From Ostrinia nubilalis (taxonomy: Eukaryota; Arthropoda; Insecta; Lepidoptera; Crambidae), in assembly GCF_963855985.1 (NCBI RefSeq), contig NC_087117.1, positions 2,925,001 through 2,989,000 on the forward strand: a DNA stretch of 64,000 bases. Reading direction: 5' to 3'. Below the pieces are notes generated by a model. That model was not told the DNA's origin. It ran no database searches and saw nothing but the letters and a program-made list of their open reading frames with translations. The stretch's first letter is position 1, and every line of letters starts with the position of its first letter. The position numbers were made by a program, and so were the translations under genes. Shown here one piece after another: positions 1-64,000 of the stretch.

Positions 1-1066
1 CCAAAAAACGGAAGACATCTTCGATGGCCCAGTAGTGCCACCCAAACCGGCTCTGACAGCTAATGATAAACGAAAAATCATGCGCGAGAATGTTCTACAA
101 GTTTTAATCAAATCAACAGTAATGCCTTTTAGATGGCTGAAGAGTTCGTACAGGTGCTTCTACTGCTATGACATTTTCCAAGACGCGACAGATCTGAAAG
201 GGCATCAACAGTTGCACATGGGAGACGAGGCTAAGGTCCAAGCAATGAACAATTACTGGGAACCAGTAGTGTACGTAGATATATCGAATCTAACGTGCAA
301 ACTTTGCCCGGAAAGGATATTGGATTTGTACGATCTGATTGACCACCTTATTGGTCAACACGGAGTGATATACAATAAGGATGTAGGGATTTGTATGGTA
401 GCGTTCAAACTGGACAACTTCAATGTCAGTTGCCTTGCGTGTGGAGCGAGCTTCTACACATTCGGGCCTCTATTGCATCATACAAATAAAGACCATAAAG
501 GCACATCGGCTATACTTTGCGACGTCTGCGGACAGCATTTCAAAGACGTGAACCTCCTTCGAGGGCATTTCAAAACAGTTCACGAAAATACCGGTCTTCT
601 ATGCCCGGAGTGTGGGGAGAAATTCGAAACCAGATCTAAACTAAAGACTCATCAAAAGAACCAGCATGAGATTGACAAGAAATTCAAGTGCATGGTGTGT
701 TCTCTGACCTTTCAAAGTCACTATAAAAGATCCAGGCATATGGCTGCAGAACATAAGAACAGGCAGGAGATAAAATGCCTTCACTGTCCGAAGACTTTCG
801 TCTTCCGAAGCATGATGATGACTCACGTTAGAGACACCCATTTAAAAGTGAGGAACTACATCTGCAGCGTGTGCGGGTGGAAAGCTTTCAACAGCAACAG
901 ATTAAAAAACCACATGTACAAGCATAGCGGCGAAAAGAATTTCAAATGTGATGGGTGTGATAAAGCATTTACCACTAAGAAGATCATGCGAGCGCATTTT
1001 GTCCGTATTCATAAGAACGCTCCTCCTGTGATGCAATACGACCCAATTAATCCTTATGGACATTAA
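1..1066 (+). CDS. C2H2 zinc-finger protein, terminal exon A (5' truncated by window edge)
   Basis: The reading frame is open from position 2 and ends at TAA 1064-1066. There is no ATG near the left edge, so the exon continues upstream of the window. It encodes nine C2H2 fingers: CFYC..HQQLH, CKLC..H, CLAC..H, CDVC..H, CPEC..H, CMVC..H, CLHC..H, CSVC..HMYKH and CDGC..H. Just before finger 1 is the segment KSTVMPFRWLKSS, which recurs in exons B and D and, in variant form, in C, E and F. The protein is probably a nuclear DNA-binding factor, but no target can be inferred. It is closest to exons B and D: same finger spacing, and a shared CGW finger 8. The stop lies only 346 bp before the splice acceptor of exon B. 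Family identity is certain; the gene boundaries and 5' exon are unknown. Confidence 0.85.
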   Translation, partial: QKTEDIFDGPVVPPKPALTANDKRKIMRENVLQVLIKSTVMPFRWLKSSYRCFYCYDIFQDATDLKGHQQLHMGDEAKVQAMNNYWEPVVYVDISNLTCKLCPERILDLYDLIDHLIGQHGVIYNKDVGICMVAFKLDNFNVSCLACGASFYTFGPLLHHTNKDHKGTSAILCDVCGQHFKDVNLLRGHFKTVHENTGLLCPECGEKFETRSKLKTHQKNQHEIDKKFKCMVCSLTFQSHYKRSRHMAAEHKNRQEIKCLHCPKTFVFRSMMMTHVRDTHLKVRNYICSVCGWKAFNSNRLKNHMYKHSGEKNFKCDGCDKAFTTKKIMRAHFVRIHKNAPPVMQYDPINPYGH

Positions 1067-1111
1067 GTGTCATTCCTAGTCAAATTCTTTTAAAGATAAA
1101 AGATTATTTAC

Positions 1112-1161
1112 ATTTACATACAGCGTTAATACTATCTTTAGTATTAACGCTGTATGTAAAT
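1112..1161. other. Perfect 23-bp hairpin overlapping a poly(A) signal
   Basis: Positions 1112-1134 are exactly reverse-complementary to 1139-1161, with the 4-nt loop TCTT. The AATAAA at 1159-1164 overlaps the base of the 3' arm. The structure lies between the stop of zinc-finger exon A and the acceptor of exon B, so it is in the 3' UTR of A. It could influence 3'-end formation or be a tiny foldback insertion. Confidence 0.85.
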
Positions 1162-1412
1162 AAAAATTATACTGTATTTTAGCATGTAAGTTCTGAAGAT
1201 ATTATTATCTAAGATGAACGATTTAAAGAAGTTTCAACTTAATAACTGTTTCAAATATGACTCAAATACAACTTTTAAACAATACAAATACCTTATGATC
1301 TCAGACATGTTTCATTTGACACATTACCCGTTAACTCTGTTTATTTTAATTGCAAGAAGAAGAGGCAACAAAATACACCACAAAGCTTTAAGAAGACCAT
1401 ATTTCCTTTCAG

Positions 1413-2491
1413 GCAGGACACGAGACGCAAAGAAAATGGAAAGCGATGTGCCAGAACTGAAGAGAGCTACAAAACAAAGCAAAATGTCCATCATGAGGCA
1501 AAATGTCTTGGAAGTGCTTCTGAAGTCGACCGTGCTCCCTTTCAGATGGCTCAAGAGTTCGTTCAGATGCTTCTACTGTTACGACGTATTTCAAGAACCC
1601 AAAGACCTTAAAGCTCACCAGATCATACATACAAGTGATGACGACAAGGTTAAAGCAATGAAAAATTATTGGGAGACCACAGTTTACGTTGACGTCTCGA
1701 ATCTAGCATGCAAGCTATGTTCAACATCTATGACAGACTTCTACAAACTCATCGACCATTTGATGGAGGTGCATAACATTCAGTTTAATAAGGATATAGG
1801 GATTTGCATGAGTCCGTTTCGGCTGAACCACATTTCGGTACAATGCGTGCAATGTGACAGAGAGTGCAGAACCTTCGGCCATTTGTTGGTGCACACGAAC
1901 AAGGAACATAAAGGCTGTTCACTGGTGCTTTGTGAAGTCTGCGGGCAACACTTTAAAAATAATCAACATTTGCGCTACCACATGAATCAAGAGCACACCA
2001 ACAGGTCGGTTCTATGTCCGTTATGTGGAGAAGAAATCCTCACTGCGAATAGAATGAGAACTCACATGCAAAATGTCCACAACAAGAGGTACAAGTGTGG
2101 AATGTGCCCGGAGCTTTTTGATACGCACTACAAAAGGTCGCGTCATGTCATGATGGTGCACAAAGCTAGAGAAGAGGTGAAGTGTCAGCATTGCCCGAAA
2201 ACTTTTGTGTTCAGAAGCACGATGATGAGACACGTCAGAGAAACGCATCTGCAGGAAAGAAATGCTATATGTGGGATATGTGGATGGAGAGCTTTCGGGG
2301 CAGGCAGGCTGCAAAGGCACATGATGAAACACAGCAATGAAAGAAACTTCAAGTGTCCTTCGTGCGACAAGGCGTTCAAAACCAAGAAAACTATGAAGCA
2401 GCACTACACTAATATACATGAAAAAACTCCTAGAGTTCATGATCTAATGCCTGGTATATCCGTCGATGTATTAGTTCCGAATTCCATTTGA
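1413..2491 (+). CDS. C2H2 zinc-finger protein, terminal exon B
   Basis: A splice acceptor (TTTCCTTTCAG, ending at 1412) precedes coding that begins with two bases completing a split codon (phase-1 intron), then RTRDAKKMESD. The open frame extends upstream to an ATG at 1214, but that part is AT-rich, does not resemble the paralogues and crosses the acceptor, so I start the exon at 1413. It encodes nine C2H2 fingers, from CFYC..HQIIH to CPSC..HYTNIH, after the conserved KSTVLPFRWLKSS segment. Stop TGA is at 2489-2491. A poly(A) signal follows at 2513, and the next exon (C) begins only 139 bp after the stop, leaving no room for a promoter and 5' exon. It is probably a nuclear transcription factor isoform. 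Paralogue of exons A and D. Confidence 0.85.
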
Positions 2492-2512
2492 TGATGTTTG
2501 TGTTATCTTTCA

Positions 2513-2518
2513 AATAAA
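2513..2518 (+). terminator. Poly(A) signal AATAAA after exon B
   Basis: A canonical AATAAA 22 bp downstream of the stop of exon B, followed by a T/GT-rich stretch (TCTGGACTGTTTATTTCC) that could act as the downstream element. It supports B being a terminal exon. Confidence 0.6.
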
Positions 2519-2630
2519 AGCGTAATTCAATGTCTGGACTGTTTATTTCCTACCATGCATGCGCGTCCCAGTTGAGCTCATAGATGTAGAATAAATGAGC
2601 GTAAAATTACAAATCAGGAATTCTTTACAG

Positions 2631-3724
2631 GGAAGACGAAACGAAAACTGAAGTCTTCAAAAGTGGCGACGAGGTCTAAAGAGAGCAAACAGTTGCAACT
2701 AAGGAAATGGCTGCTTACGATCCTACAGAACACGACGGCAATGCCTTTCCGTGTGTACGGGAATAAGTACCGATGTTTCTACTGCACCTCAAGTTTCAGC
2801 CATTCGGTAGAGTTGAGAGAGCACACGAAGACCCACGAAAACGTTAACTTAGTTAAAACTATCAGAACTAGTGTCACAACCCTAGTTGCGAAACTAGATA
2901 TAGCCGAAATGAGTTGCAAACTATGCTCTCAAGAATTAAAAGATTTGGGGCAGTTATTAGAACATCTACAGAATTACCACGAAGTAAAGTGTAGCCTTGA
3001 AGCGTCAGATTACATATTGTGCTTCAAATTATCAGACGAAGATCTCAGATGTTTGATATGCGATGAGAGCTTCTCATACTTTGGCCCGTTACTGCTCCAC
3101 ACCCATAGACTGCACAACCAAAGGCCGTACATTTGCGAAATATGCGGCGTCAGTTTTGGCGCTAAGAATGCTTTAGAAAAACACTCACAAAGCGTACATC
3201 CAACGAAGAGTTACCAGTGTCGACATTGCGAGAAAACATTCACTGCGGTCCACCGTAGGGACAACCACGAAAAACGTATCCACGATGAAAGCGAACGGAA
3301 ATGCCATATCTGCTCTGAAGTTCTAGGAAGTATTTATATTAGGGACACGCATTTAGCTACAGTGCATAATATCTGGAAGTCCGAATTCAAATGTGAAGAA
3401 TGTTCGCAAATGTTTAGGCACAAATATCTTCTGGTCACTCACAAAAAGAGGGTTCATTTGAAAGAGAAGAATATGACGTGTGAAGTGTGTGGAGACAAGT
3501 TCTTCGACAAACGTCTGTTGAAGTTACACATGGTGCGGCACAGCGACACCAAACCGTTCAAGTGTGAGACGTGCCAGAAGAGATTCCTAAGGAAACGGGG
3601 GCTCGAAATTCATACTAGAATACATACGAACGATAGACGATATGCTTGCAAACATTGCTCTAAGGCCTTCGTTCAAATGGCCAGTCTGAAATGTCATATG
3701 CGGCTGCACCACGAAAACTCTTAG
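2631..3724 (+). CDS. C2H2 zinc-finger protein, terminal exon C
   Basis: The acceptor TTCTTTACAG ends at 2630. Coding starts with two bases (GG) completing a split codon, then KTKRKLKSSKVATRSKE, the same phase-1 junction as exons B, D, E and F. No in-frame ATG occurs before the conserved NTTAMPFRVYGNKYRCFYC segment, so a spliced 5' exon is required. There are ten C2H2 fingers. The last two (HTRIHTNDRRYACKHC and FVQMASLKCH) resemble those of exon F, so C belongs with E and F rather than A, B and D. Stop TAG is at 3722-3724. The next acceptor (exon D) is 153 bp away, and I see no AATAAA in between. Likely nuclear DNA-binding factor, targets unknown. Confidence 0.85.
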
Positions 3725-3877
3725 AATTGACAGGTCCGTTACATTTTTAGGAGATTCTTAATTTTTTTTAACCCAAACCTTGAAAGGCTTAACATATTTT
3801 AAGTAGTTGACCATGCACAAACAGATTTTCATGTACGAAGAATTATGCAGTTTCTAAGAAGAAAATTTTCCTTTCAG

Positions 3878-4989
3878 GAAGAAAAGGTGTTGTCAAGAAA
3901 AGGGAACGTATTTGTAAAGAAGACTATGTTCCCACGAAATCTAGAGGCACTATCAAAGAGGAAGGCCCCGGCGATCCGGACGACCGGACCAAAATAATGA
4001 GGCAAAATGTCATCCAAGTACTGAAGAATTCAACCGTGATGCCGTTCAGATGGCTTAAGAGTTCCTACCGCTGTTTCTACTGTTACGAGGTCTTCGAAGA
4101 GCCGAAAGACTTAAAAAATCACCAGGAAATCCACGCTAGCGACGACGACAAACTTAAATGCATGGAAAACTACTGGGAAACCACAGTTCACGTGGACGTT
4201 TCCAGCATATCCTGCAAACTGTGCCCAAAAACTATGAGCGACTTCTTCGAGTTGATCGACCATTTGATAACAGTCCACGAAATATCTTTCAATAAGGATA
4301 TTGGGAGTTGCATGAGTCCGTACAAATTGAATAACATTTCAGTGCAATGCGCGTTCTGTAGTCAGGATTACCGGACCTTTGGCCATTTGTTGCTGCACAT
4401 GAATAATGAGCATAAAGGCTTCTCCCAGCTACTATGCGACGTGTGCGGTCGGCATTGTAGAAACAAAAACCACTTGAGAGAGCATAAGAAAGAGCACATC
4501 AACAGATCCGTCACTTGTTCTATCTGTGGAGAGACGTTGAGCAGCTACCACAAGCTCCGACCCCATATGCAAAACGTCCATGACAAGAAATACAAGTGTG
4601 CAGCGTGTCCTGAGCTATTTGAGACACATTATAAAAGATCCTTACACATGATGACGGTTCACAAGAGTCGGGAAGAGATCAAGTGCCAGTTCTGTCCGAA
4701 AACATTCGTTTTTAGGAGCACAATGATGACGCATCTAAGGATAACGCATTTGCAGGAGAAGAACACAATTTGCGGAGTGTGTGGATGGAGAACTGTAGGA
4801 AAAAGTAAATTAAAGAGACACATGTCGAAGCATAGCAACGAGAAGAATTTCAAGTGTGCTGTGTGCGAAAAAGCGTTCAAAACAAAGAAGAATATGGTGC
4901 TCCACCACAGAAATGTTCATGAGAAAGAAATGCAAATGCCTCACGGATTTGGCAGCCTACCGCCGGAGATTCGACCGCCAATTGTCTAA
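3878..4989 (+). CDS. C2H2 zinc-finger protein, terminal exon D
   Basis: The acceptor TTTTCCTTTCAG ends at 3877. Coding begins with two bases of a split codon (phase 1), followed by RKGVVKKRERICKEDYVPTK, a basic linker, and then MRQNVIQVLKNSTVMPFRWLKSS. The ATG at 3997 is internal to this linker, so starting there would discard real coding sequence. There are nine C2H2 fingers with the same order and spacing as A and B, ending HHRNVH and a short tail. Stop TAA is at 4987-4989. After it, 4.3 kb of repeats separate it from exon E. Probable nuclear transcription factor isoform or paralogue. Confidence 0.85.
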
Positions 4990-5068
4990 GAAGAAGCGCT
5001 TGTGTAATAAGCAATGAATTTCATCAATCTAATGAAGCTAATTACTTGTTACTACCATGACGATAACC

Positions 5069-5272
5069 CAACGAAACGGTGAAGGTGTCAGACTGGCCGA
5101 CTCGAAATCCGAGAAACGCGGATTCGATCCCCACCACTGCTGGACTATAGTGGTGATGTGGTGCACCCCCTTGTAACACATACATTAAGTGCATTATTAC
5201 TGCATCTCACTTAGCACCAGGTGCGATTGCGGTCAAATACATGCCTTGTCTTGCATAAAAAAGTACGTGGGG
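5069..5272 (+). repeat. tRNA-derived SINE
   Basis: The 5' part has an A-box-like GGTGTCAGACTGG and a B-box-like GGATTCGATCCCC with tRNA-like spacing. The 3' part (TGCATCTCACTTAGCACCAG) recurs as a fragment at 19549-19613, showing that this is a repeat family. Boundaries are approximate. Confidence 0.6.
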
Positions 5273-5872
5273 TTAACGGGACTATTAGTAATTTGTGCAA
5301 TACAAATTACTAATATTCTTTACGTGGCAGGCAACTTAGCAGATATTAAGCAATACATCTGAACTTAGCAATGTACTTATAGTCCCTAAAAGCTAAATCA
5401 CACGATACAGGCGTCGTCTTACATAGAAATATCTGTAACGGGCACACTCGAGGTGCGATATGGCGAAATCGTGTGCTTTGGCTCTAACCTAACCAAACCC
5501 ATCTCAAGATTTGCTAAAAATGATGTCTGAAGTTAAATTAATTAGCAAAATACTCATGATAAGACTATAATTAAATGATAATGCAAATTGTTGCCTCTAG
5601 TGATGCCGTTAAGGTTCAAATGAGTTTCCGTCTAAAAATAGGATAATAACCGAAAAGTATTAATTTTTGTATGTTAGTAGAACATATTATAATAATTCAG
5701 CCTACAAAGCACAAATTATTATATTTTAGTGCTGAGAATAAATAATAGTACATAATGTAAGAAGTTAATATCTACAGTTAATTTAATAAATGTCAATCCA
5801 CAGATCGTTGTGAAAATCCTTAGTGGTTGAATCGCTACTGCTATACCTACGTCATTTGGTTGAAATAGACCA

Positions 5873-5981
5873 GTAGGCCTTAGATGCGCGTCGCGATAAG
5901 CGGTTATCACGCCATTTTATCGATTTTGCCCATACATTTTGACGTCGATAAAAGTTATCACGGCGCGCATCTTAGGCCTAC
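5873..5981. mobile_element. Short MITE with TIRs (about 110 bp)
   Basis: The ends GTAGGCCTTAGATGCGCG and CGCGCATCTTAGGCCTAC are reverse complements and enclose about 70 bp with a further inner inverted match (GATAA..TTATC). No coding capacity. Confidence 0.7.
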
Positions 5982-6777
5982 AGAAAAAGTCATCCGATTG
6001 GTGTAAATATTGTAATTAAATCAATCGCAGGTTTCAATCCATTAATTTATTTATCAAGTTAGGTTTTATTTGTATGAGGTCCGTATTACAATTTTATCAA
6101 CGTTAGAAACTCGATTCAATCTCACTCATATACCTACCTACTTAGATTATCGCCCGTATTCACAAACAACGCTTGCTTAGTTGAAGCAGCAAATCGAACG
6201 CACAGCGTTGAATAGAGCTCTGTGATTGGTTCGTGTGTCACCTTGTGCGTCCACGCGCACTGTGAGACCTCGGCGGCGGAGGCGTTGTCCTCAGGGCCGC
6301 GCCGCCCCTGTGTGCGATGTGTGCGGCGCACACAGGCGCCAAGACAATAGGGGCGCCGCGCCGCTACTGCCACCTAATTTTTTTAAAATGGAGTATCGAG
6401 TAAGTAGGTACAGTATGCGCAACATAGGCCTTGTACACAACAAAACAAATATTACGCTTATTAAACAAGTATCTCAATATTTATATTATGTTTATTATGA
6501 TTCACGTTTATGGTTTCATTTTACGCTTAGGGTTTTAGTTTACATTACTAAACGTTAAAACGGCGGCAGTTCTTTTGAACCTCAGATAAAGTACTAGTTA
6601 TTTTGAACCGTAGAGGCGCCGAGTTTGTCATACAATTTTTTTATGACTATGAGTGAGTTTATGAACGCAACGCGCAACCCGATGCGTGCGACACAAGCGA
6701 GATGGGGTCACGGGGATTCCCCGCCACGGGGATTTTAACGAACGAGAAAACGAGATAGCCAAGCCAAAACCACAGTA

Positions 6778-7995
6778 TACAGGGTGTTTGGTGAAAGGTT
6801 AGACAAACTTCGTGGGTGTACCTATAGGTAAGAAGGTCATTTTAAGAATTTACAAGTTCGCCCATTTTACCCTGAGTTTTTTTTTCTTCCTCTTATTATC
6901 TACGATCGGCCACCCATAGCCATAATTAGATGTGTTCTGGGAGCGGATTATTTGACTGGTATTCCATTGAATAGCAAAGTCCATCACTGGTAAAAGCTCT
7001 ACTTTCTCTCGTTGAGCTCGAGGATGTGCCATCTCTTGAGACGCTTTGTATCTTCGTCCATTAGCAGGTTCTTGGCCAGCGCGTTGCTATGTCTGTCGAA
7101 TTTCTGCCTGTACTTTTTGCTGTAGTTGCTCTTCCTCCTTAACAGTCGTCATCTCAAGGTATTCATGTATTTCTGCGTTTCTCACAAACCAGTGGGCGCT
7201 GGAGACTGTTCTCAATGCAATGTTTTGGAATCTCTGTAATATTTCCAGGTTGGAGTTGCTAGCAGATCCCCAGAGTTCTATTCCGTAGGTCCAGATTGGT
7301 TTGATAATAGACTTGTGGACGAGCAGTTTGTTGTTGATAGAGAGTCGGGATTGTCGTCCTATCAGCCATGACAGGTTCCTGAGTTGCATATTTGCTTCAG
7401 TTCTCTTGGCTTTAACATGATTTACCCAGATTAGCCTTCTATCAAGGTGCAAACCCAGGTACTTCACAGTGTTATTGGTTGGCAAAGGTTTGCATTTTAC
7501 CCTAAGTGAGCTACTTTTTTTAAATTGATGTTTTTGTTTTTATTTTATTTTTTTCAAAATATGACCTAAAACCTGTTTCAATTCTTTTTCTCGCATGTTT
7601 TCAACCACTTTTTTATTTGATATTAATATCGAATATGTCTTTAGTCAAATAAAATAAATTTCAGATCCAGATAATGATTGAATAGGTAATTACGAACCAC
7701 CAAAGTTTAATAAAAGTACAAACCACGATAAAAAATTCAACATAGAATTCGATTTAAAAAAAAATTAAAGGTGATAATGGATTGCCAATGATCTTAAAAA
7801 CATGTCTAGTTTCTCTTCTTTTTTTAAATTAGATATTGAAATTCGTCAAAAATTCAAAGTTTAGGGAAGAAAATGGAATAATAATACAAAAATTATAATT
7901 ATTATAAAAGGGTCAAATGGGCGAACTTGTATTCTTAAAATGACCTTACCTATACACTCACGAAGTTTGTCTAACCTTCCGCCAAACACCCTGTA
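6778..7995. mobile_element. 1.2-kb TIR element enclosing a jockey fragment
   Basis: About 85 bp at 6778-6865 (TACAGGGTGTTTGG.., then AGACAAACTTCGTG..) is found inverted at about 7905-7995 with small indels. No transposase of its own is visible. Between the arms lies a minus-strand piece of a jockey-like reverse transcriptase (7087-7485). A clear target duplication is not visible. Confidence 0.7.
7087..7485 (-). pseudogene. Jockey-like LINE reverse-transcriptase C-terminal fragment
   Basis: A 132-codon open frame contains KYLGLHLDRRLIWVNHV and IKPIWTYGIELWGSASNSN, typical of the thumb and connection part of jockey-clade reverse transcriptases. The catalytic YADD region and the endonuclease are absent, so this is a dead fragment. 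It lies entirely between the inverted arms of the TIR element at 6778-7995 and may have been captured, or may have inserted there and decayed. Confidence 0.75.
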
Positions 7996-8167
7996 TCATT
8001 TGATAGAAGGTGTAAGGTGCGCATTGAATTATTATAATTGAGTTTACTTTTTCGTAGTAGGTAATTGGCAAGCAGAACGAACGGGATTTACCTATTTAGT
8101 AAGCTAATTCCTAAGTGGTTTCCAGTTTTAATACACTTATGATAATATTATCTAAGTAGGTACTGTA

Positions 8168-8587
8168 AAGAAGAACGGTCACGCTCCATACAAAACAAAC
8201 CCAGACCCGACAGAAACGAGACATACCTCAGTTTTTTTGTCATGTCTTAGTTAGTTAAATTATATATTTTTTATATTCGAAATCTATGTATAACACCAAA
8301 ATATTACCGTTTGTTTTTGTTCGGCTGTATTTCCAGGTCACCTAGATACATTCCATAGCAGCTGTAATAGACATTTAAGTACATACATTTACAAATTTTG
8401 GTGATAAATAGGCATTTTGTATTAGTTTTTGTATAACGCCTGAACAAAAACAAAGGGCAATATTTTGGTGTTATTACATAGATTTCGAATATAAAAAATA
8501 TATAATTTAACTAATTGAGACATGACAAAAAAACTGAGGTATGTCTCGTTTCTGTCGGGCCTGGGTCACAGATGACCGTTCTTCTTT
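8168..8587. mobile_element. Inverted-repeat element with about 150-bp arms
   Basis: AAAGAAGAACGGTCA at 8168 and TGACCGTTCTTCTTT at 8587 bound arms of about 150 bp that match in inverse orientation (for example the GAGACATACCTCAGTTTTTT block), around a short AT-rich centre. No ORF. The remaining gap sequence from 4990 to 9312 holds no gene that I can see; 8588-8760 resembles a LINE 3' tail (TTCATTTATTTGCACAGG). Confidence 0.75.
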
Positions 8588-9312
8588 AAATTCAAATTCA
8601 TTTATTTGCACAGGAACATGGTACAATACAGATGTCAGATAAACAATCAGGTTCAACATGTTTCGTCTACAAGACATGCAAAAATTTCATAGTCAATTAC
8701 TTAATACTTAAAACTGGAGAACATCTATTTTAATCAAAATTAACAATTAAAATATTCTTTAAAAATTTAAATTCGTTTTTTTATGACGATTCATTAGAAA
8801 AGAGGCGCTTCATAGGTTCCGCACACAGGCGCTGCCGGCGGTTGGCGCGGCCCTGGTTGTCCTGTGATTAGTCTAAATATTGAAATGTTATAAATAAGTT
8901 CATATTAGTAGGTACTATCTCTTAGTTATCTCCAATACAATTAAACTCTTAATTAAATAAGGCTATTAAAATAATAAAATTGTAATTACATAAATACATT
9001 ATATGAATAAAGAAGTTCAAATAATTTATGGTTTTTACTTTCATTAACTTAAACCTTGCAGGTAGTCTATGGCTTCCGTTTAAATCTTTCACTGAAAGTA
9101 TTTCAAAATATGTACTACAGACATTCAGTTATATTTCCTAAAAATAAACCCCAATACTTTAGTACTACCACAAGATAAATGTACTACTCGTATATCTTAG
9201 TTACTACACTATTTGGTTATACGCGAACCTAGGTAAAATTTACTACTCATTCGGAATTTTTCAATTCCTCCAAAATAATATAAAACAAGTGACGACAAAT
9301 TTTCTTTTCCAG

Positions 9313-10325
9313 ACAATCGGATGTTAAAACGCCAGAAGAAGCTTGATTTGGCCCAACTTATCACTACCATCGTCACCAAGTCCACCCTGATGCCCTTCAG
9401 GTGGCACGGCGGGAAATACATGTGCTTTTACTGCTGCACGCATTTTGTAGACAGCTCGAAACTCAGAGAGCATCAAGAAACCCACCCTGATGTGGATATA
9501 AACGAAATTTTATTAAGGACAGTTTACAAAGAATCGTTATTTCGAATCAAGCTAGACGTAACCGAAATCTGGTGCACTGAATGTCCAGAGGAACTGCAGT
9601 CTTTCGAAGAATACATCGAACACTTGTCGACCCACCACGACATCACTTTCGAGAAAGCAATCATATCTCGGTGCGAGCTCTTCAAACTAACTGATGAAGT
9701 TCTGAACTGCCTACAATGCGAGGAGACCTTCAACCACTTCGGTCACCTTTTAAACCATATTCATCAAAGTCACATAGACGTGGATAGGCATAAATTCTTG
9801 TGCGAGATCTGTGGGCAAGGATTCGCTGACAAATGGGTGGTTGCCACGCACATTAAACACGTTCACCGGTTACAGCAGTGCAAATACTGTCCAGAGGTAT
9901 TCCAGACCCAGTACGCGATGGACAAACACGTCGGCACCGTCCATAAGACTGAGAAATTCAAATGTCCTATGTGTCCAAAGATTTTGCCTACAAGGTACAT
10001 GAAGAAGCGTCATCTAGCCATGGCCCACGATTGCAAGAGCGCTCAGCTTACTTGTGATCTTTGCGGAGTTGTTTTTACAAGGAACAACAAACTTATGATG
10101 CATAAAAAGAGGGTCCATTTTAAGGAGAAGAACGTGGCGTGCGATGTCTGTGGAGGCTTCTTTTTCGATGCGGACTCGTTGAAGAAACACCAGATAAGTC
10201 ACAGCCAGGACAAACCGTTCCAATGTGATATATGCCCAAAGAGTTTTAAGAGGAAGAGTGGGCTAGCTATGCATATCTCTCAATGTCATGCGACTGAAGA
10301 GAAGGCGGATAATGAAGATGTCTAA
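9313..10325 (+). CDS. C2H2 zinc-finger protein, terminal exon E
   Basis: The acceptor TTTCTTTTCCAG ends at 9312. The exon begins AC (completing a split codon, phase 1), then NRMLKRQKKLDLAQLITTIV and KSTLMPFRWHGGKYMCFYCC. An ATG at 9321 is in frame and could be a start, but the shared acceptor phase argues that it is internal. Nine C2H2 fingers, from CFYC..HQETH to CDIC..HISQCH, then a short acidic tail. Stop TAA is at 10323-10325. It groups with exons C and F by its finger 7 and 8 sequences (HKKRVHFKEKNVACDVCG). Nuclear DNA-binding role inferred from the family. Confidence 0.84.
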
Positions 10326-10411
10326 CATCGTGAAATTGACGTTTTAATGAAGTTGCTTTTCAGTATCTTAAAGATACTTACTTATTGGTGTTAAGGTTTC
10401 ACACAGTACGC

Positions 10412-10586
10412 AGAACTGACGACCGATGGGGCAGCAAGGTTCGGTAGTGGAAGCCACGTCATAGATAACTTCATAAAGGTAGCAGGAAGGCGCTGGATGC
10501 AGGCCACTGCCAACCGGTCATCATGGAAGTCATTGGGGGAGGTCTATGTTCAGCAGTGGACGTCCTTTGGCTAAAATGATGATGAT
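10412..10586 (+). repeat. RTE-type LINE 3' tail
   Basis: It contains the string AGCAGGAAGGCGCTGGATGC followed by AGGCC..CAACCG and ends in GATGATGATGATTA. Translated, the string gives the RRWMQAT segment found at the C-terminus of lepidopteran endonuclease/reverse-transcriptase ORFs. The same tail occurs many times in the XPO7 introns. The rest of 10326-11232 shows no gene. Confidence 0.7.
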
Positions 10587-11232
10587 GATTAAGGTTTCAA
10601 ACAATATTCCTTTCTCATCAATATCTACAGCATTCGGACCATTAGTAATTTTTCTTATCCAGATTTAAAGGAAAACGGGGATCAAAAGTGCGCTCTAAGA
10701 GAAAAGTCAAGACACTGTTTCAGACATAAGTTAGAATACTAAGATGCAAATCAGGATTTAAAAAATACCTACCAAACCTACCTACTTTTTACGGATAATG
10801 TACCTTAATGTTTATGCTTGTGTGTGTATTGTAATAAATAAAGTAAAAATTTAAAAAATGAATGTTTTTAGTTTTTTTGAATTTGCAACTACTACCCACT
10901 AAGGCTTTGGAAACGTACACAACTGGTACTATAATAAAAAAATTGGTAGATATTGTAAGTGAGCGTTGTGACTAGACGCGTGGCCGCTAACGAAAAGTTA
11001 CCTAGACCGACAGTACTTAGCAAAGGACGGTGTTAACCTTCCTCGTCTGAATCGAAGACACTAATATATGAAACAAACTTCATTGAATGACATTTATTGG
11101 CATAGTAAAAAAAACTTCGACACCGCGATGTAGAAACTAAACAATTTACCGTAACGCCATCTAGTTACTTAACTGTGAATCACTACATTCAGAGGCTTGT
11201 ACAGACGGAGTGACACGTGTTATCTGTTCCAG

Positions 11233-12329
11233 AAACTGGATTCCGGCTGAGTCTCCCCTCGCTCGACGGCGAGCGAACAGCGCAGTGGGCTCTCAGGAAT
11301 CTGGTCGCTGTCATCGTCCAGCACTCCACGATCATGCCCTTCAGATGGTCCTCCAATAAGTTCATGTGTTTCTACTGCTGCTGCCCTTTCCACGAAGTGA
11401 CCAAACTCAAATCTCACACCCTTATAGAACACGAGAACGCAAAGCTGCAAACCATTTTGATGCTAGCCAAAACCAGCAGTCGCCTAAAGTTAGACGTTTC
11501 GGAGATATCTTGCAGGAAATGTCCCAAAAGTCTTCGCAATTTGGACGAATTTCTCGACCACGCTGCATCGGCGCATGATCTGGAATTCAATAGGGAAAGC
11601 AGCAAAACGTTTCTGTGCTTCAAACTGTCTGATGAAGGGATGAGTTGCTTGGACTGCGATGAACGGTTCCAATTCTTCGGCACTCTTTTGACACACACGC
11701 ACAAATACCACAATAAATGTAACTCGTTTTTGTGCGAAATCTGCGGGCAAGGTTTCGTATCACAAGCCCATGTAGCTCATCATTTAAAAAAGTGCCATTC
11801 TGAGGGAGAATGCGTGAAATGTCAGAAGAAATTCCGGACGCAATATGCTTTGACACTCCACAACGAAAAGGAGCATCGAACTTGGAAGTGCCCAAAATGC
11901 ACTGAAGTGTTGGGCAGCAGATATTTGAGGAAACGTCATATGGCGCTGGCGCATGACGTTGGAAACAATATTTTTAAGTGCGACGAGTGCGAAAAGATAT
12001 TTGTGTTGAGACACAAGCTTATTGAACACAAAGCGAGGATTCATTTAAAAGAGAAGAAGATGGAATGTCCTATCTGTGGATTCAAGGTCTTCAATAAAGA
12101 GTTGCTAAAACGTCACATGGTCAGGCATGATGATACAAGGCCGTTCGAGTGTGATATATGCAAGAAGACGTTCCAAAGAAAGAAAACCTTGGATTTCCAT
12201 CGGCGGATCCACACGAACGACAAGCGATACGTTTGCAAAGACTGCGGCAAGTCGTTCGTGCAAGTGGCCAGCTTGAAGCTGCACATAAAAGTGCATCATA
12301 CCAGCAATGAAAGTTCTTCGTGGAACTAA
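11233..12329 (+). CDS. C2H2 zinc-finger protein, terminal exon F
   Basis: The acceptor TATCTGTTCCAG ends at 11232. Coding begins AA (split codon, phase 1), then TGFRLSLPSLDGERTAQWALRN. There is no in-frame ATG before VQHSTIMPFRWSSNKFMCFYC, so translation must come from a spliced upstream exon. Ten C2H2 fingers, the last two (HRRIHTNDKRYVCKDC and FVQVASLKLH) like those of exon C. Stop TAA is at 12327-12329. No AATAAA follows; instead an RTE LINE fragment begins within about 20 bp of the stop. It is the last zinc-finger exon of the cluster in this window. Confidence 0.84.
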
Positions 12330-12344
12330 ACATTATTACCCGAC

Positions 12345-12752
12345 TGCGCCAGAAGGAGGGAGGGAGGAAGGTCACCAAAGTCATCTCGCACCAGCTGCAG
12401 GTCTTCGTCAACCGCTGCCTTCGCCGAATTCTCGGCATATACTGGCCTGAGAAAATCTCCTAACGTCGAGCTATTGGAACGCTGTCACGAAATTCCGATC
12501 GACCAGCAGATCAAGCGCCGCAAGTGGAACTGGATTGGCCACACTCTCCGAAGGGATCCCGATCACATCCCTAAGCAGGCTCTGGATTGGAACCCCCAAG
12601 GAAAACGCAAACGTGGTCGCCCCAAGCAAACTTCGCGGCGCACTGTGGCAGACGAGGCGAAGAAGATCGGCAAGACTTGGAACGAGATCAAACGCGAAGC
12701 TCATGACCGATCGCGATGGAGGACTGTTGTGGACGCCCTATGCCCCATCTAG
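12345..12752 (+). pseudogene. RTE-like LINE reverse-transcriptase C-terminal fragment
   Basis: A frame reading KVTKVISHQLQVFVNRCLRR..GIYWPEKIS, one frameshift near 12462, then VELLERCHEIPIDQQIKRRK, WNWIGHTLRRDPDHIPKQAL and a C-terminal RSRWRTVVDALCPI stop. This is the C-terminal tail typical of RTE-clade elements annotated as craniofacial development protein 2-like. The polymerase core is missing. It begins just after the stop of zinc-finger exon F, so it may serve as that exon's 3' UTR. Confidence 0.75.
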
Positions 12753-13330
12753 GGGACATAGGACCTTAAGTCGAAGCGCTAGAAGGAGGGTTATGTTTTT
12801 CGAGTGTATGTATAATGTATGTACATAATGTGGGTATGTAGGTATGATGTATATTTCTTTGGCACGGCCTACAGCCTAAACGGCTGGACCGATTTTAGCG
12901 TGAGAGGTGTCGTTAGATTCGTCTTAATCGTGAGAGTGACACTGGCTATATTAAAATTGGAAAAAATCAAAATGGCGGATTTTAGGCGCCATATTATGTC
13001 TTAAAAAAATTGTTGTGAGTCGATGTGACGTCACGGCTGCCAGGTGCGCAGGTAACTCGACCGGGTTGTAAGTATTGCAACCACATTTCAGTATTCTTTG
13101 TTAAATTGACTTTTACCTAAAGCAGTGAGATGCAAGTCGTTTTGATCAAATAAATTATTAAGTTTTCAATCGTCAGCATATTATTTTAGTATTTATTTAG
13201 TATTTATTTATTTAGTATGAACCGGGACTGGATGGATTTCACTGGCGGCCATATTGTGGATACTGACTACACACACAGGAGTTGCAGAGGTGGGATAACC
13301 TGATAAAAAAACCATTAGCAGAACCAACCA

Positions 13331-13422
13331 GTGGCCTAGTGCTCTATTTAATATGTGGTAAGTGCGTAAGTATGACAAAATAGAGATGTAAGGTTCTCGG
13401 GTTCGATTCCCGGTTAGATCAC
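13331..13422 (+). repeat. Degenerate tRNA-like SINE head
   Basis: It has a B-box-like GGTTCGATTCC in GTTCTCGGGTTCGATTCCCG and an A-box-like GTGGCCTAGTG, but the cloverleaf arms do not pair well and the spacing is stretched. Probably a decayed SINE, not a tRNA gene. Confidence 0.35.
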
Positions 13423-13679
13423 TTCAGCAAAATAACTTTATTATGTTTATCTGAGTAGAGTAACCTGCTAAAGCGCACTCGACGACACAAGATTAAAACT
13501 AAGTTTTGTTACACTTTTTATAGTAGTAGGTACAAACTAATAATTTATGACTACTTACTCGTAAAAAACACTTAAAACAGGTTAAACATTCTGCGAATAA
13601 AGATTTTCCTACAGCTAACTCGACTTTGTACTAATTAAACAAGTTTTTTGTAGACTGTAGGTACCTACATTTTTGTACA

Positions 13680-13899
13680 TCAATACTAATATTATAAATG
13701 CGAAAGTAACTGTTTGTCTGTCTGTGTCGCTTTTCACGCCTAAACCACTGAACCGATTTTGATGTTTGGCATAGAGATAATAATTGAGATTGAGTCCCAG
13801 GAAAGGACATAGGATAGTTTTTATCCCGGTTTTGAAACAGGGACGCGCGCGATAATGTTTTTCTGTCACAGGCAAAATTCCACGCGGGCGGAAAGCTAG
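13680..13899 (+). mobile_element. LEP1-like non-autonomous Helitron
   Basis: It starts TC after an A (AATACTAATATTATAAATGC follows), carries CTGTCTGTCTG and ends in CTAG followed by T, giving the A|TC..CTAG|T arrangement expected of Helitron insertion. The body motif ACCGATTTTGATGTTTGGCA is a widespread lepidopteran repeat. No coding. Confidence 0.75.
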
Positions 13900-14555
13900 T
13901 AGGACAATAAATAAAAAACAAATTACCCATCACTCACTCTTTATTATCACAATACATTATAAAATATACAATTTACAATAAAAACCTACTATTTACAGTT
14001 TTTTACATGTCTTATTACAATAACACTTATCTTGTTAAATAATCATTGTACCGTCGCCAGTACTTCTTGCAGAATAGCACTTATTGCAACTTTCATAAGA
14101 TGCATATTAGCTTGAAGTGCTATCAACTGTACATTACGAACGAAAGACTAATTTCACCTTTAACTAAAAGGCTACGCATATTCTTAGACGTGGATACAAA
14201 ACTAGTCCGTATTTCTAAAGCATTAGAATACAAAGTCGCAATCACACAAATTGTCTAGAAATTCCTATGTAAACCTATGTAAAATAGAATTTGTGTTCTA
14301 AAACAAAAATCTAAAGAAATATTATCAAGCAAATATAATATGTATGGCTTTCAGTAACATAAAAAGTCTATGAATATGAACTACCGCGATCCAATGTATA
14401 GCCAACTCCATCTATCGGTACAGCAGGGAACTACTTGTTACGAGTTACCGCGCTCACGGCAGCAGACGTACTTATAAGTAAGTATGTATAAGTAATTCTA
14501 ATATTACATTACGTAAATTATTGCTATTAGATTATTAAATTCATTACACACTGCG

Positions 14556-14872
14556 GGCTTAGTGTGAGTTTACATCAAACGTCTTCAATAGTGACTGTAT
14601 AAAATAGTGACATTAAATGTATGACGGATTGTATATTTCAACGCGAAATTGTGAACTCCGTCAGTTTATAATATAACGCGTGAGATTGTAAACTAACAGT
14701 GGGTTAGGTCTTAGGTTAGTTTACAATCTAACGCGTTATATTATAAACTGACAGAGTTCACAATTTCACGTTTACATATACACCGCACCTAACGAAAACT
14801 TTCAAGAACTAAAATTTTCATAATTTTTTTAACGCGCTCGCTGTTGTGTTTGATGTAAACTCACACTAAGCC
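14556..14872. mobile_element. MITE with inner palindrome
   Basis: Outer ends GGCTTAGTGTGAGTTTACAT and ATGTAAACTCACACTAAGCC are inverted. Inside lies a second inverted pair built on TTGTGAACTCCGTCAG and CTGACAGAGTTCACAA, which recurs at 53126-53274. So a smaller palindromic element sits inside a larger one. Confidence 0.7.
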
Positions 14873-15614
14873 TAAGCCCTCTGTACTGATACACTTACGA
14901 AGTATGTATGTAATATGGAAGAAGATATAAGCACAGAATAATAATAAGTACTACGTACAGAAGTTTTACTTCGCGAAGGTATTTAAAAAAATGTATGCTC
15001 AATGTCATTAACAATATGGTGTAATTTAGCCTGTCTCAAGAGTCAAGCAAGTTTGTCAGAAGTTTTGTTGACAAACGTCAGTGATCGGTACTGCGCCGAA
15101 GCTATAGGGCTGACTTCGGTAAAATGATGTGACGTGAGGTGCCAATCTGCAGAAAATGGCGGAGGAAATACATGATTTAGCATGAATTATCATGAATAAT
15201 ATTAACTACTTATTTACCTCTCAGTGTCTTGAGGCAACTTAAAAAAGTACATTCTGTGTTTTTATTATTATATAGGCAGTTAAATACTGCACAGTATTTA
15301 GTAGGTACACCATTTTCTTTATTTTTTTCCATCATACACAAGAATACGCGTGCGTGAGTCAATGTTCGCTCGTATGTGAGGCCTTGTCGAATAGTACTCT
15401 TGTAGGGGGCAATCGTGCGTGTTTTGTTTTCGATGTAAACTCGCGGAGATGAACAGGCCTGATATAAGTGTGAAGTTTGAGCTATATGCTAGTAATAAAT
15501 AAGTATAATAAAAACTATTTACATTGAAGTATTACAGCTTCTTATCTATTGAAGTTTGACCTTTAACGAAGTTATTGATTGTACAATACCGGAGCTTAAA
15601 GACAGACAATATTA

Positions 15615-16125
15615 TACACTCGCGAGCAAAAGTATGGAACCATCCCATTAGGTTCGAGTGATCATTGGAACTAAATGACTATGAAGATTAAATTAAAAAT
15701 GGTACCAGTTTAAAGGTTATATTTATTATATTTTGTCGGCCGTTTGGTGTAGTGGTTCAGAACGGACTACTATGCCGAGAGGTCCCGGGTTCGATTCCCG
15801 GCCGGGGCAGAAATTGAAATGATGAATTTTAATTTCTGTGACGGGTCTGGGTGTGAATATGTATAATATTTAATATGTATTTAAAAAAAAAGTATATAAG
15901 TAGTATATCCGTTAAGCTAGCACCCATAACACAAGCATTAAGTTGCTTACTTTGGGGCTAGCTGGCGCTGTGTAAAATTGTCCAAAGATTTATTTATTTA
16001 TTTATTTAAAAAAAAAATATTATAAACTTTAGCTTGACACTATAGATACATAGATAATCATCGAGTTCTTCAAATCGTTCGGAACAAAACACAAGATGGT
16101 GATTCCATACTTTTGCTCGTAAGTA
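15615..16125. mobile_element. Non-autonomous Tc1/mariner-like element
   Basis: Inverted ends of the type CGAGCAAAAGTATGGAA at 15623 and 16119, at a TA site, typical of Tc1-like TIRs. There is no transposase; a SINE occupies the interior. Confidence 0.65.
15738..16010 (+). repeat. tRNA-derived SINE (intact head and tail)
   Basis: The head GGCCGTTTGGTGTAGTGGTT and the B box GGTTCGATTCC are perfect pol III box matches. The body ends with CTAGCACCCATAACACAAGC.. and a (TTTA)n tail. It sits inside the Tc1-like element at 15615-16125. Confidence 0.8.
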
Positions 16126-16895
16126 TAGGTTAGCGTTTAACTCAGTCAATGGCTGTGGTATGGGAGCGGCACGGGAGGGTGTTTTTGGGATGTCAAACGT
16201 CAACGAGACTTCAAAATACACTCAACATCAAATAAACCGCACCTTTCGCGACGCGAACTTTAATGATTTTCTTCTAACACAATCATGGTGCCCCAACAAT
16301 ATTGGTGTTATTTGAAAGCCCAATAAATATCCTTAAAGAAAAACACATTTTATTTCATAATAAATGATTAACATATACCATAAATGTGACTTGAAAAAAG
16401 TCCTCACTTTGGGCTCACCTCTGGGATCAATTAGAACAAATTTTATGGTTATAAAACCAAATAATGATCACAGGTGTCCTCTTTAACAGATGGATAGCGA
16501 CTAATCCCAACTTAACAGTTTTATAGCCATAAAAGTTGTCTCAAGCGTAACTACAAATTTTTTGAAGAAGTGACTCTGGATCCTTCTAAAAATACTTTTT
16601 GGGGTAAAAACCTTTCCTTTAATGAAATAAAGTTTAGAACTAGGCTTTTAAATGGTGCCAATATTGGTGGGAAGTGGGGATGCATACGTTTGAATGTGCT
16701 TGTCGCGGGAGGTGCGATTTATTTGATGTCGAGTGTATTTTTTTTTATTTAGTGGCAACCAAACCTCTCTGGGAGGTTTGACTTCAAAATATGCTTGAGG
16801 TTTGTATGCTCTGTCACGTCATAATATGTCAATGTCACCCCTCCCGTGCCGCTCCCATACCGCAGGCACTGACTTAGTTGAGCGTCAGGCCTATA
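16124..16895. mobile_element. 770-bp TIR element
   Basis: A roughly 60-bp arm starting TATAGGTTAGCGTTTAACTC is found inverted at 16836-16895, and an inner arm (ATTTGATG/CATCAAAT region, 16222-16255 and 16697-16735) is also inverted. A shorter related copy is at 38880-39014. No coding. Confidence 0.7.
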
Positions 16896-16971
16896 ATTTT
16901 CCCGATTTTTTATTTTCTGTTCTAACTGAGCAAGAAGTTAAAAATAAGTGAGTTATTATCAATTATTAATA

Positions 16972-17370
16972 ATCTTTGAATTTCACACAAAAACAACGCA
17001 ATATAAAATGAAGTATACAAATTGTAGTCAAATACATGGCTCGGAAGCGTTTAAAATAAACATTATTTACACATAACATATTGTCTTTTATGACTAGAGG
17101 CGCCTTGCCTAGTTCCTTAATGACTGCATTTCAAGAGGCTGTTTTGCTTACATGTGGTCATACAAGAAATTCAGGATATAGTATATTTTTTCTTTTATAG
17201 ATGTTTGAAATCCAACGTCGATTATTTTATTAATTAACATCTTTGAACTTCACACAAAAACAACGCAATAATATAAAATTAAGTATACAAATTGTAGTCA
17301 AATACATGGCTCGGAAGCGTCTAAAATAAACATTATTTACACATAACATATTGTCTTTTATGACTAGAGG
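16972..17370. repeat. Direct repeat, two copies of about 130 bp
   Basis: 16972-17100 and 17239-17370 match almost perfectly in the same orientation (CAAATACATGGCTCGGAAGC.., ending TGACTAGAGG), with a period near 269 bp. Too short and without LTR hallmarks; more likely a tandem duplication of an unknown repeat. Confidence 0.75.
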
Positions 17371-17398
17371 TGAGCTTCTAAATAAATAGGTACTATTA

Positions 17399-17777
17399 GC
17401 CTAGGCGCAGACCACCGACTTTTAGGCCCAGAACAGATGGTGAAACGCAACTGCAACGAAACTGCAACTTTCTGATGATTCTGATTAATGAAACTGAAAG
17501 TTTCAAACTGGTCGCGTCATGTGTGGTCTCTCAACGGACGCTATGGCAGAAACTTAGATGCAACTCAAAAGTAACTAGCAGTTGCAGTTTCGTTGCAGTT
17601 GCGTTTAACCGTCTGTTCTGGGCCTTAGTTGGCCGATAGTTAGGTCGGGCTGCTAATCAGTACGAAGATGTATGAAAGTGCGCACTTTGCACCGATTTGG
17701 CATCGGCCGGTTTTTCATACAATTTAGAATCGGGCCCAACTATCGGCCAACTAAAAGTATGTAGTGTGCGGGGTATC
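17399..17777. mobile_element. TWA-target MITE, family M1 (decayed right end), with nested MITE
   Basis: Its left arm GCCTAGGCGCAGACCACCGA and inner CAACTATCGGCCAACTAAAA match the M1 copies at 38099, 39063, 39952 and 41118. It carries a second MITE at 17425-17624 inside its left arm. The 3-bp TTA/TAA sites of the family suggest the PIF/Harbinger type. Confidence 0.75.
17425..17624. mobile_element. 200-bp MITE (family M2) with TTA target duplication
   Basis: Ends GGCCCAGAACAGATGGTGAA and the matching inverted CCGTCTGTTCTGGGCC, flanked by TTA on both sides (17422-17424, 17625-17627). A second copy in the other orientation lies at 19841-20034 with TAA flanks. The 3-bp TWA duplication fits PIF/Harbinger-type mobilisation. 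Confidence 0.85.
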
Positions 17778-18229
17778 TAAATCAGCCTACTCATAGGGCA
17801 GTTGGACAAATGTTTATACAGGGTGGAATTTTGTAATGTCACCTGAAGGGAAAGTACTCTAAATAGGTACCTACTGTAGATAAAAAAAATTACTCAAAGG
17901 ATACGTTCCATTATTTTTGAAAAGAAAGAGAACTGCATTCAAAAATTATTGAGGCGCGCAGTTAATTTGACCGGGTTGTAATACAGCTAGGGTTGCCAGC
18001 TTTAGAAGTCGAGCTACAGAATAATATCAAGCGCACGCATCAGGATGTTGGGCAACCGATGATGATAGAATTCACTCGTAAACTATGACACTAATTGCAT
18101 GACATGTCCGGCTTTTAGGGTGAAATGTCCGGCCAAATGAGCACAGAGTCCGGCTTTTGTGTTTTAGGACCTGGCAACCCTAAATACAGCTCACAATGTT
18201 AAAATGTTTTTTATAAGTAGACGCACCAT

Positions 18230-31309
<13,080 letters not shown>

Positions 31310-31538
31310 ATTGGAAAATGATTAAAATCGACTTTGTTTTGGTATAAATGCAAAATTTTTGCAGGTTAGACGCGTTGTCATTGGCTTGTCACTGATATGT
31401 CAATGTCAGTTTCAATATAGTCGCGTTCAGATAGGTACTGCAATTTATTTGAAGAAAAAAAAATATAATGAGTGTTCTTCTCCTATAGGTGGCTCTGACA
31501 TCGAGATGTTATGAGAATGATTTAAGGAGAGCTACTAA

Positions 31539-31771
31539 GGCTGAGAACTCACGAAGCTGTTTTCACCCGGGCCGCTTTGATGCGGCTGTTTGCGAGCGAC
31601 AACAACCGGCGCAACCCGCCACTCGGCGGCTTCGTAACACACCACAAGCAACGAAACACCGGTATCGTGATTTTAGAAATCTCGTCAGAGTAAATTCTTT
31701 GTACGAAATCCGCCGCGGTGGACGTGGAGAAACCGCGGCGGGTGCTGCGAGTGATAACCGCGTCGTTAGCC
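31539..31771. mobile_element. Decayed GC-rich TIR element
   Basis: Left end GGCTGAGAACTCACG and right end GTCGTTAGCC, with TAA before and TTA after; resembles the element at 19183-19499. It lies upstream of TEX261. The rest of 31310-31538 is the presumed TEX261 promoter region, without a clear TATA box. Confidence 0.5.
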
Positions 31772-31810
31772 TTATGATATTAAAACTTCATATTATTACA
31801 TTTATCTTCT

Positions 31811-31820
31811 TTTATTTATT
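31811..31820 (-). terminator. Poly(A) signals (minus strand) after the orphan exons
   Basis: TTTATTTATT on + gives overlapping AATAAA motifs on the minus strand, about 25 bp after the stop of the exon ending at 31842. Confidence 0.6.
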
Positions 31821-31841
31821 AAATAACAATCAACAGGATTT

Positions 31842-32568
31842 TCACTTTGTGACACAATCACATTCGTTAACTGATGCACGAAGTACAATCAACGCAATCG
31901 CTGCTATTGGAGCTAAAAGCATTTGCTCTAAATTAAATATTTTCTTAGATTCATACTCAGATTCTGGAATAGTGTATGTTTCTTGTCTTGCTTCAGAATT
32001 CAAAGTAGAAAAGCTTCTTTTAGTTGTATTAATATCACGGCTTATTTTCTTGTAATTTGACAGTGGCTTCTTTTTGGGTATAGGGGTTTTGCTATTGAAA
32101 GTTTCTTTTGTAGAAGGTATAGTGTATGGTTTGCAAATGTCGAACTTCGGTTTGGTCCAGTCAGTTTTGAAGAAACTTCTAGCAAGCACCGGAGACTCTT
32201 CATTTTGTACTGTAAAGGCAAAAAAAGTTACACCATGTAAGTCCTTACAATTCCTAGTGTACTTACTAGGTACTTTGCACCACCTAACTTTAACGGTAAC
32301 TTTACCGAAAATCGGTGTTTTTTGTATGGAGTTTGAGATTTTTGACGTTTGTTAAAGTTAAAGTAAGATGGTGCAACCCAGCCTGGGCCCTAAATTTGAA
32401 ATTAATTGATTTAGGATAATACTATTTATTATTAATAATATTATGTAATAATACTGAGATGTGTTCGTGTGTTTTCAATTAAAAATAAAGAGATAAATAA
32501 TGCTTACCTATAGCAGCTAACTGTATCAAGGTTCTGGCGTAAAAAATAAAAATCCAGAAAATATAAAG
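31842..32568 (-). CDS. Two orphan exons of an unrecognised small membrane protein (3' part of a gene)
   Basis: Minus-strand exon X, 32568-32508, begins after an AATTTTTAG acceptor and encodes LYIFWIFIFYARTLIQLAAI, a likely transmembrane segment. It ends at a GTAAGC donor in phase 1. Exon Y, 32209-31842, follows a TTTGCCTTTACAG acceptor, joins in frame (VQNEESPVLARSFFKTDWTK) and ends at TGA, for 121 further residues with a second hydrophobic stretch MLLAPIAAIALIVL. Poly(A) signals lie just downstream. There is no ATG in exon X, so at least one upstream exon is missing. Exon X begins 44 bp after the stop of the 1104-residue gene, so these may be an alternative 3' end of that gene or the remains of a separate one. 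An M3 MITE occupies the intron between X and Y. I do not recognise the family. Confidence 0.55.
32273..32383. mobile_element. MITE family M3, left end trimmed
   Basis: TTGCACCACCTAACTTTAAC..AAGATGGTGCAACCCAGCC; matches other M3 copies. Between orphan exons X and Y. Confidence 0.75.
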
Positions 32569-32575
32569 CTAAAAA

Positions 32576-32581
32576 TTTATT
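32576..32581 (-). terminator. Poly(A) signal of the 1104-residue gene
   Basis: TTTATT on + is AATAAA on the minus strand, about 32 bp after the TGA stop of the large proline-rich gene. Confidence 0.6.
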
Positions 32582-32612
32582 TTCGCTGATTATCATTTCC
32601 AAAAGGTAATAA

Positions 32613-35600
32613 TCAAAATTCGCCTACATCAAACACAATTTTCTTTCCTATTTGCTGGATAATAAAATCTACAACGGTGAATTTATTGTGTCTTGGTAGG
32701 TTTCCACATGGATAGACGTTTTTACATGGATAATTACACTTTGGAGGTATTACTTTGCAACCTTCCTTAGGGCAAGCAAATTTTTTCTTTTCTTCTTTGA
32801 CAGGAATGGGCCAAGAGGGTATTGGAGACCATGGATCGTATGTTCTGGCATACTTCATACCTTCTTTTCCTGCTAGGACAGACTCTAAAGCTTCTATATC
32901 TCCTCTGAAACTAGCGAATAATACAATGCTACAAAGATCTTGTAGTTTGGTAAATATGCGTTCCATAGCTTCGGTCTTAGAATCTCGTATGCTTGCTTTG
33001 ATGTTCAAAGCGCAGGCAAACACAGGAAGCAAAGTCTTCTGAGGGATATGAAGTTGAGGTCCCAAATATAAAAGCAGAGTCAAGGTATCTTGGATTTGAA
33101 CGGATGAGCATTTAGTTTTCTTGAATTTGTCGCAAGGACTTTTCTTGGGTGGTGGACATTTGGTTTTGGGCTCCCCGCATGGTGCAGGAGGGCAACCTGG
33201 AGGGCACTTTGGTTTACATGGGTTGGGGCAAGGTGGTTTCTGTGGCGGGGGCGGTGGCGGTGGTGGTGGCGGACAGGTAGGCGCCGGCGGAGGACACGGA
33301 GGATTTTTCTTTCCGCACCCTCCAACAACTGGATCTACTTGTGTGCTCTGCATTTTCAACTCCACAAATTCCTTGCAAAGTTCCATTCGATTCCGATCTC
33401 TTACTCTCTTCAGCATTTCGGATAATGATAGCGGCTTTTGTGGGTGTTCTTTCGGTAAAGTAGTGGGAGACATTTCACTTTTTGCTGTGTCTGCAGTAAC
33501 ATGAGGTACAGTGCCTTTATCAAATAGTGGATTCAATAACGTCTCTCGAGTTACTGTTCTTGATGTCTCTGATGACTCCTCTGTTTCTTTAAGAATTGGT
33601 TCTCTATTTGATGCAGAACCAATTAGGTCTTTACTTAACCCAGACATAAGCATTTGTTGGTCTGGTATCGGATCTGGTAAAGGAGCACTTTCAATGCGAC
33701 CCATCTCTACAGCTATGACTGGCACTTCCGATTCTTCTTCATCTAGAGCTCTCCTTGATAACTCACTGGAGGACAACAAAGTGTGAGGAGAAAATTGTGG
33801 ACCACAAGAGGGTTGTTCCTCCACTAAATTAATAGATTCAAAAGCTTTGGCATCAGAATCACGCACTTTCTTGTCATAAGTATTCACAAGAATTTGATAA
33901 TGATCCGATTGATCAGTAACATTTTGCATGTTATTTTTATCAGTTAGTGATTTGTTTGGTTCTGAAGGAAGACCATCTTTTGGTATAACACCTACGGTAT
34001 CTAAAATTTGACTTGGCGCAGGTGCCCTTTCGGGACCACTATAATCAGTTTCTTCGTAATTATGTATTGTGTCTGGCTCACTTTCTCTCGATATAAATGA
34101 TAGTTGCTCATAGTATTGGTGAGGGGTAAGTGGTTCTTGCGTAGGTGAATAGCTTAAAAATACTGGTTTTTGCTCATCACTTTCTTTCATAGTTTCAGGT
34201 TTATTGAATTCTCTGATTAGGATGCCAGGTTCAGTGTGTGGGGATGTTTCTTTGGAAATAATGTTTAGATCTTCTTTGAGATGAGGTGGCTTTATTCGTT
34301 CCATTCTCAGAATATTAATCTCTTGATTACCATCTGCTTCGAAATTTATCGCAGGTGATGCCTTTTCAGCAATATCTGCTGCATTTTCTTTAAATTGATA
34401 TGGTTTCGTGCTTTTCTTCGTGAGATGTTCAAGTCTAGTCTGTAAAAGATTTCTTAGTGTTTCAGCCTCATTGTAATTGTTTAATAAGTTTGTTTGAACT
34501 GCTCGTGGAGAAATGTCGCTTGGATCAACTAAATCAGTTAAAAGATTGGTCGATGCTAGTTTCTCGTGGAGAATAGCTGCGTCTTCTTTCTCCATTTCCT
34601 TTAGTTCCTGTAATGAAATTTTTTCGCCTGTGCTGTTTCTTATGACAACTTCAAGTTCTCTGTGAAAAGCATCATCTTCATTTAAATCAACTGAAGTTCT
34701 TTGCTTTGATTTCAATCTTTCTTCATCTTTCACCGTTGAATGATCTGTCTTGTTTTTATCTGACATCATATCAGATTCACCTGACATAACTGCTGCAGTC
34801 ATTTGTCCTAACAATTGTTGTGGAGGTCTTTCTTCCTTATTTCCACAACCCAAGTTAGTTAGATTTTCATTTTCAAACATATTTTCAACTCTAGATTCGA
34901 TTGGGTCTGTTAAATGTATAGGCTGTATTCTTTCCACACAGAGAGAGTTATCTTCATCTTCATAATTTGAAATTAGATTCACCGAATTGGCTTTGACAGG
35001 CATAAGTTCAAAAGGTGGAGGCAAAATATTATTCAGGCTTTCTAATTCCTCTAGTCTTCTAAGTTTTGCTATGAAGTCCAGTTCAGTCTTCTCAACTGGT
35101 CTTCGGGGTCGTTTCATAATATCAGGCTGAATGATTCCAACATCGGTTGCTGTTCGCCTGGAGCCTCTTCGAGTACTCGGTGGAACACCAAGCTTTTCCA
35201 TTTCTTTAAGAATCCGTTCGTCAATTTGACCACTTGGTGAATCTAGGCAGCGCCGTGCCAGTTCGTCGAAGTTGCTATCCTTTCGCGAAGTGCCTTTTCG
35301 GCGGCCTGATCTATCAGATGAAAAGTTTAGAATAGTAATTTTGTCAATAGTTCGTCGTTTTTTTCTGTTTCCTAATACTTTAGGATGTGCATTGAAGCCC
35401 TCGATCTTAGATTTGGCAGCAGCTTCGACTAATGGCGTCTCATCAATAACTTCGACCTTTTGTGCAAGTGTTTCCACATTTTCTTTGGCAGTCGTAGCTT
35501 GTAGTTCAGTGATTGGTATGCAAATGGGATCGACCACGTCACTCTTTTTGTCACCAGCATTCGAATCTTCCCCAAATATTTCTTTGATGATTCTTTGACA

Positions 35601-36231
35601 TTTTTCACATTGGTTCTCTGGGTTTGACGGCATTTCAGGAGTCACCATATGCATGAGACTCTCTTTGTGCTTGGCACTTGTATCTGGGATGTAGTGAGTG
35701 TGTGGTGGGTTCGGCGAAAAAGCACGATCTATTATCCGTTGACATCTTTCGTAGTCGCTTTCGTCTTTGGAACCGGAATCTGTGCTTTTGTCGACTCTTC
35801 TTTGAACGCTGACAGATACTGAAAAATAGCGAGAAAAGTGTTATTAAAATGCCCGAAAACTTAATAAAATGTTGCAACTATGTTTGCTTTGAAAGTGATA
35901 GATATTGCGCGCCCTTTTTTCGCTATTTTTCCGCATGCTTAATCTATCCTCAGTTGAATATGTAGGGATATAATTAAAACAATATATAATTACTAAATAA
36001 GTGTCAGTGTTGTGATGCTGTCTAAACTACTTTGAAAAGTAGAGTTCTCCCTGCTTCGTCGTGAAAATGTAGTGCAAAAAATTAGGTACTAGGAGCATTT
36101 TAATAGCATGCAATAAACTTACATTTTTCGAATCGTCCAGGTACGTATCGTATATTTCCTCGAAGGAGACGTGGTACGAAATAAGCAAGTGCACAAACGT
36201 GCCGAAGTTTTGATACTGTAGTCCTTAACAT
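32613..36231 (-). CDS. Unrecognised 1104-residue proline-rich protein with possible mitochondrial presequence
   Basis: Two exons on the minus strand: 36231-36123 (36 codons plus one base, donor GTAAGT) and 35818-32613. The phases join to an 1104-residue frame. The N-terminus MLRTTVSKLRHVCALAYFVP followed by RLLRGNIRYVPGRFEK is rich in Arg, has almost no acidic residues before the final Glu, and could form an amphipathic helix, as expected of a mitochondrial targeting signal. Two CQRII motifs follow (YERCQRIIDRAF and CEKCQRIIKEIF). Most of the middle is acidic, Ser/Thr/Glu-rich and probably disordered. Residues about 866-942 are a Pro/Cys/Lys-rich stretch with ten consecutive prolines. The last 160 residues look folded and hydrophobic (DTLTLLLYLGPQLHIPQKTL), with a Cys-rich patch near the end. 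No family recognised. The first exon is 666 bp from, and divergent to, XPO7. Confidence 0.8.
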
Positions 36232-36896
36232 CTTTGTGTAACTTTATACACGGTTGGAATTTTGGAAATGATAATTAGCGAAAATAACTACATTTTTCTA
36301 ACATGAAAAAGTTTAAAAAGCCACGACAGCCAAATCAACGAAAAATTTGTCAGTTTAGCAATTGTTCTAGGGCATTTTTGTACTTCTTTTTTTGTCTCTA
36401 GATTCCTGTCTTCTGCAATAGTCTGCCAGTACTAGAACTTGGACAAAAGTCATTGCTTAGTGTTTAATTTATAATATTACTAATAAGTGCTTTATAAATC
36501 TCCGTCACTAATAAAAATGTCACGATTATCTCTTTAGTGAAAAAATGCAACAAAAAATTTAATAATTTGTGGCATTTTGGTTGCGCTACTCTTTCAAAAT
36601 TAAAATTTATGTGAACGCAACTATAAAATGCTACGTTCCGTTTCTAGCAGTTCGCGTCGTAGTTTATAGTTTATCGAGTTTAAAATTTTATTGAGAAATA
36701 TTTCAAATAAGCATTATAAATTATATATCCAATATTTTGTACTATGAATACAATTTAGGAATCTAATTATTAATTCAACTTTATTTTTCCCTTAATTTAT
36801 TACAGTTTGCAGTAAATAATTATTGTGCGAGGTGTTTGATTTCTAATCACACTATGTGAAACGAAACGGCTATTCAAATGCGAGAAAATAACAAAA
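36232..36896. promoter_or_regulatory. Divergent promoter region between the 1104-residue gene and XPO7
   Basis: The two start codons face away from each other across 665 bp, so the interval must hold both 5' UTRs and promoters. I see no convincing TATA box; GCAGTTCGCGTCGTAG near 36646 is a GC-richer island that could mark the XPO7 start region. Inferred from arrangement only. Confidence 0.5.
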
Positions 36897-39800
36897 ATGG
36901 CTGAAGAACAGGTGAGTATCAAAATATTACGATTATTGCATGATTTTAACTGAATTAGAGGTTGACATTACGTAGCTAACGTTATTTTATAATACCCAAT
37001 CTATCCTCCATATAAAAGTTTTGTATTGGCCGATTATTTTCCATAGATTCAGGACAACATTTCCGGAGTAGATGTATGGAAGAGAGAGTTTCTTACTGGA
37101 ATTATTCATAGTAATTAACTTCAATTTAGATTAATGAGAGCATCAATTCGTAATGAATCAACAGACTTAGCGAATGGTAGGTTATTTGCCGGCTTTTTGG
37201 TTATATTTTGTTGTTTTAGGTTGACGTACAAGTTACCCTTGAAATTCAATCAACAAATACTATTTTTGTCAGTGTAGGGAAGAAATCTTGAAGTTATTCG
37301 ATAAATTTGTGCAATACAACGATGGGGAATTGATATTTTGGGGAAAAGTTAAGTAAATAAATCTAAGTTTTGGCAAATCCCTCAACAATAAGAAGCCCAG
37401 AAAAAAAACACCAAAAATAAAGATTTTAGTTTGATATAAAACTCGAAATTAATGTAATATCAATGTAATTACGATAGTCAATGAATTCATTGTCATCAAT
37501 ATTTTTCCATACATTTCCATGAAAATCATGTTCATTTTATTCAATGAAGAAAAACCTTACTAAGGTTCTAAATAGAACTGCAGTTACTGCAAAAATGACT
37601 CTGCAAAGTTTAGTGTAATTAATGTTACAAATATTATCAATTTCAGGTTTTTATAACTAATCACACATCTTTTTACATAATAATTAACACATTCAAGTAA
37701 CCTAGTTTTTATTTACAATAAACAGATTTTTTTTAAACTAAGGCAAACCTAACTCTAAACAAAATAAAAATATAAACTGATTTATTACTCAAAATTCAAG
37801 TTGCAATATACAATTGAGTGCAGATACTAGATATTCAATTGCTTGCATCGGAGTAGAAAACCTATTTCGTTCAATGACCTGTCAATCTTCACTTTAATCT
37901 GTTCGTGTAATTTATAAATAGATTCCTAAATAAAGGTTTTGATTGCCATCTCTTGAAGATTTTATTGGGGTTATTTGTGATGAATTTGGCTGGCTAATTG
38001 ATCACAATTACAGAAAAAAATATATTTAAATGTATAAGAAGACTAAGATCTGTGAAGCTTCATGATGATTCAGCAGTTTTTCAGGGTAATAAGTCTTAGA
38101 CTAGGCGCAGACCATCGATTTTTAGTTGGCCGATAGTTGTGCCCGATTTTAAATTGTATGAAGAATCGGCCAAATCAAATCGGTGTAATGTGCGCACTTC
38201 CATACATGCCCATACTGATCAACTGCCCGACTAAACTATCGGCCGACGAAAAATCGATGGTCTGCACCTAGGCTTAGATTTATCTTTAACCTTTTTCAGA
38301 ACCTAAATAGTAATTAAAATGTATGAGAATGTCAGAGGTGTAGTGTTGGGAGGGACAGGGAGGGGCCGCCTTTTAGGGGGCGGCAAAATTTCAGTCAATA
38401 ATAAAATATATATCAATAATAAATTCGGACCAATTGAAAAGAGCACGGAATTTTTCATTATTTATTCTGTGACGAATTCGGGGAATCCCCTTTCTTTGAA
38501 TGATATTTTGTAGCGAATGGCAAGGGTTTTTCCTGTATTTTATTTCGGGCTTGGATTGTTATTAGTATGAATTCTGATCAAATTGGTTTATCCCTTTATT
38601 TCGCGAATATTGCCATAATTGAATTGAACTTTATCTACTTATCATAGGATTGAAAACCAATTAAATTTTTAAAATTTTGTGCCTTGTTGGTTTAGAAACA
38701 TTGCATTTGGGAGTGGTTCTATTGTCATAACGTAACAATAGTTGTGTTGTTTTCATTGACCCAAGTATCAACACAATGTGGAGGGTAGGGCACTCACAGT
38801 CAACCATACTCGTTAAGTAAAAGAAGTATTGTTTGTTGTGGCAAACTTTATGCAGTTTCAAGAAAAATACATTGAATTATTAGGTCTAGCAAGTAACATG
38901 ACCGGCACGGGAGGAGTTCATTGTCATATGATTTGACTGAGCATGATGACGTTACAAAAACACCATCTCGTGCCACTTCCATACCTCAGGCACTGAGTTA
39001 GGCGACCTATATTTGCTGAAAGTAAATGACTTTTAAGTATTTTAATTTTTTTTCTTTTCTAAGAGTAGGCGCACACCGTTGATTTTTCGTCGGCCGATAG
39101 TTTAGTCGGGCAGTTGATCAGTATGGGCATGGGCATGTATGGGAGTGCGCACACTACGCCGATTCGATTTGGCCGATTCTTCATACAATTTAAAATCGGG
39201 CACAACTATCGGCCAACTAAAAATCAACGGTGTGCGCCTACTCTAAGCATGATAGCTGTCATTATTAGGTCATGTAGTAGGCGGATGGAAGATTTCATAC
39301 CAATATTATCAGTCTCTTTTGATATTAATGAAATAAGCATTAGTCAGAGAGTGACAAAGCATTTAATTCTAGAATATTATCAATATCGAATAGTGACTAA
39401 AGGCAAAGGTGCAGCGTCACGTTCAGTCGACAACATTACTGATCATAACAAACATAGTGTAAAAAATTTTATTGCACTAGTTCAGCAAACGACAGATTGA
39501 ACTGACGACCTATTGACTACTACTTTTTTATGTTTTTAAACCGGCAGACAGTGGTGACTGAGTTTGTTGCGGCGCTTCTTCTCAGCACTTGCCAAATGTT
39601 TGTCTCGAAGCGCTGGTAGGGCAAAAAAAGAATGAGACATGTATAGGCTCCTTATGAGCATTTTGACGATTTGTAAGTACTAATTTAATTAGTCTATACA
39701 AATATAGATGATTTTGATTTTGACTCTTGAATCTGCCTCTAACAGTCCGATGCGTACACTGTAGGGCTATTGTCGCCTCAATCGACTAAAAGAAATACTG

Positions 39801-42800
39801 AAATCAATAAATTATTAGGATTCCTGCATTATAGATGCTAAACTTATTTATCTTAATAACTAATTTTGAAAAATAATATTGCCTCAGGCGTCCCGCGTCC
39901 CTTTCGACACACATTTTTAGTGTTTCAAGTTCTTAGTTTTTATTTTACTAAGCCTAGACGCAGACCATCGATTTTAATTGGCCGATAGTTGGGTCGGGCA
40001 GTTAGTCAGTACGCACATTATACCAATTTGGTATCGGTCGATTCTTCATACATCTTAAAATTATCGGCCAACTAAGGCTGGTTTTAGAGTCGCGCTGACC
40101 GCTCCCTGATCGTCAGCGCTGACAGATCAATATGTATGTAATTGAAGGGGAACGTTCCTTAGTGACGCTGATCGCTCTGCGCCGACGCTTCATACATTTC
40201 GGCTGTCAGCGCTGACGGTCAGCGTGACTCTAAAACCAGCCTAAAAGTCGGCGGTCTGCGCCTAGGCTAAGGGAAAGTTTTTATCTATATTTACGTTTAT
40301 GTCCTGTTGCAGGAGGTGATTCAAATAGAAATACTGTGCAAGCAGCTGTACGAGTCCCAGGACCCTATCCTCCGGGACCAGGCGGAGAAGGCTGTTGTTT
40401 CCTTCCAGGTACTTACAGAATAGAGGAAATTGTATCTATGTATTGAATATACTTTAATTATACCTCAGCTATTCTACTCGCGAAGTAGGCCAAAGCTAAT
40501 TGAAGTATCGAATCGAAGGCCTGAAACGTTCCAAATATTGAACACGAAGTGTCTGACTATACTACTCGGCTAATTTCGACTTTGTCAAAGGGAGTAGTGT
40601 AGCTGAGGTATTAGACTTTTTCGCTTCCTCCAGTATAAAGCGGAAAACTTTACGAAAAAGGTATACTTACATAGGCTGTATTTATTATGAAGAGGTATTA
40701 CGTACGTCCTTTACTTTCTCTTTTGGGTACTTACTGGGACCAGGGGCCACTCGGGCAGATTATGAGCCAAAAGCGAGCAGTAGAAAGTAAAAACAACTGA
40801 ATAAAGGTTCAGGTTATAAGTCTCGCCATAACAACAATGTTGTCAGCATTGTTGTGTTCCGGCAGTTAGAGGTAAGATAGCCAGTTCATCCGTGGATGAG
40901 GATTCCGGGAGCTCGCTTCCACCTTCGGCCTAAGCGGATCATCACTTACCATCAGGTGAGATACAAGCCAAAAGATTCCTCGTTGTGGATAAAAAAAAAT
41001 CGCTATTTTTATTAGCTCGCCGGCGGGCCCCACCTACAGGAGGCCGCTGTTTGTGCATTCTTGCTTTAATTTATCTAATTTTCGATACAGACACGCGTGT
41101 TTTAGTGTAGGCCCTTAGAGTAGGCGCACACCGTTGATTTTTCGTCGGCCGATAGTTTAGTCGGGCTGTTGATCAGTATGGGCATGTATGGGAGTGCGCA
41201 CACTACGCCGATTTGGCCGATTCTTCATACAATGTGAAATCTGGCACAACTATCGGCCAACTAAAAATCAACGGTGTGCGCGTACTCTTAGTCTATATTT
41301 AGTTTTAATAGGTATTTCTTTGTAAGATTGACCAAATATTTTTTCTTCTAGGAGTCCCCAGACACCCTGAGCAAATGCCAGGCGCTGCTGGAGCGAGCCG
41401 ACTCCTGCTACTCCCAGCTGCTGGCCGCCACCACGCTCACCAAGCTCATCAACAGGGAGAAGAACTACCAGTAAGACTGCTTTCATAACGACTGGCGTGT
41501 TAGTATAGGGGAGCCTGTCAGACACCCTGAGCAAATGCCAGGCGCTGCTGGAGCGAGCCGACTCCTGCTACTCCCAGCTGCTGGCCGCCACCACGCTCAC
41601 CAAGCTCATCAACAGGGAGAAGAACTACCAGTAAGACTGCTCTCATAACGACTGGCGTGTTAGTATAGCGGAGCCTGTCAGACACCCTGAGCGAATGCCA
41701 GGCGCTGCTGGAGCGAGCCGACTCCTGCTACTCCCAGCTGCTGGCCGCCACCACGCTCACCAAGCTCATCAACAGGGAGAAGAACTACCAGTAAGACTGC
41801 TTTCATAACGACTGGCGTGTTAGTATAGGGGAGCCAGTCAGACACCAGTAAGAACGACAAATACTACGGCTTATTGTCAAATTGTCAAGCGACTTCACAG
41901 GCGGGCGCGTGACGCCCCTCTGTCACATGTACATTCGAACGTACGGCTAAGCGGTAGGTAGGTACTTATCGCGCGAACTTGAGCGAGTGACGGAGGCTAT
42001 TACTATAGTCTGGTCTGTGAGCACGTAGAATTTTGTCCAATGACCCCAAGCTTATCGCTCGCGCGTAGTTATGTTGATATCGCGCTCGCACACTCACTGC
42101 GGGCGCCCGTCGCACAGTCGCGACAGCAATATAATTACGCGCGAGCGATAAGGATGGGTAGCTTGGGGTCATTGGACAAAATTCTACGTGCTCACAGACC
42201 GGGCTTTAAGTGGCTTTTTCCTATGATGCGGATTTCGGCACTCGTGCGTATATAATCACGCTGCTGGTTGCATGCAGGACAAAGATTTCGTATTGTGTGC
42301 CCCCAGCTTATATGTGTTCCTCTTGCGTGTAGCCCGCGTAATAGGAATAACATGTATGAAAATAGATGACAAAAAATATTAATTAAGACTAAAAAAATGA
42401 ATTTTAAGTTTATTGACTTTTTAATGTAAATAAATATTTTTCGCAGGTCTTCGACCAGTTTGTCGGTGCAGCAGCTGTTGGACATACGGAACTATGTTCT
42501 CAACTACCTGGCCACACGGCCCAAACTCGCAAACTTCGTTGTACAGGTATGTACAACCATGAATCTGAATTATCTGAACTAGCAGTCTCGACTTCGTACT
42601 TACTATCTAAAGCCCGGTCCGTGAGCACGTAGAATTTTGTCCAATGACCCCAAGCTACCCATCCTTATTGTTGTTATCGCGCTCGCACACTCACTGCGGA
42701 TGCCAGTCGCACAGTCGCGACAGCAATATAATTACGCGCGAGCGATAAGGATGGGTAGCTTGGGGTCATTTCACAAAATTCTACGTGCTCACGGACCAGA

Positions 42801-45800
42801 CTATAACAGACAATCCGTCGGTTAAGTTTTATCACCACGTAAATCATTGTTTGGCGGCTTTGACATTTTGATGCCATTCGTTAGAGAATCGAAAGACGCG
42901 TCGTTTCGTCCAATCTCCTGAAAAGTTGCTAAAAATGACTTACGTGGTAATAGAACTTAAACGACGAATTGATCGTCGTCATTGAGATACTACGTCGCGG
43001 ACTACCCGCAGTTATTAAATAAACTAAAAACATTACACTTATTTTTTGGGTAGTTTGGTAAAAAGTTGCCTATACAGGGTGGAATAGTAAAAAGTGCCCT
43101 ATGCAAGGTGGAAACGATAAATGATCTCACTCGATTATTTCTAAACTATCGAGATATCGAAAAACTGAAAACTTTTGGTAACATTGAATTTTATTTATTT
43201 ATTTATTATTGAAAAGATACACTAACGAATGACAATTTTCGGATGGATCTAGTTTATTCTGTAACCTATTAATGATACCGTTTGATAGAGCTCGTAAAGC
43301 ACTTTCAGAATTAGTAACCAGTTTTTCAATATTTTGTATAGTTTAGAAATAATATAGTGAAATCACTTATCGTTTCCACTTAATCTATGTCCACCATTTC
43401 AAAATGAGTCAACCCATTTTGCAGTTATAAATAGTATAACTAACAATTTATTATAGATATCCTTGGACCTTAATTTATTAATTTAAATATCCCTTTATTC
43501 CCAGTCGCTGGTATCCCTGTTCGCGCGAATCACGAAGCTGAGCTGGTTCGACACCGTGAAGGAGCAACTGGTGTTCCAAAATGTTATGGGAGACATCACC
43601 AGCTTCTTGCAGGTAAATATTCTAGGTTTTCGCTGTGACTTGCTGTAAGTTCGTCCGTTTAGATATTAATAAAAAGTAGCCTTAATACAGTGCCGTAGTG
43701 TGCCTTAGTTTGGGGCCCCGTCTCATTGATACGAAGGTCTCTAGTTCTCTACATTCCTGCCTAAATAGCTATAGTCTGGTCTGCAAGAACGTAGAATTTT
43801 GTCCAATGACCCCAAGCTACCCATCCTTATCGCTCGCGCGTTATTATGTTGCTGTAGCGCTCGCACACTCACTGCGGGCGTCCGTCGCAGAGTCGCGACA
43901 GCAACATTAATTATGTTGCGCGTTGTCGCGCGAGCGATAAGGATGGGTAGCTTGGGGTCATTGGACAAAATTCTTCGTGCTCACAGACCAGGCTTTAGGT
44001 GTTATTCTGGTTTATAAGCTGTAGCATTGTCCATCCTAGACTGCCTACAAAGCAAAGTGACTAAATTGCAGTTAATTAACTAAAAGCAATATAACTTCAA
44101 CAGCAAAATCTAACCTGATTTACAGTAATAGTTAAAACGGCCAAAAAGTTAAGTTTGAATTTTATTTGATTTTAGATGTCTTAGGGCCGATTCGACCAAA
44201 CTTTTTTCCGAGAATAACTCCTGGTATGTTTGGGAAATATGTCAAAACTGACGATTTATTCTGAGATTAATATTTACTCTTGTTTGGTCGAATTCACCCT
44301 TAGTTCTTAGATGTCAATTTTAAACATTTTAGAAATTAAAATAATCACGTCATTTTTGAAGGAGCCTCTTTAATTTACCAAAATAAATAATTTATGTTAT
44401 TCTAGGATAAGCCGATGTAAATTTTACTTGATTCTTTACCTTTATCATACGTTTAATCAATTTTTCTATTCTTTTCAGGGCCCAGCTGAGATGTGCACAA
44501 TAGGCGTACAGTTACTGTCACAATTAGTAGTGGAAATGAACCAGATGACTGAGAGGGAGGACGCCAATCGCGGTCTTTGCAAGCACAGGAAAATATCCTC
44601 ATCGTTCAGGTACAATAGAGGTTCATTGAGATAAGGTGTTTTACAGACCAACTAGATGCTCGCTGACTTCAGTTTCAGTATCAGTTTTGACTACTTTGGG
44701 TGTCACAAACTATTTGACGCTGACTGTTCATGATGTTCTATTTCGTATAGTGGTACGCAACACTTTGTGCAAGCCTAAGGCAGGATTCACATTGACCGGC
44801 GCGAATCGGTGCGATTTGGCGCACAGCGCAGCGTCCGTTCGGTGAAAAATGCGGTGGAAATCGCGCGTCTGCACGCGTATCCGCTGGAATACGCTCGGAG
44901 CCGACCGGCTTCCGACGCATGCTCGCGCATCCGTTCGGATTGAAATGTCAGTTAATCAGTTGTAAGCAATTACGACTCTAAGAACTGTTAATAAAATACT
45001 ATTTTCTTTACGGCTGTGTAAGTGCGCTCCGACGCGCGCCGGTATATGGGCATCGTGCCTAATTCGTGCCTTTTTTCTTACCATATCTTTATTTTTCCAC
45101 AGAGACACACAACTCTTCGAGATGTTCCGTCTCGCTTGCTCGCTCCTCTCCGCCGCTCGAGCGAAGGCATTAGACCTCAACGACGAGCGACAGATCACGC
45201 TCATAGCGGCGCTACTACGGCTCGCTCACAACTGTCTCACGTTCGACTTCATAGGAACTAACAGCGATGAAGCTTCGGACGACCTGTGCACTGTCCAGGT
45301 TAGTTCCACGATCTGTGCACTGTTCAGGTTAGTTCCACGATCTGTGCACTGTTCAAGTTAGTTCCACAATCTGTGCACTGTTCAGGTTAGTTCCACAATC
45401 TGTGCACTGTTCAGATTAGTTCCACGATCTGTGCACTGTTCAGGTTATTTTCCTTCGCGCCTGGTACAAGCACAGGTGCTGATTGACGACGAGCGTCAGA
45501 TCACGCTCATAGCGGCGCTACTACGGCTCGCTCACAACTGTCTCACGTTCGACTTCATAGGAACTAACAGCGATGAAGCTTCGGATGACCTGTGCACTGT
45601 CCAGGTTAGTTTCCTCCCGCCTGGTACTAGCACAGGCTCTAAATGGCTACCCTGTGTACCGTCCAGGTCATTTTAGTGATGTAAAAACTTCAATAAGTTC
45701 TACTTTTGAATCCTCAAGGCGGGTAGGCAGGACCTGTGCACTGTCCAGGTTAGTCTCATTATCATCATCATTATCATCATCATTATCATTTCAGCCACAG

Positions 45801-48800
45801 GACGTCCACTGCTGAATATAGGCCTCCCCCAATGATTTCCACATTGCCCGGTTGGTAGCGGCCTGCATCCAGCGCCTTCCTGCTACCTGAATGCTGCTTG
45901 GTTCACAAGGATATAAGTAACATTTTTTAGATGCAGTGGATGGCCGAGTTCCAGACCTAATTTATTATAGTCTGAATAAATAGAAACTCATTAAAATGAC
46001 GCAGCCTTTCTTGAGTTATAAAAGGTGCAACTTAACCGTTTTTTTCAACCGACTTCAAAAAAGGAGGAGGTTCTCAATTCGACCCGTATGTTTTTTTTTT
46101 TTTCTATGTTTGTTACGCGATAACTCCGCCAATTATGAACCGATTTGAACAAATCTTTTTTCGACGTATAGGTAATACCTCAAGGGTGGTCCCATTTAAA
46201 TTTAATAATAGAAAAAACAACCCCCAAGGGTGGAAAATTGGGGATGAACTTTTTTATACGCAATATCTCCGCCGATTATAAATCAATTTGAACGATTATT
46301 TTTTTGTTGAATAGGTATTATCAAAAGGGTGGTTTCATGCGAATTTGAAGAAAATATTTCACCCCTAAGGGTGGAAAATTGGGGATGAACTTTTTTATAC
46401 GCAATATTTTTAATTTTTAGTTTTTTTTTGTGTTCACGCATTTGAAGTCGGTTTTATTTTTTTAAAAAGGTAATTATTCTATGCACAAGTGAAGATTAAA
46501 TTAGTTGGTAATTAATTCCTCAAATGCTCATCATCTTCATTTCATTTCGTCCCCGATGAGCACGAAAGCAAAAGAGCATGACCCTCTCTAAATTACCAGA
46601 GGCAAATGGAGGATTTGACTTACACTGCTAACGCTATCTGGTCAGATTGTTTGGGGAAGCCTTTGGCATAAATTATGTTATTGAAATCTCGAATGCAATG
46701 ATGAATAAATTAACAACCAATTAGAATTACCAACTCTACTATTTTACTTGGCAGTAATGAGGGTTTTCGCGAATGAAAGATCCGCTAGATGGCGGGACGT
46801 GGATGTGGGGTCTGACTGCTATAGTTCCAAAATACTGAACTGTCCTATGCATGACATTGACAGTGGGGCGCCACCGTCAATACCGGATCGCTGGTTCAGA
46901 TTTTTGCCATGTTGGAAACCATATAGTTGAACGATGGTAGCGCCCCCCTGTCATTGAGTTTGGTGGGACAGTTCAGCGTAGGTCATCTATACGTGATTGG
47001 TGGATTTTGACATATCTGTCAATGTCATGTCAAAAACAACCAATCGTGCAGCATTTGGACCTCGCGTCTACGTACGTATCTGGCGGATTTTTCATTCGCG
47101 AAAACCCTCATTGAAACCATTTATTTTCAGATACCCACATCCTGGCGACCCACATTCCTTGAATCGGGCACTTTAGACCTGTTCTTCGAGTTATACCACG
47201 CGCTGGGCGGCGGGCCGGCGTCGCTGGCGCTCGCGCTACTAGTGCAGCTGGCTTCGGTCCGGCGGTCGCTGTTCAGCAACAACGAGCGGGCCAAGTTCCT
47301 CAACCGGCTGGCGGCCGGCGTGCTGCGGATACTGGAGAACACGCAGGTGACTGTACCTTTACACTAACATTCATGTAGCCTACACTGCTAGGACGGACGA
47401 CCTTCTGGAAGCGCAGCGTGAGACGTCCACTTACAAGGTGGACAGACGACCTCCTAGGAAGCACAGCTTGGGACGTCCACCCTCAAGGTAGACAGACGAC
47501 CTCCTGGAGAGCGCAGCGTCGTACGTCCACCCATATGGTGGACAGACAACCTCCTAGAAAGCGCAGCATGAGATATCCACCCATAAGTGGACAGACGATC
47601 TATTAGAAAGCGCAGTGTAGGATTTTCTTCTACAAGGTGGACAGACGACCTGGAAAACGCAGCTTGGGACGTCCACCCCCACAAGGTGGACAGACGACCT
47701 CCTGAAAAGCGGAGCGTAGGATGTCCACTCATAAGGTGGACAGACGACCTGGAAGGCGCAGCGTGTGACGTCCACTCACAAGGTGAATAGACGACTTCCT
47801 AGGTCAAGTTCCTGAACCGGCTGGCGGCCGGCGTGCTGCGGATACTGGAGAACACACAAGTATGATTTTGATCCATATTTCTTTAGAAGAAGAAACAAAA
47901 ATCAATGAGCTATCATTTTTGTACTGAACAATTGGCACCACTGGCGATTAACATGACCTTACACTATAGTGGCGCCATCCTGGTGAGTGCAAATGCTCTT
48001 TGAGAATCATTACTTCGCAGTAACAAGCACAGCTTAAAACGTCCATCCACACGGTGGCCAGATGACCTTATAAAGGCAGGAAGGCGCTGGATGCAGGCCG
48101 CTACCAACCGCTCAATCTGGAAATAAAGTCATTGGGGAGAGGACTATGTTCAGCAGTGGACGTCCTGTTGCTGAAATGATGATGATGGATTGTCATCATA
48201 CGTGGGACACTATTTAAGTTGTGAGCCTAACTATGAAAACAAAGTAGTTTATTATTAAAATGGTATTGATTGCGTTTATTGGTATTGTCTTTCATGATTT
48301 ATGTACTTTTTAATGTGTTCAAAACACTTTTCATAGCATTTTTTCCACTCAGCTTGAGGCACCTCCAAAGCATGGTTTTTGACCGCACCGACAGTTGCTT
48401 CTGGCTACATAAATCGCTGTTCACGCGTTTAATTTTAATATATGGGTACCAAAAGAAGTGTTTAGATTTCAAGCAAGAATTTTGTAGCGTTGGACCTGTT
48501 TATTTCATATTTTGAGTGTTCAAATAGTCAGTTGTTTGACGAGACGTGTAAAAGCTCACATTTTCGTCACGAATGGCGATTCGACTATGCTGGTCAGTTT
48601 CCTTTATTAAACTGAGGACTTTTGGAAAAAAAGTGGCTGTTTACTATTAAGAATTAACCATTCTAAATTTCTCTAGTAACGTTTCTGTCATATAATCGGA
48701 TATTTCGGAAAAATAGGCGACCGTAAGTTTCAAAGTGTTCCGAGCGCATGGGACTTTTGTTGGAATTGGTTCATCTAAAAACACCTCCATAGTCGATAGC

Positions 48801-51800
48801 TGTTTATTTTCAGGATCATTATGCATAGATCCTTAATTCGTCAACTGTCACAATTTTAAAAACGGCTTTTACAGCTTTTTAAACGTATTTATCAAACATT
48901 TCCAAGGATTAAACGACACAAGCGTCCTATTGAGCGTTTGAAAAATTTTGTGACATCCAGCGAGAAAAAAACGTATTAACCATAATATGGTCATACAATA
49001 TTTTATTACTGCTAGTGGAATTAATGCCTAGGATTATCTCAATCCTACGATGTATCACATGACGAGGTTTCTCTTCCATTTTTCTGACAACATCAATGTT
49101 TTCCGCCACTATTAGTCATTTTGGACGACTTTCGCAAAGTTCACTGGTGAGCCAATGACATACAATATTATACTTCTTAAACTAGCGTTTTATAATGGTA
49201 AAGGATAGATCTTTATCACCAAAAGTGAAATTTAGCTGACCGCTTCAGTTTTGTATTGATTAACCACGTCGAAAGTCATAATAAAAAGTCGCGCGAAAAT
49301 TTCCGCAAGTCAATTCCATGTTTTTGTAGTCAAGATAATTTTCAATTCAATGTTATTAATACAAAACGTGCTCAAATGATAAAAAGTTTTGAATAAGGTT
49401 GTAGTCAAAAATGTCAAACTTTTCATTGAAAGTATCAGATGTCGTCTAACAACACGTTATGTTGTCGAGGCTCACAACTTAAATAGTGCCCTAGTACAAG
49501 GGCGTGGTCTAAAGTGAGGCAAAACTCTCTAAGACCTATCCTTTGAGCGTTTTTTGAAGATATTTGAGAATACCCCGTTTTTAGGGTTCCGTAGCCAAAT
49601 GGCAAAAAACGGAACCCTTATAGATTCGTCATGTCTGTCTGTCTGTCTGTCTGTCCGTCCGTCTGTCCGTCCGTATGTCACAGCCATTTTTTTCCAAAAC
49701 TATAAGAGCTTATACTGTTGAAACTTGGTAGGTAGATGTATTCGGTGAACCGCATTAAGATTATGATGAAAAAAAAAAAAAAATAAATATTGGGGGCTCC
49801 CCATACTTAGAACTGAAACTCAAAAAATTTTTTTTCATCAAACACATACGTGTGTGGTATCTATGGATAGGTCTTCAAAAATGATATCGAGGTTTCTAAA
49901 ATACTTTTTTTCTAAACCGAATAGTTTGCGTGACAGACGCTTTCAAAGTGGAAAAAAGTTGGTCCCCCCCCTCTAACTTCTAAAGTAAGAAAATGAAAAA
50001 TCTAAAAAAAACATATGATGTACATTACTATAAAAACTACCAACGAAAATTGTTTTGAACGAGATCTAGTAAGTAGTTTTTTTTTAATACCTCGTAAATC
50101 GTTAACCGCTTATTACCGCGTAATCTTTCATACTAATAACTTAAATAAAAAATAATAATTTTAATTTCATAAATCAATGGTACGGAACCCTCGGTGCACT
50201 TGGCTGGTTTTTTATACTTTTAGAATAAGACGCAAAATCAATTGAGAAAATGTTGCCATTTAAAAACAGTCCATAAAAGTGAATTTCGACTGTGACGCCA
50301 CGCTATAGTATCATTCAACCCCCCAATAGGCTAGTTTCCTAAAAAATTTTTTTTAGTCCGTCATGTTTAATATCAAAAAATATTGGACACATATATTTTT
50401 TTTTGTCAATCTAACAAATAATTACATAGTTATGGTGCGTTGAAGTTCCGCACGACGTCACAACGTGCGGCACTTTTATGCACGCATTGACGTCACGGGC
50501 CTCTTCTTATGAACTTTGGCGCGCTTTATCTCTTTAAATTTTCATTAGTTAGAAAAAGTGAAAAATACGTGTAGAGTATTTTTTGATAAGTTAACTGACG
50601 GACTAATTTAAACTCTTACTTTTTGACTCAGGAAACATCCCTATTTTGTTGCAGGGCCTATCAGACCCCACGAACTACCACGAGTTCTGCCGACTGCTAG
50701 CGCGATTGAAGACCAACTACCAACTGGGTGAGCTCGTCATGGTGGACAACTACCCGCGACTTATCGAGCTGATTGCCAAGTTCACTGTGCAGAGCTTACA
50801 GGTACGTTATTTTAATCTACCCACATCATCTCACCTGGTGGAAATATCCATAACGGAGAAACATCTCACATAAAGCAGAGTAAATACAAATGAGTAGGTC
50901 ATCTTCATAGAAACGCACCGAGCGCGGTTTGTATGTGAGCGCGCCAATACGTATGCGGCGCGCACGCACACACTGACAAAATTTAGCGTGGATTAGCGGG
51001 GTGATTAAGGCGCATACCTACTCTTTTGTATTTACTCTGCTTAAAGTGATGATCAATCAGGCGTGGAAGTGAGCTTCACCCGGAATCCTCAACCACAAAA
51101 TCAAAATAAAAAAAAAAACGTAAGTAGCCTCGTGGCTCGTACTTTTATACCGGACAGTAATATGAGCCAGTGCTGGGAAGAAGCAGCGCAAGAAACTCAG
51201 TCACTATTGTTTTTGATTTTACAAGAAAGAACTGGCTATCTCACAACAATGCTCTTAACATTGTTGTTATGGTGACAGACTTAGGTAAGATGGTAATATA
51301 AGATAGAATGTCTTTGAACCTTAAAAACTAGCGAATAAAGTTCAAAATGTGGTGGGAACTATATTCCCACTGCCTTAAATAGGCTGAACATATAGTTAGT
51401 TACATTAAACCGACATAAAATGAAATGATTTTGGTTTAATTACAGATCTACCGTAACAATCCGTGGGTCAAAGCTGCGCGAACTATTAAAATGCTAAGCA
51501 AATTGTGATTATTTACTTATCTCACTATTGTAATAAATGATTGGTGTCTATTCAACTTTTTAATTTCGATTAGCCTTTTTCCTTTACCCACGGATAGAAA
51601 CAAAAGAGTAGTTACATATACAGGATGTCCCAAAAGTAGTGTCAAGCCAAAGCCCAGAGGTAGAACATCACTAGGAACCCGAATCACCGCGACGATAGTT
51701 TTCCAGTTATGATTTTTTTTTACAACACATACCTGTGGGCTTCGGGTTGACACTACTTTTTGGGGCACCCTGTACAAAGGAAGTTGGTCTACAGAAATTA

Positions 51801-54800
51801 ATGACATAATTTTTATTGTATAACAATATAATGGTTTGGAAGCCACATAATACCTGATGGTCATAACAGAAGGATCACTCAGGGTCACATAATAAATAGA
51901 GACATTGTATACTAAGCAATATACGTAAATGCAATTCAGTTAGCTCATAAACCTTCCTACTACATGTTACAAAGGTGACCGATTTTCATGCGTTGCTTCT
52001 TAGTACTGGCCCATTTATTGTCCCAAAGCAGTGATAGGCTTAAAGTAATACTACGCTTTTTAAAAGCAGAAAATAAATGACTTAAGACTTTTATGCCTGC
52101 TAGCAAAAGCTTTTTCCTCTGATAAATTAGCTCATCCACCTACAGAGGAGTCTAAAATATCCTAATGATGATGGCCAATCCACAACCATTTTAATTTCCA
52201 GATGTGGCAATTCGCTCCAAATTCAGTCCACTATCTGCTATCGCTATGGCAACGGATGGTGGCTTCAGTGCCGTACGTGAAAGCTACAGAGCCACATCTA
52301 CTTGAAACTTACGCGCCGGGCGTCACGGCTGCATACATCGAGTCGCGGCTCAACTCCGTGCCTTGTGTTGTAAGGTGAGTGGTTATTTTTAACGCGATCA
52401 CCCAACGGTGTCTCACTTGAAATCATTGGGAAAGTTTATGTAAAAGAGATCAAAGTGGAAGGTCTATGGTCAGCAGTGGACATCATGTGGCCTAAATTAT
52501 GATAAAAAGAGACCGAGACCAGAAGTAGGGTCAGGGGATTTTGTATGGGGGTTGTATGAGATCGTCGATTTACGCGCTAAGTGGACACAAACCCTAAAAC
52601 GGATTCCTTTAGAGGGATGGACTAGAGGGATTTCAGGACTACAATATTCTTTTATACAACTTGTGTGACCAAAAAGTCACGTCATTGCGTTACAAAAAGT
52701 GATATATCAAACTTATGACAGCTCATAAATATGTATAAATATGTCATAAATTATGTCAATTGACTGATGTGTCAAGTGTTATCCCCGTAGAGCAGCGGTT
52801 CCCAAACTTATTTAGTCTACTGCCCACTTTGAGAATAAATTACTTTTTAGCGTCCCCCATTTTTGTAGTCAAGAGTCGAGCTCAGTCGATGTCTAAGAGT
52901 CCTCCTAGTAGATGACGCCTCCCAAGCCTCTACACAACGTCCCGATTTTTTTTATGGGTCTCTTACCGCCCCCCTTTAAGCCTGCAGCGCCCACAAGGGG
53001 GCGTTATCGCCCACTTTGGGAAAGACTGCCGTAGAGCATTCAATATTTTTTTCTTAAAATCAAAAAGAGCGGACATTTTTTTCTTCTATTTCTACACATA
53101 TGTCTAAGACTGTAGTTATGTATATGTCAACGTGAAATTGTGAACTCTGTCAGTTTATAATATAACGCGTTAGATTGTAAACTAATAGTGGGTTAGGTTA
53201 GGTTAGATTGTAATTTAACTACGTCAGATTATAATCTGACGGAATTCACAATTTTACGGTGACATATACATTCTTCTACAATATGTTTTAAACTTTCATG
53301 GTCACATCAGTTACTCCGCGACCATGGCGCTTGTAACGGTGCCGAAATATCGCAAACTCAAAATTGAGGTACATGGTAGCAATCCTGTAAATAATAATTA
53401 TTATCAACTACAATATTGCTGAATCTTTTCAGGGACGGCCTGGAAGACCCGCTAGACGAGGCGGGCACAGTGCAGCAACAATTGGAGCAGCTGTCAGTGG
53501 TGGCTCGCTGCGAGTACGCCAAGAGCTGCCGTCTGCTCGTCGCGCACTTCGACCGCGCGGCCGCCGCCTACAGCGTGCAGCAGAACCCGCAGGAGATACT
53601 CGTCTTGCAGGGTAAGTTTATATTTTGGTGTTAATAGTCCAACAAGGTTCTGGAGTGGAAAGGGAAAGCGCACAAGGTGGACCGACGACCGCATAAAGAT
53701 AGCAGGAAGGCGCTGGATGCAGGCCGTAGAAGATACTGGTCTTGCAGGGTCAGTAAGAACGTAGTCCAGCAAAAACTGGAACCATTAGCGTGTCTAGGGT
53801 CATTTTCAGGAGACGGTTGGCCCCTGACATGTCATTTTAGGGGGGACTGACATGTCATGTTAGGGGGGGGGCTGACGTCATGTTAGTGGGGGGACTGACG
53901 TGTCTTGTTAGGGGGGACTGACGTCATGTTAGGGGGGGGGGGGGGGCTGACTTAATGACGGCTTGGAAGACCCGCTAGACGAGGCGGGCACAGTGCAGCA
54001 ACAATTGGAGCAGCTGTCAGTGGTGGCTCGCTGCGAGTACGCCAAGAGCTGCCGTCTGCTCGTCGCGCACTTCGACCGCGCGGCCGCCGCCTACAGCGTG
54101 CAGCAGAACCCGCAGGAGATACTCGTCTTGCAGGGTAGGCTTATAATAGTCCAACTTAGAGGCCGCAAGGTGGACCGACGACCTCGTAAAGGTAGCAGAA
54201 AGGCGCTGGATGCAGGCCGCTACAACCCGCAGGAGATACTGGTCTTCCAGGGGAGGCTTATATTCAGGCGTTTATCCAACATAGAGACAGCAAGGTTCTG
54301 GAGTGGAGCGCGTGGAAAGCTCAAAAGGTGGACCGACGACCGCATTAAGGTAGCGGGAAGGAGCTGGATGCAGGCCGCTACAACCCGCAGGAGATACTCG
54401 CCTTACAGGGTAGGCTAATATTCAGGCGTTAATAGTCCAATATAGGGGCAACCCACCACCACCCATGGCCATACACCATACTAACCTCGTGGTTATACTG
54501 GCCGAATCGCGGGAGGTGTGCCAATATAGGGGCCGCAAGGTTCTAGAGCGAAGCGCGTGGAAAGCGCACACAAGGTGGACCGACGACCTCATAAAGGTGG
54601 CAGGAAGGCGCTGGATGCAGGCCGCTACAACCCGCAGGAGATACTGGTCTTGCAGGGTAAGGAACGTAGCAGGAGCAGAGCAGAACAACTGGAACCATTG
54701 GCGTGTCTAGGGTCATTTTCAGGAGGGGCCTGGCCCCTGACATGTCATGTTAGGTGGGTGGGGGGGGGGGGGGCTGACGTGTCTTGTTAGGGGGGGCTGA

Positions 54801-57800
54801 CGTGTCTTGTTAGGGGGGGCTGACGTCATGTTAGTGGGGGGGCTGACGTGTCTTGTTAGGGGGGGCTGACGTCATGTTAGTGGGGGGGCTGACGTGTCTT
54901 GTTAGGGGGGGCTGACGTGTCTTGTTAGGGGGGGCTGACGTCATGTTAGTGGGGGGGCTGACGTGTCTTGTTAGGGGGGGCTGACGTCATGTTAGTGGGG
55001 GGGCTGACGTGTCTTGTTAGGGGGGGCTGACGTCATGTTAGTGGGGGGGCTGACGTGTCTTGTTAGGGGGGGCTGACGTGTCTTGTTAGGGGGGGCTGAC
55101 GTCATGTTAGTGGGGGGGCTGACGTGTCTTGTTAGGGGGGGCTGACGTCATGTTAGTAAGGTGGACCGACGACCGCATAAACGTAGCACGAAGGCGCTGG
55201 ATGCAGGCCGTAGGAGATACTGGTCTTGCAGGGTAGGCTTATATTCAGGCGTGTATCCAACATAGAGGCAGCAAGGTTCTGAAGTAGAGCGCGTGGAAAG
55301 CGCAAAAAGTGGACCGACGACCTCATAAAGGCGCTAGATTCAGGTCGCTACAACACGCAGGTGATACTGGTCTTGCAGGGAAAGGAACATAGCAAGAACA
55401 GTCCAGAACAACTGGAACCATGGCTTATCTAGAGTCATTAGTCTCTGACTTTCCATCTGTCGTTCCCGCCGCTGCAACTCCTGTGTAGCCAGGATCTACA
55501 GCTTGACCGCCAATAAAAGAGGCCATGTACCGAAAAGCGCAGCGTAGGACGTCCACCCACCAGCTGGACCGACGACCTCATAAGGGTAGCAGGAAGGCGC
55601 TGGATGCAGGCCGCTATCAACCGATCACTATGGAAATAGAGGGCCTACGTTCAGCAGTGGATTTCCTATGGCTGAAATGATAATGATGATGAATAGTCCA
55701 ACGGTGTCGGTTTCAGATCAGAAACACGCTGTTTCGTACCCCGCTGCCACTAGATTATTGTGGTGAACCTTGTTGACAAATCATCATCATCATCTCAGCC
55801 ATAGGACGTCCACTGCTGAACATAGGCCTCCCCCAATGCTTTCCATGTTACCAGGTTGGTAGCGGCCTGCGTCCAGCGCTTTCCTGCTATGATATGATGT
55901 CGTCGGTCCACCTTGTGGGTGGACATCCCATGCTGCGTTTTCCGTTGATGACAAATAATGACAGACAATTTGTTTTTGTTTACAGGTCAATTAACGTGGC
56001 TAGTCTACATAATCGGCGCAGCTATAGGCGGGCGGGCGTCGGTCAACACGTGCGACGAGAACGACGCGATGGACGGAGAGTTGGTCTGCCGCGTGCTGCA
56101 GCTCATGGACCTGACGGACTCGCGGCTGGCGTCCGTAAGTTTCGTGCGGTCTCTGAGGCTTTTCAAGTCTCGCGCGGTCTCTAAGGCTTCTGAAGTCTCG
56201 CGCGGTCTCTGAGGTTCCTCAAGTCTCGCGCGGTCTCTAAGGCTCCTCAAGTGTCCGTAAGTCTCGCGCGGTCTCTAAGGCTCCTCAAGTCTCCGTAAGT
56301 CTCGCGCGGTCTCTAAGGCTCCTCATGTCTCGCGCGGTATCTAAGGCTTCTCAAGTCTCGCGTGCGATCTCTAAGAAGTCTCTGGGAGTCTCGCGGGAGA
56401 CGAGGCGGGCGGGCGTCGGTCAACACGTGCGACGAGAACGACGCGATGGACGGAGAGTTGGTCTGCCGCGTGTTGCAGCTCATGGACCTGACGGACTCGC
56501 GGCTGGCGTCCGTAAGTTTCGCGTGGTCTCTAAGGCTCCACAAGTATCGCGCGGTCTCTAAGGCGTCCGTAAGTCTTGAGCGGTCTCTAAGGCTACTCAA
56601 GCCTCGCGTGGTCTCTAAGGCTCCGCAAGTCTCGCGTGGTCTCTAAGGCTCCGCAAGTCTCGCGCGGTCTCTAAGGCTTTTCGATCATCGCGCGGTCTCT
56701 AAAGCTTCTCAAGCCTTGCGCGGTCTCTAAGGCTCCTCAAGTCTCCTTAAGTCTCGCGCGGTCTCTAAGGCTTCTCGAGCCTCGCGCGGTATCTAAAGCT
56801 TCTCAAGTCTCGCGTGCGGTCTCTAAGAAGTCTCTGGGAGTCTCGCGGGAGACGAGGCGGGCGGGCGTAGGTCAACACGTGCGACGAGAACGACGCGATG
56901 GACGGAGAGTTGGTCTGCCGCGTGCTGCAGCTCATGGACCTGACGGACTCGCGGCTGGCGTCCGTAAGTTTCGCGCGGTCTCTAAGGCGTCTTAATGTCT
57001 TGCGCGGTCTCTAAGGCTCCTCAAGTCTCGCGCGGTCTCTGAGGTTCCTCAAGTCTCGCGTAGTCTCTAAGGCTTCTCAAGTCTCGCGCGGTCTCTAAGG
57101 CTTCTCAAGTCTCGCGCGGTCTCTAAGGCTTCTCAAGTCTTCTCAGCTCGTCTGCTTGATCAACAGCAATGGACGGTCCACATAGCTCATACAACTGATG
57201 GCCATTTGGGGCAGATAAGTTTCAGTGGCGGTCACGGACGGAAGACGTATCCTACTCGGCGGACTGACGACTTGGTGAAAGTCGCAGGAAGCACATGGAT
57301 GTAGGTAGCGCAGGACTGTTCGTTGTGGATATCCTTGGGGGAGACCTTTGTCCTTGACATGTTTCAAGGCCAATAGAGTATTTGACACCACTAATCAATT
57401 GACATAATTTTAAAATCTGACTAAACAAGTGCTCCTTAAAGGCTACGTACCTTTTTTACGGTATTTTCACGTTCATAATTTTGCCACGTGCCACCAGTGA
57501 TTAAAATTGAATAAAATATTTGATTTGATTTGAAAATATTCTTACAGGGCGGCTGCGAGAAACTAGAACTGGCCATGATGTCATTCTTCGAGCACTTTCG
57601 AAAGATCTACGTGGGGGAACAAGTACAGAAGAACAGCAAAGTGTACCGCTGCCTCAGCGAGGTGTTGGGACTCAACGACGAGAGCCAGCTGCTCAGCGTT
57701 ATCATGAGGAAGATGTGAGTCATTTGTGGTAAAAGTTACTTCATGATCCGGTGTTAAGGTGCAATTTAGATTGACAGCGTCTCATGGAGATACATACTTA

Positions 57801-60800
57801 TTTCAAACGACAAATGCCATATCGAGGAAAAAATATAAAATGCCTTGATAAAATTTTATCCCAGGCCTTTATAGCGCTTTCAATCTTTCATACAGAACTC
57901 TTAGTGCTATATTAATGTTGTATGCTATTAAGAAATGTTTGTTGCAGTATAACAAACCTAAAGTACTGGGGCGGCAGCGAGCAGATCATAGCGAAGACCC
58001 TGGGCTTGCTGAGCGATCTGAGCGGCGGCTACTCCTGCGTCAGGAAGCTGGTCAAGCTGGATGAGACGCAGCTCATGCTGACTCATCACACAGTGAGTTA
58101 CATTTGTATTCTATATTGCTCAATACAGGAGTTTTCCCACCTCTTTTTATTTTTTATCCACAACGAAGAAGGTCTTGGCCTGTATCTCACCTAATGGTAA
58201 GTGATGATCAGGCCGAAGGTGGAAGCGAGCTTCACCCGGAACCTCAACCACGTAACTGCCGGAACACAACAATGTTGTTAACATTGTTGTTATGGCGACA
58301 GGCTTAAGTAAGATGGTGGTAGCTAGCCAGGCGGACTTAGAACAAGCTCTACCACCAACCAAACCGAGCAGAAAAATCTGCCCACACTGGGAATCGAACC
58401 CGGGACCTCGCGTCTGAAGCAGGTGGTCTCACCACTAGACCACAGAGGCGGTTATCATTCCCCTAAAGTACAGGGGGGGGGGGGGGGGACAGATCATAGC
58501 GAAGACCCTGGGCCTGCTGAGCGACCTGAGCGGCGGCTACTCCTGCGTCAGGAAGCTGGTGAAGCTGGACGAGACGCAGCTCATGCTGACTCATCACACG
58601 GTAAGAAGAAACGGGACTATTCCCGCCTCTCGTTCCCACCACTGCAACTCCTGTGTAGCCAGGATCTACAGCTTGACCGCCATAAAAACCCAACCAATGA
58701 AGGTCAAGTTTGTCCCGGGGGAAAGTTAAACTGTCATTGGACCCGCAACAAATTTCACACTGTAAGTTGTATTTTTTAGTACCAAATAGAACTGCTAAAA
58801 TCAAGTGACAGTGGGCGAGCCATCAGATCCTGATTTTCGCTGGAGCACATAAGTTCTAGAGTGGTGACCACGGGTCGGAAGACGTAGTGTGGGCAGGCCG
58901 GTCGTTGTGAAAATCTTGGGGAAGGCTTTGATCCAGCAGTGGACTTAATTTGGCTGAAACAAACGAACGCGGCTCGGTCCTTTATACACCCTCCCGTCCC
59001 GATTTCAATTTTCAAACGAAGGGGTGAGTGGACAAAGGTCTTAACTAACAAAATGAGTCATGAGTGTTTGAAAATGTTAATCTGCTCATACCACATTTGA
59101 ATCCTGAAATGTATGAATGCTTTGTTAAGGTTTGACACGTAACAAAATTGCGTGTTTTGAGCTTATTAGTCGATTTTATCATCACTTAAAACCTATGTTC
59201 ATGCAAAAAAGTCGATTCTTCAGTTTTGTCAGATAACACCTTTGTCCACTCACCCCTTCAGATATTCTATTCTATTCGCAGGCGGAGCACTTCCCATTCC
59301 TCGGCATCGCGGGCGTGGGTACCGCCGAGATGCGATGCCGGACCATGCTCTACACAGCGCTCGGCCGCCTGCTCATGGTGGAGCTGGGAGAGGACGAGGA
59401 CACCTTCCACACCTTCATGATGCCCATCACCGGTGAGTACCGCGCACGCTCGGCCACCCGGGCGAGCTACCGCGCCTTGCTGCACACAGCGCTCGGCCGC
59501 CTGCTCATGGTGGAGCTGGGAGAGGACGAGGACACCTTCCACACCTTCATGATGCCCATCACCGGTGAGCTACCTAAACTCGTAGAAAGGAACCACTTTG
59601 CTACCAACAGCAGAACAAAAACCAGTGAGCCACCAACAGTAGCAGAACCAGTGAGCTACATATCGTTAGAACAGGTACTAGTGGGTTACACTGAGTTACA
59701 GAACAGGAACCTGTGCTTACAACTGACGTCACTTCATAGTGGCGCATCATGCTGAATCGTAGAAATAGGTAATCCACATACTTTATGTATGATACTAATC
59801 GCATGTGAGGGTCAAACATAACCTAAGTGGTGAGCTATCGAGCCTCGCACGGCACCTGTCGCCTGCTCATGGTAGTTTGGAGAGAACGAGGACATGTTCC
59901 ACGCCTTCATGATGCCCATCACCGGTGAGTACCGCGCCTCGCTCGGCCACCCGGGCGAGCTACCGCGCCTCGCTCGGCCACCCGGGCGAGCTACCGCGCC
60001 TCGCTCGGCCACCCGGGCGAGCTACCGCGCCTCGCTCGGCCACCCGGGCGAGCTACCGCGCCTCGCTCGGCCACCCGGGCGAGCTACCGCGCCTCGCTCG
60101 GCCACCCGGGCGAGCTACCGCGCCTCGCTCGGCCACCCGGGCGAGCTACCGCGCCTCGCTCGGCCACCCGGGCGAGCTACCGCGCCTCGCTCGGCCACCC
60201 GGGCGAGCTACCGCGCCTTGCTGCACACAGCGCTCAGCCGCCTGCTCATGGTGGAGCTGGGCGAAGACGAGGACACCTTCCACACCTTCATGATGCCCAT
60301 AACCGGTGAGCTACCTAAACTCGTAGAAAGGAACCACTTTGCTACCAACAGCAGAACAAAAACCAGTGAGCCACCAACAGTAGCAGAACCAGTGAGATCG
60401 TAAGAACAGGCACTAGTGGGCTACACTCACTTACAGAACAGGAACCTGTGCTTACAACTGACGTCACCTCATGGTGGCGGAATCCACATACTTTATGTAT
60501 GATACTAATCGCATGTGAGGGTCAAACATAACCCTAGATAAGATACGCCTATAGGTGAGCTATCGAGCCTCGCACGGCACCTGCCGCCTGCTCATGGTAA
60601 TTTGGAGAGCACGAGGACACGTTCCACACTTTCATGATGGCCATCACCGGTGAGTACCGCGCCTCGCTCGGCCACCCGGGCGAGCTACCGCGCCTCGCTC
60701 GGCCACCCGGGCGAGCTACCGCGCCTCGCTCGGCCACCCGGGCGAGCTACCGAAGTCAGAAAATTGATAATTATTTTAATTTTCATACAAATCGGATTTT

Positions 60801-63110
60801 ACAAAATGTATTTTTACCCATTTACCTAACACCCTGTATAGAAATAAAATACTATAATTAGCTTCATTAGAATATAGAGATAGGCTATTCTTTGATACTA
60901 ATTCTATTCATATTTATTTACAGCGGCGATGGAGAGTATAATAGGCTTGCTAGGTCCTCCAGAGAGTCCTCTATTCGCGTCAGAAGACGCCAAGAAGACT
61001 CTCATAGGACTAGCAAGAGACTTGCGCGGACTGGCGTTCGCGTTTAACACAAAAACCACTTACATGATGTTGTTTGATTGGATGTGAGTATGCAATATGA
61101 TTATCTATACTAATATTATAAAGCGCTAATCTCAGGAACTACTGGTCTGATTTGAAAAACTCTTTTTGTGTTGGATAGAACATTTATCGAGGAAGGCCAA
61201 CAGCTAATAGGGGCGGGGCAGTAAAGAAAAATGTTGCAAAAATGGGAAATATCATTCAAACTACGTATACTTTCATGCGAAAGAAGTCGCGGGCTCATCT
61301 AGTTCCTCTATTAGTTCTGTATTTTTAAGTTGACCGACTGTAAGGGGTTCCCTACGTTTTATCGAAAGTCGTTTCATCGAAGGTCGTTTCATCGAAGCCG
61401 TTTCATCGATTGGTCATAATCTCGAACGTACGAAATATCGAATGCCGTATCATCGAATGGTCACATTATCGAATGGTCGAATCATCGAATGTCTTAGGCT
61501 GAGTTGCACCACCTAATTTTAACCGTAACTTTGACGATAACCGGTGGTTTTTGTATGGAATTTGACTCATTTTTGACGTTTGTAAAGTTAAAGTAAGATG
61601 GTGCAACCCAGCCTTAGTGTCGAAAGGTTGTTTATTCAAATATGGCAATATGGAAGGTGACGTTAGGCTGACTTGCACCATCTTACTTTAACTGTGACAA
61701 ACGTCAAAAATTTATCAAACTCTATACATAAAACACCGGTTATCGTCATAGATACGGTCAAAGTTAGGTGGTGCAACTCAGCCTAAGTTAGTTTAAACCC
61801 AGATTTTTTCCGTAACATAAAATATCCAACTATCAAGTTTAATGACATGTGGTTAAGTATTAAGTTAAGTATCAAGAAAATGCGTTTTCAAACCAACAAA
61901 ATAGTAAAAGGGCGGTAAAGTGATTTTAATTTATAACGTCAAAGTTGGATTTCGCCGTAATGGATGTTTTTTTTTAATTGAAGGGTACAGGGGCAAAACA
62001 AGGAATATCCCTAAAATTCAAAAGTATATTTTTGATGGCAATATTTTCGATTTCCCGCGTATTTTTATTTGAAATTATAAAAAAAGCGTAAAAACAAGTA
62101 ATAGTCATATGTATTTATATTAGTAGTTTATAATTTTAAGTGAAGTGACACATAAGAATATTTTAAACTATAAAAAATTTAAATGATCATTACGTAACTT
62201 TTTGTTTTTGTGACATTTCTTGTTTTGCCCCTGTACCCTTCAATTTAGCTTGTACTAAGGCACTAAGGTAAAGGCGTGAGTGCATCATACAGCCAGGTCT
62301 GGTGGCCGAACGCTATTGTGTTATTCAATAGCTATTTTCACTTTATATTTTTTTATATCGATGTCATGATTAACTCCCTTACTATTAAAAAGTTACACAC
62401 TCAGTGAACAGTAGTTTAAAGTGACATTTCCATATTAAACGTCACTTTAAACAAGTGTTCAGCGAATTACTAACTTTATTAGTAAGTAGGTAACTCTTTA
62501 ATATACAACCTTTCGACGCTAAGATATTCGATGAATCGACCATTCGATAATGTGACCATTCGATGATACGGCATTCGATATTTCGTACGTTCGAGATTAT
62601 GACCAATCGATGAAACGGCTTCGATGAAACGACCTTCGATGAAACGACTTTCGATAAAACGTAGGGAACCCGACTGTAAGATATGCATTTGAATAAAAAA
62701 AAAATAGGATAACAACCGACGCGATAGATTTTTTCAAGTTATTAAAAATTTAGGTATCTCTTAATAAATTGCTAAGAATATTTTTATAACTGCAGTTTTA
62801 ATGCTTATAAGTTGAGACTTAAATCAATAAATGTTATTATTATTAAGTCAGTACTTGTTAATAGTACAATCCTCTATTACAGGCTAGCATTTATGTAAAA
62901 CTGTGATATTAAATTCCAGATACCCAGTGTACATAAAAGTGCTCATCCGGGGAATCGAAGTGTGGTTCGCTGAGCCGGCGCTCACCACGCCCGTACTCAA
63001 ACTAACCGCCGAGCTCGCTCAGAACAGAAATCAGCGCTTACAACTGGACGTTAGCTCGCCGAATGGGATATTGTTATTCCGGGAGCTATCCAACATTATT
63101 TGTGCTTATG
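36897..63110 (+). CDS. XPO7: Exportin-7 (RanBP16), first 17 coding exons; continues beyond the window
   Basis: Exons 36897-36911, 40313-40408, 41352-41470, 42447-42546, 43505-43612, 44479-44609, 45103-45298, 47131-47346, 50655-50801, 52202-52374, 53433-53611, 55986-56134, 57548-57714, 57948-58092, 59282-59432, 60924-61083 and 62920-63110. All introns are GT-AG and phases join without a stop to about 814 codons; the vertebrate protein is near 1090, so the last quarter lies to the right. Diagnostic segments: [100 protein letters not shown] and [20 protein letters not shown]. It belongs to the importin-beta/CRM1 karyopherins: an importin-N-like start, then HEAT repeats, binding RanGTP to carry cargo through the nuclear pore. 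Oddity: at least eight exons are followed by partial copies of themselves that carry a donor site but no acceptor, listed separately. Introns are packed with MITEs and RTE tails. Confidence 0.95.
38099..38273. mobile_element. MITE family M1 with TTA target duplication
   Basis: Ends GACTAGGCGCAGACCATCGA and TCGATGGTCTGCACCTAGGC, TTA on both sides. XPO7 intron 1. Confidence 0.85.
38880..39014. mobile_element. Short relative of the TIR element at 16124
   Basis: It carries GACCGGCACGGGAGG and, inverted, CTCGTGCCACTTCCATACCT followed by CAGGCACTGAGTTAGGCGAC, matching the arms of 16124-16895. XPO7 intron 1. Confidence 0.55.
39063..39243. mobile_element. MITE family M1 with TAA target duplication
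   Basis: Near-perfect ends GAGTAGGCGCACACCGTTGA and TCAACGGTGTGCGCCTACTC, flanked by TAA at 39060-39062 and 39244-39246. XPO7 intron 1. Confidence 0.88.
39539..39725 (+). repeat. LINE 3' tail
   Basis: GTGGTGACTGAGTTTGTTGC..CTCAGCACTTGCCAAATGTT.. ending in GATTTTGATTTTGA. The same family lies in reverse at 63584-64000. Confidence 0.65.
39952..40267. mobile_element. MITE family M1 carrying a nested MITE
   Basis: Ends GCCTAGACGCAGACCATCGA and GCGGTCTGCGCCTAGGC with TAA on both sides (39949-39951, 40268-40270). Its right arm is interrupted by the MITE at 40076-40241. Confidence 0.85.
40076..40241. mobile_element. 166-bp MITE (family M4) inside M1
   Basis: Ends GGCTGGTTTTAGAGTCGCGC and the inverse ..AGCGTGACTCTAAAACCAGCC, with TAA at 40073-40075 and 40242-40244. 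Internal TCAGCGCTGAC palindromes. Confidence 0.88.
40860..41010 (-). repeat. SINE/LINE-type repeat fragment
   Basis: GGGAGCTCGCTTCCACCTTC.. GGATCATCACTTACCATCAG GTGAGA is the reverse of the sequence at 58190-58240 and resembles 51045-51090. Confidence 0.55.
41118..41287. mobile_element. MITE family M1 with TTA target duplication
   Basis: Ends GAGTAGGCGCACACCGTTGA and TCAACGGTGTGCGCGTACTC, TTA on both sides. XPO7 intron 2, 64 bp before exon 3. Confidence 0.87.
41361..41850 (+). repeat. 160-bp tandem triplication of XPO7 exon 3 plus donor
   Basis: Units at 41361-41520, 41521-41680 and 41681-41840, with a stub after. Each unit is the last 110 bp of exon 3 (from GACACCCTGAGC), the donor GTAAGACTGC and 40 bp of intron. 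Copy 2 is identical to the exon over 110 bp; copy 3 has one change (AAA to GAA, Lys to Glu). The copies lack the TTCTTCTAG acceptor. A chance CTGTCAG precedes each unit, but using it would shift the frame. Confidence 0.95.
42007..42205. mobile_element. MITE family M5, copy 1
   Basis: Ends AGTCTGGTCTGTGAGCACGT and ACGTGCTCACAGACCGGGCT; next to them AATTTTGTCCAATGACCCCA is inverted too. XPO7 intron 3. Confidence 0.85.
42611..42802. mobile_element. MITE family M5, copy 2
   Basis: Ends AGCCCGGTCCGTGAGCACGT and ACGTGCTCACGGACCAGACT. XPO7 intron 4, about 65 bp after exon 4. Confidence 0.85.
42832..42960. mobile_element. Small MITE
   Basis: TTAAGTTTTATCACCACGTA and TACGTGGTAATAGAACTTAA are inverted ends around about 90 bp. 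XPO7 intron 4. Confidence 0.7.
43773..43994. mobile_element. MITE family M5, copy 3
   Basis: Ends AGTCTGGTCTGCAAGAACGT and TTCGTGCTCACAGACCAGGC, with the same CAATGACCCCAAGCT inner arm. XPO7 intron 5. Confidence 0.85.
44184..44299. mobile_element. MITE with TTA target duplication
   Basis: Ends GGGCCGATTCGACCAAAC and GTTTGGTCGAATTCACCC, TTA at 44181-44183 and 44300-44302. XPO7 intron 5. Confidence 0.8.
45299..45755 (+). repeat. Minisatellite and partial copy of XPO7 exon 7
   Basis: From 45299 to about 45445 a 29-30 bp unit (GTTAGTTCCACGATCTGTGC plus ACTGTTCAG) repeats five times; it contains the last bases of exon 7 (CTGTGCACTGTCCAG) and its GTTAGT donor. At about 45486-45604 the last 119 bp of the exon recur with two changes, both synonymous (CGA/CGT, GAC/GAT), again followed by GTTAGT. 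A further CCTGTGCACTGTCCAGGTTA sits at 45731. Confidence 0.92.
45760..45895 (-). repeat. RTE LINE 3' tail, reverse
   Basis: (ATCATC)n, then CAGGACGTCCACTGCTGAAT.. and GCGGCCTGCATCCAGCGCCT, the reverse of the tail at 10412. XPO7 intron 7. Confidence 0.75.
46047..46454. mobile_element. TIR element with CCGACTTCAAA ends
   Basis: AACCGACTTCAAA at the left and TTTGAAGTCGGTTT at the right, enclosing repeated GGGTGGAAAATTGGGGATGA blocks. XPO7 intron 7. Confidence 0.75.
46758..47110. mobile_element. MITE abutting XPO7 exon 8
   Basis: Ends TGAGGGTTTTCGCGAATGAA and TTCATTCGCGAAAACCCTCA. The right end is only 20 bp before exon 8. The interior has another inverted pair (ACTGAACTGTCC/ GGACAGTTCAG). Confidence 0.82.
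47400..47800 (+). repeat. Minisatellite of RTE-derived units, XPO7 intron 8
   Basis: About seven units of 50-60 bp based on GGTGGACAGACGACCTCCT..AGCGCAGCGT..GACGTCCACC. The motif corresponds to the RWTDDL region of the RTE tail. Confidence 0.8.
47803..47859 (+). pseudogene. Partial copy of XPO7 exon 8 with acceptor-like and donor-like ends
   Basis: 57 bp matching the last 57 bp of exon 8 ([20 protein letters not shown]). Four changes: one at the first codon (GCC/GTC) and three synonymous (CTC/CTG, ACG/ACA, CAG/CAA). It is preceded by GACTTCCTAG and followed by GTATGA, and both edges are in phase 0. It could therefore be read as a 19-codon cassette exon, or be a relic. Confidence 0.85.
48040..48192 (+). 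repeat. RTE LINE 3' tail
   Basis: GGAAGGCGCTGGATGCAGGC..TTCAGCAGTGGACGTCCTGT..ATGATGATGAT. XPO7 intron 8. Confidence 0.75.
48201..49491 (-). pseudogene. Degenerate mariner-family element
   Basis: Inverted ends share GGCACTATTTAAGTTGTGAGCC-like sequence (ACTATTTAAGTTGTGAGCCT at 48210 and the reverse at 49487), and the right end abuts TA. Minus-strand remnants read [20 protein letters not shown].. and [14 protein letters not shown] (49109-48927), then further on [10 protein letters not shown] and [20 protein letters not shown] (about 48590-48280), in mariner order, with stops and frame breaks between. No intact transposase. XPO7 intron 8. Confidence 0.8.
49583..50191. mobile_element. TIR repeat with GGGTTCCGTA ends
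   Basis: AGGGTTCCGTAGCCAAATGG at the left, TACGGAACCCT at the right, and a (TCTG)n/(TCCG)n run near the left end. XPO7 intron 8. I see no gene in 50192-50654. Confidence 0.7.
51045..51300 (+). repeat. SINE/LINE mosaic
   Basis: GTGATGATCAATCAGGCGTG..GAGCTTCACCCGGAA matches the head at 58196, and AACAATGTT/AACATTGTTGTTATGGTGACAG matches the middle of that same repeat. A LINE-tail-like piece lies between. XPO7 intron 9. Confidence 0.6.
51619..51774. mobile_element. 156-bp TIR element
   Basis: TACAGGATGTCCCAAAAGTA and TACTTTTTGGGGCACCCTGTA are inverted apart from small differences; GTGTCAA/TTGACAC extend the arms. XPO7 intron 9. Confidence 0.78.
52793..53028. mobile_element. hAT-type MITE with 8-bp target duplication
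   Basis: Starts CAGCGGTTCCCAAACTTATT and ends CCACTTTGGGAAAGACTG; CCGTAGAG is directly repeated at 52785-52792 and 53029-53036. CAGNGGTTCCCAAA ends are typical of hAT. XPO7 intron 10. Confidence 0.9.
53126..53274. mobile_element. Palindromic MITE
   Basis: TGTATATGTCAACGTGAAAT and the inverse ATTTTACGGTGACATATACA, with inner TCTGTCAG/CTGACGGA arms. Same family as the inner palindrome of 14556-14872. XPO7 intron 10. Confidence 0.75.
53810..53956 (+). repeat. G-rich minisatellite, block 1
   Basis: Units of CTGACGTCATGTTAG or CTGACGTGTCTTGTTAG followed by 6-14 Gs. Two TGACGTCA octamers. It lies between exon 11 and its copy. Confidence 0.85.
53957..54135 (+). pseudogene. Near-complete copy of XPO7 exon 11 without acceptor
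   Basis: About 178 bp match exon 11 with a single synonymous change (CTG/TTG). The preceding sequence GGGGGGCTGACTTAAT has no splice acceptor. The copy ends CTTGCAG G followed by GTAGGC, a weakened donor compared with the native GTAAGT. Confidence 0.93.
54136..54720 (+). repeat. Hybrid array of RTE tail fused to the exon 11 3' end
   Basis: Repeated blocks read GGTGGACCGACGACC..GGCGCTGGATGCAGGCCGCT (RTE) continuing directly into CAACCCGCAGGAGATACT..CTTGCAGGG (last codons of exon 11 and donor), then TATTCAGGCG. The join lies at shared CAACC. A related stretch is at 55158-55400. Confidence 0.85.
54745..55157 (+). repeat. G-rich minisatellite, block 2
   Basis: About 17 units of roughly 24 bp, alternating CTGACGTGTCTTGTTAGGGG and CTGACGTCATGTTAGTGGGG types, with runs of 7 Gs. 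Seven TGACGTCA (CRE-like) octamers. Long G runs could form quadruplexes. XPO7 intron 11. Confidence 0.9.
55158..55400 (+). repeat. Second hybrid RTE / exon 11-end array
   Basis: GGCGCTGGATGCAGGCCG joined to AGGAGATACTGGTCTTGCAG and GGTAGGCTTATATTCAGGCG, followed by another partial unit. Confidence 0.8.
55520..55690 (+). repeat. RTE LINE 3' tail
   Basis: GGACCGACGACCTCATAAGG..GCGCTGGATGCAGGCCGCTA.. ending ATAATGATGATGA. XPO7 intron 11. Confidence 0.75.
55781..55942 (-). repeat. RTE LINE 3' tail, reverse
   Basis: (TCA)n, GGACGTCCACTGCTGAACAT.., GTCGTCGGTCCACCTTGTGG; reverse of the tail at 55520, ending about 43 bp before exon 12. Confidence 0.75.
56403..56511 (+). pseudogene. Partial copy 2 of XPO7 exon 12 with GTAAGT donor
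   Basis: The 109 bp match 56026-56134 with one synonymous change (CTG/TTG); donor GTAAGTTTC is kept. The upstream edge GGGAGACG replaces the native exon part, and no acceptor is present. Confidence 0.93.
56855..56963 (+). pseudogene. Partial copy 3 of XPO7 exon 12 with GTAAGT donor
   Basis: Same 109-bp segment; one change makes TCG into TAG (a stop in the native frame). The flanking sequence is the same as for copy 2, so copies 2 and 3 came from a 452-bp unit duplication. Confidence 0.93.
57225..57375 (+). repeat. Divergent RTE LINE 3' tail
   Basis: GGCGGACTGACGACTTGGTG..GTCGCAGGAAGCACATGGAT..CTTGGGGGAGACCTTTGTCC. Weak but collinear with the other tails. XPO7 intron 12. Confidence 0.55.
58190..58455 (-). 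repeat. tRNA-derived SINE, reverse
   Basis: On the minus strand it starts with a tRNA-like head (CTCTGTGGTCTAGTGGTGAG and the B box GGTTCGATTCC). On + it ends GAATCGAACCCGGGACCTCG..CCACTAGACCACAGAGGCGG. It lies between exon 14 and its copy. Confidence 0.75.
58462..58600 (+). pseudogene. Near-complete copy of XPO7 exon 14 with a 16-G tract
   Basis: Starts CCTAAAGTAC as in the exon; the codons for GGSEQ are replaced by a run of 16 Gs and ACAG; then ATCATAGCGAAGACCCTG.. to CATCACACG and the donor GTAAGA. Five differences from the exon outside the G tract, all synonymous (TTG/CTG, GAT/GAC twice, GTC/GTG, ACA/ACG). No acceptor. Confidence 0.93.
59484..59564 (+). pseudogene. Partial copy 2 of XPO7 exon 15
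   Basis: 81 bp identical to the last 81 bp of exon 15, followed by GTGAGC. Upstream is one unit of the 31-bp array. Confidence 0.95.
59930..60205 (+). repeat. 31-bp GC-rich minisatellite, XPO7 intron 15
   Basis: About nine near-identical units of GAGCTACCGCGCCTCGCTCG plus GCCACCCGGGC. Related units at 59436-59468 and 60652-60752. Decayed exon 15 ends (TTCATGATGCCCATCACCGG with GTGAGT) precede the blocks at about 59907 and 60632. Confidence 0.93.
60225..60305 (+). pseudogene. Partial copy 3 of XPO7 exon 15
   Basis: The same 81-bp segment with four changes: GGC/AGC (Gly to Ser) and three synonymous (GGA/GGC, GAG/GAA, ATC/ATA). Followed by GTGAGC. Confidence 0.93.
61104..61302 (+). mobile_element. 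Helitron-like element, 21 bp after XPO7 exon 16
   Basis: A|TC at the left (TCTATACTAATATTATAAAG) and CTAG|T at the right, the pattern seen at 13680-13899. XPO7 intron 16. Confidence 0.72.
61497..61613. mobile_element. MITE family M3 inside the left arm of the foldback element
   Basis: GGCTGAGTTGCACCACCTAA..GATGGTGCAACCCAGCC with TTA on both sides. The uninterrupted site (ATCTTAGCGTCGAAAGG, inverse) is visible in the right arm, which proves the insertion. Confidence 0.9.
61666..61783. mobile_element. MITE family M3, second copy in the foldback element
   Basis: GGCTGACTTGCACCATCTTA..GTTAGGTGGTGCAACTCAGCC, opposite orientation to the first copy, TTA/TAA flanks. Confidence 0.82.
61977..62247. 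mobile_element. TIR element in the interior of the foldback element
   Basis: AATTGAAGGGTACAGGGGCA and TGCCCCTGTACCCTTCAATT, with CAAAACAAG/CTTGTTTTG extending the arms. Confidence 0.75.
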
Positions 63111-63312
63111 GTGAGTTACAATCGATTATAATAAGATCAACAGTTGTAGAACAGGGCCCAGTGAGCTACAAACACTCGTAGTATAGGAACCAGTGAGCTA
63201 CAACCACGCGCAGAACAGGTACCAGTGAGCTACCAAAAGTTGTAGAACAGTACAGTAACCAGTGAGCTACAAACAGTGTCAACAGGGGCCAGTGAGGTAC
63301 AAACACTCGTAG

Positions 63313-63400
63313 AATAGAAACCAGCGCTTACAACTGGATGTTAGCTCGCCGAATGGGATATTGTTATTCCGAGAGCTATCCAACATTATTTGTGCATACG
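63313..63400 (+). pseudogene. Partial copy 2 of XPO7 exon 17
   Basis: 88 bp matching 63023-63110 with six differences, all synonymous (AAC/AAT, AAT/AAC, GAC/GAT, CGG/CGA, GCT/GCA, TAT/TAC). Followed by the same GTGAGTTACAATCG intron start. Between the copies are about 31-bp units of the type CCAGTGAGCTACAA..TCGTAGAACAG. Confidence 0.95.
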
Positions 63401-63535
63401 GTGAGTTACAATCGGTTATAATAAGATAAACAGTTGTAGAACAGAACTCAGTGAGCCACAACCAATCGTAGAACAGGTATCAGTGAGCTACCAGCAGTCT
63501 CAGAACAGTAACCAGTGAGCTACAAACACTCGTAG

Positions 63536-63583
63536 AATAGAAACCAGCGCTTACAACTGGACGTTAGCTCGCCGAATGGGATA
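63536..63583 (+). pseudogene. Partial copy 3 of XPO7 exon 17, cut by a LINE
   Basis: 48 bp of the same segment, with AAT and AAC as in copy 2 and GAC as in the native exon, broken at GAATGGGATA by the LINE tail. Confidence 0.88.
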
Positions 63584-64000
63584 AAATCAAAATCAAAATC
63601 AAAAAATATTTATTCAGTTTAGACCACAAGTGGCACTTATGAACGTCAATAGAAAATAATAAAAAAAGAAAAAGGTAGCCCTTATGGGGCACTTTACATG
63701 TCTCCTTATCTTTTGGGCCCTACCAGCGCTTCGAGACAAACATATGGCAAGTGCTGAGAAGAAACGCCGGAACAAACTCAGTCACCACTTATTGCCAGGA
63801 ATTATCTAACGGTAAGAATAGTCAAATTTAAGTACATCAAATATGTGCAGACTGAACTGACCACGCATCCTTGTCATCAATATAGTCTCGAACCTTGTAG
63901 TACCCTTTGGACATAAGGGTATTTTTTATATGTATCTTAAATTTGTTTATTGGCAATTCGACAAGGTTGTGTGGTATTTTGTTAAATATGGTAATACATT
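63584..64000 (-). repeat. LINE 3' end, reverse, runs off the window
   Basis: It starts with (AAATCA)n, and on the minus strand reads CTCAGCACTTGCCATATGTT.., the same family as 39539-39725. The truncated end is outside the window. Confidence 0.7.

Follow-up and report, generated by a model that had tools for sequence, protein, structure and literature searches.

In the XPO7 gene of the moth Ostrinia nubilalis, the 3' ends of several exons recur within the introns that follow them. What produced these copies, and do they matter for splicing? The window analyzed here is a stretch of 64,000 nucleotides from contig NC_087117.1, and all positions are counted from its first letter. A sequence-only reading of the window had described copies of this kind in eight exons and had proposed that they offer a ladder of competing 5' splice sites, or decoys for U1 snRNP, with merged haplotypes as the main alternative.

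The Ostrinia gene is XPO7: its joined exons differed from O. furnacalis exportin-7-B at 1 of 1091 residues. It comprises 24 exons, with exons 2 to 17 at 40313-63110 and exons 18 to 24 at 66828-77393. For the copy search, 23 exons (2 to 24), each with 80 nt on either side, were compared with positions 36000-80000 by blastn (E ≤ 1e-4), which gave 32 matched rows containing at least 15 nt of exon. When the same 23 queries were run in each of 20 dinucleotide shuffles, 0 matches were obtained. The native exons concerned and their copies were as follows.

36897: candidate exon 1, encoding MAEEQ, donor GTGAGT
41352..41470, plus strand: native exon 3, donor CCA|GTAAGA (exon map)
41519..41846, plus strand: two further 160-bp units of exon 3 positions 8-119, donor and 48 nt of intron (blastn, TRF), with copy starts at 41519 and 41679 (blastn)
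45103..45298, plus strand: native exon 7 (exon map)
45279..45447, plus strand: 29-bp array of the exon 7 end and donor, 5.8 units, unit 1 being the native junction
45486..45611, plus strand: exon 7 copy, 126 bp, positions 78-196 and donor, 98.4% identity (blastn)
45731-45763, plus strand: short exon 7 copy (blastn)
47131..47346, plus strand: native exon 8 (exon map)
47391-47803: 50-bp array preceding the exon 8 copy
47802..47861, plus strand: exon 8 copy, positions 159-216, weak donor CAA|GTATGA (blastn)
53433..53611, plus strand: native exon 11 (exon map)
53724, 54224, 54382, 54629, 55208 and 55352, plus strand: six short copies of the exon 11 end (blastn)
53957..54145, plus strand: long exon 11 copy, positions 2-179 and donor, 98.4% identity (blastn)
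55986..56134, plus strand: native exon 12 (exon map)
56137: start of a 28-bp array, 3 nt past the exon 12 end
56403..56592, plus strand: first exon 12 copy, positions 41-149, donor and intron (blastn)
56855..57044, plus strand: second exon 12 copy, positions 41-149, donor and intron (blastn)
57948..58092, plus strand: native exon 14 (exon map)
58379-58449, minus strand: tRNA-like element adjoining the exon 14 copy
58462..58605, plus strand: exon 14 copy, positions 10-145 and donor (blastn)
59282..59432, plus strand: native exon 15 (exon map)
59470..59569, plus strand: exon 15 copy, positions 57-151 and donor (blastn)
59860..59974, plus strand: exon 15 copy, positions 85-151, donor and 49 nt (blastn)
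60211..60310, plus strand: exon 15 copy, positions 57-151 and donor (blastn)
60583..60699, plus strand: exon 15 copy, positions 83-151, donor and 49 nt (blastn)
62920..63110, plus strand: native exon 17 (exon map)
63311..63477, plus strand: exon 17 copy, positions 102-191, donor and intron (blastn)
63534..63583, plus strand: exon 17 copy, positions 102-151, ending before the donor (blastn)
From 66275, plus strand, outside the window: third exon 17 copy (blastn)
Outside the window: exon 20 copies, an array of 4-5 units, some with internal deletions

Exons 3, 7, 8, 11, 12, 14, 15 and 17 thus have their 3' part copied downstream on the same strand, in most cases together with the 5' splice site, and the earlier exon numbering and count (8 of exons 2 to 17, half of sixteen) were correct. 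With exon 20, which lies outside the window, 9 of the 23 exons tested carry such copies. Identities ranged from 75 to 100%, and the repeats had periods of 29 to 452 bp.

The pattern was strongly one-sided. Every matched copy lay downstream of its exon, and acceptor-side upstream copies were found for none of the 23 exons tested. Nine exons were affected on the donor side and 0 on the acceptor side (binomial p 0.0039; as 9/22 versus 0/22, Fisher p 0.0014), which upholds the claim of a nonrandom pattern. Coverage by local duplication peaked at the donor, with a mean over 22 exons of 0.41 in their final 20 nt, whereas upstream-copy coverage was 0.0 at 22 acceptors throughout the interval -60 to +120. 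The rule that copies start inside the exon and end past the donor held as a general polarity and needed qualification in detail. The exon 17 copy at 63534 stops short of the donor, and the match of the exon 8 copy, whose donor is weak, extends only 2 nt beyond it. Most copies carry the 5' splice site, and the donor GT was intact in 16/16 copies whose alignment reaches the donor (first set) and in 7/9 further matched rows; in two short exon 11 copies it was lost. Acceptors were absent as described, with one exon 20 copy extending 5 nt upstream of the exon. In addition, copy starts clustered near the exon start, lying within 10 nt of it in 4/9 exons (p 0.002 under a rough model).

The same polarity was observed outside XPO7 as well. 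In an exon-finder survey that included XPO7, a downstream copy was found at 15/57 donor edges and an upstream copy at 2/57 acceptor edges; these raw counts included exon 15 with a wrong donor. After leaving out the copy region 59883-60305, mispredicted as an exon, and a terminal exon, the corrected counts were 13/55 and 1/55, respectively (p 0.0009). Nearby zinc-finger exons showed the same pattern of exon-end copies, and the terminal exon of the neighboring ATP synthase beta gene was followed by three downstream copies with the stop codon and the AATAAA poly(A) signal. These copies carry no donor, which suggests that what is copied is an exon's 3' end plus whatever follows it, rather than the 5' splice site as such. 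The pattern is not universal, as it was seen in 0/10 predicted exons on another contig; the wider survey of other contigs covered 20 kb and eight 3-kb loci, two of the loci lying within those 20 kb.

Merged haplotypes, which would appear as false tandem duplications in the assembly, are very improbable as the source, although the sequence-only reading had named them the main alternative. Haplotypic duplication would copy a whole stretch with both flanks, and here the acceptor flank was absent apart from the 5 nt carried by a single exon 20 copy. Partial units in varying number are nested between unique flanks; the copies differ in boundaries, identity and period, those of exon 20 carry internal deletions, and the same polarity recurs in other genes. 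Capture of exon ends by transposons might be suggested by the exon 14 copy adjoining a tRNA-like element, but this origin is just as remote a prospect: the copies of exons 3, 12 and 17 (and, by eye, exon 7) are arranged tandemly together with flanking sequence of their own intron, and within the gene region every match that included 15 nt or more of exon fell in the intron following that exon.

For splicing, the annotated O. furnacalis protein is consistent with splicing from the first donor at each exon from 2 on (1090/1091 amino acids, in one relative). Use of a copy donor would reach a stop codon in 15/16 cases (first set of copies), and a working ladder of competing donors is accordingly unlikely. 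The U1-decoy form of the ladder was not adopted either, given the terminal exon of ATP synthase beta, which lacks a donor. When the O. furnacalis protein was compared with those of three other moths, no indel was present at the 3' ends of copied exons except for 5 extra residues at the exon 3 end. Where splice sites are duplicated, nearness to the acceptor can favor the downstream donor, and thus first-donor use is not guaranteed. If splicing takes the first donor, the copies would be harmless.

Could the copies nevertheless act, as alternative 3' exon ends or through donor competition that would regulate XPO7 output? Differences between native exons and copies were mostly synonymous (35 synonymous and 21 nonsynonymous of 56 distinct changes in 20 copies, exon 20 left out), and most donors kept GT. 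In one case, the exon 15 copy at 59470, splicing from the copy's donor would extend the exon by 132 nt, in frame and stop-free, giving a 44-amino-acid insert, and the O. furnacalis protein is annotated as isoform X13 and another protein as X14. However, part of the synonymous excess is to be expected, given that the native exon itself changes mainly synonymously, and the p value of the excess was 0.05-0.14 with a GC-biased spectrum, compared with 0.0003-0.01 without GC bias. Moreover, splicing from nearly all copy donors would run into a stop codon, the native frame is interrupted by stop codons in two copies, GT is gone from two short ones, and no isoform sequence with copy-derived residues was seen among the 120 matches listed, two of which were Ostrinia entries. 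A functional role therefore seems improbable.

The exon-end copies are probably best explained as local tandem duplications on which selection has acted as a filter. Such duplications, of an ordinary kind, together with the expansion of minisatellites, would leave copies in a "mirage"-type structure, the duplicated unit starting within the exon and ending in the intron beyond the donor. We infer that the polarity comes mainly from the filter. After duplication of a 3' end, the native junction would stay first in the transcript, beside the native acceptor; whichever donor or poly(A) site comes first would be used and everything after it discarded. Duplication of a 5' end would put an extra acceptor and part of an exon upstream of the native one, and such alleles would be lost because the extra upstream acceptor, if used, damages the mRNA. 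Surviving copies may later drift and expand as intronic repeats. As most extra donors keep GT, there is no clear sign of selection removing them. In the available text of PMC4974935, a duplication over an acceptor-side boundary in potato altered splicing and created a new intron, and in that of PMC3087553 and PMC3902484, boundary repeats in amphioxus are reported to leave splicing intact.

Some observations weigh against this reading. If copies were simply tolerated, donors should be covered at about the rate of neutral sequence. Their coverage was instead some 4-5 times that of non-exonic points (13/55 versus 148/2930), although copies of a conserved native exon can be recognized for longer. 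The clustering of copy starts near the exon start is also left unexplained, and the amphioxus globin paper reports duplication at both boundaries. The donor excess would fit a process in which local duplication is triggered by the 5' splice junctions themselves, for instance through transcription- or splicing-linked pausing or R-loops, with copies arising mostly at donors, apart from selection. Donors were overrepresented both outside XPO7 (5/35 versus 116/2640 points, p 0.019) and, relative to points in the gene's own introns, within it (8/20 versus 32/290, p 0.0015). In addition, the arrays of introns 12 and 23 start 3-4 nt past the exon end, and no array overlaps an acceptor or sits within 60 nt before one. 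Such a process is nonetheless unlikely, considering the detection bias toward conserved exons, the ATP synthase beta exon with the same polarity and no donor, and the absence of the pattern in the predicted exons of the other contig. It is equally doubtful that 5' splice junctions in this moth lineage are tandem-duplication hotspots and act as a continual source of exon-end copies and spare donors for the introns of many genes.

Among known systems, the closest are the "mirages" of amphioxus, minisatellite-like tandem repeats over exon-intron boundaries, described for Adh3 and the globins BflGb6 and BflGb9 in the available text of PMC3087553 and PMC3902484, the latter also citing TnC and PGBD5. 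We read the XPO7 copies as an insect case of such an event, with donor-side polarity. Both have tandem units of tens to about 160 bp that contain an exon end and splice site and place extra splice signals in the intron, with splicing in amphioxus reported as undisturbed. As in a mirage, the exon 3 repeat unit (TRF, 41359-41846, period 160, 3.0 copies; exon positions 8-119 with 48 nt of intron) spans the exon-intron junction. The differences are that the host is a moth rather than a cephalochordate, that nine exons of one gene are involved, and that only the 3' boundary is affected, unlike both boundaries in the amphioxus globins as the same sources present them. Intron gain in the potato RdRp gene likewise involves a local tandem duplicate containing a splice site, but there, in the part of PMC4974935 considered, duplication over the acceptor side or an exonic AGGT gave a new intron, whereas in XPO7 the donor side is duplicated and nothing in the protein points to one. 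Several arrays (28, 29, 31, 32 and 45-50 bp) look like ordinary intronic minisatellites; those of introns 7, 12 and 23 differ in starting at, or a few bases from, the 5' splice site, and the intron 7 array includes exon sequence, as that of intron 17 seems to by eye. A repeat of about 32 bp is common to introns 15 and 17, which raised the thought of a mobile minisatellite. Among the open-licence PMC papers listed in literature searches, none reported such copies in Ostrinia or other Lepidoptera, judging by title and abstract start.

Some copies were called as exons by the exon finder used here. Since such copies can pass for exons or for assembly errors, they are a warning to annotators. The gene also offers a natural experiment on splice-site choice, with identical or near-identical donors in series per transcript across many exons. 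The one-sidedness suggests that duplicating the 3' end of an exon is nearly free and duplicating its 5' end is not, an asymmetry of cost that bears on how introns grow and donors move.

The gene is XPO7, in a genome of 495.4 Mb and 52 contigs, in which the window is positions 2925001 to 2989000 of contig C30. A 692-aa query from the exons was 100% identical to P0001 (O. furnacalis exportin-7-B isoform X13), exons 2 to 24 joined differed from it at 1 of 1,091 residues, and P0001 carries the Pfam domains TPR_XPO7 and IBN_N. The DNA therefore comes from an Ostrinia corn borer or a very near relative. Features referred to here are as follows, with the window numbering continued downstream.

36.9-77.4 kb, XPO7 gene, followed beyond 64000 through the adjoining sequence
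59930-60222 and 60655-60752, GC-rich 31-bp arrays of intron 15, with 99-100% matches
76299-76542, array of ~45-bp units in intron 23, beginning 4 nt past the exon end, without exon sequence
88100-99040, minus strand, ATP synthase beta gene, adjoining XPO7

The XPO7 gene region was searched with each of 23 exons (2 to 24) plus 80 nt of flank. Partial same-strand copies, which the sequence-only reading had reported for exons 3, 7, 8, 11, 12, 14, 15, and 17, were recovered for all of these and for exon 20, which lies beyond the window (9/23); the other 14 of the 23 exons had none in this search. No exon query gave a match in 20 dinucleotide shuffles. All 32 matched rows that included 15 or more exon nucleotides were downstream of the native exon. 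That the copies contain the exon 3' end was true of most rows, but not of the exon 17 copy at 63534, which stops short, or of part of the exon 20 rows. The first copies started at exon position 8 (exon 3), 78 (exon 7), 159 (exon 8), 2 (exon 11), 41 (exon 12), 10 (exon 14), 57/83/85 (exon 15), 102/147 (exon 17), and about 0 (exon 20), and a single copy, of exon 20, extended back across the acceptor AG, by 5 nt. In a per-base map of local duplication, the exon was always the upstream member (fraction with an upstream copy, 0.0 in 23/23 exons); coverage was maximal at the donor and, for upstream copies, zero around acceptors.

Nineteen copies (20 of the 32 rows) were aligned. GT was kept in all 16 that reached the donor; those of exon 7 at 45366, exon 17 at 63534, and exon 20 at 69625 fell short of it. 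Among nine further rows, GT was kept in seven and absent from two short exon 11 copies (54224 and 55352). Five junctions were intact in the exon 20 array, as was GT in 4 of 5 extra units of the exon 7 array. Extension of the native exon to the copy donor would meet a stop codon in 15 of the 16 donor-reaching copies; with the copy of exon 15 at 59470, it would lengthen the exon by 132 nt and keep the frame. No such extension is present in the annotated O. furnacalis protein, and the isoform numbers X13 (P0001) and X14 (P0027) hint at many predicted isoforms. The last 45 nt of exon 17 also have a far copy at 66275-66320, preceded by a T-rich TTCAG and with the donor kept, which could on its sequence be spliced as a micro-exon.

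Twenty copies carried 56 distinct differences from the native exons, 35 synonymous and 21 not. This synonymous excess was far from that given by neutral change in the copy alone (P of 0.0001 or less); with synonymous change in the native exon, P was 0.0003 to 0.01 without GC bias and 0.05 to 0.14 with GC-biased mutation, so the latter model fits less badly.

The units were variously built. That of exon 3, present three times, is 160 bp (exon positions 8-119 plus 48 nt of intron), and at exon 7 the junction itself is repeated as a 29-bp array, alongside a larger copy. The exon 20 copy is the exon with its middle deleted, a form found also in a zinc-finger exon elsewhere; its array gave separate rows, some matching the first 65 nt and others the last 31 nt with the donor. 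Repeat arrays of introns 12 and 23 begin 3 to 4 nt past the exon end. By eye, the 32-bp intron 17 repeat resembles an exon 17 fragment fused to the donor region, and the 31-bp arrays of intron 15 seemingly grew from donor-proximal sequence. Introns 15 (59562-59725) and 17 (63158-63336) share a degenerate ~32-bp minisatellite (70% identity) with CCAGTGAGC donor-like cores. At 24077-24744, seven 96-bp units read through without a stop, as a 32-residue protein repeat. The end of exon 3 (41452-41472) is 5 codons longer in P0001 (INREKNYQS) than in three other moths (INRSTT; P0002, P0003, and P0017); by eye, CAG|GGAGAA now stands at the old donor position, and the donor in use lies 15 nt further downstream.

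An exon finder trained on XPO7, which recovered 21/22 exons of that gene exactly, was applied to a 200-kb zinc-finger cluster (C30:2600001-2800000), and copies were sought within 3 kb. The cluster is dense in zf-AD/C2H2 exons, the two zf-AD exons scoring under the Pfam cutoff. Donor-edge copies accompanied 8 of 46 predicted exons: five had downstream donor-edge copies alone (four clear on inspection, and one, at 6740, in a lysine-rich stretch), two also had acceptor-edge copies, and one had an upstream copy only. None of the 46 had acceptor-edge copies alone. The ATP synthase beta terminal exon end, with TGA and AATAAA, has three copies downstream; its other predicted exons had none, save one terminal-exon copy called as an exon (2/11). 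No copies accompanied the predicted exons of window positions 1-36000 (0/5) or those of an AMP-binding gene and a glycosyl hydrolase 1 gene on contig C1 (0/10, one of them probably a repeat).

Under a stricter score, downstream copies occurred at 15/57 donor edges and 148/2,930 non-exonic points, and upstream copies at 2/57 acceptor edges. When the terminal exon and the copy region 59883-60305, which the finder had called an exon, were dropped, the counts were 13/55 for donors versus 1/55 for acceptors (P = 0.0009; donors versus non-exonic background, P = 4e-6). Donor edges had copies in 8/20 cases inside XPO7 versus 32/290 points of its introns (P = 0.0015), and in 5/35 outside it versus 116/2,640 non-exonic points (P = 0.019). 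Therefore, XPO7 is an extreme case, and the wider claim is based mainly on one contig.

Amphioxus "mirages" are tandem repeats across exon-intron boundaries that reportedly leave splicing undisturbed (PMC3087553 and PMC3902484). The XPO7 copies have the same anatomy but differ in host, density within one gene, and polarity; in amphioxus globins, both exon boundaries are duplicated.

In this DNA, local tandem duplication is frequent, and the kind kept at exon edges is that of the exon end with its following sequence. Provided that transcription and splicing use whichever donor or poly(A) site comes first, a duplicate of this kind would be silent. Duplication of an intron end and exon start would place a second acceptor first; in potato, a duplicate of that kind altered splicing and created an intron (PMC4974935). 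Such silence would predict that copies are one-sided, with no function needed for them. It would leave partly unexplained why donors are covered more often than neutral sequence, so a mutational preference for duplication at donors stays a candidate, though an improbable one.
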